Part shown: positions 1 through 64,000 of the stretch, one piece after another
Position numbering within the stretch: position 1 is the stretch's first letter
Layout: the number at the start of each line of letters is the position of its first letter
From: an uncultured Microbulbifer sp.
GTDB taxonomy: Bacteria > Pseudomonadota > Gammaproteobacteria > Pseudomonadales > Cellvibrionaceae
Reading direction: 5' to 3'
Assembly (NCBI RefSeq): GCF_947504145.1
Contig: NZ_CANNGQ010000001.1
Location: 682,001-746,000 of the forward strand
Length of the DNA: 64,000 nucleotides
Notes under the pieces: generated by a model
Seen by the model: the letters and a program-made list of their open reading frames with translations, nothing else
Told to the model about the DNA's origin: nothing
Databases searched by the model: none
Made by a program: the position numbers and the translations under genes

Positions 1-1323
1 CGGGCACAATGGCACCTGCTGGACTGGGTAGGGTGCGCAACGCTGGGGGTGCAGAGCCCTGTGGCCGAAAAAATCGCGCGTACGCTGTCGCGTTTTGGCG
101 GGAGCGGGGATCATTTCTGTGTGGATGGTCAGCGCTACGCGTGGGCCGATGCATTGTGGCTAAATGCGGCGGTGGGCAATGTTCTGGAAATGGACGATGT
201 GCACCGCACATCAACGCTGCACCCGGGCCCGGTGGTGATCCCGGCGGCACTGGCGGTGGCTCAGGAAATCAAGGCGTCACCGCGGCAACTGTTACAGGCG
301 ATAGTGATCGGCTACGAGGCGGTGATACGTATCGGCCGCTCACTGGGCCGGGGTCATTATCGCTACTATCACAACACCTCTACCTGCGGCAGCTTTGGTG
401 CAGCGGCGGCTGCCGCGAGCCTGTTGCAACTGTCGCCGGAGCAGTGGGTGTGGGCGCTGGGTAACGCTGGCACACGCACCGGCGGGCTTTGGCAGATGCG
501 TCATGAACCGACCGACAGCAAGCAGCTACACAACGCCGAGGCAGCGCGCACCGGTGTGATGGCCGCAATGCTGGCGGCGGAAGAATTTCGCGGCCCGGCG
601 CGGTTGCTGGAAGGCGCGCAAGGCTTGTACGGCGCTACCTCCGCGGATGCGATGCCGGAAGCGGTAACCGCAGATCCGGAAGGTCCCTGGTTGATCTTTG
701 ATTGCAGTTTTAAGCCCTGGCCTGCCTGCCGGCACACCCACAGTGCAATCGACGGCGCCTTGGCCCTGGACTTGAACTCAGGCCAGGTTCGGGAAATCGA
801 ATCGGTGACAGTGGCGACCTATGCCGAAGCGCTGACATTTTGTGATCGGCCGCTACCCGCCGACCGAATTCAGGCGCAATTCAGTCTGCAACACTGTGTT
901 GCCATCTGCCTGCTGGAGGGGCGGCCACGCCTGGCGTCCTTCGAGGCGGATAAGTTACATCGCCCGTCGGTAGCCGCTTTGCGAGGCAAGGTGCGGGTGC
1001 TCGAAGACCAGGATATTTCCCGGGAATATCCACAGCAGTTTGGTGCTCGGGTCAGCGTGCGCTTCAATGATGGCAGTGAGCAGGTGGTACAGATTGCCGA
1101 TGCCTGGGGCGATCCGGAAAACCCGTTACAACGTCAGGATCTAATGGATAAGTGCCATACCCTGATGTCCGCGGCGCAGGTAAACGGGGGCGCGATTGAC
1201 AAAGTGTGTGAATCGACGCTTCAGCTGCTTGGTGCGGCGTCGCTGGATGGGTGGTTTGCGTCGCTAACCGATGCGCTTGCAGGTAAACCGGAGAGGAAAC
1301 CTGAAAGGAAACCGGAAAAATAG
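1..1323 (+). CDS. MmgE/PrpD family protein, 5' partial
   Basis: The reading frame is open from base 1, so the true start lies before the window; 440 residues are visible. The family contains 2-methylcitrate dehydratase (PrpD), cis-aconitate decarboxylases and iminodisuccinate epimerase, acting on branched di- and tricarboxylates. The typical family block with the asparagine/acidic run NVLEMDDVH, followed by a HPG motif, is at about 178-231, and a GALALD-type segment follows near 750-770. The C terminus ends in an odd repeated lysine/proline tail (KPERKPERKPEK). It faces a CoA-transferase gene convergently across a terminator. Placement beside CoA-transferase, lyase and MaoC genes supports a role with a branched carboxylic acid; the exact substrate cannot be read from the sequence. 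Confidence 0.88.
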   Translation, partial: RAQWHLLDWVGCATLGVQSPVAEKIARTLSRFGGSGDHFCVDGQRYAWADALWLNAAVGNVLEMDDVHRTSTLHPGPVVIPAALAVAQEIKASPRQLLQAIVIGYEAVIRIGRSLGRGHYRYYHNTSTCGSFGAAAAAASLLQLSPEQWVWALGNAGTRTGGLWQMRHEPTDSKQLHNAEAARTGVMAAMLAAEEFRGPARLLEGAQGLYGATSADAMPEAVTADPEGPWLIFDCSFKPWPACRHTHSAIDGALALDLNSGQVREIESVTVATYAEALTFCDRPLPADRIQAQFSLQHCVAICLLEGRPRLASFEADKLHRPSVAALRGKVRVLEDQDISREYPQQFGARVSVRFNDGSEQVVQIADAWGDPENPLQRQDLMDKCHTLMSAAQVNGGAIDKVCESTLQLLGAASLDGWFASLTDALAGKPERKPERKPEK

Positions 1324-1358
1324 TCGAGAAGGACAGAGCCGGGGATACCCCAAAAATA

Positions 1359-1384
1359 ACCGGAGCACTGGCTCCGGTTTTTTC
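1359..1384 (+). terminator. Rho-independent terminator after the PrpD-like gene
   Basis: A perfect stem ACCGGAGC/GCTCCGGT with an ACTG loop is followed by a run of T residues. The opposite strand reads the same hairpin followed by TTATTTTT, so it may also stop the convergent CoA-transferase transcript. Confidence 0.85.
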
Positions 1385-1401
1385 GTTGGGCGCAGTGCGC
1401 A

Positions 1402-2637
1402 TCAGGCCTCGGCGGTTTCCTTTTGTGGCGTGTTCGCTTTGTCCCGCAGAATGCCGCGATCGATCAGGTCCTGAATATCCTGTTCGCTCAAGCCCGCGGC
1501 ACGCGCAATTTCCGTACTGTGCTGGCCGGCGAGGGGCAGGTTGTGTCGAACACCCGGACGGTGAATATCGGCACCGTGTCCCAACTCAATGGGCAGTGCC
1601 GGCAAACGCGCGCTGCCGCCTTCCGGTAAATCCAGGTCGAGCAGGCCACCGCCGTGGTTGAGGTGCGGGTCGTCAAATAAATCGGCGGGTTTGTTGATGG
1701 GGGCGAAGGGAATGCCGGCGCGATCGAGGCGCTGCATCATTTCTTCCTTACTGAGGCTGGCGAACAGGGCTTCGATCTGTGGAATCAGGGTTTCCCGGGC
1801 GGCTACCCGTCCGGCATTGGTTGCCAGGTCTTCGTTCGCTGCCAGCTCATCGAGCGCAAACTCCGCGCAGAAGGCCCGCCACAGGGTGTCACTCACCACG
1901 CCGACAAACACTCGCTCGCCCTCGGCGCTGTGGAAAATATCGTAGATGGACCAGGCACTGCGGCGCACGGACATGGGCGGGGGTTCTTCGCCAGTGACCG
2001 CCTGCTGGGCCATATGCTGCCCAACAAGAAACGCGGTGGTTTCGAACAGGGAACTGGTGACACGCTGGCCTTCGCCGGTGTGCTGGCGCTGTTGCAGTGC
2101 TGAAAGTATGCCAATCACACCAAACATGCCGCCGGTGATATCGACCACTGAGGTGCCCGCGCGCAGCGGCCGGTCTGGCAGGCCCGTCATGTACGCGAGT
2201 CCGCCCATCATCTGGGTGACTTCGTCCAGGGCGGTGCGGTTTTCATAGGGGCCGCTCAGGAAGCCCTTCAGTGAGCAGTACACAATGCCCGGATTGCGCG
2301 CTTTCAGAGCGTCGTATCCGAATCCGAGGCGGTCCATGGCGCCGTGGCGAAAGTTCTCGATCACCACATCCGCGCTGTCGATCAGGTTGAGCGCCAGGGT
2401 GCGTCCTTCATCGGATTTCAGGTCGAGCGCCAGGCTCTTTTTGTTGCGGTTGTACATGGCAAAGTAACCTGCACCCGAACCTTTGAGGCGCCGTGTATTG
2501 TCGCCCTGGTAGGGCTCTACCTTGATGACCTCGGCGCCGAGGTCCGCGAGAATTCCGCCAGCGGCCGGCCCCATCACCATGTGGGTGAATTCGATAACTT
2601 TTATGCCCTGCAGGGGCAGGTTGGGGGTGTCAGCCAT
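1402..2637 (-). CDS. CaiB/BaiF (class III) CoA-transferase, copy 1
   Basis: A 411-residue protein of the formyl-CoA transferase/carnitine-CoA transferase family, which moves CoA between carboxylic acids through an aspartyl-CoA intermediate in the cytoplasm. The N-terminal Rossmann block (GIKVIEF, GAEVIKVEP, NRNKKSLALDL) is intact, and the probable catalytic aspartate is Asp138 in the ALDEVTQ motif. Start supported by GGAG seven bases upstream of the ATG. It is transcribed away from the HMG-CoA-lyase-like gene; the 130-bp gap between them carries an operator-like element. Probably activates an acid produced by the hydrolases of this cluster; donor and acceptor unknown. Confidence 0.92.
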   Translation of the reverse strand: MADTPNLPLQGIKVIEFTHMVMGPAAGGILADLGAEVIKVEPYQGDNTRRLKGSGAGYFAMYNRNKKSLALDLKSDEGRTLALNLIDSADVVIENFRHGAMDRLGFGYDALKARNPGIVYCSLKGFLSGPYENRTALDEVTQMMGGLAYMTGLPDRPLRAGTSVVDITGGMFGVIGILSALQQRQHTGEGQRVTSSLFETTAFLVGQHMAQQAVTGEEPPPMSVRRSAWSIYDIFHSAEGERVFVGVVSDTLWRAFCAEFALDELAANEDLATNAGRVAARETLIPQIEALFASLSKEEMMQRLDRAGIPFAPINKPADLFDDPHLNHGGGLLDLDLPEGGSARLPALPIELGHGADIHRPGVRHNLPLAGQHSTEIARAAGLSEQDIQDLIDRGILRDKANTPQKETAEA

Positions 2638-2713
2638 GGCATTTCTCCGCCGTTCAATTATTGGTTTATCCGGGTTGGCTCGGCAACCGGGGGTAGCTCT
2701 CGCTGCTTAATTG

Positions 2714-2740
2714 CATATATGATATAACAATAGATCTTTT
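2714..2740. promoter_or_regulatory. AT-rich operator-like element between divergent genes
   Basis: This stretch contains ATGATATA, then seven bases, then ATCTTTT. The same two words, nine bases apart, occur at 4617-4640 just upstream of the gntR-type gene. Location between the divergent CoA-transferase and lyase genes suggests a binding site for that regulator. Assignment is inference from the shared words. Confidence 0.4.
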
Positions 2741-2767
2741 AAGCAAGCCGGCAAAGCGAGTTGATCA

Positions 2768-3700
2768 ATGGCAAAGGTGGATATCGAAATCAGTGAGGTG
2801 GGGCCGCGGGATGGGTTACAGAGCATCCCCCAGATCATGGCCACCGAAGACAAGAAGGCGTGGATAAGCGCGTTGGCCGCCGCCGGGTTTGGCGAAATTG
2901 AAGTGGGTTCTTTTGTACCCGCCAAGATCCTGCCGCAGTTGGCGGATACCGCGGAAATTGTGCGTTTTGCGCGAGAAATTCCAGGGGTCACCGTGGCCGT
3001 GCTGGTGCCGAATTTACGCGGCGCCTCCGACGCGGTTGCCGCGGGCGCTCACAAGTTGACGATTCCGCTTTCGGTGAGTGAGACCCACAGCCTGAAAAAC
3101 CTGCGCCGCACGCACGCGCAGGTGCTGGATGAAGTGCGCGGCGTTGCGGATTTGCTGCGGGGATTACCGCAGGCGCAGCGCCCGCATCTGGAGGGCAGTC
3201 TTTCCACCTGTTTTGGCTGCACTCTGGAAGGCGCGGTGAGTGAGGACCTGGTGGTGCGTATGGCGGAAGCCTTGATCGACGCCGGCTGCGACGAAGTGGG
3301 CCTGTCGGATACCACCGGCTACGGCAACCCGGTGCAGGTACGGCGAATGATTGGCCGGGTGCACGAGGCGGTGGGGCGCGATCGCCTCACCGGCATCCAC
3401 TTGCACAATACCCGTGGCCAGGGCCTGGCGAACGTATTGGCGGCGGTGGAAGCCGGCCTGACGACGGTGGATGCTTCAATGGGGGGGATTGGTGGCTGTC
3501 CCTTTGCTCCCGGCGCCAGCGGCAATATCGTGACCGAGGATCTGGTATTCCTGCTGGAGGCCATGGGGCTGCGTACCGGGGTGGACTTCGACAAAATGCT
3601 CGAAGCGCGCAAGGTACTTCAGGCAGCCTTAACCGATGTTCCCCTGTACGGATTCACACCGGATGCGGGGCTGCCGAAGGGGTTTCAGCCGGGCGTTTGA
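2768..3700 (+). CDS. Hydroxymethylglutaryl-CoA lyase family protein
   Basis: A 310-residue TIM-barrel lyase of the HMGL family. HMG-CoA lyase cleaves 3-hydroxy-3-methylglutaryl-CoA to acetoacetate and acetyl-CoA, in leucine breakdown. Visible hallmarks are GPRDGLQ near the N terminus (Arg14, Asp15), the metal-binding IHLHNTRGQG around residue 210 and the active-site cysteine loop GGCPFAPGASGN around residue 244. Length matches the family. No liu/ivd leucine genes are next to it, so it may instead cleave another 3-hydroxy-3-alkyl acyl-CoA made by this cluster. It ends 25 bp from the convergent regulator gene. Confidence 0.9.
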   Translation: MAKVDIEISEVGPRDGLQSIPQIMATEDKKAWISALAAAGFGEIEVGSFVPAKILPQLADTAEIVRFAREIPGVTVAVLVPNLRGASDAVAAGAHKLTIPLSVSETHSLKNLRRTHAQVLDEVRGVADLLRGLPQAQRPHLEGSLSTCFGCTLEGAVSEDLVVRMAEALIDAGCDEVGLSDTTGYGNPVQVRRMIGRVHEAVGRDRLTGIHLHNTRGQGLANVLAAVEAGLTTVDASMGGIGGCPFAPGASGNIVTEDLVFLLEAMGLRTGVDFDKMLEARKVLQAALTDVPLYGFTPDAGLPKGFQPGV

Positions 3701-3717
3701 CTCGATTGCGGAAGTGC

Positions 3718-3734
3718 GCCGGCCACTAGCCGGC
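3718..3734. other. Short GC-rich hairpin between convergent genes
   Basis: GCCGGC-CACTA-GCCGGC forms a six-bp stem that includes the regulator gene's stop codon and follows the lyase gene. There is no T-run, so termination is doubtful. Confidence 0.3.
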
Positions 3735-4517
3735 CTTGAGGTCTTCCGCGGTCAAATCCATCTGGTACTGAAAACGGTCGGGGTGATACAAGACTTGCAT
3801 AAAATCTGCGAGCTTTTCCTCGCCGTTAATTTTGCAGTAGGAGCGCCGGGTCAGGCTGAGTAGTGGTGCACCCGGCGCGATGTCCAGTTCGCTGGCGACC
3901 GGTTCACTGGCGGCGATGGCGCTCAATGTCTGGGTGACGTGTGATATTTCCAGCCCGTGTTCGCGAAAGACTTCCAGTCGCGGCGTCTTGCTAAATTGGC
4001 GTGCGGAAATTTTGCCGTCCAGTCCGGTGGTCCAGCTGACGTAGTGTCCGAAAGGGGAGCCATTTCTCGCCCGGACGCGCTCGAGGTAGAGGGCTTGCTC
4101 TCCGGCCTCCAGTCCCAGTGCTTCCCGTATTTCGGCCGGGGGCTGCAATTGCTCACAGGCGCGGACTTTTACATCCGAGTGGCGAGCCATGCTTTCAATT
4201 TCCTGCAGCATTGCCACCAGCGGCGCTTTCACCGGGCGCGGTTTGTACTGGTAAATAACATGGGTGCCTTTGCCGCGTCTTCGTTCCACAAAACTTTCCG
4301 CAGCCAATTCATCCATGGCGCGCTTGGCGGTAATGCGCGATACCCCAAAGGCTTCCGCTAACTGGAGTTCCGTGGGCATCTGCGCACCGCGCTCGAGCGT
4401 GCCATTCACGATGGCGGTTTTCAGCAGGGTGTAAAGCTGAAAATACAGCGGCGTATGCGTATCTTCCGACAGCGAGTTCAGTTGTTGCTTGGTAAACAGT
4501 TGGGATACGGCGTCCAT
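3726..4517 (-). CDS. GntR family regulator with UTRA domain
   Basis: A 263-residue regulator of the HutC-type GntR subfamily. An N-terminal winged helix (PLYFQLYTLLKTAIVNG, then ELQLAEAFGVSRITAKRAMDEL) spans roughly residues 15-85; the C-terminal UTRA effector-binding domain with LYLERVRA and a late LLSLTRRSY strand fills residues 95-250. UTRA domains bind small catabolites and usually release DNA on binding. The ATG at 4517 is chosen; a GTG at 4613 would add 32 low-complexity residues unlike the family. It is encoded with the two hydrolases and the amidase downstream of a shared AT-rich element and is the likely local repressor of the cluster. Confidence 0.9.
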   Translation of the reverse strand: MDAVSQLFTKQQLNSLSEDTHTPLYFQLYTLLKTAIVNGTLERGAQMPTELQLAEAFGVSRITAKRAMDELAAESFVERRRGKGTHVIYQYKPRPVKAPLVAMLQEIESMARHSDVKVRACEQLQPPAEIREALGLEAGEQALYLERVRARNGSPFGHYVSWTTGLDGKISARQFSKTPRLEVFREHGLEISHVTQTLSAIAASEPVASELDIAPGAPLLSLTRRSYCKINGEEKLADFMQVLYHPDRFQYQMDLTAEDLKAG

Positions 4518-4616
4518 GAGGCGGGCTCTTATGCGGTATGCCCCGGAATCGCGTCGGCACTGTAATATCGGGGCCGGCGCGGCGGGGTGCTGGAGTGGTG
4601 CTGGTGAAAGCACCTA

Positions 4617-4640
4617 ATGATATATCTTTTTATATCTTTT
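4617..4640. promoter_or_regulatory. Operator-like palindrome upstream of the GntR gene
   Basis: GATATATCTTTTTATATC (4619-4636) is an inverted repeat GATATA-N6-TATATC. It shares ATGATATA and ATCTTTT with the element at 2714-2740. Placement 100 bp ahead of the regulator start fits autoregulation; binding is inferred. Confidence 0.4.
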
Positions 4641-4659
4641 GCCAGCGCAGGGAAATTGC

Positions 4660-5601
4660 CTACCCAGGCGCTGCCATCGATTTGCAATGGCTCAGCAGTT
4701 CACCGGCCGGGGCGCTGAACACACCCGGTTGCGCGGTAATAAACCCGAGGGCGCGCTCCAGATACGCGATGCGATGGGGTTGCCCCAGCATCCAGGGATG
4801 AATATTGAGTGCGAGTATGCGGCCGCCGCTGTGTTCGGCTTCCGTCAGCAGGAACCGACAGGCATCTTCGATCTGCTCCTGGTAAGACGCTTCCGAATGC
4901 TGGTTGTTGCGCAGGATGAACTGGTCCTCCAGTTCCGTGGACAACGGCATAGCCCACAGATTGCCGTTGTCTGTGTGGAAGGGATAGGGCATGTCGTCGT
5001 TCACCCAATCGCAAAGATATTCCACCCCTTCGTCGGCGAGCAGGTTGGGGGTATTTTCACTGTGCACCTTCCCCGGGCTGAGCCAGCCCCTGACCGTTTG
5101 CCCGGTGTATTTCTGCAATGTCGCCAGGGTTGCGCGTATTTGTTCGCGCTCCGCTTCCAGCGGTTGGCCGCCGTAATGGGGGCGGTCCATGTTCCAGCCG
5201 TGGGCGATGATCTCGTCACCGCGGGACCGCAGTACCTCCATTAGGTACGGGCTGCGCTCGGCAAGCTCTCCATTGATGGCGAAGGTCGCGCGTATCTGGT
5301 GCTGGTCCAACGCCTTGAGAATCCGGTAGATGCCTACACGATTGCCGTAATCGCGCAGGGAAAAATGCCGCAGATCGGGATAGGGCATGGTCATGCCTCC
5401 CGGGGGCGGGAAGGGTTTTCCCTGTTGATTCAGCGGGAAAAACTGCAGGCTCACATTGACCCACAGGGCCAGCTTCTTGCCGTCTGGCCAGTGCACCGGG
5501 TTGCGCTGGCTGAGCATTTGCCAGTCGTACCAGTTGTGATCCATGCCGTGGCGACGTTGGGGGTATTCGAGGTGGGACTTATCCAGTTGCGAGCTGCTCA
5601 T
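4660..5601 (-). CDS. PuuE-like polysaccharide deacetylase family hydrolase A
   Basis: A 313-residue NodB-fold protein. Its sequence follows the metal-independent allantoinase (PuuE)/cyclic imide hydrolase branch: RDYGNRVG around residue 83, then IRATFAINGE, DEIIAHGWNMD, VRGWLSPGKVHSENTPNLLADEGV and CDWVNDDMPYPF. Members open cyclic amide or imide rings. No signal peptide is present, which argues against cell-wall polysaccharide as substrate. The ATG at 5601 overlaps the upstream paralogue's stop by four bases (ATGA), so translation is likely coupled; an upstream start would run into that gene. The exact ring substrate is unknown. Confidence 0.85.
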   Translation of the reverse strand: MSSSQLDKSHLEYPQRRHGMDHNWYDWQMLSQRNPVHWPDGKKLALWVNVSLQFFPLNQQGKPFPPPGGMTMPYPDLRHFSLRDYGNRVGIYRILKALDQHQIRATFAINGELAERSPYLMEVLRSRGDEIIAHGWNMDRPHYGGQPLEAEREQIRATLATLQKYTGQTVRGWLSPGKVHSENTPNLLADEGVEYLCDWVNDDMPYPFHTDNGNLWAMPLSTELEDQFILRNNQHSEASYQEQIEDACRFLLTEAEHSGGRILALNIHPWMLGQPHRIAYLERALGFITAQPGVFSAPAGELLSHCKSMAAPG

Positions 5602-6554
5602 GCACAGACCTCCGCCGTCATATTGGATTTTTCCGCAATATCCTGACGCGCCTGATCGTAATAATGCGTGCGGTAGTACTCGGCGATTTCGCGGCCGGTG
5701 GTCACCCACACGTCGCTGTGGCCGGTGATGTATTCCAGCGCTTCTTCAAAAGCGCGCAGGCGATGGGGGCAACTTACCTGGTAGTTGTGCGTGGGGATGC
5801 ACATCACCGTGCCACTCTCCGCGCCTTCCGCATACAGCCGGTCAAAATTGTCTTTCAGCATTTGGCCGTAGCGGCGCGGCTCTACCTTGTTCACCACGTA
5901 CGCGATGGTGTCGTTCATCTCCAGAGAATAGGGAATCGACACAAACCGCTTGTTACTGCGCAAGTTGATCGGGGTGGGCTGGTCATCGTGGAACAGATCG
6001 CAGGTGTAATAGCCGGCGTCATCCCCAAACAGCTCGGTGCCTACTTCGGCAAACAGGTCCAGGGTCTGCTCGGAGTGGGAGAGGGCGGGTGCCAGATAAC
6101 CGGCACATTTCTGGCCGGTGTGGCGATAGATGGTTTCAATGGAATCACGAATCATCTCCCGCTCCTGCGCCTCGGACATACCGTAGGTGTAGCGAGTGTT
6201 GTAGATGCCGTGGCTGAAAAATTCCCAGTCGCGCTCCTTGCACAGCGCGATGATTTCCGGATGGTGGTCACACAGAGCCGTGGACAGGGAGATGGAGCCG
6301 CGCACGCCGTATTTATCCAGCACCGCGATCTGGCGCATATGACCGACTCGATTTCCGTAGTCGCGAATACTGTAGCCGGGCACCGCCGGGCTGGGGTGGG
6401 GCCAGGCTTTGCGCTGCGGGTTGGCCGGTGGGTTAAGTTCGTAGAACTCGATGTTGGGCGCCACCCAAAAGGCCAGACGTGCGCCGCCGGGCCATTGAAT
6501 TTTTGGCCGATTTTCGTAGGGCCAGTAATCGTAAAAGCCGGGATCTGCTTTCAT
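5598..6554 (-). CDS. PuuE-like polysaccharide deacetylase family hydrolase B
   Basis: A 318-residue cytoplasmic paralogue of the downstream hydrolase, sharing RDYGNRVG, a WEFFSHGIYNTR-type motif, the HSEQTLDLFAE segment and a late DDQPTP. The two proteins are clearly diverged, so this is an old duplication and they may be subunits of one enzyme or work on different rings. The PuuE branch hydrolyses allantoin-type and imide rings. It sits nine bases downstream of the isochorismatase-type amidase, so ring opening and amide hydrolysis are encoded together. Substrate inference comes from neighbours only. Confidence 0.85.
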   Translation of the reverse strand: MKADPGFYDYWPYENRPKIQWPGGARLAFWVAPNIEFYELNPPANPQRKAWPHPSPAVPGYSIRDYGNRVGHMRQIAVLDKYGVRGSISLSTALCDHHPEIIALCKERDWEFFSHGIYNTRYTYGMSEAQEREMIRDSIETIYRHTGQKCAGYLAPALSHSEQTLDLFAEVGTELFGDDAGYYTCDLFHDDQPTPINLRSNKRFVSIPYSLEMNDTIAYVVNKVEPRRYGQMLKDNFDRLYAEGAESGTVMCIPTHNYQVSCPHRLRAFEEALEYITGHSDVWVTTGREIAEYYRTHYYDQARQDIAEKSNMTAEVCA

Positions 6555-6563
6555 GCCCGCACC

Positions 6564-7232
6564 TCAATCGTTGCTGCCATTGAGCCACTCGAACACCTCG
6601 GCCACATCCACCACGTCGGCGTACTTCAGTGAGAGGTCGGTGAGGTTGGCAAAGTGGTAGCTCTCGTGTTTATCGGCCACGCACTCTTCGGGCACGATGG
6701 TGCGGTAGCCCCGTGACAAGCTGTCTACTGCCGTGGCCCGAATACAGCCGGAGGTGGAACCGCCGGTAATCACCACGGTATCGACCTGGTGCCATACCAG
6801 CAGGGATTGCAGCTGGGTTTCAAAAAAGGCACTGGGCATTTTTTTGCAGTAAATCACATCCCGCTGCCGGTCGATCTCGAGGCGGTCGTCGAACTGGCTG
6901 CGCTCACTGTCAAATTTGATGTTCTGCAGGGAGTCGGGGGTATCGGTGCGGGTACCCCAGACGCCGGCATCTTCAGCGGAGTCCATGTACGCCACCTGAG
7001 TCCACACTACCGGCCAGCCTTTTTCCCGAAACACTTTGGCCAGCTCGTTGATGTGGTGCATCTGGTCTGGGTCGGTTGCGTAGGCGGTTTTGAACAGATC
7101 GGTGCGGGTGTAGGCCTTCTGAGGGTCGACGTTGACGAGCACGGCCTTGTTGCCGAAGCCGAACCGTTTGCGCGCAGGATTGGCCTTGATTTCCTCGTAG
7201 AGTTCGCGGGCGGTCTTGTTGCTTGTTTCCAT
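6564..7232 (-). CDS. Isochorismatase-family cysteine hydrolase (amidase)
   Basis: A 222-residue cysteine hydrolase. The family triad is visible: Asp36 in VNVDPQ, Lys131 (or Lys130) in YCKKMPSAFF and Cys163 in GGSTSGCIRATA, preceded by the usual cis-peptide region. Relatives include N-carbamoylsarcosine amidase, nicotinamidase, ureidoacrylate and maleamate amidohydrolases. With ring-opening hydrolases directly downstream in the same operon, release of ammonia (or carbamate) from a half-amide is the most economical role. ATG at 7232 is preferred over the GTG three bases earlier because AAGG lies seven bases ahead. It is divergent from the RedY-like operon. Confidence 0.88.
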   Translation of the reverse strand: METSNKTARELYEEIKANPARKRFGFGNKAVLVNVDPQKAYTRTDLFKTAYATDPDQMHHINELAKVFREKGWPVVWTQVAYMDSAEDAGVWGTRTDTPDSLQNIKFDSERSQFDDRLEIDRQRDVIYCKKMPSAFFETQLQSLLVWHQVDTVVITGGSTSGCIRATAVDSLSRGYRTIVPEECVADKHESYHFANLTDLSLKYADVVDVAEVFEWLNGSND

Positions 7233-7432
7233 CACTCAGCCTTGTTGTTGCTTCTCGTATTGGCATCATTTGACGTGACCGGGGGGTAACTGTCAGCTGT
7301 GCCAGTTTGATGGCATAGGTATACCCCGGCGATGTGCCCGCCAACACGACAAAAGTCAAAGATGGCGCCCGCCGATTGGGTGACCATAGCTTCGCAATCC
7401 ATCACCAAACGTGTTTCTGCGAGGTTACCGCC

Positions 7433-7741
7433 ATGACCATGATTGTTGTCCTCTTCAACCTCAAATCCGGTGTGAATGCCTCCGACTACGAGGAATGGGC
7501 GCGCACCACGGATCTGCCCAATGTGAACCGGCTGCCGTCTGTCGCCCAGTTTTCCGTGCTGCGCACCACCGGTCTGCTCGGCTCCGACGCGCCGGCACCT
7601 TTTCAGTATGTGGAACTGCTGGAAGTGAAGGATATGGCCCAGCTTGGTGGCGATGTATCCAGTGAGACCATGCAGAAGGTCGCTGCCGAGTTTCAGCAGT
7701 TTGCCGACAACCCGCAGTTCATGTTGACCGAGAGTATTTGA
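7433..7741 (+). CDS. RedY/HapK-like small protein
   Basis: A 102-residue protein beginning MTMIVVLFNLKSGV, with the pattern YEEWARTTDLPNVNRLPSV and a later YVELLEVKDM strand. This looks like the RedY-like HapK family, small ferredoxin-like alpha/beta dimers known from prodigiosin-type gene clusters, where they assist pathway chemistry. Family recognition is by eye and moderately secure; function here is unknown. Start chosen for GAGG ten bases upstream. It leads a seven-gene operon with 10 bp to the SDR gene. Confidence 0.65.
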   Translation: MTMIVVLFNLKSGVNASDYEEWARTTDLPNVNRLPSVAQFSVLRTTGLLGSDAPAPFQYVELLEVKDMAQLGGDVSSETMQKVAAEFQQFADNPQFMLTESI

Positions 7742-7751
7742 GGAGGCGGCC

Positions 7752-8606
7752 ATGACCAATCTGGCAAGTAAATATCCGGAACTTGAAGGCAAGGTCGCCG
7801 TCATTACCGGTGCCGGGCGCAAGCAGGGCCTCGGGGAAATGATGGCCCGTCGCCTGGCGGCCGAAGGTGTGAAAGTGGTGCTGACCGATATCGGCGCCGC
7901 CGCCGGCAGTAACCTGCCCGCAGATGCCATTGGTACCAGTGAAGAGCTTGAGCAGATCGCCGCGGATATCCGCGCGGCCGGTGGCGATGTCGCCACCTTT
8001 GCTTGCAATGTACTGGAGCCGGCAGAAGTGGAAGCCGCTGCAGAGTTTGCACGAGGTCAATACGGGGCGCTGGATATCTGGGTCAACAATGCCGGCGTCG
8101 GCTACCTGATGCAGCCGATCGTTGAAATGGATGACGACAAATGGGACACCGTGCTGGGCGTCAACCTCCGCGGAGCCTTCCTGGGGATCAAATACGCCGC
8201 ACGCGCGATGATTGCCCAGGGTCGCGGCGGCCGCATTATCAATATCGGCAGCCAGGCCTCCAAGTCCGGTTTCCCGCACGCGTCTGCATACACCGCATCG
8301 AAGCACGGTCTGGTGGGCCTGACCCGTTCTGCCGCTATGGAGCTCGGGCCGGAAAAGATCACCGTGAACACCATTTGTCCGAACCATATCACCACCGGTC
8401 TCGGTGCCTGGCAGAACGCGCACTTCTCCGAAGTGACTGGCAAGGGCCACGACAAATATATGGAAGATATGCGCGCGCGTATTCCGCTTGGTCGCCCGGG
8501 CCTGCAGGAAGATGTTGCCAAGGCCTGCGCCTTCCTGTGCTCTGATGAAGCCAGCTATATCACCGGCGAATCCATGAATGTCTCCGGTGGTGAGGAGTAC
8601 CACTAA
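7752..8606 (+). CDS. SDR family NAD(P)-dependent oxidoreductase
   Basis: A 284-residue short-chain dehydrogenase. The cofactor loop TGAGRKQGLG is at residues 19-28, NNAG follows near residue 114, and the catalytic YTASK motif is near residue 180, with a C-terminal TGESMNVSGG segment. It would oxidise or reduce a hydroxyl/keto group, but the substrate is not predictable. GAGGAGG stands just before the ATG, and the stop overlaps the next gene's start (TAATG). An insertion-like stretch after the first beta strand (about residues 40-60) is longer than in minimal FabG proteins. Confidence 0.92.
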   Translation: MTNLASKYPELEGKVAVITGAGRKQGLGEMMARRLAAEGVKVVLTDIGAAAGSNLPADAIGTSEELEQIAADIRAAGGDVATFACNVLEPAEVEAAAEFARGQYGALDIWVNNAGVGYLMQPIVEMDDDKWDTVLGVNLRGAFLGIKYAARAMIAQGRGGRIINIGSQASKSGFPHASAYTASKHGLVGLTRSAAMELGPEKITVNTICPNHITTGLGAWQNAHFSEVTGKGHDKYMEDMRARIPLGRPGLQEDVAKACAFLCSDEASYITGESMNVSGGEEYH

Positions 8607-9442
8607 TGGTGTGGTGCGCGCGGAGCCTGTTGTTTGTGCCGGGCCACCGCCCGGAGCGGTTCAGCAAGGCGCTGGCCAGTACCGCGGACCTGGTGTGTAT
8701 CGACCTGGAAGACGCCGTGCCGCTGGCGGACAAGGCGACTGCCAGACAGGCCGTTCACAAATTTCTTTCCGCCTGTGCCGAGGAGGATAGGGCGCGATTG
8801 GTCGTGCGGATCTCCGCGGCAAATAGCGAGCACTGCAAGCTCGATTTGCAGGCGCTACACGACGCCCCCAGACCGGCGTTTTTTATGCTGGCGAAAACCG
8901 AGTCTGCACAGCAGTTAACCTACGTCTCTTCGACACTGGGCTCTGGCGGTGCGCGCTGGATCGCGCTGATTGAAAGCGCGCGCGGTCTGCTGAGTGCAGA
9001 TGCCATTTGTGCGTCGCCCACGCTTGCGGCGGTGATGTTTGGCGGTGGCGACTACGCCGCGGAGATCGGTGCCGAGTTTGCCTGGGAGCCGCTACTGTTT
9101 GCGCGCTCACAGCTGGCGCTGGTGGCCGCTGCGCACCGCTTGCCCTGTATCGATGTCCCGTATCTGGATATCCGCAATAGCGAGGGGCTGGTAGCGGAAA
9201 CCCGCCGAGTGCGTGCGCTTGGCTATGTGGCCAAAGCGGCCATTCACCCAAACCAGGTGGCGGCGATACACGCAGGGTTGTCGCCATCGGAAGAAGAAAT
9301 CGAGAAAGCGCGACGTATCGTAGATGCCTTCAATAAGGCCTCTGGTGGCGCGGTAACCGTAGATGGTCGCATGGTCGATCAACCCATCGTAGACAGCGCC
9401 TGCCGTTTGCTGGCGCTTGCACAACCTGAAACAGTGGAATAA
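8606..9442 (+). CDS. CitE-like CoA ester lyase (HpcH/HpaI family)
   Basis: A 278-residue TIM-barrel lyase. RSLLFVPGHRPERF and CIDLEDAVP (residues 31-39) are the hallmark N-terminal motifs, followed by the metal-binding ALIESARGL and FGGGDYAAEIG. Relatives are citrate lyase beta subunit, L-malyl/beta-methylmalyl-CoA lyase and citramalyl-CoA lyase. Its immediate pairing with a MaoC hydratase repeats the arrangement of itaconate and mesaconyl-CoA pathways, so it probably cleaves a malyl- or citramalyl-type CoA thioester into a 2-oxo acid and a shorter acyl-CoA. Start overlaps the SDR stop by one base, indicating translational coupling. Confidence 0.9.
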   Translation: MVWCARSLLFVPGHRPERFSKALASTADLVCIDLEDAVPLADKATARQAVHKFLSACAEEDRARLVVRISAANSEHCKLDLQALHDAPRPAFFMLAKTESAQQLTYVSSTLGSGGARWIALIESARGLLSADAICASPTLAAVMFGGGDYAAEIGAEFAWEPLLFARSQLALVAAAHRLPCIDVPYLDIRNSEGLVAETRRVRALGYVAKAAIHPNQVAAIHAGLSPSEEEIEKARRIVDAFNKASGGAVTVDGRMVDQPIVDSACRLLALAQPETVE

Positions 9443-9447
9443 AGAGC

Positions 9448-9966
9448 ATGGCTGGAGAAGTAAAAAAAGTCGGTGAAAACCGTTATCGCGAAACCTTCGG
9501 GCGTTTTTTCGAAGACTTCACCGTAGGCGATATCTACGAGCACCGCCCCGGTCGCACCATCACCGAGACTGATAACACCTGGTTCACCCTGCTGACCATG
9601 AACACCCACCCAGCGCACTTCGACAAGGAGTACGCCAAGGGTACCGAGTTCGGAAAACCGATTGTGTGCAGTCCCTTTACCGTCGCCCTGATGGTCGGCA
9701 TGAGCGTTACCGACATCAGCCAGAAGGCCATTGCCAATCTGGGTTGGGATGACATCAAGATGACCGCACCGCTGTTTGTGGGCGACACCCTGTATGCGGA
9801 ATCCGAAGTGCTGGCATCGCGCGAATCCAAGTCCCGCCCGAATCAGGGCATCGTTACCGTGCGCACGCGCGGCTTCAATCAGGATGGGATCGAAGTGTGC
9901 TCCTTCATGCGCAAAGTACTGGTGTGGAAGCGTGGTTCCGAAATGGAAGACAAGGTTAATTACTGA
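9448..9966 (+). CDS. MaoC family dehydratase
   Basis: A 172-residue hot-dog-fold hydratase of the mesaconyl-/itaconyl-CoA hydratase type. The hydratase loop reads TMNTHPAHFD (residues 50-59): by eye, the usual aspartate position is Asn52 and the catalytic histidine His57 is kept. Such enzymes add water to an enoyl-CoA to give the malyl-type substrate of the CitE-like lyase encoded five bases upstream. The acyl-CoA dehydrogenase that could supply the enoyl-CoA follows 15 bp downstream. Exact acyl group unknown. Confidence 0.9.
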   Translation: MAGEVKKVGENRYRETFGRFFEDFTVGDIYEHRPGRTITETDNTWFTLLTMNTHPAHFDKEYAKGTEFGKPIVCSPFTVALMVGMSVTDISQKAIANLGWDDIKMTAPLFVGDTLYAESEVLASRESKSRPNQGIVTVRTRGFNQDGIEVCSFMRKVLVWKRGSEMEDKVNY

Positions 9967-9981
9967 TTTGCGGAGGTAGCG

Positions 9982-11151
9982 ATGAGCTGGACGGCAGAAG
10001 ACGAGGTCGCGATCCTCGATACAATTGATCGCTTCGTGGCAAACGAAGTTGCCCCCATCGCGCGGGAAAAAGATCTCGCGGATGAATATCCCCACGAACT
10101 CGTGGAGACCATGAAAGAGCTGGGCCTGTTCGGTGCCACCATCGGCACCGACTACGATGGCCTGGGGCTTTCCGCCTCTGTTTACGCGCGCATCGTGCAG
10201 AAAATTTCCGCGGCCTGGATGGCGCCCGGCGGTATTTTCAATTCGCATCTGATCATGGCGGCGGCGATAGAGCGTTTTGGCACAGAAGAGCAAAAGCAGC
10301 GTTTTCTCCCGTCCATGGCGATGGGTGAACTGCGTGGCGGTATTGCGCTCACCGAGCCCAATGCGGGCACCGACCTGCAGTCAATCGGATGTGTGGCCCG
10401 TCGCGATGGGGACGATTACGTAATCAACGGCAGCAAGATGTGGATCACCAATGCACTGAATGGCAATTGCCTGGCGCTGCTGGTGAAGACCGATCCCCAC
10501 GCCGAACCCCGCCATCGCGGCATGTCGATGTTTGCCATACGCACCAAGGATGATGAGGGCAATTTGTTGCCCGGGGTTGAGATCAACAAGATCAAGAAAA
10601 CCTGTTACCGGGCGATCGATACCTGTGAAGTGGTGTTCACGGATTTCCGCGTCTCCGCCAATGACCTGATCGGTGGTGAGGAAGGTCGTGGATTCCAGAT
10701 GGCGGTGGGTGGCCTGGAGCTCGGCCGCATCAATGTCGCCGCCCGCGGCGCCGGCATTGCGCAGGGTGCACTCAAGCTCGCACTGCGCTACGCCCAGGAG
10801 CGTGAGACCTTCGGCAAGCCGATCATCAAGCACCAGGCGATTCAGCTGAAGCTGGGTGAGATGGCGGCGAAAGTGGAGGCGGCCAAGCTGCTGGTGGATC
10901 AGGCCGCACGCATGTACGACACCGGCCAGCGCTGCGATCTGGAAGCGGGCATGGCCAAATACTTTGCCAGCGAAACCGGTGTGTTCTGTGCCCAGGAAGC
11001 CATGCGTATTTTCGGCGGTTATGGCTTTTCTACCGAATATGAAATCGAGCGCTACTACCGCGACGCCATGCTGATGTGCGTGGGTGAGGGCACCAACGAA
11101 CTGCAGCGCATTATTATCGCCAAGCAACTGGCCGAGCGCGATGCAGGCTAG
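9982..11151 (+). CDS. Acyl-CoA dehydrogenase 1
   Basis: A 389-residue FAD flavoenzyme of normal length. Family motifs are ALTEPNAGTD, WITNALNGN, the RETFGKPI segment and the C-terminal FGGYGFSTEYEIER, with the catalytic-base glutamate in GEGTNELQR near residue 369. It makes an alpha,beta-unsaturated acyl-CoA and passes electrons to ETF. Position between a MaoC hydratase and two CoA-transferases suggests oxidation of a dicarboxylyl- or branched acyl-CoA, as in methylsuccinyl- or glutaryl-CoA routes. A good GGAGG precedes the ATG. Confidence 0.94.
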   Translation: MSWTAEDEVAILDTIDRFVANEVAPIAREKDLADEYPHELVETMKELGLFGATIGTDYDGLGLSASVYARIVQKISAAWMAPGGIFNSHLIMAAAIERFGTEEQKQRFLPSMAMGELRGGIALTEPNAGTDLQSIGCVARRDGDDYVINGSKMWITNALNGNCLALLVKTDPHAEPRHRGMSMFAIRTKDDEGNLLPGVEINKIKKTCYRAIDTCEVVFTDFRVSANDLIGGEEGRGFQMAVGGLELGRINVAARGAGIAQGALKLALRYAQERETFGKPIIKHQAIQLKLGEMAAKVEAAKLLVDQAARMYDTGQRCDLEAGMAKYFASETGVFCAQEAMRIFGGYGFSTEYEIERYYRDAMLMCVGEGTNELQRIIIAKQLAERDAG

Positions 11152-11178
11152 GGTGGAGCAGGTGGAGCCGGTGGAGCA
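11152..11178 (+). repeat. Three-copy 9-bp tandem repeat
   Basis: GGTGGAGCA, GGTGGAGCC and GGTGGAGCA follow directly after the acyl-CoA dehydrogenase stop codon and before the ribosome binding site of the next gene. Purine-rich, SD-like repeats could affect ribosome hand-over or be a slippage product. Confidence 0.7.
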
Positions 11179-11200
11179 GGCGGAAAAAGAGGAGCAGGGT

Positions 11201-12400
11201 ATGGAGAGCAATCCATTGCCACTGGCAGGACTGCGTGTGATCGCGGTGGAGCAGTATGGCGCCGGCCCATTCGGCTCCATGCAGTTGGCCGATATGGGGG
11301 CGGAGGTCATCAAGATCGAAAATCCCCACACCGGCGGCGACATTGCGCGCAAGAGTGGTCCATTTTTTCTGGGCGACAACGACAGCGAATTTTTCCAGAC
11401 GTTTAACCGCAACAAGAAAAGCCTCACCCTGGATCTTAAAAAGCCAGAGGGCCGTGAGGTTTTTGAAAAGCTGGTGGCGACCGCGGATATCGTGGTGAAC
11501 AACCTGCGCGGGGACCAGCCAGCAAAACTGGGTCTGGATTACGACGCGCTGGGGCGGATCAATCCGAAGATCGTTTGTGGCCATCTGTCTGCCTACGGCC
11601 GGGATAACGACCGCGCCGACTGGCCCGGCTACGATTATCTGATGCAGGCGGAAGCCGGGTATATGGCACTTACCGGTGAGCCGGACAATCCACCCACGCG
11701 GTTTGGTCTGTCGATGGTGGATTTTATGAGCGGGGTAACCCTCGCAATGGGTGCGCTCGGCGCGCTAGTAGGCGTGTTGCGTGGCGGTATCGGCCGGGAT
11801 GTAGATGTTTCCCTGTTCGATGTGGCCATGACCCAGTTGACCTATCCTGCCACCTGGTACCTGAACAGCAATCACGAAGTTTCCCGTGTCGCGAGATCCG
11901 GGCACCCATCCGCCACTCCCTGCCAGATGTTCCGCACCGGGGATGGCTGGGTGTTTGTGATGGCGATGACGGAAAAATTCTGGTGTGCCCTCGCAGAGGG
12001 TGTGGGGCATCCCGAATGGCTGGATGATACGCGCTTTACCGGCCCCGCCGAGCGGCTGGCAAACCGGCCCGCGTTGAGCGCGCTGCTGGACGACGCTCTG
12101 AGTCAGGCGCCGACGGAACATTGGCTGACCCTGTTTAAAGGCAAGCTACCCATTGCACCGGTCAATAATTTTGCGCAGGCGATGGACAGTCCCTGGCTGG
12201 CGCAGATCGGGATGATTCAATCACTGCCCCACGCGGCCAAGGCGGATTTTCGCGTGGTCGCAAGCCCTGTGAAGCTTTCTGGTGAGCGTCCGCAGGGGCG
12301 CGGGTGTGCAGCGCTTGGCGCCGACACCGATATGCTGCTGTCGACGCTCGGCTATGACGCGCAAGCGCGCGCGCGGCTGAAAGAGACCCAGGTGGTTTAG
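11201..12400 (+). CDS. CaiB/BaiF CoA-transferase, copy 2
   Basis: A 399-residue class III CoA-transferase with LAGLRVIAVEQYGAGP, GAEVIKIENP, NRNKKSLTLDLK and the probable catalytic Asp145 in GYDYLMQAEAGYMALTG. The ATG at 11201 is preferred because GAGGAG lies eight bases upstream and homology begins directly after it; the frame extends further upstream through the 9-bp repeats but that part is low complexity. Closest in style to succinyl-CoA-dependent transferases for dicarboxylates. It is followed 19 bp later by a third, well-diverged family member, so the two probably have different substrates. Confidence 0.92.
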   Translation: MESNPLPLAGLRVIAVEQYGAGPFGSMQLADMGAEVIKIENPHTGGDIARKSGPFFLGDNDSEFFQTFNRNKKSLTLDLKKPEGREVFEKLVATADIVVNNLRGDQPAKLGLDYDALGRINPKIVCGHLSAYGRDNDRADWPGYDYLMQAEAGYMALTGEPDNPPTRFGLSMVDFMSGVTLAMGALGALVGVLRGGIGRDVDVSLFDVAMTQLTYPATWYLNSNHEVSRVARSGHPSATPCQMFRTGDGWVFVMAMTEKFWCALAEGVGHPEWLDDTRFTGPAERLANRPALSALLDDALSQAPTEHWLTLFKGKLPIAPVNNFAQAMDSPWLAQIGMIQSLPHAAKADFRVVASPVKLSGERPQGRGCAALGADTDMLLSTLGYDAQARARLKETQVV

Positions 12401-12419
12401 AACTTTTTAAGGAGTACTC

Positions 12420-13538
12420 GTGAAACTCGACGGTATTCGTGTCCTCGACCTGTCACTGTTTCTTCCCGGCCCACACCTCACCCAGTTGATGGCCGACCAC
12501 GGTGCCGAAGTCATTAAGGTGGAGCCGCCGGCCGGTGAGCCGACGCGGGAAATTGGCCTCAAGAAAAACGGCTTTTCCGTGTGGTTCCGCAATACCCACC
12601 GCGGTAAAAAAAGTCTCTGTCTCAATCTCAAGGAGCCTGCGGACAAGGAACTGCTGCTGCGTCTGGTGGACGACGCCGATGTGTTCGTTGAAGGTTTTCG
12701 CCCCGGTGCTATGGCGCGTCTGGGGCTGGATTACGCCACTCTCGCACAGCGCAATCCACGGCTGGTGTACTGCTCCATCTCCGCCTACGGCCAGACCGGC
12801 CCCAAAAGGCTGAAGCCCGCCCACGATCTGAGTATTCAGGCCGACTCGGGGACGGTATTTCTGAATGAAGGCGCGGATGGCAAACCCGCAATGCCGGCGA
12901 TGCCGGTTGCGGATATGGCGGCGTCACTGATGGGCCTGTCCGGTGTGTTGATGGCACTGTTGCGCCGGGAAAAAACCGGTCAGGGTGACTACCTGGATAT
13001 CTCCATGCAGGACAGCCTGGTGGCCTGGTTACCCAACGCGCTGGGGCCGGTGTTTGCCGAGGGTCGCTCGCCGGACGTCAAGCAGGAGCGCTCCTGGGGC
13101 GGCAACGCCATGTATCAGATCTACGAGACCCGGGACCAGCAATTCCTGACATTGGGCGGCAGCGAAATCAAGTTTGCCGAGAACCTGTTCAACCTCCTGG
13201 GTGAACCGGAATGGCTGGCCGTATGCAAACAGCCGCCGGGCTCCCAGCAGGACGCAATCGAGTTCCTGCGCTCGCGGTTTCTGCAAAAGGATCTGAGTGA
13301 GTGGCAGAGCATTTTAGATGGTATTGATGTGTGCTGGTCACCGGTGCGCAAACTGGATCAGGCGCTGGAGGAAGAGCATCTCCAACAGCGGGGTATGGTG
13401 TTCGAGGATGCCGTGGGCAATCGGCACCTGGGCAACCCTATTCAGTTTCACAACGAGCCCGCCGTTCTGAACACTAAGTTGCCCAGGCCCGGCGAGCATA
13501 ATCAGGAATATGCTGATTCCCCGTTAATAGTGGAGTAG
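12420..13538 (+). CDS. CaiB/BaiF CoA-transferase or acyl-CoA racemase, copy 3
   Basis: A 372-residue class III CoA-transferase family protein starting with GTG behind AAGGAG. GIRVLDLSLFLPGPHLTQLMADHGAEVIKVEPP and HRGKKSLCLNL are typical. The active-site region reads AHDLSIQAD (His135, Asp136), a form also seen in alpha-methylacyl-CoA racemases, and CGQTGP-like YGQTGP precedes it. It could thus epimerise a 2-methylacyl-CoA rather than transfer CoA, which would suit a branched substrate handled by the acyl-CoA dehydrogenase. It is the last gene of the operon and overlaps the convergent carboxypeptidase gene by 15 bp. Confidence 0.88.
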   Translation: MKLDGIRVLDLSLFLPGPHLTQLMADHGAEVIKVEPPAGEPTREIGLKKNGFSVWFRNTHRGKKSLCLNLKEPADKELLLRLVDDADVFVEGFRPGAMARLGLDYATLAQRNPRLVYCSISAYGQTGPKRLKPAHDLSIQADSGTVFLNEGADGKPAMPAMPVADMAASLMGLSGVLMALLRREKTGQGDYLDISMQDSLVAWLPNALGPVFAEGRSPDVKQERSWGGNAMYQIYETRDQQFLTLGGSEIKFAENLFNLLGEPEWLAVCKQPPGSQQDAIEFLRSRFLQKDLSEWQSILDGIDVCWSPVRKLDQALEEEHLQQRGMVFEDAVGNRHLGNPIQFHNEPAVLNTKLPRPGEHNQEYADSPLIVE

Positions 13539-15365
13539 TACCGGGTACTTTAAGTACGCCTGGTCATAGTAATCGCTGCGCTGGTAAAAGAAGCGCAAGC
13601 GCGCTGCCGGGTCTGACGCAAATTTCTCATCTTGCAGACGTTTTTCAAATTCTTTTTTAAGTTTCGGGTCCTGCGCCAGCATCTGCTCCGCGAGGGGTAC
13701 TAATGCGTAGGGTTCTGCGTATTCGGTGCGCTGAAAACTCTGATTGAAGAACCCCCACTGGAAAAAGGAGTCCGGCCCGCGCGGGTCGAGCAGGGCGGTG
13801 GCGAGTTTGCCGAGCGGTTGATCGGTTGAAACTTTTACATATCCGCTGAGCGGGATATTGATGTTTTGTTCAGAGAATTTAGCGTCCACACGGAAGTGAC
13901 CTTCAAAGGGCACCTTACCGAATTCGTGCGCTTCAATGGTGAATTGCGTTAGTGGCAGTGCGTCACTTTCCGGTTCGGAAATCGCGACCCCGTGGGCCTT
14001 CAGACGGTCGATCACCAGTTGTTCGTGGCCGGGGAGGTAGAAGGCTTTGGGTACACGCACTTCCACGGCTTTCACATCGTCCTTGAATACTGGCAGTCCC
14101 AGGTAGTCTTTTGCTTTACCCAGCCACACCACCTGTTCATTTCCGCTGATCGGGTTTTCATTCTTTTCATACGCCATGCCTTTGAATGGCTTTTCCCCGT
14201 AGACGTTGAGATCGGGCGCTGTGTTGGCTTTCCAGGCCAGAACCTGGGTTTCGGGGCGCTGCTGCCGATCTTCGGCGATAGCGGTTCGCAGCGGTTCGGC
14301 ATGTTCTGCCAGCGTGGCGAGGCTGGCTTTGATCAGCACATAAGTACCCAGCACCCGCTGGCGGTAGGGTTTCAGGGAGTGGTTTTCCACCAGCACGGTG
14401 GGTGTGTGGCGCAGGTCACCGAGCCCGTTGGAATAGCGCGGGCTGGCGGTCCAGTGGCTGATGCCATCGGAGAATTCGCCGCTATTGACCCCGAAAACCA
14501 GTGGGCCGGGGATGTGTCCGGCTTTTGCCAGAGCGCCGTCAACGCCCTGTTGGAAGGTCTGTTCCAGCCAGCGGGCAATCTCCGGTGAATCACTGGCGAA
14601 GGAGCCGTTGTAGCCGTAAGTGATGTCGTATTGGTAGTCCTCGCCATCGGTAACGTGGATGTCCAGGTAGAGTTCTGGCTGGTAGTCGTTGATCACGTCC
14701 ATCACCGCACGCAGTTCTGGTGTATCCAGTTTGGCGTAGTCGCGGTTCAAGTTGAGGTTATTGCCGTTAGTGCGCCAACCCGCGTTTTGCGGGCCGCGCT
14801 GGTTCATGCGGGTATAGGGGCCGGCACGTTCGTGGCCATCGACATTCAGAATGGGGATGATCAGCAAATTCACCTTGCTGACGAGGTCCTTCAGTTCCTT
14901 GTCGCCGCCGATATAGTCCCGCAACAACATAAAACTGGCGTCTTTGCCGTCGATTTCACCGGAGTGGATACCGGCCTGGGCGAGCAGGGTGGGTTTCTTG
15001 TTGGTACGCGGATCGCTGCCCCCTTCACTCAGAGTAATCAACTGAATCTTGCGGCCACTGGTGGCCGTGCCGATATCGTCCACTTGAATGTCATCACTGG
15101 CAGTGGCGAGTTTGTTCGCAAAGGCTCTGGTGGCTTCGTAGTCTGGAGTGGTTTTGAAGTTGCTGGCTTCTGCCGGGGTTACCCAATCGCCTTTTTGCTG
15201 GATGAGGCTTTCCGAAGCGCCTTGCCAGGGCAGTAACTTGGGGAGCGGTGCAGGGAGATCGCGGGTGTACGCCTGACTGGCGCCAGCTGCAAGAAGTAGT
15301 CCCGCCGTCAGGCTGCGCAACCAGCGGTTTGTGCCGTAAAAAGAGTGAGTGCGTTTGAGGGGCAT
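13524..15365 (-). CDS. Secreted M14 family zinc carboxypeptidase
   Basis: A 613-residue exported peptidase. The N terminus is a signal peptide (LRSLTAGLLLAAGASQA, cleavage near residue 32). The zinc motif HSGEIDG (HxxE) is near residue 143 and the third ligand lies in LYLDIHVTDG; the likely catalytic glutamate is in VLVENHSLKP. A C-terminal region of about 250 residues with beta-rich character (PLTQFTIEAHEFGKVPFEGHF) follows the catalytic domain. It would act in the periplasm or outside on peptides. The gene is transcribed on its own, between truC upstream and the convergent CoA-transferase. Confidence 0.92.
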   Translation of the reverse strand: MPLKRTHSFYGTNRWLRSLTAGLLLAAGASQAYTRDLPAPLPKLLPWQGASESLIQQKGDWVTPAEASNFKTTPDYEATRAFANKLATASDDIQVDDIGTATSGRKIQLITLSEGGSDPRTNKKPTLLAQAGIHSGEIDGKDASFMLLRDYIGGDKELKDLVSKVNLLIIPILNVDGHERAGPYTRMNQRGPQNAGWRTNGNNLNLNRDYAKLDTPELRAVMDVINDYQPELYLDIHVTDGEDYQYDITYGYNGSFASDSPEIARWLEQTFQQGVDGALAKAGHIPGPLVFGVNSGEFSDGISHWTASPRYSNGLGDLRHTPTVLVENHSLKPYRQRVLGTYVLIKASLATLAEHAEPLRTAIAEDRQQRPETQVLAWKANTAPDLNVYGEKPFKGMAYEKNENPISGNEQVVWLGKAKDYLGLPVFKDDVKAVEVRVPKAFYLPGHEQLVIDRLKAHGVAISEPESDALPLTQFTIEAHEFGKVPFEGHFRVDAKFSEQNINIPLSGYVKVSTDQPLGKLATALLDPRGPDSFFQWGFFNQSFQRTEYAEPYALVPLAEQMLAQDPKLKKEFEKRLQDEKFASDPAARLRFFYQRSDYYDQAYLKYPVLLHY

Positions 15366-15415
15366 TAAGTGGACTCCAGTAAGGCGTAATTAGAGTGTGA
15401 GGCTGGGCGGGATAG

Positions 15416-16141
15416 CTAGGGCAGTTGCCAGCCAAACTGTTCGATCAATGACATAAAGCAGCCTCTCGGCGGCGCGACAATCTCGAGGTGCTCGCCGGTT
15501 TCCGGGTGTGGTAAAGAGAGGCGATAGGCATGTAGCAAGAGTCTTGCACATTGCAGCTGTTCTGCGAAGAAACGGTTGTGGGTGGACTTGCCGTATTTTG
15601 GGCAGCCGATCAGTGGGTGCGACAGATGCTTGAAGTGGCGCCGAATCTGATGACGACGGCCGGTTTTCAGCTCTACCTCTACGAGCGAGTAGCGGCTACT
15701 GGGGTAGCGGTCTACGGAATAGGGGAGTTCGATGGTGCCGAGCCGCCGAAAGTGCGTGATGGCGTCCTGACGAGGCAGGTCACTTTTTGGTCGCTTACGC
15801 TGGTGTTTGAAATCGGCAACCGGGGGCAGGGGATGGTCGATCACCCCATGCTGCGGGCAGTAGCCCCGGCATATCGCCAAATACTGTTTGATCGACGTAT
15901 CGCTCTCAAGCCGAACCTGCAGCTTTGCCGCTGCATCGCCGCTTTTGCCGAATACGATGACACCGGATGTCGGCTTGTCGAGCCGGTGAACTGGAAACAG
16001 GTGTGTGCCAACCAGGTCCCTGAGATATTGCAGTAGGATACGACCCTCGTGCTTGTCGATGTCCGAGCGGTGCACCAGCCAGCCTTCTGGCTTGTAGGCG
16101 GCAATCAGGTGGTCGTCTTCAAAGAGCAGTTCGGGGTTCAT
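15416..16141 (-). CDS. truC: tRNA pseudouridine(65) synthase TruC
   Basis: A 241-residue RluA-family pseudouridine synthase. HRLDKPTSG (residues 52-60) holds the catalytic aspartate; KPEGWLVHRS at the N terminus and the late HPLIGCPKYGKSTHNRFF are TruC-like and distinguish it from RluA/RluC, as does the absence of an S4 domain. TruC modifies U65 in the T-arm of certain tRNAs. The upstream strand carries a TATACT -10-like word just before the start. Alternative: another short RluA-family enzyme, less likely given the motifs. Confidence 0.9.
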   Translation of the reverse strand: MNPELLFEDDHLIAAYKPEGWLVHRSDIDKHEGRILLQYLRDLVGTHLFPVHRLDKPTSGVIVFGKSGDAAAKLQVRLESDTSIKQYLAICRGYCPQHGVIDHPLPPVADFKHQRKRPKSDLPRQDAITHFRRLGTIELPYSVDRYPSSRYSLVEVELKTGRRHQIRRHFKHLSHPLIGCPKYGKSTHNRFFAEQLQCARLLLHAYRLSLPHPETGEHLEIVAPPRGCFMSLIEQFGWQLP

Positions 16142-16263
16142 CTGGGGCTGCCGGGTTCAATTCAATGAGCAGTATAAAGTGCGTCTGCGGCGGTTGGGAA
16201 ACGCACTGTTGGGCGTCCTCCCCACACAGTGTGGCAGGCTGCGGTTATTTTTTTAGAAGCATA
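16142..16263. other. Intergenic region upstream of truC
   Basis: No gene is seen here. It holds a perfect dyad CCACAC-A-GTGTGG (16222-16234) and probably the truC promoter on the minus strand. Confidence 0.4.
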
Positions 16264-16291
16264 TTGACACCGGAGTTTTAAGTAATATGCT
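16264..16291 (+). promoter_or_regulatory. Sigma-70-like promoter of the leader RNA
   Basis: A perfect TTGACA -35 (16264-16269) is followed after 16 bp by TATGCT. Predicted transcription would start near 16298, about 40 bases before the small leader ORF. Confidence 0.55.
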
Positions 16292-16339
16292 GCGCGTCAA
16301 CTGGCGATACCCCATCGCAGACGACACAGGAGCCATGAA

Positions 16340-16375
16340 ATGAAATTGCGGATTAACCCTCTACGTTCTGTTTGA
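16340..16375 (+). CDS. Putative 11-residue leader peptide
   Basis: The ORF encodes MKLRINPLRSV and has AGGAG (16328-16332) seven bases upstream of its ATG, ideal spacing. Its stop codon is five bases before the first arm of a set of competing hairpins, so a ribosome pausing at the end would cover that arm. An overlapping ATG at 16335 gives only two codons. The peptide matches no leader I recognise, and translation is inferred from the ribosome binding site and position. Confidence 0.45.
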   Translation: MKLRINPLRSV

Positions 16376-16379
16376 ACGG

Positions 16380-16422
16380 CCTTTCATGTGCTCGCGCTTG
16401 AAAGGTGATATTGCCTTTCAAG
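16380..16422 (+). promoter_or_regulatory. Mutually exclusive hairpins of an attenuator-like leader
   Basis: Arm 1 CCTTTCA (16380-16386) can pair with TGAAAGG (16399-16405). The same arm 2, as CTTGAAAGG (16397-16405), pairs perfectly over nine bases with CCTTTCAAG (16414-16422). The two helices cannot coexist, which is the layout of transcription attenuators and some riboregulators. Confidence 0.5.
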
Positions 16423-16436
16423 CCAGATCTATCTAA

Positions 16437-16465
16437 AGCCCTGGCATTTGCCGGGGCTTTTTTTT
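16437..16465 (+). terminator. Strong Rho-independent terminator in the leader
   Basis: AGCCCTGGCA pairs with TGCCGGGGCT over ten bases (one G-T pair) and is followed by eight T residues. It ends either a small RNA begun at about 16298 or, if read through, precedes the small basic protein gene at 16549. Confidence 0.85.
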
Positions 16466-16548
16466 GAGATTGATCGGCCTGACGAGGTTCTGTGGCCAGG
16501 TTCACCTGACCAAGGCACTCGAGCCGATCTATTTACGAGGAGACGTTA

Positions 16549-16746
16549 TTGAAGAAAAAATCGCAGCGGAAAATCGTCATTCAGATTTCTGCAAAGGAAA
16601 GGCGCACTCCGGGCAATCCGGTTGCGCAAAACCCGCTGTTACGCAAAGGGGGCGCTCATGTGCGGGCGAAGTCCGCGGATCGCTTTGACAGCAAACAACA
16701 AACCAGAAAGGCAGCGCGGGAGTGGGGCGGCTCTCGCGGCTGTTGA
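16549..16746 (+). CDS. Small basic protein, TTG start
   Basis: A 65-residue, strongly basic protein starting at TTG behind GAGGAG. It contains RRTPGNPVAQNPLLRKGGAH and a lysine/arginine-rich C terminus (KQQTRKAAREW). Charge and the NPLLRKGG segment suggest binding to RNA or the ribosome; it superficially resembles ribosome-rescue factor ArfA but lacks that family's full signature, so no function is assigned. It lies 84 bp after the leader terminator, so expression may depend on read-through. A longer overlapping frame from 16464 looks like a shadow. Confidence 0.5.
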   Translation: MKKKSQRKIVIQISAKERRTPGNPVAQNPLLRKGGAHVRAKSADRFDSKQQTRKAAREWGGSRGC

Positions 16747-16853
16747 TATCGCTCGGCGAACTATTTTCGAATTCATCAGGCCCGGTTTCGAGGCTTTGCT
16801 CAATTTTTGACCGCCCCAGTTTGCGCGTTTGTTCCAACTAACCGGAAACCTCT

Positions 16854-17153
16854 TCAATTACCCGCATCTTCGCTTTGCAATTCCCGTGTTTGCCTGAGAA
16901 TATCCGGCAACGCCTTTTCGTCGGCGTCGAGGACGTCGAGGATGGCCACCAGCAGATCGGCGGAGAACATGCATTTGCTGACCTTGCTGCGCAGGTTCTC
17001 TGGGGTGACTGCGATGCCTTTATCGGCCAGGGCGCTGGCAAGATCGTTGTAGCGCACGCCCTTCAGGGCCATGGCGGCACGTACATAGCGGGCGATGGCC
17101 TGCTTGTAGGGGTTTAAGGCGCGGTGGTTTTCGAGGCTCTGCTTTTGGTCCAT
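16854..17153 (-). CDS. DUF6471-like protein
   Basis: A 99-residue protein with the pattern ARYVRAAMALKGVRYNDLASALADKGIAVTPENLRSKVSKCMFSADLLVAILDVL, resembling DUF6471, a small helix-turn-helix-like family of unknown role. The ATG at 17153 has AGAGGGAG upstream; the longer frame to 17207 adds unlikely residues across the promoter. It is divergent from the yjf-type operon and could regulate it, but that is only positional inference. Confidence 0.75.
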   Translation of the reverse strand: MDQKQSLENHRALNPYKQAIARYVRAAMALKGVRYNDLASALADKGIAVTPENLRSKVSKCMFSADLLVAILDVLDADEKALPDILRQTRELQSEDAGN

Positions 17154-17176
17154 GGGGCTCCCTCTATTTGTTACGC

Positions 17177-17204
17177 ATAATATCCGTATGTGGGTTATTT
17201 GCAA
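17177..17204 (-). promoter_or_regulatory. Promoter of the DUF6471-like gene
   Basis: On the minus strand TTGCAA (17199-17204) and TATTAT (17177-17182) are 16 bp apart, 24 bp from the start codon. Confidence 0.5.
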
Positions 17205-17223
17205 CAAAAGTGCCTAAACCCCG

Positions 17224-17251
17224 TTGACCCCAAAAAATTTACTGTTATATT
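17224..17251 (+). promoter_or_regulatory. Promoter of the yjf-type operon
   Basis: TTGACC (17224-17229) and TATATT (17246-17251) are separated by 16 bp, giving a leader of about 30 bases before yjfI. Confidence 0.6.
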
Positions 17252-17286
17252 TGTGACTCATATTCCACATGTGCAAGGGAGTTGAA

Positions 17287-17691
17287 ATGACCTGGAACAA
17301 CGAAAATCTGCGCCAACTGGCCGAAAATCATCCCGACTGGGTGGTCGAGGCGGAGGGCGATTGTCTGAGCGTCTCCAACGATGAAGGGGTTGATGCCTTT
17401 ATTTATGTAGGCGAGCGGCAGATTGTGGTGGAGAGCATCCTGTTTCCCGTCAGCCAGGTAGACGACGAGGCGGCACTGAACCGGTTGATTCTGCAATCAC
17501 ACCAGCTGGTACCGCTGACCACCATCGCCATCAAAAATATTGCTGGCAATGATTACTACGTTGCGTTCGGTGCGCTGTCTGTGTCGAGCAAAGACGAGGT
17601 GGTGATCGAGGAGGTTGAAACTCTGTTTGGCAATGTGGGTGATTTTCTGGATCTGTATTCAGCGCATTTTGAACTGGAGGGTGTAGCATGA
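17287..17691 (+). CDS. yjfI: YjfI family protein (DUF2170)
   Basis: A 134-residue acidic protein of the YjfI/DUF2170 family, first gene of an operon with the E. coli yjfIJKLMC order. Typical features are the start MTWNNENLRQLAE, the central ESILFPVSQVDD and the end VGDFLDLYSAHFELEG. Function is not established; association with a PspA-type protein points to envelope maintenance. ATG at 17287 has AAGGGAG upstream. The stop overlaps the next start by four bases. Confidence 0.88.
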   Translation: MTWNNENLRQLAENHPDWVVEAEGDCLSVSNDEGVDAFIYVGERQIVVESILFPVSQVDDEAALNRLILQSHQLVPLTTIAIKNIAGNDYYVAFGALSVSSKDEVVIEEVETLFGNVGDFLDLYSAHFELEGVA

Positions 17692-18386
17692 GCCTGAGAA
17701 AAATCTGGACCGCACTGCGCGGCGCCGTGAATGAAGGTACCGAAGCCGTTGCCGATAGCCAGTCGCTGCGTATCCTCGATCAGGAGCTGCGGGACGCAAA
17801 AAACGAATTGAAGGCGTGTGACGAAAACCTGACCAAAATCATGGCCAAGCGCAAGCTGGCCGAGAACAAGGCCAAGGCACTGCAGGCGGATGTAGATAAC
17901 TACTCCAATCACGCCATTGCCGCGAGCGAGAAGGGTGACGACGCGTTGGCCATTGAGTGTGCCGAGCGTGTAGCGGAACTGGAATCCCAGCTGGAAACTG
18001 AGCAGAGTATTCTGCAAGGCTTCAAAAGTTCTGAAGTTACCCTGAAGAGCAATATCTCCAAGGCGAAGGCCAATGTTCGCCGCATGGAGCAGCAGATCGA
18101 TCAGATCAAGGCAACCGAATCGGTGCAGAAAGCACAGGTCGCTGTGTCCAGTCGTCACATGGGTGCCAACAGCAAAGTGAAAACCGCGCTGGACAGTATG
18201 GAGCGCATCAAGGCGAAACAGCAGCAGCGTGCGGCGGAACTGGAAGCGGCGGAAGAGCTGGCTACCGAAGAAAGCGGCTCCAGCCTGGATGCCAAGCTGA
18301 AATCAGCGGGTATTGCGCCCGGTGGCGAAGTCAGCGGTAGCGATAAACTGGCACAACTTCTGGCCAAGAAGCGTACCCAGGCTTGA
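17688..18386 (+). CDS. yjfJ: PspA/IM30 family protein (YjfJ-like)
   Basis: A 232-residue protein of the PspA/Vipp1 (ESCRT-III-like) superfamily. It begins LRKIWTALRGAVNEGTEAVADSQSLRILDQELRDA and continues as a long alpha-helical coiled coil to about residue 190, with an alanine/glutamate-rich linker and short C-terminal helix. Family members coat and stabilise the inner membrane under stress. It is coupled to yjfI by an ATGA overlap and followed after 3 bp by a membrane channel gene, consistent with a membrane-protection operon. Confidence 0.9.
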   Translation: MSLRKIWTALRGAVNEGTEAVADSQSLRILDQELRDAKNELKACDENLTKIMAKRKLAENKAKALQADVDNYSNHAIAASEKGDDALAIECAERVAELESQLETEQSILQGFKSSEVTLKSNISKAKANVRRMEQQIDQIKATESVQKAQVAVSSRHMGANSKVKTALDSMERIKAKQQQRAAELEAAEELATEESGSSLDAKLKSAGIAPGGEVSGSDKLAQLLAKKRTQA

Positions 18387-18389
18387 TCC

Positions 18390-19463
18390 ATGTTGATTTA
18401 TAAAGTGCGACGCCTTCTGGCGTCGCTTTTTATTGGGGCAAGCATAACCACGATTCTTGTGACTACGGTGGTCTATGTCTTCGGTAGTTATTTGCTGCTG
18501 TCGATAGCCGGTGAGTCTGATCTGGTTTCGTCAGAGAACTTTTTCTACTGGCTTGTGGTTACTGGTTCTACCGTCGGTTATGGTGATTTTTCTCCCACCA
18601 CACCGCTGGGTAAATGGGTGGTAAGTCTTTGGGTGATTCCGCTGGGGCTTAGCCTGTTCGCCATGATCATTACCCGGGTGGGCTTTGGCATTAGTGAATT
18701 TATACAGCGGGGCAAGAAGGGGTTGCGCACTATGAACCATGAAAACCATACGGTAATTATCGGTTGGAACGGTACGCGTACACTGCGTCTGATCGAGCTG
18801 CTGTTGTCAAAAACCAACGGCGACGCCGCACAGGTGGTGTTGTGTGTTGAGGCAGATATCGAGAATCCGCTGCCCCAGCGTATCGATTTCGTCAAAGTGG
18901 ATTCCTTTTCCCACCGGGAAAGTATGTTGCGCACGAGCCTGGATAAGGCGGCCCGAATCATCATTGATAATCCGCTGGATGATGTGACGCTTACCACCGC
19001 GCTGTTTTGCGACAAGATCAGCCCTAGCAGCCACAAGACCGCGTATTTTCAGGATGAAAATGTGGGTGAGTTACTGCGCGCACACTGCCCGAATATTGAA
19101 TGCATCCCGTCGGTTGCGGTAGAGCTGCTGGCAAAGTCCTCTCTGGATCCTGGCTCCGCGCGCTTGCACCGTCAGTTGCTGGACAGCACCTACGGTATGA
19201 CCCAGTACAGTGTGGTGTACCGTGGTGACAAGGCGATTCCGGTAGGTGCCTTGTTTGATCATTTCAAACATGGGCTGTCTGCCACACTGCTCGGCGTGCG
19301 CCGTACCGGCGAGCAGAAGATTGCTATTAACCCCGCTTTGAACGAGCATGTCACCGCTGGCGATACTGTTTATTACATCGCCGAAAAGCGCTTGCCGGAA
19401 AGCCAGTGTTTTGCAGTAAAAGTGTCCGACAGGGAAGACCGAGACGAATGTTTGGCAAATTGA
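18390..19463 (+). CDS. Two-TM potassium channel with RCK-like domain
   Basis: A 357-residue inner-membrane channel. Two transmembrane helices (about residues 9-38 and 75-100) flank a pore loop with the potassium selectivity filter TVGYGD near residue 62. The cytoplasmic part begins HTVIIGWNGTRTLRLIELLL, a Rossmann RCK/TrkA-N-like domain, and ends with a smaller domain (VPVGALFDHF...GDTVYYIAEKRL). It lies inside an operon that in E. coli lacks a channel gene and overlaps yjfK by 16 bp, so it is truly part of the unit. Likely role: potassium efflux or membrane-potential control linked to the PspA-like protein. Confidence 0.9.
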   Translation: MLIYKVRRLLASLFIGASITTILVTTVVYVFGSYLLLSIAGESDLVSSENFFYWLVVTGSTVGYGDFSPTTPLGKWVVSLWVIPLGLSLFAMIITRVGFGISEFIQRGKKGLRTMNHENHTVIIGWNGTRTLRLIELLLSKTNGDAAQVVLCVEADIENPLPQRIDFVKVDSFSHRESMLRTSLDKAARIIIDNPLDDVTLTTALFCDKISPSSHKTAYFQDENVGELLRAHCPNIECIPSVAVELLAKSSLDPGSARLHRQLLDSTYGMTQYSVVYRGDKAIPVGALFDHFKHGLSATLLGVRRTGEQKIAINPALNEHVTAGDTVYYIAEKRLPESQCFAVKVSDREDRDECLAN

Positions 19464-20098
19464 TCGATAAGTTTAAAAAGCCCGAAGCCAAGCCGCAGAC
19501 GCCTGAGATCATGGGCCTGCGCCTGGGCGCGAGCTTTGAGATAGACCCGCTGGCAATCCGTTTTATTCTGGATGAGCTGACGATCGAATCTTTTGAGCCC
19601 ACACAGATCATCAAGGCCGCCGGGGTGGTCGATCTGGACGGCACCTGGGTGTATCGCTTCTATACCGACGACGATGCCTGGTTACAGGTGGTGGCCGAGG
19701 GTGGCCAACGCGACGAGCATGTGGTGGATGTGAAGCTGTTTCACTTCTACGACACCCGAGATGTCTCCACCGACGCCGCCTGGGAAAGCCTGCTGGGTCG
19801 GGAAATTGGTGCCGGCACCTATGCGCTGGATGGCCGCACCTATCAGCGCGTATGGACCGCCACTGGCGATTATCACAATCCCGTGCATATGACAGAGACA
19901 ACCTATGACGAAGATGGTGAGCATTCCGGCACAGATCAATTCACCATGCTGTTCGAACGTCCGCTGACTGACGAGCGCACAGAGTCGCTCTTCCTATCCG
20001 CGGAAGAGAAACTTGAGGCTGGGGGTTACCTCAGCCGCTGCCTGGTATTAAGTACCGGCATCTCTCTCACCCCATCACAAATTACAATTCACGGATAA
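19448..20098 (+). CDS. yjfK: YjfK family protein (DUF2491)
   Basis: A 216-residue soluble protein of the DUF2491/YjfK family. It starts MFGKLIDKFKKPEAKPQTPEIMGLRLGASFEID, with a later YRFYTDDDAWLQVVAEGG and a HMTETTYDEDG segment. No catalytic motif is evident. The ATG at 19448 lies within the end of the channel gene, suggesting translational coupling; the earlier in-frame ATG at 19406 is deep inside that gene and unlikely. Confidence 0.85.
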   Translation: MFGKLIDKFKKPEAKPQTPEIMGLRLGASFEIDPLAIRFILDELTIESFEPTQIIKAAGVVDLDGTWVYRFYTDDDAWLQVVAEGGQRDEHVVDVKLFHFYDTRDVSTDAAWESLLGREIGAGTYALDGRTYQRVWTATGDYHNPVHMTETTYDEDGEHSGTDQFTMLFERPLTDERTESLFLSAEEKLEAGGYLSRCLVLSTGISLTPSQITIHG

Positions 20099-20113
20099 CA
20101 AGGAGAAGGTTCG

Positions 20114-20530
20114 ATGGACCAGTCTTATGATTTACTGACGGGTATCCTGCGTTTTTCGGCCTATTTTGGCATTTCGCTGGTGTTGCTGATTGCATTCAAA
20201 TACCTGTATGCACTGGTGACCCCGCAGGACGAATGGAAACTGATCCGTGAAGACAAAAACACCGCGGCGGCTATTGGTTTTGGTGGTGCAATTTTGGGTT
20301 TTGCCATCGCACTGGGTGGCGCGGCGAGCAACTCTGTATCGTTGGTAGACTTCGGTACCTGGGCGGTGATTGCGTTGATCGCACAGCTGCTGGCATTTGC
20401 TATTATCCGCTTCCTGTTTATGCCGCGCATTGTTTCCCGTATTGAAGACGGTGAGATCAGCGCAGGTGTCATGCTGGCCGCCACCACCATTTCTGTTGGT
20501 GTTCTGAACGCCGCCTGTATGTCCTATTAA
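20114..20530 (+). CDS. yjfL: DUF350 membrane protein (YjfL)
   Basis: A 138-residue inner-membrane protein with four predicted hydrophobic segments, spanning roughly residues 10-36, 53-75, 82-105 and 117-138. The GFGGAILGFAIALGGA helix and the TTISVGVLNAACMSY end are typical of DUF350/YjfL. Function unknown. AAGGAGAAGG stands before the start, and the gene is 15 bp after yjfK. Confidence 0.88.
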   Translation: MDQSYDLLTGILRFSAYFGISLVLLIAFKYLYALVTPQDEWKLIREDKNTAAAIGFGGAILGFAIALGGAASNSVSLVDFGTWAVIALIAQLLAFAIIRFLFMPRIVSRIEDGEISAGVMLAATTISVGVLNAACMSY

Positions 20531-20543
20531 GCGGGGTTCGGTC

Positions 20544-21149
20544 ATGAAAACGATCAAGCGTTCGAAGGCAATCAACCTGGATAATCTGCGCAAGCAGACC
20601 GGGCGGAATTTTGTGTTGCGCCCGTTGGCGCTGGGTATTGTTGCTGCCCTGATGGGCTGTAGCTCCAAAGAAGAAGTGAAGGTAGTTGCGTCGGTGCAGG
20701 ACTGTGTCGACCAGACCGAGTTGGATCAGGAGCAGTGCGAGGCTGCTTACCAACAGGCATTGAAAGAAGCCGATCGCACCGGGCCCAAGTACGACTCACG
20801 CCATCTGTGCGAAACAGAGTTTGGCAACTGCCGGCAATCTGGCAGCTTCTGGTTGCCATTGATGACCGGCTTTATGGTTGGACAGATGTTGGATGGTGGC
20901 CGGGACCGCCGCTATTACTACAATCCGGTGTATCGCTACACCAATCCCTATTCAGGCCACTACGATCGCCTGATGACTTCTGACGGCAGCGTGATCGGGC
21001 GCTCTGGAAAGGTGAATTACACTGTACCCAGCTCAGCCACCAAGCCGAAACCCACCGTCACCAAGACCGTTTCCCGCGGTGGATTTGGCTCGGTTGCTTC
21101 CGCCAAATCCAGCTGGGGTGGCGGGCGTTCCGGGGGCTGGGGGGGCTGA
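20544..21149 (+). CDS. yjfM: DUF1190 lipoprotein-like protein (YjfM)
   Basis: A 201-residue protein of the DUF1190/YjfM family. A basic N terminus leads to LALGIVAALMGCSS, which looks like an atypically long lipoprotein signal with the lipobox cysteine near residue 39. Conserved cysteines follow in VQDCVDQTELDQEQCEAAYQQA and HLCETEFGNC, then a glycine/serine-rich tail (WGGGRSGGWGG). Expected to be an envelope protein working with its operon partners; role unknown. Confidence 0.85.
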   Translation: MKTIKRSKAINLDNLRKQTGRNFVLRPLALGIVAALMGCSSKEEVKVVASVQDCVDQTELDQEQCEAAYQQALKEADRTGPKYDSRHLCETEFGNCRQSGSFWLPLMTGFMVGQMLDGGRDRRYYYNPVYRYTNPYSGHYDRLMTSDGSVIGRSGKVNYTVPSSATKPKPTVTKTVSRGGFGSVASAKSSWGGGRSGGWGG

Positions 21150-21152
21150 TTC

Positions 21153-22349
21153 TTGCTGCGTATGCCCATCAAACCGCGCTCGCACTGGAAAGAGCGGGCG
21201 CGGGAGTTCGGATTCGGCTTTCACACCATGTACGGGGAACCCTACTGGGATGAGAGCGCCTACTACCAGTTCTCTCTGAAACAGGTAGAGCAGGACCTGG
21301 AAGACCCCACCGAAGAAATTCACCAGATGTGCCTGGAAGTGGTGCGCCGGGTACTGGCAGACGACGCGTTGATGCGCCGCTTCTGCATCCCCGAGCGCCA
21401 CTGGGACTTTGTGCGCAACTCCTGGGAAAATGGCGACCCCAGCCTGTATTCCCGCCTGGATTTTGCCTATACCGGCCAGGGGCCGGCGAAACTCTACGAA
21501 AACAATGCCGATACGCCCACCAGCCTGTTTGAAACCGGGTTCTGGCAGTGGCTGTGGCTGCAGGACAACGTCGATAGCGGCGCGCTGCCGCGTCAGGCAG
21601 ATCAGTTCAATAGCCTGCAGGAAAAGCTCGTCAATCGGTTCCGAGACCTTCAGTTTCTTACCCCCGGCCGTGCACTGCACTTTGCCTGCTGTAAGGGAAC
21701 CGACGAGGATCGCGGTACAGTGCAGTATCTGCAGGACTGTGCCCGGGAAGCGGGGCTCGACCAACACTTTGTGTTCATCGAAGATATCGGCCGCGATGCC
21801 GCCGGGCAATTTACTGATCTGCAGGATCAGGTAATCACCTGGATGTTTAAATTGTATCCGTGGGAGTTCATGTTCCGGGAGGAGTTTGGGGCGTTTCTCG
21901 GGGGCAATAATATCCGCTGGCTGGAGCCGCCGTGGAAATCCATTTTGTCTAACAAAGCGCTGTTGCCCATGCTGTGGCGATTGTTCCCCGATCACCCCAA
22001 TTTGCTGCCGGCGTTTTTTGAGGATGAACTGGATAAAGCCGCTGCGCACGAAACTCTGGTTAAAAAGCCGATTTTTTCGCGCGAGGGCGCCAATATTTCA
22101 CTGGTGCAGGGCTCGTCTGTCAAAAGCGAGGGTATGTCGCAGCCGGAAGCTCAGCTGCTTTCCGATGGCCCTTACGGGGAGGAAGGGTATATCTACCAGG
22201 CCATGTACCCGCTGCCCAAGTTTGGCGAAAACTACACACTGATCGGCAGCTGGCTGATCGATGACGAGGCTGCGGGTATCTCTCTTCGGGAAGACAGCGG
22301 TTTGATCACCCTGGATTCCAGCCGCTATCTGCCCCATGTGATTATCTGA
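21153..22349 (+). CDS. yjfC: Glutathionylspermidine synthase family ATP-grasp protein (YjfC)
   Basis: A 398-residue ATP-grasp protein related to the synthetase domain of glutathionylspermidine synthase (E. coli YjfC/YgiC). Visible motifs include YGEPYWDESAYYQFSL near the N terminus, KLYENNADTPTSLFETGFWQW, VKKPIFSREGANISL and a C-terminal IGSWLIDDEAAGISLRED. It would form an amide bond on a peptide or polyamine; the true substrate is not known. Start is TTG at 21153, seven bases after GGGGGG; ATG at 21162 is an alternative. Last gene of the yjf-type operon, convergent with ppnN. Confidence 0.9.
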   Translation: MLRMPIKPRSHWKERAREFGFGFHTMYGEPYWDESAYYQFSLKQVEQDLEDPTEEIHQMCLEVVRRVLADDALMRRFCIPERHWDFVRNSWENGDPSLYSRLDFAYTGQGPAKLYENNADTPTSLFETGFWQWLWLQDNVDSGALPRQADQFNSLQEKLVNRFRDLQFLTPGRALHFACCKGTDEDRGTVQYLQDCAREAGLDQHFVFIEDIGRDAAGQFTDLQDQVITWMFKLYPWEFMFREEFGAFLGGNNIRWLEPPWKSILSNKALLPMLWRLFPDHPNLLPAFFEDELDKAAAHETLVKKPIFSREGANISLVQGSSVKSEGMSQPEAQLLSDGPYGEEGYIYQAMYPLPKFGENYTLIGSWLIDDEAAGISLREDSGLITLDSSRYLPHVII

Positions 22350-22352
22350 TGG

Positions 22353-23726
22353 CTATTCCTTGACGATTCGATAGCAGGGAACATACTCCTTCCCCGGGAG
22401 TTTCATTCTCTGCTGTTTAGCAAAGGATTCCAGCAGGGTATCCATACTGCGCATCAGCTCCGGGTCCCCATTGATTTCGTAGGGACCGTTCTTTTCTACG
22501 TTGCGAATTCCCTCATCTTTTACGTTGCCCGATACAATTCCGGAAAATGCACGGCGCAGGTTCGCGGCGAGCAGGTAGGGCTTTTGATTGTTATGCAGGG
22601 CTAGGTTGCGCATGTTTTCGTGGGTGGGCACAAAAGGTCTCTGGAATTCGGTAGATACTTTCAGTTGCCAGTTGTAGTAATAGGCATCGCCGGTTTCCTT
22701 GCGGTGTTGCCGAACTTTCTGGATACCTACCGCCATCTGCCGAGCCACTTCCTGCGGGTCATCCACAATAATCTGGTAGCGGGATCGGGCGGCCTCTCCC
22801 AGTGTGGACGTGATGAATTGGTCGATTCGGATAAAGTAATCGGCAGCGCTGGAAGGGCCGGTAAAAATGACAGGGAAAGGTTGATCCCGGTTGTCGTCGT
22901 GCAGGAGTATACCGAGCAGATAGAGTATTTCTTCGGCTGTGCCCGCACCGCCGGGGAATACGATGATGCCGTGGCCAGTGCGGACAAACGCCTCCAGGCG
23001 CTTTTCGATATCCGGCATGATGACCAGTTCATTGACGATGGGGTTGGGTGCTTCGGCGGCGATGATCCCCGGCTCGGTTATCCCGAGATACTGCCCAAAC
23101 TTGTCCCGTTGTTTGGCATGGCCGATGGTGGCACCTTTCATCGGGCCTTTCATGGCACCGGGACCACAGCCGGTACAGATATCCAGATGCCGCAGCGCAA
23201 CCTCGTAGCCTACGCGCTTGGTGTAATCGTACTCTTCCTGTGAAATCGAATGGCCGCCCCAGCACACCACCAGTCTGGGCGTGCGGTCGCGGTCGAAGGT
23301 GCCGGCGTTGCGCAGGATGTGAAATACCGCATCGGTGACTCCCTGTGCGGACACCAGGTCGTAGCGCGGGTCACCAGTAATTTCGCTGTTGACGTAAATG
23401 ATGTCGCGCAGCACCGCAAACAGGTGCTCGGCAATCCCCTGGATCATCTTGCCGTCAACAAATGCCGAAGCCGGGGCATTTTTTACTTCCAGTTTGACAC
23501 TGCGCTCCGTGGGAACCACGGAGATGTCGAAATCAGAATACTTTTCCAGTAGTTCCTTTCCGTCGTCCATGTAATTTCCGCAGTTGAGCACTGCCAGGGA
23601 GCAGTTGCGGAAAATCTGGTAATGGGGACCATGGCTGTGGCGGGTGAGTTTATGGATTTCGTATTTGGACAGGATATCAAACTGCCCAGTTGGGGAAACT
23701 TGTGCGTCGACGAGATTTGTAGACAT
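22353..23726 (-). CDS. ppnN: Pyrimidine/purine nucleotide 5'-monophosphate nucleosidase PpnN
   Basis: A 457-residue LOG-type nucleosidase that splits nucleoside monophosphates into base and ribose 5-phosphate and, in E. coli, is controlled by (p)ppGpp. The catalytic LOG motif FPGGAGTAEEILY and the earlier CTGCGPGAMKGPMKGA are present, with family-specific N- and C-terminal extensions that plain LOG proteins lack. ATG at 23726 is chosen behind GAGG; ten more residues upstream are possible but unsupported. It ends three bases from the convergent yjfC stop. Confidence 0.92.
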   Translation of the reverse strand: MSTNLVDAQVSPTGQFDILSKYEIHKLTRHSHGPHYQIFRNCSLAVLNCGNYMDDGKELLEKYSDFDISVVPTERSVKLEVKNAPASAFVDGKMIQGIAEHLFAVLRDIIYVNSEITGDPRYDLVSAQGVTDAVFHILRNAGTFDRDRTPRLVVCWGGHSISQEEYDYTKRVGYEVALRHLDICTGCGPGAMKGPMKGATIGHAKQRDKFGQYLGITEPGIIAAEAPNPIVNELVIMPDIEKRLEAFVRTGHGIIVFPGGAGTAEEILYLLGILLHDDNRDQPFPVIFTGPSSAADYFIRIDQFITSTLGEAARSRYQIIVDDPQEVARQMAVGIQKVRQHRKETGDAYYYNWQLKVSTEFQRPFVPTHENMRNLALHNNQKPYLLAANLRRAFSGIVSGNVKDEGIRNVEKNGPYEINGDPELMRSMDTLLESFAKQQRMKLPGKEYVPCYRIVKE

Positions 23727-23937
23727 GCAATCCTCAAGCAACGCTGCCGGCGTCAAGTGTGCAATCCGCGCCGAACAGCTTTTATAGGTAATCCAGAATT
23801 ATTGATTGCTCTCCTTTTACATTACGCCATTGGCGGGAATATGCGCGCAAAGCAGATGAAGCTGGCGCCAAAATTCGACCTTTGCCGGGGTAGCTCAGGG
23901 AGGGGCGTGTATTTACAGGCTCATTCACCAGGCAGCC

Positions 23938-24315
23938 TCAAGGCCATGCTGGTAACGGCTCTACATAAACCCAGCGTTTTTTATGTAATTTGAACAGGGA
24001 GATCTCGTGCAGTGCGCGCTCCTCGCCGTCGTCGTCAAACCACGCTTTGAACTCGACGATGGACTTCTTCAGCCCCCGCTTGCTTTGTATCACGTCCAGC
24101 CTGGACCAGCGGGTCTGCAGGTCATCGCCGTTGAGTTTCGGGCAGGTGTCCGGGTGCCAGGTCTTGCGAAGATAAGTAAGATTGCCGGTTACAAACGCGC
24201 TGTAGCGGCTGCGCATCAGTGCTTCGGCGGTGTTCGGGTAGGCCTTTCCGGTCAGAAAAATCTCGCAACATTGCGAAAATGGTTTGTTGGAACAGCAGTA
24301 GCAGGGGGCGGACAT
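23938..24315 (-). CDS. YchJ family metal-binding protein
   Basis: A 125-residue protein of the YchJ/UPF0225 family. It starts with an SEC-C-type zinc motif, CYCCSNKPFSQCC (four to five cysteines), followed by ALMRSRYSAFVTGNLTYLRKTWHP and an NTF2-like fold ending in HKKRWVYVEPLP. Molecular function is not established. The gene stands alone between ppnN and a small secreted-protein gene. Confidence 0.87.
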   Translation of the reverse strand: MSAPCYCCSNKPFSQCCEIFLTGKAYPNTAEALMRSRYSAFVTGNLTYLRKTWHPDTCPKLNGDDLQTRWSRLDVIQSKRGLKKSIVEFKAWFDDDGEERALHEISLFKLHKKRWVYVEPLPAWP

Positions 24316-24475
24316 AGCGAGTGACGGGCTCCATACTTCGGGGCGTTGGGGGCGAATCCGTATGATACCAGTGCGCAGGGGAACTGGCTGGTCAAAATCC
24401 TGCTGGAAATTAATGAGGAAAGGCGCGCCGGGGCTGCTAGTCTCAATGGAGTAGTGGCACTTTTCAGGTGTGGTA

Positions 24476-24787
24476 ATGAATCGCTGTAGTTTGTATCTGG
24501 GGAGCGTGCTTTGTGTGATGACGGCGGTCGCCGTTGCACAGACGGAGGATCCAGGCCAACCGCAATTGGGTGGCGGGCAGAGCCCGAATCTGGCTTTCTG
24601 TCAGGAGCGTTTTTACGAAGAGGACGACGGGCTGATTCGCTGCAATTGGGCGGTGAACTTCAACTTTGCCTGTTTCGTGTCTTACCCCAACAACAAAATC
24701 ATTCAGCTGGGCTCAAAAATATCCGAGCCGGAAGTGGTCGGTGAGTGCGATAACGGGGAGCGCATCATCAAAATTCTACATTACTGA
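24476..24787 (+). CDS. Small exported protein with four cysteines
   Basis: A 103-residue protein not matching any family I recognise. A signal peptide (CSLYLGSVLCVMTAVAVAQ) precedes a mature part of about 83 residues containing four cysteines, in AFCQERF, IRCNW, FACFVSYPNN and GECDNGE, which could form two disulfides in the periplasm. AGG lies seven bases before the ATG; a GTG six bases earlier is possible. It is convergent with the histidine kinase gene, six bases apart. Length and codon pattern suggest a real gene. Confidence 0.7.
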   Translation: MNRCSLYLGSVLCVMTAVAVAQTEDPGQPQLGGGQSPNLAFCQERFYEEDDGLIRCNWAVNFNFACFVSYPNNKIIQLGSKISEPEVVGECDNGERIIKILHY

Positions 24788-24793
24788 ATACGG

Positions 24794-26443
24794 CTACTGG
24801 ATTACTGGTTCCAGAGGTTGTAAATGGCCTTCCATTTCCATGTCGGCGATTTTTTTCTGTAACTGATCGTACGTAAAAGGTTTCTTCAGGCAGGCGAGAA
24901 TACCGTCGGCCACAATTTCCTGTACCTTGCTTTCGACACTGTAGCCAGTGGCGAGCATGGCTTTGATACTGGGGTTGATACGCTTCAGTTCCGCGAACAA
25001 CTGCTGCCCATCCATCTGCGGCATGATCATATCCAGCAGTACCAGATCGATATCCGCGCAATGTTGCCGATAAAACGCGATGGCGTCCGCCGCGGTGGCA
25101 AACGTATCCACCTGGTGGCCATGCATTTCGAACAGGGTTTTAGAATAACTGCGGACGATCGCTTCATCGTCTACCACCATCATGCGAATGGATCGCTCTA
25201 TAACAGCGGTTGGCCCCCGGTCTTTCAGGTGTTTACTGCAGTCGTTGATGATGGGTAGATACAGGTCAAAACAACTGCCTTTACCGGATTCCGACCGACA
25301 CTGAATGGCACCTTTGTGCATATGGGTGGTGCCATACACTGCCGCCAATCCGAGACCGGCACCACGGCCACTGGCTTTGGTGGTAAAAAAAGGCTCGAAA
25401 ATACGCTGGCGTACTTCGTCACTCATGCCCATACCATTGTCACTGACATTGATACGCAGATACTGCCCTGGCTCGAGTTGGAAATCCGAGATGGCGAGCG
25501 ACTCTTCGATGGTGATATTGCATGTAGTGAACATCAGCGTGCCACCGGCAGGCATAGCGTCTTTGGCATTGATCCCCAGGTTGAGCAAAGCGCTTTTCAG
25601 CTGGGCCGAGTCACCTTTGATATGGGGGCGCTCAGCATCCAGCTGCTGGTGGATGACGATCCGGCGGTCGATGGTGCGCTCGAGCATGGCGCATACGTCC
25701 CGCACGATATCGTGCGTATTGCAGTCGTGTAGCTGGTAGGAGCCCTTGCGGGCAAACGTCAGTAATTGTTTGGTGAGCTCCGCGGCGTGGTGTGCGGTGG
25801 TGAGTATCTGGCTGGCGTATAGAGAAATCCGGGCGTCACAGGTCATCTGATGAATAACCTCGGCAAAGCCGGCAATACCGTGCACCATATTATTAAAGTC
25901 GTGTGCAATCCCCCCGGCAAGTTCGCCGATAGCCTGCATTTTTTGTGCCTGGCGAAGCTCTTCTTCCAGAAGGCGCTGCTTGGTAATGTCGCTGCCGATA
26001 CTGAGCACACCGATGGCTTCACCATCGTCATCGGTCAGTATCTTGTTGGTCCAGGCGACCCACACACGGGTGCCATCTTTGGTGACGTTTTCGTTGACGT
26101 TGTAGCGGTGTTCTTCGGGATGGTTGCAGATGTGGTCCATCAGTGGACGGAGGTCGCGGCCGGTGCTTTCATTTTCCGGGACGATGGTCCCCACCACATG
26201 CTTGCCGATAATTTCCTGTTCTGAGTAGCCAAAGAAGTTCTGCGCATATTCGTTAAAAAAGGTAACGAACCCTCGCTTGTCCCAGCGCAGGATTATGGAG
26301 TTGGCATGCTCTACAAGCTCCCGGTAACGCTCTTCACTTTTGCGGAGGGCCTCGTAAACCGTTCGTGAATCTTGCGATTCGGCTTGTCCGGTGGGCGAAG
26401 CTGTCTCAGGCTCCGATACGCCCGCCTTTTTTAGTTTATCCAT
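24794..26443 (-). CDS. PAS-domain hybrid histidine kinase
   Basis: A 549-residue soluble sensor without transmembrane segments. Order: a coiled linker, a PAS/PAC domain (about residues 45-170; SIILRWDKRGFVTFFNEYAQNFFGYS), an HisKA-like segment with the phosphorylated His in GGIAHDFNNMVHG, an HATPase_c domain (N-box LLNLGINAKDAM, then DNGMGMS and GLGLAAVYG), and a C-terminal receiver with the phospho-acceptor Asp in VLLDMIMPQMDG. The HDFNN box type is common in kinases that signal through a fused receiver. No output partner is adjacent. ATG at 26443 follows AGGA; the longer start at 26491 lacks a binding site. Confidence 0.93.
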   Translation of the reverse strand: MDKLKKAGVSEPETASPTGQAESQDSRTVYEALRKSEERYRELVEHANSIILRWDKRGFVTFFNEYAQNFFGYSEQEIIGKHVVGTIVPENESTGRDLRPLMDHICNHPEEHRYNVNENVTKDGTRVWVAWTNKILTDDDGEAIGVLSIGSDITKQRLLEEELRQAQKMQAIGELAGGIAHDFNNMVHGIAGFAEVIHQMTCDARISLYASQILTTAHHAAELTKQLLTFARKGSYQLHDCNTHDIVRDVCAMLERTIDRRIVIHQQLDAERPHIKGDSAQLKSALLNLGINAKDAMPAGGTLMFTTCNITIEESLAISDFQLEPGQYLRINVSDNGMGMSDEVRQRIFEPFFTTKASGRGAGLGLAAVYGTTHMHKGAIQCRSESGKGSCFDLYLPIINDCSKHLKDRGPTAVIERSIRMMVVDDEAIVRSYSKTLFEMHGHQVDTFATAADAIAFYRQHCADIDLVLLDMIMPQMDGQQLFAELKRINPSIKAMLATGYSVESKVQEIVADGILACLKKPFTYDQLQKKIADMEMEGHLQPLEPVIQ

Positions 26444-26598
26444 CCGTCCATCCTGGAAATCAGGGGTAAACCCGATTGCAACACGGCCCATCTCAATTGT
26501 CTAGCCAGTTGGTTGGCGTGGTCAATTATCCGGGGCTTCGCTCTGTTTGTTTCGGGGAAACCCTATTGCGGGCTTGGTGGGCGGAGTGCTGGCGGATT

Positions 26599-26648
26599 CC
26601 TGAATTGCTGCTAGCATGGGCAAAGTTTTCTAATAACAGCAATTCAGG
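26599..26648. promoter_or_regulatory. 12-bp perfect inverted repeat ahead of the amidohydrolase operon
   Basis: CCTGAATTGCTG (26599-26610) and CAGCAATTCAGG (26637-26648) flank 26 bases and end directly before the TAGGAGGGG ribosome binding site. It could be a repressor dyad around a promoter (TTGCTG with an 18-bp spacer to TCTAAT) or an RNA hairpin controlling translation. Confidence 0.55.
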
Positions 26649-26659
26649 TAGGAGGGGTA

Positions 26660-28102
26660 ATGCGGCCAACTCTAGGATCAACAAAGGTAGGGCAGCGCTG
26701 GTTACTGGGGGCCTGTGTTGTGGCTGTGGTGACCATACTCAGCGCATGTGGTGGTGACAAACAGAAGAAAACAGACGGGGCAGATTTCGCGCGCCTGGAT
26801 GCATTCCCGTCAACCTATAAGGCGGATGAGGCCAGCCCGGTGCTGATTCGCGGAGCCACGCTACTCACAGGCACTGGCGAACAGCTGAACAATACCGATG
26901 TATTGTTGGAGGGGGGCAAGATAGCGGCGATTGGCGAGGGCCTGAAGGCACCGAAGAAGGGAATGGTGGTCGAGGGGGCCGGTAAGTGGGTCACTCCCGG
27001 GATCATCGATGTGCACTCCCACCTGGGGAATTACCCTGCGCCCTCGATAGAGTCTTCCCAGGATGGCAACGAGATGACCGCTCCCAATACCGCACAGGTG
27101 TGGGCGGAGCACTCTGTGTGGACCCAGGATCCGCAGTTTTCGCTGGCACTGGCCGGTGGAGTGACCACCCTGCAGATCCTTCCGGGCTCCGCCAATCTGT
27201 TTGGTGGGCGCGGTGTCACCCTGAAAAATGTGCCGGGCCGCAGTGTGCAGGACATGAAATTCCCCGGCGCACCTTACGGCCTGAAAATGGCCTGTGGTGA
27301 AAACCCGAAGCGTGTTTACGGCGGCAAGGGCAGTCTGCCGTCCACACGTATGGGAAATGTGGCCGGCTATCGTCAGGCCTGGATCGACGCTTCTTCCTAT
27401 CGCGACAAGTGGGATAAGTACCACGAGAATGGTGGGGAGGAACCCGACCGGGACCTGAAAATGGAGACCCTGGCCGGTGTTCTGAACGGCGATATCCTGG
27501 TGCACAATCACTGCTACCGCGGTGAGGAGATGGCCATCATGATGGATGTGGCTAAAGAATTCGGTTTTCAGGTTTCCACCTTCCACCACGCGGTAGAGGC
27601 CTACAAAGTGGCAGATCTGTTGGCGGAGAACAACGTCTGTGCGGCTATGTGGGCGGACTGGTGGGGCTTCAAACACGAAGCGTTTGACATGACCGAAGCC
27701 AATATCGCCATCGTCGACCAGGCCAAGGCCTGCGCGATGATTCACTCGGATTCTGCCATCGGTATCCAGCACCTCAATGAGGAAACCGCCAAGGCTATGG
27801 CCGCCGGGCAGCGCGCCGGTTTTCATATCGAGCCACGCCACGCAGCGGTGTGGATGACGATGAACCCGGCCAAAGCGCTGGGTATTGCCGATGTTACCGG
27901 CAGCCTGGAAAAGGGCAAGATGGCTGATGTGGTGGTGTGGTCCGGTGATCCGTTCAGCGTGTACTCGAAAGCGGAGAAAGTATTTATCGACGGTAACCTG
28001 ATGTACGACCGTCACAACCCTGAACGACAGCCGCACAGTGATTTTGAGCTGGGGATACTGGGTGCGGAAGGCGTGCGGTTGCCAGAAGGAGGAGAGCGTT
28101 AA
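26660..28102 (+). CDS. Exported amidohydrolase lipoprotein
   Basis: A 480-residue metal-dependent amidohydrolase of the imidazolonepropionase-like group. The N terminus is a lipoprotein signal with lipobox LSAC (cysteine near residue 31). The HxH metal site is intact in GIIDVHSHLGN (near residue 117); later family positions are LVHNHCYRGEE, FHHAVEAYK and MIHSDSAIGIQHLNEE, then PAKALGIADVTGSLEKGKMADVVVW. Relatives are peptidases or imidases of dipeptides and cyclic compounds; substrate is unknown. It is coupled to a second amidohydrolase by a TAATG overlap. Confidence 0.92.
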   Translation: MRPTLGSTKVGQRWLLGACVVAVVTILSACGGDKQKKTDGADFARLDAFPSTYKADEASPVLIRGATLLTGTGEQLNNTDVLLEGGKIAAIGEGLKAPKKGMVVEGAGKWVTPGIIDVHSHLGNYPAPSIESSQDGNEMTAPNTAQVWAEHSVWTQDPQFSLALAGGVTTLQILPGSANLFGGRGVTLKNVPGRSVQDMKFPGAPYGLKMACGENPKRVYGGKGSLPSTRMGNVAGYRQAWIDASSYRDKWDKYHENGGEEPDRDLKMETLAGVLNGDILVHNHCYRGEEMAIMMDVAKEFGFQVSTFHHAVEAYKVADLLAENNVCAAMWADWWGFKHEAFDMTEANIAIVDQAKACAMIHSDSAIGIQHLNEETAKAMAAGQRAGFHIEPRHAAVWMTMNPAKALGIADVTGSLEKGKMADVVVWSGDPFSVYSKAEKVFIDGNLMYDRHNPERQPHSDFELGILGAEGVRLPEGGER

Positions 28103-29400
28103 TGAAAGCGAATCAACTGGTAAAAATGGGCGCGCTGGTTTCTCTGATGGTCGCCGCCCCGCTGGCGCTGGCAGAAACACTTCTCATCAAAGACGCCAGG
28201 ATTGTCACTCTTAGTGACCAGGGCACTTTGGAGATGGCCGATATCCTGGTGAAAGATGGACAGGTGGCTCAGATCGCTGAGGACCTTGGCAGCTTGACGG
28301 CCGACCTGGTCATTGATGGCCGCGGCAAGGTGGTTACACCCGGTATCATTGCCCCGGATAGCGAGCTGGGGTTGACAGAAATTGGCGCCGCTGCCGCGAC
28401 CAACGACAGTGCTATTGAAGACACCTCTATTGGGGCCGGTTTCAATCCGGTAGTGGCGTTTAACCCGCATTCCACGCTGATCCCGTTCAATCGCGCCGGT
28501 GGTATTACCCGTGCCGTGGTGGTTCCGAGTAGCCAGCAAAAAATATTTGCGGGGCAGGGCTTTGCGGTAAAACTGACCGGGGATTTCGACAGTGTTACTG
28601 ACCGGGCGCTGGTGCAGAAAATCTATTTCGGTGAATACGGAGCCGAATTGGCCGGTGGCAGCCGCGCGCGCGCTTACGAGCAAATCGAAAGCGCCCTAAG
28701 TCAGGCGAAAGAGTATGCCGATAACCGGGATGCAATCCGCCGAGGCGAGTGGCGCGACCTCGATTTCTCCGTCGCCGATCTGGAGGCTCTGCAGCCGCTA
28801 TTGACCGGTGAGCAACCGCTGCTGGTCAGTGCAAACAGGGCCAGTGACATGCTCCAGCTGCTGGCGTTGGCGAACCAGTTTGACCTGAATCTGATTGTAG
28901 AGGGCGCCGCTGAAGGCTGGATGGTTGCGGAGCAGCTGGCTGCGGCACGGGTGCCGGTTGTCATTGACGCGATGGGTAACTCTCCGAGCGCATTTGAAAA
29001 ACTGGGCGCGCGGCTGGACAACGCCGCCTTGCTGCAAAAAGCCGGAGTCACGGTCGTTATCGGTGGCCCCGGCTACGCGGGCTCCCACAATAGCTATTTG
29101 TCGCGCCAGGGCGCGGGGAACGCAGTGGCTTACGGCCTGCCGTTTGAGGAGGGCGTACGGGCGATAACCGCCAACGTCGCCCAGGTGTTTGGGCTTGAAG
29201 GGGGCGCGCTGGCACCCGGCAGCGTGGCGGACCTGGTGCTGTGGAGTGGCGACCCGTTCGAAGTCACCAGCTTTGCCGAGCTAGTGTTAATAGACGGGAA
29301 GCCGCAGTCTCTGGAAAATCGTTCAACACGCCTGCGTGACCGCTACCTGCATCCCGAGGCCGGTACCGGACATGGCTATAAAACTGGCAATAAAAAATGA
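28102..29400 (+). CDS. Exported amidohydrolase-like protein lacking the HxH metal site
   Basis: A 432-residue protein with a cleavable signal peptide (LVSLMVAAPLALA). The overall amidohydrolase plan is clear: beta-sandwich TLLIKDARIVTL, GRGKVVTPGII, and the C-terminal ANVAQVFGLEGGALAPGSVADLVLWSGDPFEV. Where active enzymes have DxHxH, this protein reads APDSELGL, so both histidines are missing, and later metal-binding histidines are also not evident. It is therefore probably a non-catalytic partner of the preceding amidohydrolase, or uses a different chemistry. The start overlaps the first gene's stop by one base, behind GGAGGAG. Confidence 0.88.
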   Translation: MKANQLVKMGALVSLMVAAPLALAETLLIKDARIVTLSDQGTLEMADILVKDGQVAQIAEDLGSLTADLVIDGRGKVVTPGIIAPDSELGLTEIGAAAATNDSAIEDTSIGAGFNPVVAFNPHSTLIPFNRAGGITRAVVVPSSQQKIFAGQGFAVKLTGDFDSVTDRALVQKIYFGEYGAELAGGSRARAYEQIESALSQAKEYADNRDAIRRGEWRDLDFSVADLEALQPLLTGEQPLLVSANRASDMLQLLALANQFDLNLIVEGAAEGWMVAEQLAAARVPVVIDAMGNSPSAFEKLGARLDNAALLQKAGVTVVIGGPGYAGSHNSYLSRQGAGNAVAYGLPFEEGVRAITANVAQVFGLEGGALAPGSVADLVLWSGDPFEVTSFAELVLIDGKPQSLENRSTRLRDRYLHPEAGTGHGYKTGNKK

Positions 29401-29450
29401 TCGTAAAAGCTGAACTGCCTGAAAAACTAAATAAAGGAGTTTGAACTGAG

Positions 29451-29849
29451 ATGGTGAGTATTGAGATAACCGCGCTTTATGCAGGTCTGTGTGCACTGCT
29501 GGTGATCGCCTTGGCATTCAAGGTGGTCGCATTTCGTCGCGGCAAGAAGGTAGGGATCGGCACTGGTGGAGATAAAGAGGGTGCCGTTGCGGTTCGCGCC
29601 CACGCGAATGCGGTTGAATATATTCCGCTGGCATTGATCCTGATGCTGATTGCAGAAATCAACGGTTTATCCCACCTGTGGCTGCACTGCCTGGGTGGTG
29701 TGCTGCTACTAGGGCGACTCCTGCACGCTATCGGTTTGGTTGCCGGAAAAGGGGGGTATCATCCCGGTCGCTTTATCGGCACCTCTCTGACCTGGCTGGT
29801 GATCCTCATTCTTGCCGTGATCGATATCGCTGCCGCACTGACCAGTTGA
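29451..29849 (+). CDS. MAPEG family membrane protein
   Basis: A 132-residue inner-membrane protein with four hydrophobic helices. RAHANAVEYIPLALILMLIAEINGLSHL is the MAPEG signature region, and HAIGLVAGKGGYHPGRFIG follows. Eukaryotic MAPEG proteins act on glutathione and eicosanoids; the bacterial members are mostly uncharacterised. It lies 50 bp downstream of the amidohydrolase pair on the same strand, with its own AAAGGAG ribosome binding site. Confidence 0.9.
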   Translation: MVSIEITALYAGLCALLVIALAFKVVAFRRGKKVGIGTGGDKEGAVAVRAHANAVEYIPLALILMLIAEINGLSHLWLHCLGGVLLLGRLLHAIGLVAGKGGYHPGRFIGTSLTWLVILILAVIDIAAALTS

Positions 29850-29860
29850 GCTCAGGGAAC

Positions 29861-29883
29861 AAAAAAAGCCCGGTAAACCGGGC
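29861..29883 (-). terminator. Terminator downstream of yebG
   Basis: On the minus strand GCCCGGTTTACCGGGC is followed by seven T residues. It lies beyond the yebG stop and opposite the MAPEG gene end, and can stop transcription from the minus strand. Confidence 0.75.
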
Positions 29884-29971
29884 ATAGTACAGGGATGGAA
29901 ACTGGGGGGCTGGCCTTCCATACTGCCGGGTGGGGGAGTCCGGTAGCGCGGAAAGGCCAGTACTTCACTGC

Positions 29972-30271
29972 TTATTGATTGGCCGCCAGCGGGGTGACGT
30001 TTTCGTCGTCTGCCTGCTCGCTGTCGGACTGCTCTGCCTCAAGCAGTGCTTCCGGCTTACCTTTACAGGCTTTGGCCAGCACGTCCCGACGCTTGGCGAG
30101 CATCAGGCCGATTTCTTCACAGGCTTCTTCGGAAACGCCTTCAACATTGCGCTCGATCAGCGCGGTAATGTTGGCTGCGAGTTCCAGCATTTTGTCGTGT
30201 TCTTCGGCATCTTTCTTGTTGTCGAACATGGCTCCGTCTCTATCGCATTTCCAAACTGCTACTACCGCCAT
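29972..30271 (-). CDS. yebG: YebG family DNA-damage-inducible protein
   Basis: A 99-residue YebG-family protein, in E. coli a LexA-regulated gene of the SOS response with no defined molecular role. The hallmark start MAVVAVWKCDRDGAMFDNKKDAEEHDKMLELA is intact, followed by IERNVEGVSEEACEEIGLMLAKRRD and a short acidic tail. The longer frame to 30415 crosses the promoter; the ATG at 30271 has AGGAGG at ideal spacing. Upstream are two LexA-box-like sites and a recA-like promoter layout, strong support for SOS control. Confidence 0.93.
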   Translation of the reverse strand: MAVVAVWKCDRDGAMFDNKKDAEEHDKMLELAANITALIERNVEGVSEEACEEIGLMLAKRRDVLAKACKGKPEALLEAEQSDSEQADDENVTPLAANQ

Positions 30272-30297
30272 AAGGGCCTCCTGTTTTTTTACACTAT

Positions 30298-30341
30298 TTG
30301 TCTCGGACAGTGGTTCCGGTTGTCTTGGACAGTGGTTCCGG
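30298..30341. repeat. Two-copy 22-bp direct repeat in the yebG leader
   Basis: Two adjacent 22-bp units (30298-30319 and 30320-30341) differ at one base and each contain GGACAGTGGTTCCGG and the dyad TGTC-N3-GACA. They fall in the predicted untranslated leader of yebG. Confidence 0.8.
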
Positions 30342-30374
30342 GCTGACGCCGGGCAATAAGCGTGTGTTGTTGAT

Positions 30375-30390
30375 GTGTATGGATGTACAG
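30375..30390. promoter_or_regulatory. LexA box 2 upstream of yebG
   Basis: GTGTATGGATGTACAG matches the E. coli LexA consensus (CTG-TATATATATA-CAG) at 12 of 16 positions, missing the first C. It overlaps the predicted -10 and transcription start. Confidence 0.6.
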
Positions 30391-30415
30391 TATCTGTATG
30401 GGTGTCCAGTGTCAA
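30387..30415 (-). promoter_or_regulatory. yebG promoter
   Basis: On the minus strand TTGACA (30410-30415) is followed after 17 bp by TACTGT (30387-30392). The LexA box at 30394-30409 fills the spacer, as in the E. coli recA promoter. Confidence 0.65.
30394..30409. promoter_or_regulatory. LexA box 1 upstream of yebG
   Basis: CTGTATGGGTGTCCAG keeps both the CTG and CAG half-sites at the canonical ten-base spacing. It lies three bases from box 2. Confidence 0.7.
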
Positions 30416-30436
30416 CCGCGCTGAACAGGGTATTCC

Positions 30437-31096
30437 CTAGAACCCACCGCCATTATCCAGCCATTCCTGCTCTTGTGGCGTATTTTTTCTTTCTAGTGCT
30501 GTATTTCGGTGTGGGTAGCGTCCAAATTCCTCGATGACCTTCTGGTGGGCCACCGCAAAGCGGTAGTAGTCCGCTGCGGCCTTGGCGCTGTCTGCACTCA
30601 TATCCGGGCTGTCCGCGGGGTAGCTGTTGCGCAAGTGGTCAAAATACGCCACTGACTGGGCCTGAACCTCTACCAGCTCAGAATGTTCCAGTGGCATACC
30701 GACAAAGGCGCGCTGGTGAAGGCCCAGCTGGCACTGTTGGTTGTTGCGCACCATGGCCTGGCTGATCTCCAGCGCCAGGGGGTCGCCGTCAAAGGCTCTG
30801 GCGGTGCCGCGAAAAATGTTGCGAGTGAACTGGTCACAAAGCAATATCAGCGCCAGCCGGCCTTCAATGGTTTCTTCCCAGTGTGCCAGCTCTCTTGTCT
30901 GGGCTGAGTTGATGGCGCTCCCGAACCGGTTGCGGATCTCTGCGTCGAATTCGTCACTGCGTAAGAACCAGCGCGCGCGCTGATGGGCAGCAGGCTCGGC
31001 AGTCAATGCGTCACTGCCGAACCAGAAATGGAGGACGTCTGCAGGGCTGGGGGTTGCCCCGGGGGTAGGTGTGACGGGAGGTGTGTCTGCGGTCAT
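30437..31096 (-). CDS. DUF924 family protein
   Basis: A 219-residue, mostly helical soluble protein of DUF924. Family motifs are DVLHFWFG near the N terminus, RWFLRSDEFDAEIRNRFG, LILLCDQFTRNIFRGTARAFDGDPLAL and FVGMPLEHSE, ending FGRYPHRNTALERKNTPQEQEWL. The fold is TPR-like; no biochemical function is established. A proline/threonine-rich N-terminal stretch (TPPVTPTPGATPSP) precedes the domain and may not be folded. It is on the same strand as yebG, which has its own promoter in the gap. Confidence 0.93.
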   Translation of the reverse strand: MTADTPPVTPTPGATPSPADVLHFWFGSDALTAEPAAHQRARWFLRSDEFDAEIRNRFGSAINSAQTRELAHWEETIEGRLALILLCDQFTRNIFRGTARAFDGDPLALEISQAMVRNNQQCQLGLHQRAFVGMPLEHSELVEVQAQSVAYFDHLRNSYPADSPDMSADSAKAAADYYRFAVAHQKVIEEFGRYPHRNTALERKNTPQEQEWLDNGGGF

Positions 31097-31289
31097 GGAT
31101 ATCCCGGTTGGTTGATAAATGGCGGCGGGTACTTGGACAGTGCTCTGCTGATTATTTTTGACTCATTTGCATCCAAAATGGGCGGCAGCTGCGTCCATCA
31201 GGGGAAGGGTAAACCCCGGCCGTGTGACAACAACAGCACAGTAGCACTGTTTCCTGGCGGATTCAGAGACGGTAACCCGGATTGGCCCC

Positions 31290-31319
31290 CTGATACAGGG
31301 TGGTCAAAAAAGGTACAAT
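31290..31319 (+). promoter_or_regulatory. Candidate promoter of the DUF6249-sigma factor operon
   Basis: CTGATA and TACAAT are 18 bp apart, 73 bp before the first start codon; a GAGGCT-TCGT-AGCCTC hairpin (31322-31337) follows in the leader. Confidence 0.4.
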
Positions 31320-31392
31320 TTGAGGCTTCGTAGCCTCGGGCTCATAAACGGGCCTATTAGCCGGTCAGATTAGTAAGAGCGAGATAACACCA

Positions 31393-32271
31393 ATGAGAGC
31401 GAATCAATCAACCATGCGTCAGCGACTGCCCGGCTGGGCTCTGGCGATCGCAGCCACTATGGCAATGGGCGTATGCGGTACGTTGCTGGCCCAGGACGGG
31501 GATGCGGTCGCGCCGCAACCGCCTGAGCCCCCGGCGCCGGTGGTCGCCCCGGCGGCGCCAAAGGCGAAAGAGGTCACCAAGCAGGTGCGAATCCTGCGAC
31601 AGGAAGACGGCAGCCTGCGGATCCACACCCGTGATGAACATGGCGAAAGCGCCAATGTGGAGATCGACCTGGGCGAAGAGTTCGGCGGCGCCATGACCCG
31701 GCGCATCTACGAAAAGCTGGTCGAGAAGGGTGTGCTGGACGAGAAAGGCCTGGTGGTCGACGAGGCTCTGGAGTCGGTGCCACGCAATATCAATATCGGT
31801 ATCAAGGCGGATATGGAGCGCGCCGAGCGCATCCGAGCGGAAGTTGATCGGGCCCAGGCCCGAGCCGAGCACAATGGGCACCGGGATCACCATATTGAGC
31901 AGTACCGCCCCCGGAATATGGAGTGGTTGATTGGCATCATCGCGATCATTTCGGTATTCGGCACACCAATCCTGATTGTGTGGCTGGTAACCCGCAATAG
32001 CTACCGCAAGAAGCAGTTGGTGATGGAGAACATTAACCGCATGGTCTCTGAAGGCCGGGATATCCCGCCGGAGCTGCTCGATGCGCTGGAAGGCGAGAGC
32101 GCTGGCAATACCAAAGACCGCGGTTTCACGCTCATGGCGGTTGGCGCGGCCATCTTTATCTGGCTGACGGCCTCGGCCGGTATCGGGGTGGGTAGCCTCG
32201 GCTTGATCCCATTGTTTATCGGCGTGGCCCGATACGTGAACTGGAAACTCGATCACCAGCAAGCCGGTTAA
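31393..32271 (+). CDS. DUF6249 membrane protein
   Basis: A 292-residue protein. An N-terminal signal or anchor (LALAIAATMAMGVCGTLLA) is followed by a proline-rich spacer, a charged periplasmic-type region (about residues 55-175) and then three hydrophobic helices, the last two forming the DUF6249 end (FTLMAVGAAIFIWLTASAGI, SLGLIPLFIGVARYVNWKL). Function unknown. It leads an operon with an ECF-type sigma factor gene 12 bp downstream, so it may sense or modulate that regulator. Confidence 0.8.
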   Translation: MRANQSTMRQRLPGWALAIAATMAMGVCGTLLAQDGDAVAPQPPEPPAPVVAPAAPKAKEVTKQVRILRQEDGSLRIHTRDEHGESANVEIDLGEEFGGAMTRRIYEKLVEKGVLDEKGLVVDEALESVPRNINIGIKADMERAERIRAEVDRAQARAEHNGHRDHHIEQYRPRNMEWLIGIIAIISVFGTPILIVWLVTRNSYRKKQLVMENINRMVSEGRDIPPELLDALEGESAGNTKDRGFTLMAVGAAIFIWLTASAGIGVGSLGLIPLFIGVARYVNWKLDHQQAG

Positions 32272-32283
32272 GGACACCCACCC

Positions 32284-32838
32284 ATGGACCTCAATGATGA
32301 GGATCTGATCAGGCGCGTCGTCGAAGACGGGGACCAGCGGGCATACGCCCAGCTGGTTCGTCGCTATCAGTCACAGCTGCGTTTTTCGCTCCGTCAGCTG
32401 TGCAATGGCGATCAGGGTCTTGCGGACGACATGGCGCAGGAGGCCTTTATCAAGGCCTACAAGGCGCTGCCGGCGTTTCGTGGGGATGCGCGTTTCAGCA
32501 CCTGGCTGTACCGCATCGCCTACAACCTGGTCATGAGTCACAAGCGCAAGAATGCACCTGACGTGGATCAGGAGGCCGTCGACCGCGCGCAAGCTCAGGA
32601 GAGTGTCGAAGAAGCACAGCAACTGGGTATGGCGAGAGACCTGAATTCGGCAATGGGGGAATTGAGTGACGCCCAGAGGCAAGCGGTGCATCTGTGTATG
32701 CAGCGCGGCTTTTCTCACGAGGAAGCGGCTACGATTATGAAGTTGCCGCTGGGCACGGTAAAATCCCACGTAAATCGCGCAAGGGCCAAATTGCAGTCGC
32801 TACTGCAGCCCTGGCGAGAGGAGGTAGCCAGTGGCTGA
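32284..32838 (+). CDS. ECF-type RNA polymerase sigma factor
   Basis: A 184-residue sigma-70 family factor with regions 2 and 4 only. Region 2 includes YAQLVRRYQSQL and DDMAQEAFIKAYKALPAFRGDARFSTWLYRIAYN (core and -10 binding); region 4 ends with FSHEEAATIMKLPLGTVKSHVNRARAKL, the helix-turn-helix for the -35. RpoE-like in design. The downstream gene overlaps by eight bases and encodes a single-pass membrane protein that may be its anti-sigma factor. Confidence 0.94.
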   Translation: MDLNDEDLIRRVVEDGDQRAYAQLVRRYQSQLRFSLRQLCNGDQGLADDMAQEAFIKAYKALPAFRGDARFSTWLYRIAYNLVMSHKRKNAPDVDQEAVDRAQAQESVEEAQQLGMARDLNSAMGELSDAQRQAVHLCMQRGFSHEEAATIMKLPLGTVKSHVNRARAKLQSLLQPWREEVASG

Positions 32839-33244
32839 TTCTCGAAATTCCACAGGTGATACAACAGGTATCTCAGGTATGGTTATCAAAGACGGTGTTG
32901 TGCACGGTGAGCCAGGTATGGCCGGCGGTGACGCACCAGATTTCGACACATGGTTGTCGCAGCAGCTGCAGTTCAGCGAGCCCCACCTGGACAACGATGG
33001 CTTCTGCGAACGGGTGATGGCAGATCTGCCGCCGGCGCCGGCCAAACGCTCCGAGCGCCGGGCGACGCGCTATCAGTACGCGGCGGTAGTTGCTGCCTCG
33101 GCGATCGTCTGCTGGCAGTTCCCGCTGGCAGAGGTGCTGACCTCAATGGCGGAACAGAGCATCAGCCTGTACAGCCTGGTTGGCCTGGGTGTTCTGAGCT
33201 CGATGGTGGCCATGACCGGGGGAATCCTGGCGGCACGCCGGTAG
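32831..33244 (+). CDS. Probable sigma-factor-associated membrane protein
   Basis: A 137-residue protein starting at GTG inside the end of the sigma factor gene. A soluble N-terminal half contains DFDTWLSQQL and DGFCERVMADLPPAP, a pattern seen in small cytoplasmic parts of anti-sigma-like DUF5056-type proteins; two hydrophobic segments follow (AAVVAASAIVCWQF and VGLGVLSSMVAMTGGILA). It lacks a recognisable ZAS zinc motif. Role as anti-sigma factor is inferred from overlap, size and topology. Confidence 0.75.
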   Translation: MADSRNSTGDTTGISGMVIKDGVVHGEPGMAGGDAPDFDTWLSQQLQFSEPHLDNDGFCERVMADLPPAPAKRSERRATRYQYAAVVAASAIVCWQFPLAEVLTSMAEQSISLYSLVGLGVLSSMVAMTGGILAARR

Positions 33245-33278
33245 TTCTCAGCGGCTCTTTTTCTGTTCCAACCTATCC

Positions 33279-33307
33279 GGGCCGGCGTTGCTGCCGGCCC
33301 TCCTGTT
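33279..33307 (+). terminator. Possible terminator after the sigma factor operon
   Basis: A perfect eight-bp stem GGGCCGGC/GCCGGCCC with a six-base loop is followed by TCCTGTTTCT, a poor T-run. Confidence 0.45.
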
Positions 33308-33359
33308 TCTCCCCCTCCCAATCGTTCGTTCATTTCTCTGGCAGACCCGTGGCCTGAAA

Positions 33360-33845
33360 TCAGCGCTGGTATTGCCCCAGTTTGATCTCCCCGCGCCGGG
33401 TCACCCGAATCGCCGGCAGGAGAGACGTCCTCAGCCCCAGCTTTGCCTCCAGTTCGTAGGGCACCGTATCGCCCTGTAACTGGATCAGCTGAGCGGCGGC
33501 CATAAACGATCCCATCAGGTTTGCTGAAGCGTCCACCGTGATGGCCTCCTGCCCGTATGCGGGTATTACCGGCAGGGTATTGGATGTTCCTGTTACCACC
33601 TTGTGCCCGGCCAGCTTGAGTGTGTAGTAGAGGCCGGAGAGGGCCAGTTCATTGCTGTTGGGGTTGAATACGCGCAGGTGAATGCGAAAGCGCAGATCAC
33701 CGCTGTGATTATTGGGTAGCGGCTCCAGGGCCGTCACCTGGACCTCTGGCTTTTCGAAACCCGGCGATAAGGTGGCGCATCCGCCGAGGGCCAACAGTGG
33801 AATCATGAAGGCGCAGAGTAGGTAATGACGAAGTGAGTGAATCAA
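33360..33845 (-). CDS. LEA type 2 (WHy-domain) lipoprotein
   Basis: A 161-residue exported protein. The signal ends in lipobox LGGC (cysteine near residue 23), followed by one LEA2/WHy beta-sandwich with LRFRIHLRVFNPNSNELALSGLYYTLKLAG and a late VPYELEAKLGLRT. Bacterial WHy lipoproteins are linked to desiccation or stress tolerance. TTG at 33845 is chosen as start because AGGGGA lies six bases upstream; the open frame further upstream to 34325 has no family similarity. Divergent from the dioxygenase gene. Confidence 0.82.
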   Translation of the reverse strand: MIHSLRHYLLCAFMIPLLALGGCATLSPGFEKPEVQVTALEPLPNNHSGDLRFRIHLRVFNPNSNELALSGLYYTLKLAGHKVVTGTSNTLPVIPAYGQEAITVDASANLMGSFMAAAQLIQLQGDTVPYELEAKLGLRTSLLPAIRVTRRGEIKLGQYQR

Positions 33846-34172
33846 GCGGGTTCCCCTGTAAAACGGTATGCGGATTGGGCTGTTTACGTGTGGTTTGAAG
33901 TTTGGAGCCAATCGGACCCGGCTAAGTTTAATGGAATCGTTTTCTGGCGCTATCGATTGGTCGCGATATCGCATTCCCGAGTCCGGTAAATCGGTAGACC
34001 GCGGTGGCGGCAGCGGGTTCAACCCCCGGATCTGCGACCCCTTGTCGCGAATGTGCACCCGGCCATGACGCCACCGGAGGACAACTATACTCAGTGCGCT
34101 AACTAGCCTCTCAGTTGTGAGATGGCGTCGGGCCGTGGCAAGAAGTGTCAGAGTGAGGACAGAGGAGGTCTT
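33846..34172. other. Divergent intergenic region
   Basis: No gene is supported here. The segment must hold the promoters of the LEA2 lipoprotein (minus) and the dioxygenase (plus). A T-arm-like string at 34013-34029 is not part of a tRNA. Confidence 0.4.
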
Positions 34173-35093
34173 GTGGAGTTTGCAGAGCTTCAGCCGGACT
34201 TGAAACAGTGGATACAGGACGCGGTTACGCGCGGCCAGTGCCAGTCGAAGGTGATGGATGCGCTTTTGAAAGCCGGGTATCAGCCATCCATCGCTCGTGC
34301 CGTGGAGCAGTGTATCGCCACCCACACGGTTAACCCCAATGGCGCAGCGGCGCTCAAGCCTGAATTGAATGCAACGCCAGAACCACGTCCTGCTGCCAAG
34401 CCCTCAGAAACAACAGATGCCAGCAGCCGCTTTCGTCTGTTTGAGCCGGAAAAGAACGTGTATGACCTCGGGGATCGGCAGGTGGAAATCCTGCTGGCGA
34501 TGAAGCAGCCCAACATTGTTTTGTTCGGCAATCTCCTGTCGGAGAATGAATGCGATGGGTTGATTGAGATGTCTCGCCCCCACCTCCAGCCTTCACGTCT
34601 GGTGAATTCAGCGAGCGGCTCTTTTGATATCGGCGAAGAGCGGACCAGTTTCGGCACCTATTTCGATCGGGGTGCCAACCCGCTGATCGCCGGTATCGAA
34701 GCCCGCATTGCGCGTTTGCTCGGGGCGCCTGAGAGCCGCGGAGAACCGATGCAGATACTGCACTACCAGAGCGGTGCCGAATATCGCCCGCACTTTGATT
34801 TTTTTAATCCGGAAAAGCCCGGTAGCAAAGAGATTCTGGCGCGCGGGGGGCAGCGGGTAGGCACTCTGATCATGTATCTGAATGACGTCGAGGCTGGTGG
34901 CTCCACGGTGTTTCCGAAAGTGTCCCTGGATGTGCTTCCGAAAAAAGGGTGTGGCCTGTTTTTTTCGTACGCCAACGCGGACGGGGAGCTAGACCGCTTG
35001 ACCCTGCATGGTGGTAGCCCTGTGATCTCCGGGGAGAAATGGATCGCCACCAAGTGGCTGAGACTGTACGAGCGCGATACCGGCCATGCCTAG
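34173..35093 (+). CDS. 2OG-Fe(II) oxygenase, prolyl 4-hydroxylase-like
   Basis: A 306-residue protein. Residues 1-120 form a helical N-terminal part and linker (LKQWIQDAVTRGQCQSKVMDALLKAGYQP), and the rest is a P4Hc double-stranded beta-helix. Iron ligands are His and Asp in YRPHFDFF and a distal His in LTLHGGSPV; the 2-oxoglutarate-binding Lys is in GEKWIATKWL. It would hydroxylate a protein or small-molecule side chain. GTG at 34173 follows AGAGGAGG; an ATG at 34122 is the alternative. Overlaps the mechanosensitive channel gene by eight bases. Confidence 0.9.
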   Translation: MEFAELQPDLKQWIQDAVTRGQCQSKVMDALLKAGYQPSIARAVEQCIATHTVNPNGAAALKPELNATPEPRPAAKPSETTDASSRFRLFEPEKNVYDLGDRQVEILLAMKQPNIVLFGNLLSENECDGLIEMSRPHLQPSRLVNSASGSFDIGEERTSFGTYFDRGANPLIAGIEARIARLLGAPESRGEPMQILHYQSGAEYRPHFDFFNPEKPGSKEILARGGQRVGTLIMYLNDVEAGGSTVFPKVSLDVLPKKGCGLFFSYANADGELDRLTLHGGSPVISGEKWIATKWLRLYERDTGHA

Positions 35094-36075
35094 TTGGCTA
35101 TTGCAAACCAATCCGGCCGGTCAGGAGGGCGCGGATAAGGCGAAAGAGCTGGCGGATGCCCTGGAGCTCGCGAAAGTCACGCCCTCATCCTTCTCCAGTG
35201 TGCTCGAAACCGTCATGGCCTCCCTTGCGAGTATCTGGGAGGGGTTTCTCGGGCATATCCCGTTTTTTATCGCCAGTGTTTTAATGCTGGTGCTCACCTG
35301 GGTGATTGCCACCATTGCGGGAAAATTTACCCGCCGTTTCGCCAGGAAAACCACCCACCGGCCGTCACTTCAGGACCTGATGGTTCGCCTGACGCGCATT
35401 TTTATCTGGGTGATTGGAATGTTGTTCACCGCCATGGTGCTGTTTCCCGGCCTTACACCGGCCAAGGCGCTGGGCGGGCTTGGCCTGTTGTCCGTGGCCG
35501 TGGGGCTGGCGTTCAAGGATATCTTTGAGAACTTCTTTGCCGGTATCCTCATCCTTTGGCGGTTTCCGTTTGAAGCCGGCGATGTCATCAAGTGTGAAAA
35601 TGTAGAGGGTAGAGTCGAGGCGGTAGAGGTGCGCAACACCGCCATTCGGCGCACCACGGGGGAACTGGTAATTGTGCCCAACCTGTTTCTGTTCAAGAAC
35701 CCCTGTGAAATTCTCACCGATCGCAACAAGCGGCGGATCACCATTATCGCCGGCGTCGCTTACGGTGAGGATGTCGCGACCGCGGTGGACGTGATCACCG
35801 CGGCCGTCGGCGAGTGCGAAACCGTGCGGGACGATGAACCGATACAGATATTCCCGCAGGCATTTGGCGACAGCAGTATCGACATCGAGGTTACCTGGTG
35901 GTCCGGTTCTACGCCGCTGGAGGAGCGTCGGTCCCGCGGCGAGGTGGTGACCGCGGTGAAGCGGGCGCTGGACGAGGCCGGCATCGAAATTCCTTTCCCC
36001 TATCGCACGCTCACGTTCAAAGAGCCTCTATCACTTGCCGGCAGGGGAGCCGAGGCACCGCAGGGCGAGCCGTAG
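35086..36075 (+). CDS. MscS-type mechanosensitive ion channel
   Basis: A 329-residue small-conductance mechanosensitive channel. Three hydrophobic helices (about residues 57-80, 105-125 and 128-160) precede the beta domain; the pore helix contains GGLGLLSVAVGLAFKDIFENFFAGI, and RFPFEAGDVIKCENVEGRVEAVEVRNTAIRRTTGELVIVPN is the typical beta barrel. It releases solutes on hypo-osmotic shock. Its ATG lies inside the dioxygenase gene end, so the two are co-expressed. Convergent with maiA. Confidence 0.94.
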   Translation: MPSWLLQTNPAGQEGADKAKELADALELAKVTPSSFSSVLETVMASLASIWEGFLGHIPFFIASVLMLVLTWVIATIAGKFTRRFARKTTHRPSLQDLMVRLTRIFIWVIGMLFTAMVLFPGLTPAKALGGLGLLSVAVGLAFKDIFENFFAGILILWRFPFEAGDVIKCENVEGRVEAVEVRNTAIRRTTGELVIVPNLFLFKNPCEILTDRNKRRITIIAGVAYGEDVATAVDVITAAVGECETVRDDEPIQIFPQAFGDSSIDIEVTWWSGSTPLEERRSRGEVVTAVKRALDEAGIEIPFPYRTLTFKEPLSLAGRGAEAPQGEP

Positions 36076-36095
36076 AGGAGGTGACTCAGGGTGCG

Positions 36096-36731
36096 TCAGA
36101 GGGTGCTGTCCGACTGGTTTTCCGGTCGTGCCTTTTCAAACGCGGGTAGGGCCGCACAGGCTTCTGCAATCCTGGCAATACGGGGGTACTTGTTCAGATT
36201 CATGCCGAAACGCTCCGCGCTGTAGATCTGCGGAATCAGGCAGCATTCGAACAGGCCCGGGGTATCGCCCCCCGCAAAGGTCCCGCCCTGTCCATCCAGC
36301 TGGGTCTCCAGCGCTGTGAAGCCGCCGTCAATCCAGTGGCGAATCCATTCCACCTTCTGCTCATCGCTGGCGCCCAGCTCAGACTGGATGTATTTGAGTA
36401 CGCGAAGGTTCTGCACCGGTTGGATATCACAGGCTACGTTGTAGGCGAGCGCGCGCACCTTGGCGCGGGCCAGGCTGTCTTTGGGTAGAAGGGCGGGCTG
36501 GGGGTGCTGTTCGTCCAGCCATTCCAGAATCGCCAGGGACTGGGTGAATACATGGCCGGCGTCGATCAGGGCCGGCACCAGGCCCTGCGGGTTGAGGTTG
36601 CGGTACTTGGGTTCTTTCTGCTCCCCTTGGAGTAGGTTCACGGGGTGATAGTCGTACGCCAAACCCTTCAGGTTAAGGGCGATCCGCACTCGGTAGCTGG
36701 CGGACGATCGGAAATAGCCGTTGAGTTCCAT
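36096..36731 (-). CDS. maiA: Maleylacetoacetate isomerase
   Basis: A 211-residue zeta-class glutathione S-transferase that isomerises maleylacetoacetate to fumarylacetoacetate in tyrosine/homogentisate breakdown. The glutathione-activating SSASYRVRIALNLKGL is at residues 9-24, and NPQGLVPALI, TQSLAILEWLDEQHP and DTPGLFECCLIPQIYSAERFG are all family-typical. hmgA and fahA are not in the window. Upstream lies a structured region and a MarR regulator transcribed the other way. Confidence 0.92.
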   Translation of the reverse strand: MELNGYFRSSASYRVRIALNLKGLAYDYHPVNLLQGEQKEPKYRNLNPQGLVPALIDAGHVFTQSLAILEWLDEQHPQPALLPKDSLARAKVRALAYNVACDIQPVQNLRVLKYIQSELGASDEQKVEWIRHWIDGGFTALETQLDGQGGTFAGGDTPGLFECCLIPQIYSAERFGMNLNKYPRIARIAEACAALPAFEKARPENQSDSTL

Positions 36732-36768
36732 ATTCTCTGAATCCTGTCAAAAATGGGGGGAAACGCCG

Positions 36769-36774
36769 TATAAT
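36769..36774 (+). promoter_or_regulatory. Perfect TATAAT -10 element
   Basis: GTATAATGCGCGG has a consensus -10; no good -35 is seen at 16-18 bp. Transcription would start near 36781 and run through a structured stretch toward the marR gene. Confidence 0.5.
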
Positions 36775-36780
36775 GCGCGG

Positions 36781-36960
36781 CCAAATTCGTCTGCCTCCAA
36801 GATAAGGCTTCTTTGGCAGGCGAGCCCGGTGGGCGGTGCGTTCAAGGGACGTTTGGGGTGCTTTCCAGCGAGTTCCCAGGTACTTTCGAGTACGCTCCAA
36901 AGCACTTTCACCGATGGCGGCTTAGGAACCATCAAGCAGCCAAAAAATTCCTGCGGCAGT
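36781..36960 (+). ncRNA. Candidate structured leader or small RNA
   Basis: No convincing ORF is present. GTGCTTT (36858-36864) pairs with AAAGCAC (36899-36905), then a symmetric CC/CC internal loop, then AGCG with CGCT, capped by GTACT-TTCG-AGTAC (36880-36893), an extra-stable UUCG loop. A second stem CTGCC/GGCAG lies near 36791-36819. It resembles no riboswitch or 6S RNA I know. It could be the marR 5' leader or a free RNA. Confidence 0.35.
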
Positions 36961-36961
36961 G

Positions 36962-36998
36962 GTTACATTTGAAACCAATTTTAGTTACATTTGGAAAC
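36962..36998. promoter_or_regulatory. Direct repeats upstream of marR, probable operator
   Basis: GTTACATTTGAAAC (36962-36975) and GTTACATTTGGAAAC (36984-36998) recur at a 22-bp interval, two helical turns. Likely binding sites for the adjacent MarR protein. A CCCTACC/GGTAGGG dyad (37013-37038) follows. Confidence 0.5.
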
Positions 36999-37065
36999 TG
37001 GTACAACCCGTACCCTACCGCCTGAATACGGGGTAGGGGAGTGAAGAGCAGGTGAGCGAACCGCA

Positions 37066-37590
37066 ATGACCACAACCGATAACACCAAGATCGACACCAC
37101 TGATTTTTCCGACCCGATTGATGCGGTGCGTCCGGACGATCTGCGCCTGGAGAAATTCCTGCCGTATCGCCTGTCGGTGCTGTCTAACCGGGTCAGCAAC
37201 GCCATTGCCGACGCCTACAGCGCGCGCTTTGACCTCACTATTCCCGCCTGGCGCGTGATGGCGATCCTCGGGCGCTTCCCCAATCTTTCCGCCGCGGACC
37301 TGGTCGAACAGACGGCCATGGATAAGGTTGCCATCAGTCGCGCCGTGTCCATTCTGATCAAAAACGACTACATCACCCGCAGCGAAGACCTCGCCGACCG
37401 TCGTCGCCAGGTGCTCAATCTGTCCGATCTCGGCCGCGATGTGTACGAGCGCATCGTGCCGCTGGCGCAGCAGTATGAGAACGACCTGATGGGCTCTCTG
37501 TCTGCCGATGAGCGCAACCAGCTGGATAGCATTATCGAAAAGCTGATGGCGCGCGCGCAGGACTGGGCCAATCGCGGCTTGATCGACTGA
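37066..37590 (+). CDS. MarR family transcriptional regulator
   Basis: A 174-residue winged-helix regulator. The domain starts near LEKFLPYRLSVLSNRVSNAIADAYSARFDL; the recognition helix region is ADLVEQTAMDKVAISRAVSILIKNDYI, and the wing is RSEDLADRRRQVLNLSDLG. MarR proteins respond to small, often aromatic ligands. Its position between maiA (divergent) and an aromatic aminotransferase gene (downstream) makes a tyrosine-catabolism regulator the best guess. An acidic N-terminal extension of about 28 residues is unusual. Confidence 0.93.
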   Translation: MTTTDNTKIDTTDFSDPIDAVRPDDLRLEKFLPYRLSVLSNRVSNAIADAYSARFDLTIPAWRVMAILGRFPNLSAADLVEQTAMDKVAISRAVSILIKNDYITRSEDLADRRRQVLNLSDLGRDVYERIVPLAQQYENDLMGSLSADERNQLDSIIEKLMARAQDWANRGLID

Positions 37591-37704
37591 TCTCCCGATC
37601 ATCTGCCATTCTTATTCCCATCTTTTCTGAATCGACCGTACTTTGACCGTTCAAAGGCCGGTGTTTCCTTGCGGATGCACCGGCGCGAATTACCAGGAGT
37701 TACC

Positions 37705-38901
37705 ATGTTTGACCACCTGAAGAGCCTGCCCGCAGACCCCATTCTGGGCCTTCTCGCGACCTATCGCGCCGACGATAACCCCAACAAAATCGACCTGGGG
37801 GTGGGGGTGTATAAAGACGAAGCGGGGCACACCCCGGTTCTACAGGCGGTAAAAGAAGCGGAAACCCGCCTGCTGCGCAGTGAAGAAACCAAAGCCTACA
37901 TCGGCCCAGCGGGCACGCCCGGGTTCAACAGCGCCATGCAGGAGCTGGTACTGGGCGCTGACCACCCGGCACTGGTGGGCAACCGAGTGCGCTCTGCGCA
38001 GACCCCGGGCGGCTGCGGCGCTCTGCGTGTGCTGGCGGAATTCTCTGACCGTGCGAAAACCGGCGCTACCATCTGGGTGAGCGACCCCACCTGGGCTAAC
38101 CATGTACCCCTGCTGGGTAATGCCGGCCTTGAGATCAAGAGCTACCCGTATTACGACCGCGCCACCAGCAGCCTGCAGTTCGAGGCCATGGTGGACACCC
38201 TGAAGAACGTAGGCGAGGGCGACCTGGTCCTGCTCCACGCCTGCTGTCATAACCCCTGCGGTGCAGACCTCACCCGTGAGCAGTGGAAAGTGCTGGCAGA
38301 AATGGCGCAGAAGCAGGGCTTTACCCCGTTTATCGATATGGCCTACCAGGGCTTTGGCGACAGCCTGGACGCAGACGCCTACGGCCTGCGCCTGATGGCG
38401 GAATCCGTTCCCGAGATGCTGGTAGCCGCGTCCTGTTCGAAAAATTTCGGCCTGTATCGCGAGCGTGTTGGCCTTGCCATGGTCATCTACAGCGATGTAA
38501 CAGCTGCCGATCGCGGCCAGAGCCAGCTGCTGAATGTGGTGCGTGGCAACTACTCCATGCCGCCGAATCACGGCGGTGCTATTGTCGAGTCGATCCTTAG
38601 CGACGCGGGCCTGCGCGCAAACTGGGAAGCGGAGCTCACCGAAATGCGCGAGCGTATCAACAGCCTGCGCAGCGGTGTGGTGGAAAGCCTGCGGGACGCC
38701 GGTGCTGCCGGTGATTTCGGGTTTATCGAAAAGCAGAAGGGCATGTTCTCATTTCTGGGGATTACGCCGGAGCAGGTTCAGAAACTGCAACAGGATTATT
38801 CCATTTATATGGTAGATTCCAGCCGTATCAGTATTGCCGGCCTGAGCCAGAGTAATATGGCGTACTTCTGCAAATCGGTTGCGGAAGTGCTGGACGCCTG
38901 A
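37705..38901 (+). CDS. tyrB: Aromatic amino acid aminotransferase
   Basis: A 398-residue class I PLP aminotransferase of the aspartate/tyrosine group. The PLP lysine is in ASCSKNFGLYRERVG, and HACCHNPCGADLT and the C-terminal SSRISIAGLS with substrate-binding arginine are present. It interconverts tyrosine/phenylalanine with their aryl-pyruvates. ATG at 37705 has AGGAG at good spacing; the frame upstream from 37669 is unlikely. It follows the MarR gene by 114 bp and ends in its own terminator. Aspartate aminotransferase activity cannot be excluded. Confidence 0.9.
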   Translation: MFDHLKSLPADPILGLLATYRADDNPNKIDLGVGVYKDEAGHTPVLQAVKEAETRLLRSEETKAYIGPAGTPGFNSAMQELVLGADHPALVGNRVRSAQTPGGCGALRVLAEFSDRAKTGATIWVSDPTWANHVPLLGNAGLEIKSYPYYDRATSSLQFEAMVDTLKNVGEGDLVLLHACCHNPCGADLTREQWKVLAEMAQKQGFTPFIDMAYQGFGDSLDADAYGLRLMAESVPEMLVAASCSKNFGLYRERVGLAMVIYSDVTAADRGQSQLLNVVRGNYSMPPNHGGAIVESILSDAGLRANWEAELTEMRERINSLRSGVVESLRDAGAAGDFGFIEKQKGMFSFLGITPEQVQKLQQDYSIYMVDSSRISIAGLSQSNMAYFCKSVAEVLDA

Positions 38902-38917
38902 TCAGCGTCGTTTTTTT
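38893..38917 (+). terminator. Terminator overlapping the tyrB stop codon
   Basis: GACGC (38893-38897) pairs with GCGTC (38905-38909) and seven T residues follow. The short stem includes the last codons of tyrB. Confidence 0.6.
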
Positions 38918-38958
38918 GCGGGGCGGCTCTGGGGCCGCCATAAATAACTCTCCCCAGA

Positions 38959-38987
38959 GCATGCGCCGCCGGATGGGCGGCGTATGC
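38959..38987 (+). other. 12-bp hairpin ahead of the DAHP synthase gene
   Basis: GCATGCGCCGCC pairs with GGCGGCGTATGC (one G-T pair) around the loop GGATG. No T-run follows. It covers the first in-frame ATG (38984), arguing that translation starts downstream or is controlled by the hairpin. A second stem CTCTGGGG/CCCCAGAG (38927-38959) lies just before. Confidence 0.6.
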
Positions 38988-39037
38988 CGATGAAAATTGA
39001 TGTCGAGCTGAATATGGAAGTTGAGGTAGAAGCCCCC

Positions 39038-40411
39038 GTGTCTGAATCTTTGTCAAAACCCTGGGATCCCGCCAGCTGGCGCAAACTGCAGGCGCACCAA
39101 CAACCCAAGTACCCGCCTTCAGCGGAAGTGGAATCTGTCGAGCAACAGCTCGCCGGTTATCCGCCGCTGGTTTTTGCAGAAGAGGCCCGCGAGCTACGTC
39201 GCCAGTTGGCGGAGGTGGCGCAGGGCAAGGCGTTTTTACTGCAGGGTGGCGATTGTGCGGAGTCGTTTACCGACTTCAATGCAAACCGTATTCGCGACAC
39301 GTTCAAAGTGTTGCTGCAGATGGCTGTGGTGCTTACCTTTGCCGGCAACCTGCCGGTTGTCAAAGTGGCGCGTATGGCCGGTCAATATGCCAAGCCGCGC
39401 TCTGCGGATATGGAAACAGTGGGTGGTATCGAGCTGCCAAGTTATCGCGGCGACATCATCAATGGGATCGACTTCACTGCCGACGCGCGCGCGCCCGATC
39501 CCAAGCGTATGCTCACTGCCTATAACCAGTCCGCCGCCACGCTGAATCTGCTGCGCGCTTTCGCTCAGGGCGGGCTCGCCGACTTGCACCAGGTGCACGC
39601 CTGGAACCTCAGTTTCCTGGAAAACAATCCCCAGCGCGATCGCTACGCGCAACTGGCGGAACGTTTGCAGGATGCGCTGGAATTTATGGCGGTGTGCGGC
39701 GTGAACTCTTCGAACACACCGGCCATTCGCGAAACAACACTCTACACCTCCCACGAGGCGCTGCTGCTGAATTACGAGCAGGCGCTGACCCGTACCGACA
39801 GCCTTACTGGAAAATGGTACGACTGCTCCGCACACATGCTTTGGATCGGCGAGCGCACACGCCAGCTGGACGCGGCGCATATCGAATTCCTGTCCGGTGT
39901 GTGGAATCCCATCGGTGTCAAAGTCGGGCCCGGCATGGCCACTGACGAACTCATTCGCCTGATCGACAGTCTGAACCCGAACAATGAGCCGGGCCGCCTC
40001 ACACTGATCACCCGTATGGGGGCGGACGTCCTGGGCGACAAACTGCCAGCACTGGTACGCGCCGTGGAAAGGGAAGGGCGCTCCGTGGTGTGGAGTACCG
40101 ACCCTATGCACGGCAATACCGAGAAAGCGTCCAGTGGTTTCAAAACCCGCAACTTCGACAATATTCTGCGGGAAATTCGCGATTTCTTTGCGGTACACCG
40201 CGCCGAGGGCACACACCCGGGCGGTATCCACCTGGAAATGACCGGGCAGCACGTCACCGAGTGCACCGGCGGTGCCTGGAAGATTTCCGATGCGGATCTC
40301 GCCAGCTGCTACCGCACCCAGTGCGATCCGCGACTGAATGCGGACCAGGTGCTGGAGCTCGCATTCTGCATTTCTGAAATGCTGCGCGACGGCCGTAATG
40401 GCAGCAGCTAA
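39038..40411 (+). CDS. Class II 3-deoxy-7-phosphoheptulonate synthase
   Basis: A plant-type (AroA II) DAHP synthase, first enzyme of the shikimate pathway, joining phosphoenolpyruvate and erythrose 4-phosphate. About 457 residues from the chosen GTG ([15 protein letters not shown]). Conserved blocks: [48 protein letters not shown], [20 protein letters not shown] and [18 protein letters not shown]. In-frame ATGs at 38984, 38990 and 39014 would add a short acidic stretch not typical of the family, and the first is buried in a hairpin; GAGGT precedes the GTG by ten bases. Start uncertain, family certain. Confidence 0.93.
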
Positions 40412-40462
40412 CAGCTTCGAATAACTTAAAGCTCATAAAACCTAACGGATAGGGAGATTGGG

Positions 40463-41143
40463 ATGTATCAACTGTTTATTGGCAACAAAAACTATTCATC
40501 CTGGTCTCTGCGCCCCTGGCTGCTGGCAACCGAACTGGATATTCCCTTTGAGGAGCAGCTGGTGCCCTTTGATGAAGGTGGCAGCTGGAACAAATTCCGT
40601 AAATTCTCCCCAACCGGATTGGTGCCGTGCCTGGTCGACGGCGACACCACCGTATGGGAATCCCTCGCTATTACCGAATACCTCTATGAATCCCACTCCC
40701 GCATCTGGCCACAAGACAAACAGGCCAGAGCCTGGGCCCGCTGCGCCGCCTCGGAAATGCACGCCGGCTTTTTCGCACTGCGCAACCAGTGCAGTATGAA
40801 CTGCGGCGTAACTGTATCCCTCCACCGCATTGACGAAGCCCTGCAGAAAGACCTCGATCGCATCGATGAACTCTGGATGCAGGGGCTGTCTCGTTTCGGT
40901 GGCCCATACCTGGCCGGGAACGCATTCACCGCATTAGATGCATTCTTTGCCCCGGTGGTACTGCGCCTGAAGGGCTATCAGCTTTCCCTCAGTGCCGAAG
41001 CAATGGAATATTGTGAGCGCATTCTGGCACTGCCCGGTATGCAGCGCTGGGTGGAGGACGGGATCAATGAGCCCTGGCGCGAAGTCGGCCACGATGAGGA
41101 ACTGCTTGCGGTGGGGACCATCGTTGAAGACCGTCGAGGGTAA
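40463..41143 (+). CDS. Glutathione S-transferase family protein
   Basis: A 226-residue cytosolic GST. The thioredoxin-like N domain opens MYQLFIGNKNYSSWSLRPWLLATELDIPFEEQLVPF with the serine of YSSWSLRPW as probable glutathione-activating residue; SPTGLVPCLVDG and WESLAITEYLYESHS complete the glutathione site, and the C domain is helical with FTALDAFFAPVVLRL. Substrate unknown. It is 51 bp after the DAHP synthase gene, same strand. Confidence 0.92.
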   Translation: MYQLFIGNKNYSSWSLRPWLLATELDIPFEEQLVPFDEGGSWNKFRKFSPTGLVPCLVDGDTTVWESLAITEYLYESHSRIWPQDKQARAWARCAASEMHAGFFALRNQCSMNCGVTVSLHRIDEALQKDLDRIDELWMQGLSRFGGPYLAGNAFTALDAFFAPVVLRLKGYQLSLSAEAMEYCERILALPGMQRWVEDGINEPWREVGHDEELLAVGTIVEDRRG

Positions 41144-41447
41144 AGCCCGTTCCATCACGTCGCTATCTGAGGTGGCTCGCCTTGGATGAGTTGTAAATCC
41201 GGCCGTATAAAATACCAAGATAAAAACTATACACTTAATAAGTCGTTATCTGATTGATAGTGAAACCGCCAAACACCCAAATACTCCGAAAGGTTGATCA
41301 GCGGCGGGGGAATATCCTGCCATAATGGTGATTTTCCGTGGAAATGTTTGGCCTTGCGGTCACCTCGTAGCGATATCTACCAGCGCTGGGGTACACTCGA
41401 GGAAGCTAACAATTTTAAAAATCCATGTCTAAGAGAGGATCAAGCCG
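41144..41447. other. Intergenic region before the M3 peptidase gene
   Basis: No gene is seen. An AT-rich block (about 41205-41260) contains TTGGAT-N18-TATAAA (41182-41211), a weak promoter candidate about 235 bp upstream of the peptidase start. Confidence 0.35.
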
Positions 41448-43664
41448 ATGCGTCAAACACTGATCGCGATGTCCATCGCTGCCGCGCTGGCCACAGTAGC
41501 CGGTTGTAGCAAAGAAACTGAGCAGGCCCAGGTGGGCAAACCTGCGGAGCAGACTATTGCCGCTGCAGACGTTGTCTCCGATGTGGCAAAAAGCAACCCG
41601 CTGCTGGCAAAGTGGAAGGGCTCCTATGGCGGCGTGCCTGCATTCGACAAAATGAAGGTCGAAGACCTGAAGCCGGCCCTTGAATACGGCATGGCTCAGA
41701 ACCTGGCGGAAATCGACAAGATCGCCAACAACCCGGAAGCGCCGACCTTTGCTAACACCATTGAAGAGATGGAGCGTAGCGGCAAGGCGTTGAGCCAGGT
41801 ATTCACCTACTGGGGCATCTGGAGCGGCAATATGTCTTCTCCGGAGTTCCGCGCGGTGCAGGGGGAGATGGCGCCGAAGCTTTCTGCGTTCAGTTCCAAA
41901 ATCATCCAGAATGACAAGCTGTTTCAGCGCGTAAAGGCGGTGTACGAGTCTCGTAACGATTCTGACCTTACAGCGGAACAAAAGCGTGTGGTTGAGCTGG
42001 TGTACGACGAGTTCGCCACCAATGGTGCCACTCTGTCTGGTGAAGACAAGAAACGCTATGCGGAAATCAATACCCGTCTGGCGGAGCTGCACACCAAGTT
42101 CGCCAACAACGTGCTGGCGGATGAGGAAGGTTACGATATTTTCCTGACCAAAGATCAGCTGGCCGGGTTGCCGGAATCCTTTGTGAAAGCCGCGGCTTCA
42201 ATGGCTGAGGAAAAGGGCCAGAAGGGCAAGTACGCGATCAAGAACACCCGTTCTTCCATGGATCCGTTCCTGACCTATTCAGCAGACCGCGCTCTGCGTG
42301 AAAGGGTGTGGACCAACTACTACAGCCGCGGTGACAACGGCGGTGAGCACGACAACAACGCGATTATTGCGGAGATCCTGCAGTTGCGCGACGAGCGTGT
42401 AGCCCTGCTTGGATTCGACAACTACGCCGAGTGGCGCCTGCAGAACCGCATGGCGAAAAATCCGCAGAACGCCATCGAGCTGATGGAAGCGGTGTGGCCG
42501 GCAGCGGTTGCCCGTGTGCACGAAGAAGTCGCGGATATGCAGGCGGTTGCGGATGCGGAGAAAGCCGGTATCAAGATCGAGCCGTGGGATTACCGCTTCT
42601 ACGCGGAAAAAGTGCGTGCGGCCAAGTACGACCTGAACTCCGATGAAGTGAAACAGTACCTGCAGCTGGACAAGCTGCGCGAGGGTATGTTCTACGTTGC
42701 CGGCGAGCTGTTCAATTTCAGCTTCAGCCCGGTAGAAGAGGGCAGTGTGCCGGTATTCCACGAAGACGTAAAAGTCTGGGAAGTAACCGATAAAACCACT
42801 GGCGAGCACATCGGTCTGTGGTATCTGGATCCGTTCGCCCGTACCGGTAAGCGCTCCGGTGCCTGGGCCAGCATGTACCGCGACCACACCACCTTTGATG
42901 GCAAGGAAACCGTACTGGCTTCCAACAACTCCAATTTTATCAAGGGTGCGCCCGGCGAGCCGGTACTGGTTGGCTGGGACGATGCGGAAACCTTCTTCCA
43001 CGAGTTTGGTCACGCGCTGCACTTCCTGGCGTCGAACGTAAGCTACCCGACCTTGAACGGTGGTGTGCGTGACTACACCGAGTTCCAGTCGCAGCTGCTG
43101 GAGCGCTGGTTGAGCACTGATCCGATCATCGACAATTACCTGGTGCACCACAAAACTGGTGAGCCGATTCCGGCTGATCTGGTGGCCAAGATCAAAAAGG
43201 CTTCCAACTTCAATCAGGGCTTTGCCACCACCGAGTATCTGGCGTCTGCACTGGTGGATATGAAGCTGCATACCACCGACCCGAAAGGTATCGATCCGGA
43301 CAAATTTGAACGCGAGACGTTGAATGAGCTGGGTATGCCGTCTGAGCTGGTAATGCGTCACCGCACCCCGCACTTCGGCCATATCTTCTCTGGGGAAGGT
43401 TACTCTGCCGGTTACTACGGTTACATGTGGGCCGACGTGCTGACTTCGGACGCATCTGAGGCGTTCGCCGAAGCGGAAGGCGGTTTCTACGATAAGGAAG
43501 TTGCCGGCAAGCTGGTGAAATACCTGTTTGCACCGCGCAATGCGATGGATCCGGCGGAAGCCTACCGTCTGTTCCGTGGCCGCGATGCGGGTATCGAGCC
43601 GCTGATGCGCGATCGTGGTTTCCCTCTCCCCGGTGAGGAAGAGACCGCGTCCGCGGGCGAATAA
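41448..43664 (+). CDS. M3 family metallopeptidase lipoprotein (Dcp-like)
   Basis: A 738-residue exported zinc peptidase of the oligopeptidase A/dipeptidyl carboxypeptidase family. Signal with lipobox VAGC (cysteine at residue 20). The zinc motif HEFGH is in ETFFHEFGHALHFL near residue 520, with the third ligand Glu about 28 residues later and the GEGYSAGYYGYMWADVL substrate loop near the C terminus. Envelope location means it can trim peptides taken into the periplasm. AGAGGA precedes the start; a strong terminator follows. Confidence 0.93.
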   Translation: MRQTLIAMSIAAALATVAGCSKETEQAQVGKPAEQTIAAADVVSDVAKSNPLLAKWKGSYGGVPAFDKMKVEDLKPALEYGMAQNLAEIDKIANNPEAPTFANTIEEMERSGKALSQVFTYWGIWSGNMSSPEFRAVQGEMAPKLSAFSSKIIQNDKLFQRVKAVYESRNDSDLTAEQKRVVELVYDEFATNGATLSGEDKKRYAEINTRLAELHTKFANNVLADEEGYDIFLTKDQLAGLPESFVKAAASMAEEKGQKGKYAIKNTRSSMDPFLTYSADRALRERVWTNYYSRGDNGGEHDNNAIIAEILQLRDERVALLGFDNYAEWRLQNRMAKNPQNAIELMEAVWPAAVARVHEEVADMQAVADAEKAGIKIEPWDYRFYAEKVRAAKYDLNSDEVKQYLQLDKLREGMFYVAGELFNFSFSPVEEGSVPVFHEDVKVWEVTDKTTGEHIGLWYLDPFARTGKRSGAWASMYRDHTTFDGKETVLASNNSNFIKGAPGEPVLVGWDDAETFFHEFGHALHFLASNVSYPTLNGGVRDYTEFQSQLLERWLSTDPIIDNYLVHHKTGEPIPADLVAKIKKASNFNQGFATTEYLASALVDMKLHTTDPKGIDPDKFERETLNELGMPSELVMRHRTPHFGHIFSGEGYSAGYYGYMWADVLTSDASEAFAEAEGGFYDKEVAGKLVKYLFAPRNAMDPAEAYRLFRGRDAGIEPLMRDRGFPLPGEEETASAGE

Positions 43665-43690
43665 TTCCGCTAGATGCCGTTAAGAAAAAA

Positions 43691-43723
43691 GGCCGCGATG
43701 TGAGAGCATTGCGGCCTTTTTTT
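43691..43723 (+). terminator. Bidirectional terminator
   Basis: GGCCGCGATG pairs with CATTGCGGCC around TGAGAG, with seven T residues after and six A before. Serves the M3 gene and the convergent Lrp gene. Confidence 0.9.
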
Positions 43724-43742
43724 GTGTTCAGTTTTTACAAAA

Positions 43743-44225
43743 CTATTTTTCGAGCAACTGATCCAGCGGCAGTTCCGTGCGGTAACGCACCTGCTTCAAT
43801 GAGAAGCTGCTCTTGATGTGGTCGATGCCCGGTAGCTCAGTCAATTTCTTGTCCAGAAATTCCTGGTATGCGTGCAGGTTCGGGACCACTACCCGCAGCA
43901 GATAATCGAAATCTCCCGTCATCAGATAGCATTCCATCACTTCCGGCCACTGACCGATTGTGGATTCGAAGTGCTGCAACTCTTTTTTGACCTGATGGTT
44001 GAGCGTCACTTGAATAAACACGCTCACCGGTAGGCCGACCTTGTCTGGCTCCAGCAGCGTCACTGCGCGTTTGATAAACCCCTGCTCGTGCAGGTTCTTG
44101 ACTCGGCGGGAGCAGGGGGAGGGCGACAGGTGGACTTTTTCCGCCAGCTCGATGTTGGGGATGGTCGCGTCTTCCTGAAGGATCTCCAGAATATGCTTGT
44201 CGATGGCGTCGAGCAGATAGGCCAT
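43743..44225 (-). CDS. Lrp/AsnC family regulator 1
   Basis: A 160-residue feast/famine regulator. N-terminal HTH: IDKHILEILQEDATIPNIELAEKVHLSPSPCSRRVKNLHEQGFI; C-terminal RAM ligand domain with VFIQVTL and a GDFDYLLRVVVPN strand. Such proteins bind amino acids. Divergent from the indolepyruvate ferredoxin oxidoreductase gene across 427 bp, it probably controls that gene in response to aromatic or branched amino acids. Confidence 0.93.
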   Translation of the reverse strand: MAYLLDAIDKHILEILQEDATIPNIELAEKVHLSPSPCSRRVKNLHEQGFIKRAVTLLEPDKVGLPVSVFIQVTLNHQVKKELQHFESTIGQWPEVMECYLMTGDFDYLLRVVVPNLHAYQEFLDKKLTELPGIDHIKSSFSLKQVRYRTELPLDQLLEK

Positions 44226-44652
44226 AGGGTTACCCGGTGTTCCTGATTCTGTGGTTCAGTCTGGCAAATACGCTGGCAATTTCAGCGGGCGAAACTCGCA
44301 ATCCGCCTTTCCTAAATAGCCAATGTAGCCCACGGCCAAGAATACTCGATGTGACCAGTTGATGGCACTGGTTCACAAACACTTGCGTGGGCGACTCCGC
44401 CGTTCAGCCACCCGGATGATACTTGATAAATATTCTCAACAAGTGGCTTTCAGTTCTTAATTATTGCAGAAATTGGTGTGGAAGTGGTGGATTCTTTCTG
44501 CCCAATAGGCTTTCCGTGGTGAATTTGGTATGACCTGCTCGACTTGGCGGTGATAGTTTACCGGCAACAACAGAATAACAGTGGAACCGACTGGCTGGGC
44601 ATCGTCCGCCGGGGTCAGGTGCCCATCAGACAAAGCGAGAAGGTCCCGATTT
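44226..44652. other. Long divergent regulatory region
   Basis: No gene is supported. It contains an AT-rich dyad (44421-44444) and should hold promoters for the Lrp gene and the oxidoreductase gene. The oxidoreductase frame is open back to 44581 but without a good start there. Confidence 0.45.
44421..44444. promoter_or_regulatory. Lrp-type operator candidate
   Basis: TTGATAAATATTCTCAA is an imperfect AT-centred palindrome, flanked by ACTTG and CAAGT. AT-centred dyads of this size suit Lrp/AsnC dimers. Confidence 0.4.
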
Positions 44653-47600
44653 ATGGCGATGGTCGAAACTGATCAGGAATTGGGCTTTGACCGGGAGTAT
44701 TCCCTCAAGGCCGCCTTTACCCGAGATGCCGGGCGTGTCTTCCTAACCGGCATTGATGCGCTGGTGCGGTTGCCTCTGATGCAAAAGCAGCTGGATATGC
44801 AGGCCGGTCTGAACACGGCCGGCTTTATCTCCGGTTATCGCGGCTCGCCTCTCGGTGGCTACGACCAGGCCCTTTGGCGGCACAAGAAGTTGCTGGCCGA
44901 GCGGGATATCCACTTCGAGCCGGGAATCAATGAAGACCTCGGAGCAACCAATATCTGGGGCACTCAACTGCTCGATCATTACCGCCAGCAGGCTACCCGC
45001 GATGGGGTTTTCTCCATCTGGTATGGCAAAGGCCACGGTGTAGATCGCAGTGCGGATGTATTCCGCCAGGCAAACATCCAGGGTACCTCCAGGCTCGGCG
45101 GGGTACTCGCCCTGTGCGGTGATGACCACACTGCCGAATCTTCTATGTTCTCCCATAACACCGATCAGATCTTCGAGTCGGTGATGATGCCGCTGCTGTT
45201 TCCTGCGACCATCGATGAGTACCTGACCCTGGGCCTCGCCGGTATTGCCCTGTCGCGATTTTCCGGTTTGTGGGTGGGCTTCAAGACCATCACCGAAACT
45301 GTGGAATCCGGAGCCTCCATTGTAGTGCCCCCGCTGCCGAATTTCGTGGTGCCGGAGGCCTTCCCGATCCCGGCCCACGGTCTGAACTACGACCCGCATC
45401 TCAACTGGCCGGCCGAGCGTATGGAATACGAGCGCCGCATGCTGGAAGAGCGGCTGCCGGCGGCCAAGGCGTTTGCTTACGCGAACAAACTGGACAAGAC
45501 CATTGTCGCAGCGCCTCAGAAGCGTTTCGGTATCGTCACCGTTGGCAAAGCGCACGGTGATCTGCTGGAAGCTCTGAAACTTCTGGAACTCACCGAGCGG
45601 GATTTACTGGAGGCGGGCATCTCGATTCAAAAGGTAGCGATGACCTGGCCGCTGGAACCGCGTGGCATGAGTGAATTTGCCCGCGGTATGGAACGTATTC
45701 TGGTGGTGGAAGAGAAGCGGCCGCTGGTGGAAGACCAGATGAAAAATCTCTTCTACAGCTGGGCTGACAGTGAGCGTCCGAAAGTGGTGGGCAAAAAAGA
45801 TTTGGACGGCAACGATCTGTTGCCGGCGATCTGGGGATTTGGGCCGGACCAGGTGGCCAAGTCCATCGCGCGCTGGCTCGCCGATACCGAGCTGGCTGCA
45901 CGCCTGGTCCCTTTAGCCGAGAAACTGGGGAGCGGCGTTCTGCAAAAGGCCCGCGGCCTGCTCGCGCGGGAGCCAATTTTTTGTGCCGGCTGCCCTCACA
46001 ACAGTTCCACCAAATTACCGGAAGGCAGTACCGGTAGCGCCGGCATCGGTTGTCATATCATGGCGCTTGGCAAAGGGCTGCGCACCGATACCTATTCCCA
46101 TATGGGCGGTGAGGGGGCGCACTGGGTTGGCCTGCATCGCTTCTCCAGCGACAAGCATATCTTCCAGAATATGGGCGATGGTACTTACAACCACTCTGGC
46201 TTGCTGGCTATCCGTCAGGCCGTAGCAAGCAAGATCAATATCACCTACAAGATCCTGCTGAACGACGCGGTCGCCATGACTGGTGGCCAGCCAGCCGATG
46301 GCGAGGTCACCGTTCCCACTCTGTCCCGGCAATTGCTGGCGGAAGGGGTGGGGCAGGTGTGCCTGGTTAGTGACAGCCCGGATTTCTGGCAACCCAAGCG
46401 TAATCTGTTGCCCACAGAGGTTCGGATTTTCCATCGCGACGACCTGGATACAGTGCAGCGCAAGCTGCGTGATACTGCGGGTGTAACGGCAATTATTTAT
46501 GAGCAGGTGTGCGCTGCGGAAAAACGCCGCCGCCGGAAGAAAGGGCAGATGGAAGACCCTGCCCGTCGTCTGCTGATCAACCACCGCGTTTGTGAAGGCT
46601 GTGGTGATTGCAGTGTGCAATCCAGTTGTATTGCCGTAGAACCTCTGGAAACTGAATTTGGCCGCAAGCGGCAGGTAAACCAGTCAAGCTGTAACAAAGA
46701 CATGCGTTGTGCCGACGGTTTCTGCCCGAGCTTTGTCAGCGTCGAAGGCGGCGAACTGAAAAAGCCGGCACTCAAATCTCTTGCGGAATCCATTGACGAA
46801 GCAAGCCGCAGCTTGACCGATGCACCCAAGCCAAAATTGGATCAGCCACTGAGTATTTTGGTAGCGGGTATCGGCGGCAGCGGTGTACTGACTGTTGCAG
46901 CCTTGCTGGGAATGGCCGCGCACCTGGAAGAGAAGGGCAGTACCACTTTGTATTTTACGGGCTTGTCGCAGAAGAACGGTGCGGTGGTGGCCCACGTCAA
47001 GGTGGGTAATACACCGGAAGACATTACTACCGCACGCATTCGCGATGGTGCGGCCGATCTGCTGCTGGGTTGCGATATGGTCACCGCTGCGGCACAGCGC
47101 ACCAAGTTCGCTGCCGGCGAAATGAAAGCCTTAGTGAATACCGCGGAAGTGCCGGTGGCGGCATTCGTGCGCGATAACGAGCTGGCATTTCCCGCCGATG
47201 AGACCACAAAGAGTATCGAGTCTGTCGCCGGAGAATATTTTGCGTTCGACGCAAGCCGCTATGCGGAGGCGCTGTTTGGGGACACCGTGGCCGCCAATCT
47301 GATGATGATGGGTTACGCCTGTCAGCAGGGCTTGTTGCCCGTCTCCCAGAGCGCGATCGAGCGGGCGGTGGAGCTGAATGGCGTGGCTGTAGAGAACAAC
47401 TTGCGTGCGTTCCGCGCTGGTCGCTTGCTGGTGGAAAACCCGCAGGCAATTGACCAGCTGTTGAGTCCTGCGCAAGTGGTCAAGTTGGTCGAGCCTCAGG
47501 ACACCACCGAGCAACTGGTTGCGCGTTTGGCGAAAGAACTCACTGAATACCAGAGCCCAGCCTATGCTCGCCGTTTTACCGCGGCGATTGAAAAGCTGAA

Positions 47601-48189
47601 GGTAGCAGAACGCAAGTTTGCCGCGGGTGACGCTCTTGCTCGCGCTGCGGCGACAAGCTTGTTTAAAGCGATGGCTTACAAGGATGAATATGAAGTGGCC
47701 CGTTTGTACAGCGGTGAGGCCTTCCAGCGTCAGCTGCGTGAAACATTCAGCGGGGACTACAAACTGAAATTCCTGATGGCACCGCCGTTGCTGGCGCGCC
47801 CGGATTCCAGTGGGCGGATTCGCAAGATCGCGTTGGGCCCCTGGCTCGCAAAGGCGCTACCGATTCTGGCAAAAGGCAAGATGCTCCGGGGCACGCCGCT
47901 GGATGTGTTTGGATACACCGCAGAGCGGCGCCAGGAGCGCAGTTGGGCGCGCGAGGTGCGTGAAGCCGTGCTTGATGTGGCCGCGGCGCTTGGCGCTGGC
48001 AATATCGATCTGGCCACGGAAATGCTGGCTTTACCTCAGCAAGTCCGCGGTTATGGCCATGTTCGCGCGGCAAAATTCGATGCAATTGTTGCACGCTGGA
48101 ACACGTTGCGTGCGCGCTTCCAACACAGAAAGAATGATGGAGAGAGCGGGCGTGACGGGGCGGCGGATGGCGTAATTGCCTCTAAGTAG
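44653..48189 (+). CDS. Fused indolepyruvate ferredoxin oxidoreductase
   Basis: About 1178 residues; a thiamine-diphosphate, iron-sulfur enzyme that turns aryl- or branched 2-oxo acids into acyl-CoAs, here with alpha and beta (gamma) parts in one chain. Pyrimidine-binding start GYRGSPLGGYDQALW; cysteine/TPP region FCAGCPHNSSTKLPEGS and GIGCHIMALG; TPP-Mg block MGDGTYNHSG; ferredoxin-like CEGCGDCSVQSSC near residue 650; then the gamma-like GIGGSGVLTVAALLG domain. ATG at 44653 chosen behind GAGAAGG. It could consume aryl-pyruvates made by the aminotransferase upstream. Confidence 0.93.
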   Translation: MAMVETDQELGFDREYSLKAAFTRDAGRVFLTGIDALVRLPLMQKQLDMQAGLNTAGFISGYRGSPLGGYDQALWRHKKLLAERDIHFEPGINEDLGATNIWGTQLLDHYRQQATRDGVFSIWYGKGHGVDRSADVFRQANIQGTSRLGGVLALCGDDHTAESSMFSHNTDQIFESVMMPLLFPATIDEYLTLGLAGIALSRFSGLWVGFKTITETVESGASIVVPPLPNFVVPEAFPIPAHGLNYDPHLNWPAERMEYERRMLEERLPAAKAFAYANKLDKTIVAAPQKRFGIVTVGKAHGDLLEALKLLELTERDLLEAGISIQKVAMTWPLEPRGMSEFARGMERILVVEEKRPLVEDQMKNLFYSWADSERPKVVGKKDLDGNDLLPAIWGFGPDQVAKSIARWLADTELAARLVPLAEKLGSGVLQKARGLLAREPIFCAGCPHNSSTKLPEGSTGSAGIGCHIMALGKGLRTDTYSHMGGEGAHWVGLHRFSSDKHIFQNMGDGTYNHSGLLAIRQAVASKINITYKILLNDAVAMTGGQPADGEVTVPTLSRQLLAEGVGQVCLVSDSPDFWQPKRNLLPTEVRIFHRDDLDTVQRKLRDTAGVTAIIYEQVCAAEKRRRRKKGQMEDPARRLLINHRVCEGCGDCSVQSSCIAVEPLETEFGRKRQVNQSSCNKDMRCADGFCPSFVSVEGGELKKPALKSLAESIDEASRSLTDAPKPKLDQPLSILVAGIGGSGVLTVAALLGMAAHLEEKGSTTLYFTGLSQKNGAVVAHVKVGNTPEDITTARIRDGAADLLLGCDMVTAAAQRTKFAAGEMKALVNTAEVPVAAFVRDNELAFPADETTKSIESVAGEYFAFDASRYAEALFGDTVAANLMMMGYACQQGLLPVSQSAIERAVELNGVAVENNLRAFRAGRLLVENPQAIDQLLSPAQVVKLVEPQDTTEQLVARLAKELTEYQSPAYARRFTAAIEKLKVAERKFAAGDALARAAATSLFKAMAYKDEYEVARLYSGEAFQRQLRETFSGDYKLKFLMAPPLLARPDSSGRIRKIALGPWLAKALPILAKGKMLRGTPLDVFGYTAERRQERSWAREVREAVLDVAAALGAGNIDLATEMLALPQQVRGYGHVRAAKFDAIVARWNTLRARFQHRKNDGESGRDGAADGVIASK

Positions 48190-48280
48190 CTCGTTACTTA
48201 TAACAAACCGCCATGGCGTGAATCTCCACCATCGTCTAAACCTAAGTAGACATAGGCGACAAATGTGGTGAGGAGCGCCA

Positions 48281-48676
48281 ATGAGATACAGGATACTGGC
48301 CGCTGTGGGCCTGAGCGCAGCAACCCTGGTTGGGTGTGCCTACCAGCAAGAGCAGGTATATGGCGCAGGAAATATTGTGATCGATACCCAGGGTGTCAAC
48401 ATGCGGCAATATCAGCTCGACCTGGCGGATTGTAAAAGTATGTCCATGGCGGCACGCAATGATGCCGGGCGGCGAGGCGTAACCCGGGCTGCCGGCGGTG
48501 CCCTGCTTGGCGGTGCCCTGGGTGCGATCATCGGCGATACCAGTAGTGCCGCAGCCGGTGCCGCTGCGGCCGGTGCCGTTATTGGCGGTGTGACCGGTGT
48601 GGGCAGTGCCCATGCAGAAGAAAACTATATCGCGCGCAATTGCCTGCGCGGACGCGGCTATCGAGTCTTGAACTAG
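48281..48676 (+). CDS. Glycine-zipper lipoprotein
   Basis: A 131-residue outer-envelope lipoprotein. The lipobox is LVGC (cysteine at residue 19). After a conserved-looking YQLDLADCKSMS, a glycine/alanine-rich zipper (GGALLGGALGAIIGDTSSAAAGAAAAGAVIGG, residues about 72-105) can insert into membranes, and the tail NYIARNCLRGRGYRVLN is typical of this family. Function unknown. GAGGAG precedes the ATG and a terminator follows. Confidence 0.88.
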   Translation: MRYRILAAVGLSAATLVGCAYQQEQVYGAGNIVIDTQGVNMRQYQLDLADCKSMSMAARNDAGRRGVTRAAGGALLGGALGAIIGDTSSAAAGAAAAGAVIGGVTGVGSAHAEENYIARNCLRGRGYRVLN

Positions 48677-48720
48677 CGCGTGTTGCATTAGCAAAGTATT
48701 CGGCAAACCACAGGATGTTC

Positions 48721-48745
48721 GCCGGGCTTTTAGCCCGGCTTTTTT
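48721..48745 (+). terminator. Terminator after the glycine-zipper gene
   Basis: GCCGGGCT and AGCCCGGC form an eight-bp stem with a TTT loop, followed by six T residues. Confidence 0.9.
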
Positions 48746-48854
48746 GCTGGCGCCGCGCTATCGCCTGTCATCAAATGGTCATAAAAATTTCATCTCCCTG
48801 ACGCCCCCCGAAGAAATATCCCGTTAGAATCTCCGCAAAATTAACGGGGGTTCC

Positions 48855-50705
48855 ATGCGTCTATTTACCAACCTGATTCTTACTTTTCTGGTGATCTGTA
48901 GCAGTGCAGGGGCACTGGCCGATCCACGTGAGGGGGTCCACTCCGAACTTGAAAACAGGGTGTCCGACATTATTGATCGGATGTCTGCAGAGCTTACGCC
49001 GGCGGAACGTATAGGATTGACCCCAAAGTCAGCTGCGGCATTTTTCACCGCGGATGAGCGAACCTACCTCGGATCTGCATTTTCACGTTTCAAGTTGGAT
49101 CGCGCTGCGGTCATTTATGTGGCTTTTGACTCCTCCTATGGTGAGACTCCCTTCTGGCTTGAAGATCAGGATTTCATGCGCCGTGAAAATCTCGATTTTA
49201 TTGTCGATGAAGAAGACCCATACCACGTCTGGTCCAAGCAGGTTCCGGCTGGTGAAGTGCAACTGGGTGTCCCTAGTTTGTCGGGCGAACTCAAGCCTTA
49301 CCTGGTGTTTGCGGCTCCAGCACAGGGCAAGCAATCGGTCGAGATAACGCCGCTGATCCCGGGGGCGGATGTGCAGCTTGCCAAGGTTGGCGGTATGCCG
49401 TTTATTGACGATAACGACTATTTCAACACTCTGCCGAAAGCACTGGTGGGGCTGCCGGTATTGCGCAGCTTCGAGAGCTGGGAACTGGTGTCCCGCTTTG
49501 TGGGATATTTTCGTGAAACCCGCTATCCGTCTTCCTCGCGCCCGGATCACTTGCAGCTGACCTGGCAGGGGAGCCCTGCCACTACGGCGACGGTGCAGTG
49601 GCGCACGGATGGCAGTGTGGACGAGAGTCTGCTGTGGGTTGCCCCGAAAGCGCAGTTTTTTACGCGTGGAAGCAAGGGCGTTGAACACAAGACAGCGCAG
49701 TTCAGCGTATTGCGCAGCCGCCAGGTGGTGAATGATCCGGTTGTACATTTGCACCGGGTAGCACTGCAGAAGCTGAAACCTTCCACGGATTATCTGTATG
49801 CAGTGAGTGTCGATAACGGCAAAACCTGGACGGATCCACGAGGGTTCCGCACCGCCGCGGAATCACCGACTGAACCCTTTTCGTTCGTCTATCTTGGAGA
49901 CCCGCAGAACGGCCTGGATCGCTGGGGCCAGCTGATTCGACAAGCTGATTTCGATTTTCCCCACGCGCGTTTTTACATGATTGCTGGCGACCTGATTGAT
50001 CACGGTCAGGAACAGGATAATTGGGATCAGTTTTTTCACGAGGGCAGCTCTGTATTTGACCGCTCTATGCTGGTGCCGGCGCTGGGCAATCACGACAGCC
50101 ACGGTGGGCACCCGACGCTGTACCTGAAGCAGTTTGCGTTGCCCGACAATGGCAGTAAAAAACTGGATCTCGGGCGCACCTATCACGTTACCTATCAGGA
50201 TTTACTGGTGGTAGTGATGGACTCCAACTACCACCTGGTGGAGCCAGAACTACAGGTGGACTGGTTGGACCGGGTTCTGGGTGAAAGTGATGCACGCTGG
50301 AAAGTGGTGATCTATCACCACCCGTTCTACGCGTCGCGTGAAGGGCGAAACAACAAATTGATCCGTGATGCCTGGGGTCCAGTTTTCGACAAGCACAATG
50401 TCGATATTGCCTTCCAGGGGCACGATCACGCCTATATGCGCACGGTGCCGATGCGTGCCAACGAGCCGGTAGTGGGCGGAGAGCAGGGTACTATTTATCT
50501 GGTGGCGGTCTCCGGTACCAAGATGTATGAGCAGGAATTGCCGGAGTTTGCCGCCTTTGGTGCGGTGAATACGCGCACTTACCAGGTAATCGATGTGGAC
50601 CCGATGGCGGGCTCCCTCAAGTATCGCGCAATCGATGATCGGGGAAATACCGTGGATCAGTTTTCATTGCAGAAACCGGCGCTTGGTGTGCAGGCACAAC
50701 GCTGA
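48855..50705 (+). CDS. Exported purple acid phosphatase-like metallophosphoesterase
   Basis: A 616-residue secreted enzyme. Signal peptide LILTFLVICSSAGALA; an N-terminal region of about 200 residues without clear family; a fibronectin-III-like PAP N-domain (residues about 220-330, SRPDHLQLTWQGSPATTATVQWRTDG); then calcineurin-like phosphoesterase motifs VYLGDPQNG, MIAGDLIDHG, PALGNHDSHGG, VIYHHPFYASREG and FQGHDHAYMR. Together these give the metal ligands of a two-metal phosphatase. Phosphate scavenging in the periplasm is likely. Confidence 0.92.
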   Translation: MRLFTNLILTFLVICSSAGALADPREGVHSELENRVSDIIDRMSAELTPAERIGLTPKSAAAFFTADERTYLGSAFSRFKLDRAAVIYVAFDSSYGETPFWLEDQDFMRRENLDFIVDEEDPYHVWSKQVPAGEVQLGVPSLSGELKPYLVFAAPAQGKQSVEITPLIPGADVQLAKVGGMPFIDDNDYFNTLPKALVGLPVLRSFESWELVSRFVGYFRETRYPSSSRPDHLQLTWQGSPATTATVQWRTDGSVDESLLWVAPKAQFFTRGSKGVEHKTAQFSVLRSRQVVNDPVVHLHRVALQKLKPSTDYLYAVSVDNGKTWTDPRGFRTAAESPTEPFSFVYLGDPQNGLDRWGQLIRQADFDFPHARFYMIAGDLIDHGQEQDNWDQFFHEGSSVFDRSMLVPALGNHDSHGGHPTLYLKQFALPDNGSKKLDLGRTYHVTYQDLLVVVMDSNYHLVEPELQVDWLDRVLGESDARWKVVIYHHPFYASREGRNNKLIRDAWGPVFDKHNVDIAFQGHDHAYMRTVPMRANEPVVGGEQGTIYLVAVSGTKMYEQELPEFAAFGAVNTRTYQVIDVDPMAGSLKYRAIDDRGNTVDQFSLQKPALGVQAQR

Positions 50706-50738
50706 GTTTCGAGTGCTGTAAACTGTTTCGGTTGACAC

Positions 50739-50767
50739 AAAAAAGCCCGGAATTTCCGGGCTTTTTT
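50739..50767. terminator. Bidirectional terminator between phosphatase and putA
   Basis: AGCCCGG-AATTT-CCGGGCT has six T after it and six A before it, serving both convergent genes. Confidence 0.92.
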
Positions 50768-50785
50768 GTGTCTGGCGAATGGGGG

Positions 50786-53700
50786 TTATTGAGCTAATGT
50801 GAATAGCTGGGTATTCCCGCCAGTGGCTACGATATTGACCGTCTTGGTCTTTTCGTTGGCAAAACGGAACAGGTAATGGGGGCCGCCGGCCTTGGGGCCG
50901 GTACCGGAAAGCCCCATGCCACCGAACGGGTTAACCCCGACCACCGCACCGACCATGTCGCGGTTTACATAGCAGTTGCCCACATCCACGCGCTTGAAGA
51001 TGGCACTGGCGCGGCCTTCGATACGGGAGTGCAGGCCGAAGGTGAGACCGTAGCCGGTGGCATTGATGCGGCGGATCACATCCTCCAGCTCGTCGGCCTT
51101 GAAACGAACCACGTGCAGGAACGGACCGAACACTTCGCGCTTCAGCAGATTGAAATCTTCGATTTCTACAACCTGCGGGCCGAAGAAGGTGCCGGTTATT
51201 GGCTGTTTGCTTTCGTCGAAAGCGAACAGCGGTTTGGCTTCTTTCTGCATGCGCTCCTGGTGCTTCTGCAGTAGGCCGAGCGCTTTTTCGTCGATCACCG
51301 GGCCGATGTCGGTTTCCAGTTTTGACGGGTCGCCGAGGGTCAGCTCATCGCAGGCGCCTTTCAGCATGTTGAGCAGGTTATCAGCAATCACATCCTGTAC
51401 GCATAGAATGCGCAGTGCCGAGCAGCGCTGGCCCGCGCTGAGGAAGGCGGATTGGATTACGTCGTCCACCACTTGCTCGGGTAGTGCGGTAGAGTCCACG
51501 ATCATCACGTTTTGGCCACCAGTTTCCGCGATTAGCGGCACGATGGGGCCGTCTTTTGCCGCCAGCTGCATGTTGATGTGTTTGGCGGTCTCGGTAGAGC
51601 CGGTGAAGGCCACGCCGGCCACCCGCGGATCGTCCAGTAGTGGTTTACCTACGGCCGCGCCGGTGCCGGTTATCAGGTGCAGAATCTGTTGCGGTATCCC
51701 CGCTTCATGCATCAGCTGTACAGCGCGGTGGGCAATGCACGGGGTCTGCTCCGCGGGTTTTGCCAGAACACCGTTACCCGCTGCCAGCGCGGCAACCACC
51801 TGCCCGGTAAATATGGCCAAGGGGAAGTTCCACGGACTGATGCAGACAAATACGCCGCGGCCGCACAAACTCAGCTCATTGGTTTCGCCGGTGGGGCCGG
51901 GGAGTATGGTCGGCTCACTAAAATGTTTGCGCGCGCCGTTGGCGTAGTAGCGGCAGAAGTCTACGGCTTCGCGGACTTCTGAAATGCCGTCATTTAGCGT
52001 GCGGCCGGCTTCTCGGCAAATGATGGCAACCAGTTCGTTGATATGTTCTTCGTAGAGATCCGCCACCTTGTCGAGAATTTTCGCGCGGGCATCACCGCCG
52101 ATCCGGTTCCAGGCGCGCTGGTGTTCTGCAGCGGTAGAAAATGCTTTGTCTATTTCAGCCGGGTCGGTATCGGCGGTGTGCCCGATTGGCTCACCGTTGG
52201 CCGGGTTCACCACCGTCTGCTCGCCCTTGCTGGCGACGCCCGCAACAATCGGTCCGCCTGCCCAGGATGCGTCTGCACTGGCGCTCACGGCTTTTTTCAT
52301 CGGTTCGACGGCGATGGTGTCGGTCAGCTCGATGCCGTGGGAATTTTTGCGCGGTAGAGCTTCGTGGCCAATGTAGATATCGGCCGGCACCGGAATTTCC
52401 GGGTGGCGGTAGGGGTTGCAGGACTCGCTCTGCTTCAGTGTGTCCTGAACCAGTTCATTTACCGGGGTTTTCTCATCCATAAACCGGTTGACGAAGGAGC
52501 TGTTGGCCCCGTTCTCCAGCAGGCGGCGAACCAGGTAGGGGAGGAGGTCTTTGTGCGCGCCGACAGGGGCGTAAACCCGAACCGGCACGCGCTTGCCGTG
52601 TACGGCTTCAATCTGATCGTAAAGCAGGTGGCCCATGCCGTGGAGCCGTTGGAATTCATAGTTACTGCGTCCATCAGCGTCGTTACCGTCGCCGGCGAGT
52701 TCCAACACCAGGCCTACGGTGTAGGCGTTGTGGGTGGCGAATTGCGGGTAGATGGCATCGCGGCCGTCCAGCAGTTTCTTCGCGCACACCTGGTAGGAGA
52801 GGTCCGTGTGGCACTTGCGGGTGTACACCGGATAGTCAGTGAGGCCCATTTGTTGGGCGTGCTTGATTTCGGTATCCCAGTAAGCGCCTTTTACCAGGCG
52901 CACCATCAATTTGCGCCCGGTGTCGCGGCCCAGGGCGATCAGCCAGTCAGCCACGTGTGGGGAGCGTTTCTGGTAGGCCTGCAAAACAAAACCGAGCCCC
53001 TGCCAGTCTTTTAGCTGGGGGTCGCGGGCGAGTGCTTCGAACACGTCCAGCGATATATCCAGGCGCTCGGCTTCCTCAGCGTCGATATTGAGCCCCATAT
53101 CGTATTTTGCTGCGGCCAGGCAGAGTTCCTGCACCTTGGGCAGGAGTTCATTCATCACGCGGTCGCGCTGCAATTCGCTGTAGCGCGGGTGCAGGGCGGA
53201 GAGCTTGATGGAAATACCATTGGCTTCCACCACGTCTCTCTTGGTGTTGTCGGCACCGATCGCTTCGATGGCCATCATGTAGGCATCGTAGTAGCGCTGG
53301 GCGTCGGCCATGGTGCGCGCGCCTTCGCCGAGCATATCGAAGGAGAAGCGGGTGCCCGGCTTGTTTTCTGCGGGGCCGCGTTTCAGCGCTTCTTTGATAT
53401 TGCGGCCGAGTACGTACTGGCCGCCCATGATTTTCATCGCCTGCATCATGGAGGTGCGGACCATGGGCTCGCCCATGCGGCTGACCAGTCGTTTCATCCA
53501 GTTGGAGGGCTTTTCGGTGATGTCCGGATCCAGCTCGACAATATTGCCGGTGAGCATCAGGCCCCAGGTGGAGGCATTCACGAACAGGGAGTCAGACTGG
53601 CCGCGGTGGCTGGACCAGTTGCCGGAATGGACCTTTTCCGCGATCAGTTTGTCTGCGGTATCGGCATCGGGCACCCGCAGTAGGGACTCTGCCAGGCACA

Positions 53701-53962
53701 TCAGGGCCACGCCTTCCTTATTGGAAAGGCCGAATTGCTGCAAAAAGGCGTCTAATGTGCCGCGATGGCTGCGCTGTTCCCGGGATTTGACTACCAGCTG
53801 GCTGGCAGTCGCAAGGATCTTCTCCCGCAGGGCTTCGCCCGGGCGGGGGGCGGCGAGCAGCTCGCTCACGCACTGATTTTCGTCGGCGTGCAGGTATTCT
53901 CGGGCCTTCTGGCGGGCGTTTTGTAACTCTCTATTCGATTGGCCGGCGAACTGTGTAGACAT
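50786..53962 (-). CDS. putA: PutA: proline dehydrogenase / glutamate-semialdehyde dehydrogenase
   Basis: A 1058-residue bifunctional enzyme oxidising proline to glutamate. Domain order: short helical arm, FAD-linked proline dehydrogenase barrel (about residues 190-480; LMVRLVKGAYWDTEIKHAQ and RVYAPVGAHKDLLPYLVRRLLENGANSSFV), linker, then the aldehyde dehydrogenase domain with ISPWNFPLAIFTGQ, FTGSTETA, the general-base ETGGQN and catalytic cysteine in SAGQRCSALR. It lacks the N-terminal ribbon-helix-helix DNA-binding domain of E. coli PutA, so it cannot repress itself; a divergent Lrp gene is the likely regulator. Membrane-associated via quinone reduction. Confidence 0.97.
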   Translation of the reverse strand: MSTQFAGQSNRELQNARQKAREYLHADENQCVSELLAAPRPGEALREKILATASQLVVKSREQRSHRGTLDAFLQQFGLSNKEGVALMCLAESLLRVPDADTADKLIAEKVHSGNWSSHRGQSDSLFVNASTWGLMLTGNIVELDPDITEKPSNWMKRLVSRMGEPMVRTSMMQAMKIMGGQYVLGRNIKEALKRGPAENKPGTRFSFDMLGEGARTMADAQRYYDAYMMAIEAIGADNTKRDVVEANGISIKLSALHPRYSELQRDRVMNELLPKVQELCLAAAKYDMGLNIDAEEAERLDISLDVFEALARDPQLKDWQGLGFVLQAYQKRSPHVADWLIALGRDTGRKLMVRLVKGAYWDTEIKHAQQMGLTDYPVYTRKCHTDLSYQVCAKKLLDGRDAIYPQFATHNAYTVGLVLELAGDGNDADGRSNYEFQRLHGMGHLLYDQIEAVHGKRVPVRVYAPVGAHKDLLPYLVRRLLENGANSSFVNRFMDEKTPVNELVQDTLKQSESCNPYRHPEIPVPADIYIGHEALPRKNSHGIELTDTIAVEPMKKAVSASADASWAGGPIVAGVASKGEQTVVNPANGEPIGHTADTDPAEIDKAFSTAAEHQRAWNRIGGDARAKILDKVADLYEEHINELVAIICREAGRTLNDGISEVREAVDFCRYYANGARKHFSEPTILPGPTGETNELSLCGRGVFVCISPWNFPLAIFTGQVVAALAAGNGVLAKPAEQTPCIAHRAVQLMHEAGIPQQILHLITGTGAAVGKPLLDDPRVAGVAFTGSTETAKHINMQLAAKDGPIVPLIAETGGQNVMIVDSTALPEQVVDDVIQSAFLSAGQRCSALRILCVQDVIADNLLNMLKGACDELTLGDPSKLETDIGPVIDEKALGLLQKHQERMQKEAKPLFAFDESKQPITGTFFGPQVVEIEDFNLLKREVFGPFLHVVRFKADELEDVIRRINATGYGLTFGLHSRIEGRASAIFKRVDVGNCYVNRDMVGAVVGVNPFGGMGLSGTGPKAGGPHYLFRFANEKTKTVNIVATGGNTQLFTLAQ

Positions 53963-54054
53963 GTGTACTCCCAGACTAAAATAAGTGTGCAGGATAAAAA
54001 ACCGGATTATGTGGTAAATGTCCCAGAATTAATCGCCATATTGGAAAGGAGTGT

Positions 54055-54086
54055 GGTTAAATATAGGGCGTATTTGGTAATTAACC
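54055..54086. promoter_or_regulatory. Dyad between putA and its Lrp regulator
   Basis: GGTTAA (54055-54060) and TTAACC (54081-54086) are inverted arms, with AAATA/TATTT nested inside. It is 17 bp before the Lrp start and 93 bp from putA, a plausible Lrp operator. Confidence 0.5.
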
Positions 54087-54102
54087 AGTAGGGTGTTTTG
54101 TT

Positions 54103-54606
54103 ATGTCTCGGAAGTTGGAAGATCTGGACCGCATTGATCGCCAGATTCTGCGCATTCTGCAGCGCGCTGGCCGTCTGCCTAACGTTGAGCTGGCCCGCCG
54201 GGTCAACCTGAGCCCCACCCCCTGTCTCGAGCGTGTGAAGCGTCTCGAGCGAGAAGGGTTTATTCAGGAATATGTGGCACTGCTGGATCCGCTTAAAGTA
54301 GACGCGGGCCTTGTGGTGTACATCCAGGTATCCCTGTCGGACACCGCCACAGAGACACTGGAAGCGTTCAACAGCCATGTTTCCGGGCTCGAAGAGGTTC
54401 AGGAGTGTCATATGGTGGCCGGTGGTTTCGATTACCTGGTGAAAATCCGTATTAAGGATATGCTCGGTTACCGTCGATTCCTTGGCGAGAAGCTGGCATC
54501 CGTTCCGGGTGTGCGTGAAACCCATACCTATGTGGTGATGCAGGAAGTGAAGACCGATACTTCTGTTGCCGTACCGGACCCGGAACCGAAATCCAGCAAG
54601 CGTTAA
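54103..54606 (+). CDS. Lrp/AsnC family regulator 2, putative putA activator
   Basis: A 167-residue Lrp-type protein. HTH part IDRQILRILQRAGRLPNVELARRVNLSPTPCLERVKRLEREGFI; RAM domain with GLVVYIQVSL, ECHMVAGGFDYLVKIRI and a YVVMQEVK end. Closer to global Lrp in style than the first Lrp gene. Divergence from putA is the standard arrangement for PutR/BkdR-type activators that sense proline or branched amino acids. A charged C-terminal tail of about 17 residues extends past the usual end. Confidence 0.93.
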   Translation: MSRKLEDLDRIDRQILRILQRAGRLPNVELARRVNLSPTPCLERVKRLEREGFIQEYVALLDPLKVDAGLVVYIQVSLSDTATETLEAFNSHVSGLEEVQECHMVAGGFDYLVKIRIKDMLGYRRFLGEKLASVPGVRETHTYVVMQEVKTDTSVAVPDPEPKSSKR

Positions 54607-54666
54607 TCGCGCAATCGACTGTGGTATCTGAATGCTGTGCCAAATGATCGCTGAGGGTCGAGTCTA

Positions 54667-55608
54667 GTGGATCGGACGGACTCCCACGCTGCCGTTAGCG
54701 CCGCAAATCGCCGTGCGACCATTTTGGCGCTGGCGGCGGTGCTGTGCTGGTCGACGGTAGCCAGTGCGTTCAAGCTGTCTCTGCAGTACCTGACGCCACT
54801 TCAGCTGGTGAGTATCGCCTCGGTGGTGTCTGCACTGTTTATGTTCGGTGCCATCTGTTGGCAGGGGCGTACCGCGGAGATCGGCGCGAGCTGGAAGCGA
54901 AATTTTCGCTGGTATATCGCGCTCGGTTTCTGCAATCCTTTTCTTTATTACCTTACGTTGTTTCACGCTTACGAACTGCTGCCCGCACAGCAGGCGCAAC
55001 CGTTGAATTACACCTGGGGTGTTTTGTTGGCGCTGTTGTCAGTGCCTCTACTCAAGCAAAAGTTGCGCCGTCAGGACCTTCTTGCAGGGGTGGTCTGTTA
55101 CAGCGGGGTGCTGGTGATTGCCACCGGTGGGAATCCCTTTAGCCTGCAATTTGATGCGCCCTGGGGCGTGGTGCTGGCACTACTCAGTACCGTTATCTGG
55201 TCCTGTTACTGGCTGCTGAATACCCGCATAGGTGGTAACGCGGCGGTCAATCTGTTTTTGACGTTCTGTTGCGGGCTGCCCTGGCTTGCGGGCGCCATAC
55301 TCTGGCAGGGCTGGGGCGAGCCATGGCAGTGGCCGCCACTCGCGGGCTGGCTGGGGGCCCTCTATGTTGGCCTGTTCGAGATGGGGATTGCTTTTCTCCT
55401 TTGGCAGGCAGCGATGATGAGCTGTGATAATACGGCTCGGATCAGTAATTTCATTTATTTGTCGCCGCCGCTTTCCCTGCTACTGATTGCATTGTTGGTG
55501 GGCGAGAAGATAGAAATCGCCACCATTGCCGGTCTCGCGCTGATCCTGCTGGGCGTGGCGATACAGCAGGGGGCGCTGAAGCGGCTTCTGTTTCGGAGAT
55601 CCCGATAA
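54667..55608 (+). CDS. EamA/DMT superfamily transporter
   Basis: A 313-residue inner-membrane protein with ten predicted helices in two EamA repeats (ILALAAVLCWSTVASAFKLSLQYL and GVVLALLSTVIWSCYWLLNTRIGG begin the halves). Drug/metabolite transporters of this type export amino acids or metabolites. Start is GTG at 54667 after a GAGGG about ten bases upstream. Located 60 bp after the Lrp gene, which hints at amino-acid export but does not prove it. Confidence 0.9.
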   Translation: MDRTDSHAAVSAANRRATILALAAVLCWSTVASAFKLSLQYLTPLQLVSIASVVSALFMFGAICWQGRTAEIGASWKRNFRWYIALGFCNPFLYYLTLFHAYELLPAQQAQPLNYTWGVLLALLSVPLLKQKLRRQDLLAGVVCYSGVLVIATGGNPFSLQFDAPWGVVLALLSTVIWSCYWLLNTRIGGNAAVNLFLTFCCGLPWLAGAILWQGWGEPWQWPPLAGWLGALYVGLFEMGIAFLLWQAAMMSCDNTARISNFIYLSPPLSLLLIALLVGEKIEIATIAGLALILLGVAIQQGALKRLLFRRSR

Positions 55609-55687
55609 CCTGTATAAAACCAATAACCAATAGCGCGCAAAAGACCCAAAAGGTCTGCGCGGATACGTTGAGCGAGGTGAGAGCACC

Positions 55688-56845
55688 ATGAATTTTGAGC
55701 TGAGTGACGAGCAACAGATGATCCAGGAGGCCGCGCGCCAGTTTGCCGAGAGCGAACTGAAGCCCATCGCCGCTGAGCTGGACAAGACGGGCAACCGCCC
55801 GCTTTTTTTGCAAAAGCTCAAGGAGCTCGCGGAGCTTGGCTTTATGGGGATCAACATTGACCCCGATTTTGGTGGCACCGGCGCCGGCACCATTGCATTC
55901 AGTCTCGCCATCGCGGAAATCGCGCGCGGTTGTGCATCCACTGCCACCACAACGTCGGTTACCAATATGGTGGCGGAAGTGATCCAGGCCATGGGGACAG
56001 ATGCGCAAAAGAGCTACTTTCTGCCCAAAATTTGCAGCGGCGAATACGCGGCGGGCTCCTTCTGCCTGACGGAACCAAGCTCGGGGTCCGACGCTGCAGC
56101 CATGCGCACTCGTGCGCTTAAAGATGGGGACGACTACGTCTTGAACGGCAGCAAGCTGTTTATCAGTAGTGCCGAGTTTGCCGGTGTATTCGTGGTGTGG
56201 GCAGTGACGGATTCCTCTGCACCGAAAGGCAAAGGGATTACCTGCTTTCTGGTGGAAGCAGGCACTCCGGGATTGGTGATCGGCAAGGCGGAAGAGAAAA
56301 TGGGCCAGAAGGCCTCGGTGACTAACGAAGTTTCTTTTGTGGATTGTCGTGTGCCTGCCAGCAATATGCTGGGTGAAGAAAACCGCGGATTCCGTATTGC
56401 CGCCGGCGAACTGGCGGGCGGGCGTATCGGCATTGGTTCGCTGGCATTAGGCATTGGTTTTGAGGCTTTGGACTGCGCGCGCAGCTATCTGCAGGAGCGC
56501 GAACAGTTTGGCAAGCCGCTGGCCCAGTTCCAGGGGTTGCAGTGGCAACTTGCGGATAAATACACGGAGATGGAAGCGGCGCGTCTGTTGCTACTGCAGG
56601 CAGCCTGGCAGAAAGATGCCGGGCTGCCATTTGGCCCCGCCGCTTCCATGGCAAAACTCTACGCATCGGAAAAAGCCAATGAAGCCTGCTTTGTAGCGCT
56701 GCAGATGCACGGTGGTGTGGGGTATACACGAGAGTTTCCGCTGGAACGCATGGCGCGCGATGTGCGGATTACCACTATTTATGAGGGCACCAGTGAAATT
56801 CAGCGCTTGATCATTGCCCGGCATCTTCTGGAGGGCGTGCGTTAA
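55688..56845 (+). CDS. Acyl-CoA dehydrogenase 2
   Basis: A 385-residue flavin acyl-CoA dehydrogenase of the short-chain/branched type. FCLTEPSSGSDAAAMRT, FISSAEFAGVFVVWAVTD, QEREQFGKPLAQFQGLQWQLAD and the catalytic glutamate of YEGTSEIQRLIIARHLL are visible; MHGGVGYTREFPLERMARD is also typical. It resembles isobutyryl- or butyryl-CoA dehydrogenases. No beta-oxidation neighbours are present; the following AzlCD exporter genes suggest a branched-chain amino acid link. The leader contains an imperfect hairpin (about 55633-55661). Confidence 0.94.
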   Translation: MNFELSDEQQMIQEAARQFAESELKPIAAELDKTGNRPLFLQKLKELAELGFMGINIDPDFGGTGAGTIAFSLAIAEIARGCASTATTTSVTNMVAEVIQAMGTDAQKSYFLPKICSGEYAAGSFCLTEPSSGSDAAAMRTRALKDGDDYVLNGSKLFISSAEFAGVFVVWAVTDSSAPKGKGITCFLVEAGTPGLVIGKAEEKMGQKASVTNEVSFVDCRVPASNMLGEENRGFRIAAGELAGGRIGIGSLALGIGFEALDCARSYLQEREQFGKPLAQFQGLQWQLADKYTEMEAARLLLLQAAWQKDAGLPFGPAASMAKLYASEKANEACFVALQMHGGVGYTREFPLERMARDVRITTIYEGTSEIQRLIIARHLLEGVR

Positions 56846-56878
56846 TACGTATTGCCCACCAGGCGTCACCGTCGAAAA

Positions 56879-56920
56879 AGCCTCAGAAGCCGGTCTCGGT
56901 TTCTGGGGCTTTGTGTTTTT
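56879..56920 (+). terminator. Terminator after acyl-CoA dehydrogenase 2
   Basis: AGCCTCAGAAGCC and GGTTTCTGGGGCT pair over 13 positions (two G-T) around a six-base loop, followed by TTGTGTTTTT. Confidence 0.75.
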
Positions 56921-56967
56921 GCCCGTCGCCGTTTGTGTTGTCCTACTGAAGTAAAAGGATCTGATTT

Positions 56968-57729
56968 TTGAGTTTAGATACTGCCCCAACTGCGAACCGT
57001 CCCTGGCTGCTGGGTATGCGCGAGGCGATCCCGTTGTTGGGAGGTTATGTCCCGGTGGCGATCTCTTTTGGTCTTATCGCCGTGCAATCTGGCTTCAGCG
57101 GCTGGGAGGCAGTGTTGATATCAACCCTGGTGTACGCCGGTGCATCCCAGTTTCTGTTTGTGGCTATGGTTGCGGCCGGCGCACCCTTGTGGTTCGTGGT
57201 ACTGATGACACTGCTGATCAATGCACGCCATGTAGTGTACGGACCCAATATTGCCCCCTGGTTATCCCAGAGCCGTTGGTGGCCGTGGCTGATGCACGGG
57301 CTCACCGATCAGATTTTTGCGCTGTCCCATGTACGTCTGCCACAACTCAGGGCGGAAGACCGTATGGGTTGGTATATCGGTGCTTCTGTAGTGGCCTGGT
57401 TTAGCTGGATTGGTGGCACTGCGGTTGGGGCTATTGCCGGCAAGGAGCTGACGCAACGCTGGCCTCTGCTCGGGGAGGTGATGCCATTTGCGTTGCCTGC
57501 GCTGTTTCTGGTGTTGTTGGCACCGCGTTTTGCGAACCGGCTGTGGGCGATTACCCTCGGCGCTACGATCGTTGTGGCGTTGCTGCTTGCGGTGTCTGGA
57601 ATGAAGAACGCGGCCATCCCGATTGCGGCGGCCTGTGGTGCATTGGTGTATTACGGATTGGGTATCCTGTCTGGTAGAAAGGTGTCTCGTGAAAACATGA
57701 AACGGGAAGGGGAGTCGCAGAATGGATAG
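56968..57729 (+). CDS. azlC: AzlC family branched-chain amino acid exporter subunit
   Basis: A 253-residue inner-membrane protein with about seven helices. REAIPLLGGYVPVAISFGLIAVQSGFS and YAGASQFLFVAMVAAGAP are the AzlC/YgaZ signature, and LLINARHVVYGPNIAPWL follows. With AzlD it exports branched-chain amino acids and similar compounds. Start is TTG behind AAAGGA; the end overlaps azlD by eight bases. Confidence 0.92.
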   Translation: MSLDTAPTANRPWLLGMREAIPLLGGYVPVAISFGLIAVQSGFSGWEAVLISTLVYAGASQFLFVAMVAAGAPLWFVVLMTLLINARHVVYGPNIAPWLSQSRWWPWLMHGLTDQIFALSHVRLPQLRAEDRMGWYIGASVVAWFSWIGGTAVGAIAGKELTQRWPLLGEVMPFALPALFLVLLAPRFANRLWAITLGATIVVALLLAVSGMKNAAIPIAAACGALVYYGLGILSGRKVSRENMKREGESQNG

Positions 57730-58069
57730 CAAGCTGTGGATTGCCCTGTTGGCAACGACTATCGGAACCTTGTTGATACGCGCACTGCCGCTGCTATGGA
57801 TGCAGCGCCACCTGGTCCGCAAGCAGGGCAGCAATTCGTTGGACGCCATGCCAACCTGGCTGACCGTGCTCGGGCCTTTGATGATTGCGGCCATGTTTGG
57901 TGTGTCGCTGGTGCCGTCGGCTGTGAGTACTGCTGCCTGGTGGGCGACAGGGATTGGTGTGCTGAGTACTTATCTGGTGTGGAAGCGCACAAATTCATTG
58001 GGTTGGCCGGTGTTCGCCGGCGTGGCTGTGTACGGCGGCGTCATACTGTTGGCGAATACCGTGCTCTGA
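57722..58069 (+). CDS. azlD: AzlD family exporter subunit
   Basis: A 115-residue membrane protein with four short helices, the small partner (YgaH/AzlD) of AzlC. WIALLATTIGTLLIRALPLLWMQRHLV and DAMPTWLTVLGPLMIAAMFGVSLVPS match the family. Translation is coupled to azlC by an eight-base overlap behind GGGGAG. Confidence 0.9.
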   Translation: MDSKLWIALLATTIGTLLIRALPLLWMQRHLVRKQGSNSLDAMPTWLTVLGPLMIAAMFGVSLVPSAVSTAAWWATGIGVLSTYLVWKRTNSLGWPVFAGVAVYGGVILLANTVL

Positions 58070-58073
58070 GAAT

Positions 58074-58096
58074 ACGGTGGCTATGCCACCGTTTTC
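58074..58096. terminator. Terminator between azlD and greB
   Basis: ACGGTGGC and GCCACCGT form an eight-bp stem with a TAT loop, followed by TTT on the plus strand; it lies between convergent stop codons. Confidence 0.6.
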
Positions 58097-58099
58097 CGC

Positions 58100-58612
58100 T
58101 TAATCCGTGCTGGGAGTGGGGTAGTTGATCTGGACGATGTAGTAGGTTACCCACTCTTCCATCTGCTGGATTTCAATTTCATCGTCCAGCCGTTTGCCGA
58201 TCAGTGCGCGTGCCACCGGCGAGTCCATCGAAATCAACCCTTCCTTTACGTTGAATTCATCCGGACCGACGATACGGTATTTCACTTCTTTACCGTTCTC
58301 ATCTTCCAGTGTCACCCAGGCGCCGAAAAATACTTTCTCGCGGTCATCGGGGGTGCGGTCTACCACGGTGATTTCTTCCAGGCGTTTGGTCAGAAAGCGC
58401 ACACGACTGTCGATTTCCCGCAACCGCTTTTTGCCGTAAATGTAATCTGCGTTCTCACTGCGGTCGCCAAGTTTTGCCGCGTCACTGACTGCTTGTGTGA
58501 CTCGCGGGCGCTCCACTTCCCACAGGTGCTTCACTTCAGCGCGCATACGCGCGGCGCCCTCAGGGGTGATATAGCGTGAACCTCGTGGACGCGGTGGTCG
58601 CCAGCGGCCCAT
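58100..58612 (-). CDS. greB: Transcription elongation factor GreB
   Basis: A 170-residue Gre factor that rescues backtracked RNA polymerase by stimulating RNA cleavage. The N-terminal coiled coil carries the acidic tip and the GreB-typical GDRSENADYIYGKKRLREIDSRVRFLTKRLE, and the C-terminal FKBP-like domain has VFFGAWVTLEDENGKEVKYRIVGPDE and ISMDSPVARALIGK. The YIYGKKRLREID segment distinguishes GreB from GreA. Its ATG overlaps the S9 peptidase stop by one base, so it is translated from that message. Confidence 0.95.
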   Translation of the reverse strand: MGRWRPPRPRGSRYITPEGAARMRAEVKHLWEVERPRVTQAVSDAAKLGDRSENADYIYGKKRLREIDSRVRFLTKRLEEITVVDRTPDDREKVFFGAWVTLEDENGKEVKYRIVGPDEFNVKEGLISMDSPVARALIGKRLDDEIEIQQMEEWVTYYIVQINYPTPSTD

Positions 58613-60603
58613 CAGCGGTTACTTTCCATGTTGTCGCTCAGGTTGGCGATGGAGATACCGGGGCCCGGCTCGGAAAGGGAAAAACCAAATATACGGCTGT
58701 AAAATTCCAGTTCGCCATCCAGTGCCATTTTTATGCTGCTGGCAGCGCGGAAGCCGTGGCCTTCGTCTTCAAAGGTAATGTATGACACCGGCACGCCGCG
58801 TTGTTGCAGCGCCTTCACCATGGTTTCCGCCTGATTGGGTGGAACTACCTTGTCTTCCATGCCCTGGAAAAAAATCACCGGGCAATTGAGCTGTTCGATG
58901 TGATTGATGGGGGATCGCTCTTTATAAATTGACTCCGCTTGCGGCCAGGGGCCGACCAGCTTGTCGAGATATCGAGACTCGAATTTATGGGTGTCCTGGA
59001 CGAGGGTGGTGAGGTCGCCAATACCGTAGTGGCTGGCACCTGCGGAGAATGTGTCGTGAAAGGTGAGCGCGGCAAGCACGGTGTAGCCGCCGGCACTTCC
59101 ACCTTTGATCAGCAGTCGATCCGGATCGGCGAGGCCTTGTGCCACCAGATGTTCGGCTCCCGCGCATACATCTTCCACGTCGAGCACTCCCCAGCTGTCT
59201 TTCAGTCGGTCCCGGTATTCCCGTCCGTATCCGGTGCTGCCGGAATAATTGACATCAAGAATGGCGAAGCCACGGCTGGTCCAGTATTGCACTTTGAGGT
59301 TCAGGCCGGCGGAGGTAGCACCGGTGGGACCGCCGTGCCCGAAAACAATCAGTGGCGGCTTTTCGTCAGGCGCTCCCTGAAAATCAGGGTTGTGCGGTGG
59401 ATAGTAAAAGCCGTGCACTTCGCGCCCATCCTTTTTAAACGAGATGGGTTTAGCGTGGGAAAACCAATGAGTATCCACCGGAGCGGCACTACTGCTGGCA
59501 ACGGTGGAAAACGTATCCTGTTTGGCGTCATACATGGAAACACTCGGGAATTCTGCCGGTCCACTGGCGAGAAACAGAGCGCGGTCCTCAGTGCAGCTGA
59601 TACTCTCGAAATCACAGCCTGTGCGCTCGAGTATTTTGGGTTTCCCAGTGCCCAGGTCGAGCAGCGCCAGCTGCCAGGCCCCGCCCTGAGTAAAGGTACA
59701 GAAGATTGTGTCATCGTTGATAAAGCCGTAAGTGGACATGCCGAAAACCCACTGCGGCGTGGCAAACTCGGCCGCTTCTTGCCACAGCGGCGTGTCGCTA
59801 CCGGCGCGGTAGATGTTCCACCAATTGGTGCGGTCGGAAACATAAAACAACTGTCCGGATGGCGACCACTGTGGTTGGAAAATGGATTCATTACCCCCGC
59901 CGGCAATCTGACGGGCTTTGGCGATACGGCCGTTTTCATCCAGTTCTGCGAGCATCAGTTCGGTCGCGTCCCAAGGCATATCCGGGTGGTGCCATTGCAG
60001 ATAGCAGAGCTGCAGTCCGTCGGGGCTGAGTGTTGGATTGGAATAGAAATCGGCGCCTTCTGCCAACACGGTGATCCGGTATTCACTCTCGGTGCTGGTC
60101 AGGTCGATGGCAATCAGGCGGGCAGTGGCTTCGCGGGTTGCGTCGCTCTCATCTTCCTGAACACAGATCAAACGGTTACGCAGCGGGTCGATCTGCAAAT
60201 CTGCGTAGTGGTAGGGGCCCTCTGGTGTAATGGGCTCGGGAATATCGCCGCCCAGTGGCATGCGATAAAGTCGCTGGTCGGCAGCGAGGACAAAATAGAC
60301 TGCGCCGTTGTCGATCGCGTACACACCGCCGCCGTACTCATGGGCTTTGGAGCGCACACTGAGAGGTGCCGGGAGTACGTCGCGTTTCATCGACTCTGCA
60401 TCCTTCAGGTCGCACTCCACAAGTACCGAGCGGCCTTTCTCTGCGGGGCGGGACTCGAGCCAGTAGGCCTTGCCATCAAACTGGCGCGCCTCGCTCAGGC
60501 GTACGTTGCCCGCGGTGAGTAGGTCGGCACTGATGGCCGATGGCCAGCTTCCGTAGGGGGCCTGTTGCGCTGCGGCGTTGCGAAATGGGTTGGTGGCGGA
60601 CAA
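58612..60603 (-). CDS. S9 family peptidase (acylaminoacyl/prolyl oligopeptidase type)
   Basis: A 663-residue cytoplasmic serine peptidase. A beta-propeller (residues about 30-390; repeats such as FQPQWSPSGQLFYVSDRTNWWNIY) precedes an alpha/beta-hydrolase domain with the nucleophile in KGGSAGGYT, the aspartate in FFQGMEDKVVPP and the histidine in DEGHGFR. No signal peptide. TTG at 60603 is chosen because AGGAG lies nine bases upstream; an ATG at 60711 lacks a binding site and adds 36 residues of poor similarity. It is coupled to greB. Confidence 0.92.
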   Translation of the reverse strand: MSATNPFRNAAAQQAPYGSWPSAISADLLTAGNVRLSEARQFDGKAYWLESRPAEKGRSVLVECDLKDAESMKRDVLPAPLSVRSKAHEYGGGVYAIDNGAVYFVLAADQRLYRMPLGGDIPEPITPEGPYHYADLQIDPLRNRLICVQEDESDATREATARLIAIDLTSTESEYRITVLAEGADFYSNPTLSPDGLQLCYLQWHHPDMPWDATELMLAELDENGRIAKARQIAGGGNESIFQPQWSPSGQLFYVSDRTNWWNIYRAGSDTPLWQEAAEFATPQWVFGMSTYGFINDDTIFCTFTQGGAWQLALLDLGTGKPKILERTGCDFESISCTEDRALFLASGPAEFPSVSMYDAKQDTFSTVASSSAAPVDTHWFSHAKPISFKKDGREVHGFYYPPHNPDFQGAPDEKPPLIVFGHGGPTGATSAGLNLKVQYWTSRGFAILDVNYSGSTGYGREYRDRLKDSWGVLDVEDVCAGAEHLVAQGLADPDRLLIKGGSAGGYTVLAALTFHDTFSAGASHYGIGDLTTLVQDTHKFESRYLDKLVGPWPQAESIYKERSPINHIEQLNCPVIFFQGMEDKVVPPNQAETMVKALQQRGVPVSYITFEDEGHGFRAASSIKMALDGELEFYSRIFGFSLSEPGPGISIANLSDNMESNR

Positions 60604-60848
60604 GCTGATTTCTCCTATCGCGGGATAACTCTCTGGCGAGGTATTGTACGCCGGCAATCCAGTGCGGCAAATTTCCTCAGGTTCTTTGGTAGAGCGTAAC
60701 GGGGTTCTCATCGGCTGCTAGTCTTTATGGTAGCTGCGCCATTTGGCGCCAGCGGGTTTGGTCAGTGGCAAGGTGCTCCGGAACCGGCTGATCGCGGCGG
60801 ATCAATACGCTTGAGAGTCGCGGTTGCGAGTTGCGGTGGAGAGACAAT

Positions 60849-62339
60849 ATGGAAGGGTTGTTGGAAGGCTTGGGTTCCCTGGTGGGATGGGGCAACAGCC
60901 TTACCTGGGGTGGCCTCGGTGGTATCTGGTGGCTGGGGATTCTGATTGCCGCACTTTTGCCCGCCGGGCTCTACTTCACCGTGCGTACCCGTTTTGTCCA
61001 GTTCCGCGCCTTCGGCCATATGCTGCGGGTGTTGGCGCGCAGTTTCCGCAAAGAGCACGATGATTCCGTATCCTCGTTTCAGGCATTTGCCACCAGTGCG
61101 GCGGCCCGTGTGGGTACCGGTAATATCGCCGGCGTGGCGGTTGCCATCACGGCCGGTGGCCCGGGCGCAATATTCTGGATGTGGGTGGTGGCGATGGTGG
61201 GGATGGCCACCAGCCTGATCGAGAACACTCTGGCACAGGTTTTTAAAGAGCAGGGTGAGACGGCCGGAACCTTCCGCGGCGGTCCCGCGTACTACATTGA
61301 TAAGGGGTTGGGGCGGCGCTGGAAATGGCTGTCGATACTGTTCTCTATTTTTCTCATCATCTGTTTCGGCTTTTTCTTCAATGCGGTGCAGGCGAATGCG
61401 ATGTCCGAAGCCATTCATGCGGCCTGGGGCATCAATCCGCTGCTGGTGGGAGTGCTGATTGCGGTGCTCGCGGGGAGCATTGTTTTCGGTGGGATAAAGT
61501 CCATCGGTAAATTTGCCGGCATCGTGGTGCCGATTATGGCGCTGTGTTATCTCGCCATCGCGTTTGTGGTCATCCTCGTCAATCTGGGGCGTATTCCGGA
61601 AGTATTCGGACTGATTTTCGGCAGCGCTTTCGGTATGCAGGAAGCGGGCGCCGGGGCGTTTGGGGCGGTAGTGGCGAACGGGATCAAACGTGGACTGTTT
61701 TCCAACGAAGCGGGTATGGGCTCCTCTCCGAACGTGGGCGCAGCAGCGGACGTGAAACACCCGGTAGTCCAAGGTTATGTACAGATGGCATCGGTGTTCC
61801 TGGATACCATGATGATCTGTAGCGCAACTGCAGCCATCATATTGTTGAGTGGAGTGGATCTGGGGGGGGCAGTGGAAGGGGTCACGCTTACCCAGTCGGC
61901 TCTGGCGAGCGAGCTGGGTAGCTGGGGCAGCAGTTTTATCGCGGTGGCACTGATCTTCTTTGCGTTCACTTCCATCATCGCCAATTACTATTACGCGGAA
62001 ACCAATATTTTTTATCTCTGGCATACGCGGTTGTCGATTAGCTGCTATCGCATTCTCTACATCGTATTCATTCTGTTTGGTGCTTGGGTCGCGGCCAGTG
62101 GTAGTTCGGATAATTTCAGGCTGCTGTGGAATATGGCGGATATGTCTATGGGCTTTATGGCCTCGGCAAACCTGCTGGCGATTGTCTTGCTCTCGGGGGT
62201 AGCGTTTAAAGTGTTCGCAGACTACGAGGCCCAGCGGGCTCGAGGAGTCGACGAGCCGGTGTTTGATGCTCGCAACCACGATATTCGGGGTATAGAAACA
62301 GATGTATGGGGTGGTGGCCCGCAAACACCCGGCGAGTAA
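60849..62339 (+). CDS. Alanine/glycine:cation symporter family protein
   Basis: A 496-residue sodium:alanine/glycine symporter (AGCS, AlsT/DagA-like) with about eleven helices. Family blocks: SSFQAFATSAAARVGTGNIAGVAVAI, GGPGAIFWMWVVAMVGMATSLIENTLAQ, FRGGPAYYIDKGLG and NGIKRGLFSNEAGMGSSPNVGAAA. It imports small amino acids with sodium. ATG at 60849 has GGAGAG at six bases; six more residues upstream are possible. A charged C-terminal tail of about 35 residues is cytoplasmic. Confidence 0.94.
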   Translation: MEGLLEGLGSLVGWGNSLTWGGLGGIWWLGILIAALLPAGLYFTVRTRFVQFRAFGHMLRVLARSFRKEHDDSVSSFQAFATSAAARVGTGNIAGVAVAITAGGPGAIFWMWVVAMVGMATSLIENTLAQVFKEQGETAGTFRGGPAYYIDKGLGRRWKWLSILFSIFLIICFGFFFNAVQANAMSEAIHAAWGINPLLVGVLIAVLAGSIVFGGIKSIGKFAGIVVPIMALCYLAIAFVVILVNLGRIPEVFGLIFGSAFGMQEAGAGAFGAVVANGIKRGLFSNEAGMGSSPNVGAAADVKHPVVQGYVQMASVFLDTMMICSATAAIILLSGVDLGGAVEGVTLTQSALASELGSWGSSFIAVALIFFAFTSIIANYYYAETNIFYLWHTRLSISCYRILYIVFILFGAWVAASGSSDNFRLLWNMADMSMGFMASANLLAIVLLSGVAFKVFADYEAQRARGVDEPVFDARNHDIRGIETDVWGGGPQTPGE

Positions 62340-62564
62340 AAATGACCGATAGTCGTGGAATAGGACAAATTGAGCAGAGGGAGTGAGACACCGTTCCCTC
62401 AGCCACTGTGAAGCCCGTGGTAAACCCGAAAAGCCCTCGCAGCTAGCAGATTCCCTGAGAACCAGTGCGCAATCAGGTGCTCCGGAATCTTTTACTCTCT
62501 CGTCGCACGGCAATGAATGGCCGTCAGAGTAGGGGAGGTTAAAAGGGAGCTTTGGGGGCCAAAC
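62340..62564. other. Intergenic region before the last gene
   Basis: No gene is supported. GAGGGA/TCCCTC (about 62376-62399) could form a weak hairpin, without a T-run. Confidence 0.35.
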
Positions 62565-64000
62565 ATGTCAGTGCAGCAAAAGTTTCAGATTGTTTCTGCG
62601 GGTAAAGTATTACGGTCCAAGAACCCGGCAGAGGTTCTGGCGCAAATGTCCAGCGCCTTTTCCATTCCAACACAGCAGGCGCGCAAACTGTTCGTGAAAG
62701 GCTGGGTGATCAAAGATGAGCTGTCGTCAGGGCAGGTCGTTCAATACCGCACGCAATTACATCAGATCGGCCTGAAAATCGAAGTGCATCCCGCGGGCAA
62801 ATTCGATAACCGCGCAATTCTGGCGCGCATGCAATTTGCCCAAAAGCGCAAAGTCCGCGCGCCTTCCGCTCAACCGGCCAATGTGCGGGAAGAGAAAGTT
62901 CGAACACCTGTTGATCGCCAGGCCAACGTAGAGGTGAACCTAGCATCGAACCTGGCACCGAACCCACAGGCAAATGGTAATGGTGTAGCAGCCCTTAAGA
63001 AGCGCCCGCCAGAGAAGATCCCACCGAAGGAACCCTCCGCTCGTGACCAAGCCGAATCGTCGGCCCGTAAGCAACTGGAGGCGCTGTTTTGTCAGGGTGA
63101 AACGCACCGGCTCGAGTCGGATGCGCAACCCCTGGGGCTACTTCCGGCGCTGGCTAGTGCGGCGCTTGTGCCTGTACTCTTTGCCGGTGCCTTGGTTCTC
63201 ATTCTGATTGCGCTCGGTGGCGCACTCTGGTCGGTGCCTGCCGCGATTTTGGCGGGGACGTTTGGTGCCGGGGTTGTGGCTGGCGCAGCCGCAAAGTTGC
63301 TGTTGATCGCACTGATCGGCTGTGTGTTTTTTTTCCCGTATATATCTGCCGGAAACCTGTCGTCTTTCGATGATGCGGGCCGTATCCGTTTGCGTAAGCA
63401 GGATGCGCCGGGTTTGTTTCTGCTGCTGGAAGTGCTCGAAGCCAAAACCGGGTTGAGCATCGCCGGCAAACTTGCAGGTCCGAAAAACCTGACCGCGGCC
63501 AAGCAGGCCCGCGGTACTCTGGTTGAGGTGACATCGGGAGCCGAAGTTGTCGTCGAGAAATCGGCAGCAGGGCAGCTCACGCTTTCCCTGGGGTTGGGTG
63601 CCATTGCCGGGCTGAACGGCGGAGAGGTATTGGCCCTGGCGGCTCGTGCCATGTCCTACCATCAGGGCCCATTGGTGCGCATCGCCATGTACTGCTCGCT
63701 GGTGACTGCGCAGAAACTGCAGGCCATGCAGGATGCCTTGGAGAGTGAGAAAACCCTGTTGAATACTGCCGGGGAGCCTGCGGCACTGCTGAAACCGTTT
63801 CATAAAGTACTCGCGGCATGTGGCCTGGTATTGGTTCCTGTGATCGAGCGGCTGCAAGGTCTGCATCGCGCCACCAGTGGCGCGCTGGCTCGGCGGCTGG
63901 AAAAGCGGGCCGATGCCGTGGCAGCGCAAATGATCGGTAGCGACGTATTCGCTTCCTTTTCTGAACGCTGGAATCACCTGGTGCATGCGGGTCTGGTGTG
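62565..64000 (+). CDS. Membrane protein with degenerate M48 peptidase domain, 3' partial
   Basis: The frame runs from ATG 62565 (GGGAG about 17 bases upstream) off the right edge; 478 residues are visible. Residues 1-75 (FQIVSAGKVLRSKNPAEVLAQMSSAF...) resemble an N-terminal module found in other small-molecule or membrane-sensing proteins; a low-complexity linker follows (about 85-185), then two long hydrophobic segments (about 193-265) and an M48-like domain. Where M48 enzymes have HExxH, this reads ARAMSYH (in GEVLALAARAMSYHQGP), and the later EKRADAVAAQMIGSDVF mirrors the third-ligand helix without its glutamate in place. Probably a non-proteolytic pseudo-peptidase. Confidence 0.7.
   Translation, partial: MSVQQKFQIVSAGKVLRSKNPAEVLAQMSSAFSIPTQQARKLFVKGWVIKDELSSGQVVQYRTQLHQIGLKIEVHPAGKFDNRAILARMQFAQKRKVRAPSAQPANVREEKVRTPVDRQANVEVNLASNLAPNPQANGNGVAALKKRPPEKIPPKEPSARDQAESSARKQLEALFCQGETHRLESDAQPLGLLPALASAALVPVLFAGALVLILIALGGALWSVPAAILAGTFGAGVVAGAAAKLLLIALIGCVFFFPYISAGNLSSFDDAGRIRLRKQDAPGLFLLLEVLEAKTGLSIAGKLAGPKNLTAAKQARGTLVEVTSGAEVVVEKSAAGQLTLSLGLGAIAGLNGGEVLALAARAMSYHQGPLVRIAMYCSLVTAQKLQAMQDALESEKTLLNTAGEPAALLKPFHKVLAACGLVLVPVIERLQGLHRATSGALARRLEKRADAVAAQMIGSDVFASFSERWNHLVHAGLV

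Follow-up and report, generated by a model that had tools for sequence, protein, structure and literature searches.

Results

The present study analyzes a window of 64,000 nucleotides of the Microbulbifer sp. genome (GCF_947504145.1), in which positions 1 to 13538 hold the following genes.

1..1323, plus strand: PrpD2, MmgE/PrpD family, 3′ part only (Pfam MmgE_PrpD_N/C)
1402..2637, minus strand: CaiB-1, class III CoA-transferase (PF02515, CoA_transf_3, E 6.4e-114)
2768..3700, plus strand: HMGL1, HMG-CoA-lyase family (PF00682, HMGL-like, E 1.8e-48; NCBIfam PRK05692, 290.2 bits, cut-off 246)
3726..4517, minus strand: GntR/UTRA regulator (PF00392 and PF07702; start from gene calling)
4660..5601, minus strand: PuuE-B, polysaccharide-deacetylase-fold ring hydrolase (PF01522, Polysacc_deac_1, scored on the longer frame 4660-5709)
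5598..6554, minus strand: PuuE-A, polysaccharide-deacetylase-fold ring hydrolase, proposed imidase (PF01522, E 3.9e-8)
6564..7232, minus strand: Isochor1, isochorismatase-family amidase, proposed half-amide hydrolase (PF00857, E 2.3e-30)
7433..7741, plus strand: HapK/RedY-like small protein (PF11639, E 2.6e-11; start from gene calling)
7752..8606, plus strand: SDR-1, short-chain dehydrogenase (PF13561, E 6.8e-60)
8606..9442, plus strand: CitE/Ccl-like lyase (PF03328, HpcH_HpaI, E 3.6e-34)
9448..9966, plus strand: MaoC/Ich-like hydratase (PF19315 and PF01575, MaoC / mesaconyl-CoA hydratase)
9982..11151, plus strand: acyl-CoA dehydrogenase, ACAD (PF00441, PF02771, PF02770)
11153..12400, plus strand: CaiB-2, class III CoA-transferase (PF02515, E 9.7e-113 on the longer frame 11084-12400; start from gene calling)
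12420..13538, plus strand: CaiB-3, class III CoA-transferase (PF02515, E 1.1e-101)

Every enzyme class that an earlier note on this DNA had listed is present at 1-13538 and over its Pfam cut-off, and the tightly spaced units it described were borne out by gene calling, which gives one tight minus-strand unit (amidase, PuuE-A, PuuE-B, then GntR) and one tight plus-strand unit (HapK-SDR-CitE-MaoC-ACAD-CaiB-2-CaiB-3). PuuE-A, PuuE-B and Isochor1 (4660-7232), hereafter the triad, adjoin the MaoC operon, the two units diverging around 7232-7433; CaiB-1 (minus) and HMGL1 (plus) are also divergent. The top NCBIfam model for CaiB-1 is succinate-glutarate CoA-transferase, at 238.9 bits and under the cut-off of 750. 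The window begins within a larger catabolic island, and full-length PrpD2 (L003:17926-19323) begins 75 bases to the left of the window, downstream of AcoL and AcoS (LeuC-like and LeuD-like, respectively). The LeuCD-like hydratase was missed by the earlier note because its genes sit just outside the window.

Conservation of the triad was surveyed in the best 80 named loci of at least 361 confirmed relatives, with a partner scored as present at 40% identity and 0.6 coverage. In these best 80 loci PuuE-B lay beside PuuE-A in all 80 and the amidase in 79, the remaining locus (L091) starting near a contig end and carrying part of the amidase. Gaps of less than 200 bases were found in 77/80; in L097, L098 and L114 the gene order was unchanged and the gap between PuuE-A and PuuE-B failed the test. 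The loci came from Gamma-, Alpha- and Betaproteobacteria and Bacteroidota, and since the triad was kept across all of these best 80, the arrangement is beyond chance. Twelve further genomes of the order carry PuuE-A at 79–85% identity, and the PDB structure closest to PuuE-A is the PuuE allantoinase 3cl6 (E 1.2e-24), with 3qbu also matched (E 1.7e-9). PDB matches of Isochor1 include N-carbamoylsarcosine amidohydrolases, and its Asp37, Lys131 and Cys164, which we take to be the catalytic residues of isochorismatase-type amidases, are invariant across 79 sequences. By Pfam, PDB comparison and locus survey, a deacetylase-fold ring hydrolase adjoins an amidase, as expected of genes for cyclic imide degradation. 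Judged from sequence, polysaccharide specificity of the triad hydrolases is not supported.

The commonest partner of the triad was a LeuC-like relative (at least 30% identity), flanking it in 47 of the best 80 loci. A gene of the isocitrate lyase/PEP mutase (ICL/PEPM) or HMGL family joined LeuC in 42 of these 47, with ICL only in 24, HMGL only in 15, and both in 3. Less frequent among the best 80 were relatives of CaiB-1 (24 loci) and of GntR (12 loci), both at 40% identity or more, while MaoC, CitE and ACAD were near the triad in 3. At the thresholds used, 22/80 loci, 14 of them with full flanks, had no LeuC, ICL/PEPM, HMGL or CaiB-1 relative. More distant annotated relatives on plasmids had LeuCD and lyase-family partners in three of five examined: Burkholderia plantarii (GntR, LeuCD, ICL/PEPM, amidase, two deacetylase-fold genes) and Acidiphilium and Sphingomonas JE1 (CaiB, HMGL, amidase, two deacetylase-fold genes, LeuCD, with ICL/PEPM too in JE1). 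The other two were Salipiger, with amidases and hydantoinase A/B, and Comamonas, with ACAD and AMP-binding genes. All 10 triad genomes searched, of 13 known in the order sample, had another LeuC-like gene in addition to a LeuC. The LeuC-like hydratase matched subfamily PRK12466 with 679.6 bits (cut-off 531) and the leuC equivalog with 548.1 (cut-off 560.25). The ICL/PEPM gene of the present genome belongs to the island and lies about 37 kb from the triad; among PDB structures its product strongly matched 1zlp, the petal death protein (2e-57), several methylisocitrate lyases, and 3fa3, a 2,3-dimethylmalate lyase (1.2e-46), and it scored 276.1 against the prpB model (cut-off 354.4).

The MaoC operon was distributed otherwise. 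MaoC relatives of at least 59% identity were present in 8/194 genomes of the order, six of which lacked the triad; only this genome and G158 held both, about 1.4 Mb apart in the latter. In Microbulbifer agarilyticus, M. elongatus and Alteromonas lipolytica the operon adjoins the triad and includes a third hydrolase, PuuE-C, and in Tistrella a PuuE-C relative sits with PrpD, ACAD and CoA-transferases. CoA genes downstream of the triad, as proposed earlier, are present in some species.

On the chromosome, upstream of the window and not part of it, is a catabolic island of about 78 kb with two proteins of the red chlorophyll catabolite reductase (RCCR) family (54.6 and 52.5 bits; PF06405, RCC_reductase, cut-off 24.9), two weaker relatives, a chlorophyllase-like protein (26.9 bits, cut-off 26) and a Rieske protein with Rieske and VanA_C domains, for which PDB comparison favors demethylases, best NdmA, and among whose matches the pheophorbide a oxygenase model was absent. 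The RCCR profile matched plant RCCR at E 4.8e-19 versus 6.5e-5 for the best bilin reductase. When the alignment was read by eye against the plant active-site residues, presumably one Glu and one Asp, the Asp faced an Asp and the Glu fell in a gap. A search for the Stay-green Mg-dechelatase matched 0/10 genomes, the positive control likewise giving no match. Some island genes were read by eye as TonB receptors. A second module holds an alpha/beta hydrolase (by eye and NCBIfam), an isochorismatase and Amdase-family proteins, and is tied to the RCCR-superfamily protein g36, a nitrilase-family gene and a flavoprotein gene.

RCCR was found in 7/194 genomes of the order, and the triad was present in all seven versus 6/187 others. 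It lay within about 50 kb of the triad in only four of the seven (this genome, G095, G106 and G134) and at least 0.4 Mb away in G068, G158 and G174; within 20 kb around the triad, G068 and G174 had no match to any further island gene. Across 49 triad genomes tested, 14 had RCCR over cut-off and most were without it, including all 8 compact-cluster and 6 Bacteroidota genomes. One genome of the class sample, G484 (84% complete), had RCCR with PuuE-A absent at E <= 1e-100.

Discussion

From the observed gene content, families, linkage and invariant amidase residues we infer every substrate and reaction given here. The patterns detected make it fairly probable that the triad opens and deamidates dialkylated maleimides from tetrapyrroles, forming an imide branch of tetrapyrrole catabolism. 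The earlier prediction of an alkyl-substituted cyclic imide, opened by a PuuE-fold enzyme and deamidated by an isochorismatase-type one, is backed by the families and the conserved linkage. A LeuCD-like hydratase and a lyase as frequent partners imply that the product is a dialkylmaleate rather than plain succinate or maleate, and this partner set suggests a sequence from dialkylmaleimide through half-amide, dialkylmaleate and alkylmalate to pyruvate and an acid. LeuCD hydrates isopropylmaleate, and here the LeuCD-like AcoL/AcoS would hydrate dialkylmaleate to a substituted citramalate or malate, after the PuuE pair had converted maleimide to maleamate and Isochor1 had released dialkylmaleate and NH3. 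Carbon-carbon cleavage to pyruvate and an acid could then be by the ICL/PEPM-family lyase (cf. 2,3-dimethylmalate lyase) or, alternatively, by CoA transfer through CaiB-1 followed by HMGL1. Candidate substrates would be methyl-ethyl-, methyl-vinyl- and carboxyethyl-methyl-maleimide (haematinic acid), monopyrroles left at the end of chlorophyll and haem breakdown; haematinic acid would yield pyruvate and glutarate, and methyl-ethyl-maleimide pyruvate and butyrate, products for which the atom balances close. Passages of PMC7318184 list methyl-, methyl-ethyl- and methyl-vinyl-maleimide and haematinic acid as heme/chlorophyll products, report haematinic acid as detected in leaves and maleimides as not, and describe the D ring as hydrogenated in chlorophylls except Chl c.

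The earlier note had instead joined all genes in a single chain, with imide or ureide opening and deamidation followed by CoA activation, ACAD, MaoC hydration and CitE cleavage as in itaconate and mesaconyl-CoA routes. All of these genes are adjacent here, and the clusters containing PuuE-C in three other species and in Tistrella are consistent with such a chain, but MaoC/CitE as the normal partner of the hydrolases is not supported (3 of the best 80 loci, and 2/8 MaoC genomes of the order with the triad). The hydrolases usually occur without MaoC/CitE, and by the refuting condition that the earlier note had set, a single joint chain fails for that pair, though not for CaiB-1. The CitE-like lyase and MaoC-like hydratase also score under the cut-offs of the RipC (237.7 bits, cut-off 375) and RipB/Ich (249.6 bits, cut-off 340) models, and we consider the single chain unlikely. 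The MaoC/CitE operon is probably an arm parallel to the triad route, and may serve the product of PuuE-C rather than that of the triad. Breakdown of ureides or pyrimidines, with a PuuE-like enzyme acting as allantoinase or hydantoinase and an amidase of the ureidoacrylate or carbamoylsarcosine type, would match the PDB neighbors and the one distant relative beside hydantoinase A/B genes; it is very improbable given that the triad hydrolases (113.8 and 94 bits) and PuuE-C (272.1) are under the allantoinase PuuE cut-off of 424.6, the RutB score is 29.9 versus 377.95, and a LeuCD-like hydratase and malate-type lyases would have no evident role.

A somewhat unlikely alternative is that the triad serves generally to detoxify small imides (succinimide, maleimide, and alkyl maleimides of any origin) or to scavenge their nitrogen, and was only secondarily recruited to a pigment island. 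Triads in compact clusters (Halomonas, Marinobacter and one Burkholderia plasmid), RCCR in none of the compact-cluster genomes searched, and triads with no partner gene in the flank would all be expected of such a general role, whereas the frequent LeuCD and lyase partners and the triad in every RCCR genome of the order sample argue against it. The upstream part of the island points to the substrate. Degradation of bilins or haem there, with haem-derived imides, is an improbable alternative to chlorophyll: maleimides arise from haem too, as given in part of PMC7318184, and the island protein C1:663987-664727 weakly matches Fe_bilin_red (22 bits, cut-off 31), but two RCC_reductase proteins are over cut-off, the profile favors plant RCCR over bilin reductases, and a chlorophyllase-like protein is present.

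In the favored reading, the RCCR-family reductases, chlorophyllase-like protein, Rieske oxygenase and TonB-receptor-like proteins would import and fragment tetrapyrroles. The HapK-SDR-CitE-MaoC-ACAD-CaiB-CaiB genes with PuuE-C would form a second arm for an imide needing dehydrogenation, plausibly the succinimide of the chlorin's reduced ring D. More tentatively, and with somewhat less than even confidence, these modules may together constitute an undescribed bacterial mineralization of the whole of chlorophyll, with RCCR-family opening of the macrocycle, monopyrrole imides, and separate maleimide and succinimide end-routes. Unsaturated rings, as maleimides, would meet an imidase, then an amidase, the LeuCD-like hydratase and either of two interchangeable lyases; for the succinimide of the chlorin D ring the enzymes would be PuuE-C, CoA-transferase, acyl-CoA dehydrogenase, MaoC and CitE; and bacteria with the end-routes only would eat released imides.

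Several known systems resemble parts of this proposal. Nicotinate fermentation has a 2,3-dimethylmaleate branch, with dimethylmaleate hydratase and 2,3-dimethylmalate lyase, in which an aconitase/LeuCD-family hydratase and a PEP-mutase/ICL-family lyase likewise act on a dialkylmaleate; there, however, dialkylmaleate comes from 2-methyleneglutarate with no imide origin, and here CoA-transferase and HMGL can replace the lyase. Aerobic nicotinate degradation ends via maleamate and maleate (NicD, NicF, NicE), which recalls the hydrolase, isochorismatase and Amdase-family proteins of the second module, although that module is tied to g36, nitrilase-family and flavoprotein genes. Plant chlorophyll breakdown uses chlorophyllase, pheophorbide a oxygenase and RCCR, and the island brings together RCCR-family, chlorophyllase-like and Rieske proteins, but in a bacterial cluster with several RCCR-superfamily paralogues, candidate mineralization modules and no PaO-type model match. 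The itaconate Ict-Ich-Ccl (RipABC) route shares a MaoC-type hydratase and CitE-type lyase, RipB and RipC being the top NCBIfam models, while the scores are under both cut-offs and class III CoA-transferases, ACAD, HapK and SDR are added here. In the fungal nicotinate pathway, as described in part of PMC9304392, the cyclic imidase HxnM (PuuE-related, structurally 3qbu-like) is followed by the amidase HxnN; these, and the Pseudomonas putida cyclic imide hydrolase, share with the triad a PuuE-/3qbu-related ring hydrolase and then a nitrogen-freeing amidase, but on a six-membered hydroxyglutarimide-type ring, in contrast with the paired hydrolases, isochorismatase-type amidase and dialkylmaleate-implying partners found here.

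About 10^12 kg of chlorophyll is made and degraded each year, and maleimides are reported from lake sediments (both stated or cited in parts of PMC7318184). Our literature search found no described bacterial enzymes that return maleimide end products to central metabolism. The genes look like the last stage of a bacterial route from chlorophyll-type ring fragments to ordinary metabolites, to judge by families and neighborhoods, and no earlier description of one was found. The gene set brings the hypothesis within reach of direct tests on a handful of purified proteins and simple imides; a genomic marker for pigment-feeding bacteria would follow, and several unannotated families would gain a place in a pathway.

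Gene content and triad neighbourhoods

Gene calling arranged the genes at 1-13538 in tight operons, and every enzyme class named there by the earlier note was present above Pfam cut-offs, the PrpD gene being truncated by the window edge. The small gene of this set, from gene calling and Pfam, is:

7433-7741, + strand, RedY/HapK-like small gene

The conserved co-occurrence of the ring hydrolases with MaoC and CitE that the same note expected was not borne out. Around the triad of PuuE-A and PuuE-B (deacetylase-fold hydrolases) and the isochorismatase-family amidase Isochor1, MaoC, CitE and acyl-CoA dehydrogenase (ACAD) were each found in 3 of 80 loci, these being the best, i.e. closest, 80 of 361 confirmed relatives, 19 of them on loci shorter than 20 kb. 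All these neighbourhood counts vary with the cut-offs for identity and coverage, which were set after the first table was seen. With these at 40% and 0.6, the best 80 loci had PuuE-B in 80, Isochor1 in 79, an isocitrate-lyase/PEP-mutase family protein (ICL/PEPM) in 31, the LeuC-like AcoL in 30 and the class III CoA-transferase CaiB-1 in 24; looser thresholds brought AcoL to 47 of the 80. Those 47 loci carried ICL/PEPM without an HMG-CoA-lyase family protein (HMGL) in 24 cases, HMGL without ICL/PEPM in 15, both in 3 and neither in 5, and 22 of the 80, 14 with full flanks, had none of AcoL, ICL/PEPM, HMGL and CaiB-1. A compact order, AcoS-AcoL-GntR / ICL/PEPM-Isochor1-PuuE-A-PuuE-B, was repeated in Halomonas, Billgrantia, Marinobacter, Alloalcanivorax and Hydrogenophaga, and HMGL-AcoL-AcoS-CaiB-Isochor1-PuuE-A-PuuE-B in many Bacteroidota loci, where HMGL and AcoL are distant relatives (~30-40%) of the window's versions. 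Exchange of the lyase with retention of imidase, amidase and hydratase would be expected if all four steps formed one chain. No exact dyad suggesting a shared GntR operator recurred in over two of the 12 regions compared upstream of the triad.

A ureide or pyrimidine route was discarded on account of scores far under the PuuE and RutB cut-offs and of the partner genes, and an itaconate route proper on account of scores below the RipB and RipC cut-offs.

Hydratase, lyases and proposed substrate

Against the LeuC subfamily model PRK12466, AcoL scored 679.6, over the cut-off of 531; against the leuC equivalog it reached 548.1, short of the cut-off of 560.25. All ten triad genomes searched, of 13, had one LeuC relative at 46-50% identity to AcoL and another that was closer or triad-adjacent; in eight of the remaining nine genomes this second one was 51-67% identical, and in G073 it was represented by two pieces at 48% and 53%. 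The two LeuCs were near-equal in identity in G146, G184 and G073, so that triad adjacency rather than identity marks the second. By these comparisons AcoL is probably distinct from housekeeping LeuC. The triad-adjacent LeuC-like gene of G073 lies in two adjoining frame pieces (G073:C1:625308-626680), a split due either to a frameshift or to an error of sequencing. LeuCD works through isopropylmaleate as its intermediate, and an alkylmaleate would thus be the natural type of substrate for AcoL. In the PDB the island ICL/PEPM protein matched petal death protein, methylisocitrate lyases and 2,3-dimethylmalate lyase; petal death protein is active on ethyl-methyl-malate. The best NCBIfam match of CaiB-1, below threshold, was succinate-glutarate CoA-transferase, which is suggestive only, because CaiB-2 has the same best match.

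The proposed chain would take a dialkylmaleimide through a half-amide, a dialkylmaleate and an alkylmalate to pyruvate and an acid. By arithmetic it would balance for haematinic acid (C8H9NO4 + 3 H2O -> NH3 + pyruvate + glutarate) and for methyl-ethyl-maleimide (C7H9NO2 + 3 H2O -> NH3 + pyruvate + butyrate). PuuE-A matched PuuE (E 1.2e-24) and 3qbu (E 1.7e-9) in the PDB. A precedent for the first two steps, in passages of PMC9304392, is the amidase HxnN with the cyclic imidase HxnM, which is described there as having 64% identity to a cyclic imide hydrolase from P. putida and as a relative of both PuuE and 3qbu. Passages of PMC7318184 include haematinic acid and three maleimides (methyl-, methyl-ethyl- and methyl-vinyl-) in an overview of heme and chlorophyll products, cite senescent leaves and lake sediments as sources of maleimides, report haematinic acid as detected in leaves and maleimides as not, and give ring D of chlorophyll as hydrogenated, Chl c excepted. 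Judged by titles and abstract openings, no bacterial chlorophyll-to-maleimide or maleimide-to-pyruvate gene cluster appeared among the papers listed, which were mostly non-subscription and, in one search, chiefly on biodegradation in general with little on maleimides.

The catabolic island

With genes called on C1:590001-746000, the window, at G000:C1:682001-746000, was seen to begin within a catabolic island running from ~617 kb to 695.5 kb, where M14 peptidase and pseudouridine synthase genes follow its right border. A tRNA-Pro gene (G000:C1:616267-616343) at the left border of this ~78-kb island is a possible integration point. Adjoining the window on the left are the LeuC/LeuD-like pair (AcoL, AcoS) and the PrpD gene truncated by its edge; further left come PuuE-C, the third hydrolase of the deacetylase fold, another PrpD gene, and genes for an AMP-binding protein and an amidase. 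Two island proteins passed the RCC_reductase cut-off of 24.9 (54.6 and 52.5 bits), a chlorophyllase-like protein reached 26.9 bits against a cut-off of 26, and a relative of Fe_bilin_red was weak (22 bits against 31). The gene of that relative is adjoined by one for a 942-residue haem-peroxidase-family protein of animal type (G000:C1:661061-663889), a candidate for oxidative ring cleavage. The island also encodes a rubredoxin reductase, two putative TonB receptors read from sequence alone and a Rieske/VanA_C protein, the last of which seems unlike known pheophorbide a oxygenases.

A second half-amide module (G000:C1:634184-639966) comprises an alpha/beta hydrolase, an isochorismatase 38% identical to Isochor1, an FAD monooxygenase and two Amdase-family proteins, and resembles the maleamate-maleate end of nicotinate breakdown. 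Protein g29 (G000:C1:621557-622528, L009:11557-12528) is kept at 56-79% in loci whose genome has genes of the red-chlorophyll-catabolite-reductase family (RCCR, PF06405). Its predicted structure is a double lipocalin-like barrel with DUF3598 Npun_R4044 as closest PDB fold, and it could bind a tetrapyrrole. Protein g77 (G000:C1:679067-679795, L003:15067-15795) neighbours the triad in 14 loci among those best 80, has no Pfam match and is predicted to form a barrel like DUF1849 of Brucella. Both structures match only barrels, so function is not revealed by fold.

A profile built from both island RCCR proteins together with six relatives ranked plant RCCR first (E 4.8e-19), well ahead of bilin reductases (6.5e-5); read by eye, the island and plant alignment left one active-site residue unmatched. 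A fourth island protein, g36 (G000:C1:630530-631276, L010:530-1276), has no Pfam match and aligns to the RCCR relatives over nearly full length (hhalign probability 97.7, E 1.5e-12); judged by this alignment it is a diverged protein of the RCCR/bilin-reductase superfamily. Its own profile gave only a weak and implausible chaperone match in the PDB. In the RCCR genomes G095, G106, G134 and G158 it is conserved with a nitrilase-family/ACAD-like/ALDH/isochorismatase/FAD-monooxygenase/Amdase module.

Discussion

In a sample of 194 genomes of the order, PF06405 was above cut-off in seven, spanning 4 families and 5 genera, and a PuuE-A relative of at least 78% identity occurred in 13, directly adjoined by Isochor1 (at least 74%) in all 13. 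The triad was present in 7/7 RCCR genomes and in 6/187 others (Fisher p 9e-10, uncorrected for phylogeny). Within ~50 kb of the triad RCCR was found in four of the seven (own genome 33 kb, G106 6 kb, G095 25 kb, G134 49 kb); it was at least 0.4 Mb away in G068, G158 and G174, and the 20 kb around the triad gave no match to further island genes in G068 or G174. A cultivable relative, Pseudohalioglobus sediminis (L087), has the triad, AcoL and RCCR together in a single region. The class sample (n=274) had PF06405 in 2 genomes and PuuE-A (E <= 1e-100) in 3, both only in our own genome. Fifty genomes were drawn by group, not at random, from the 80 triad loci (30 loci lying outside); of the 49 searched, 14 had RCCR above cut-off and 16 at E <= 0.001, with 0/8 among compact clusters and 0/6 among Bacteroidota. 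These counts indicate that RCCR accompanies the triad in the order, yet the triad is more widespread than RCCR. RCCRs are distant relatives of bilin reductases, which occur in heterotrophic bacteria, and the passages of PMC10151467 giving this describe no island of this kind there. We put forward the chlorophyll assignment of the island as a proposal based on family membership and linkage.

The MaoC operon (HapK-SDR-CitE-MaoC-ACAD-CaiB-2-CaiB-3) is read here as a second arm, for an imide that would need dehydrogenation first, with reduced ring D as its possible source; of the whole proposal this part is the weakest. HapK, SDR, CitE, MaoC, ACAD and CaiB-2 adjoin the triad in Microbulbifer agarilyticus, M. 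elongatus and Alteromonas lipolytica, CaiB-3 in two of the three, with PuuE-C between CitE and SDR in each; in our genome PuuE-C is ~17 kb off, adjoining PrpD1, and a relative (61%) in Tistrella lies with PrpD, ACAD and CoA-transferases. Seven other loci in the order have MaoC relatives of at least 59%, with ACAD, CaiB or CitE relatives alongside in six and a PuuE match beside them in none.

Annotated plasmids gave 26 records of more distant PuuE-A relatives, at 49-63% identity among the 15 matches listed, and a search for RCCR on plasmids gave no match. Five plasmid loci were read: Salipiger abyssi (amidases and hydantoinase A/B alongside) and Comamonas endophytica (ACAD and AMP-binding, without LeuCD) are misfits, Sphingomonas JE1 has both lyase options, Burkholderia plantarii p1 the compact set and Acidiphilium multivorum a CaiB/HMGL/LeuCD set. 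The triad clusters of B. plantarii and A. multivorum (L155, L157) are on plasmids typed as conjugative with insertion-sequence genes near, and on this account the pathway looks mobile.
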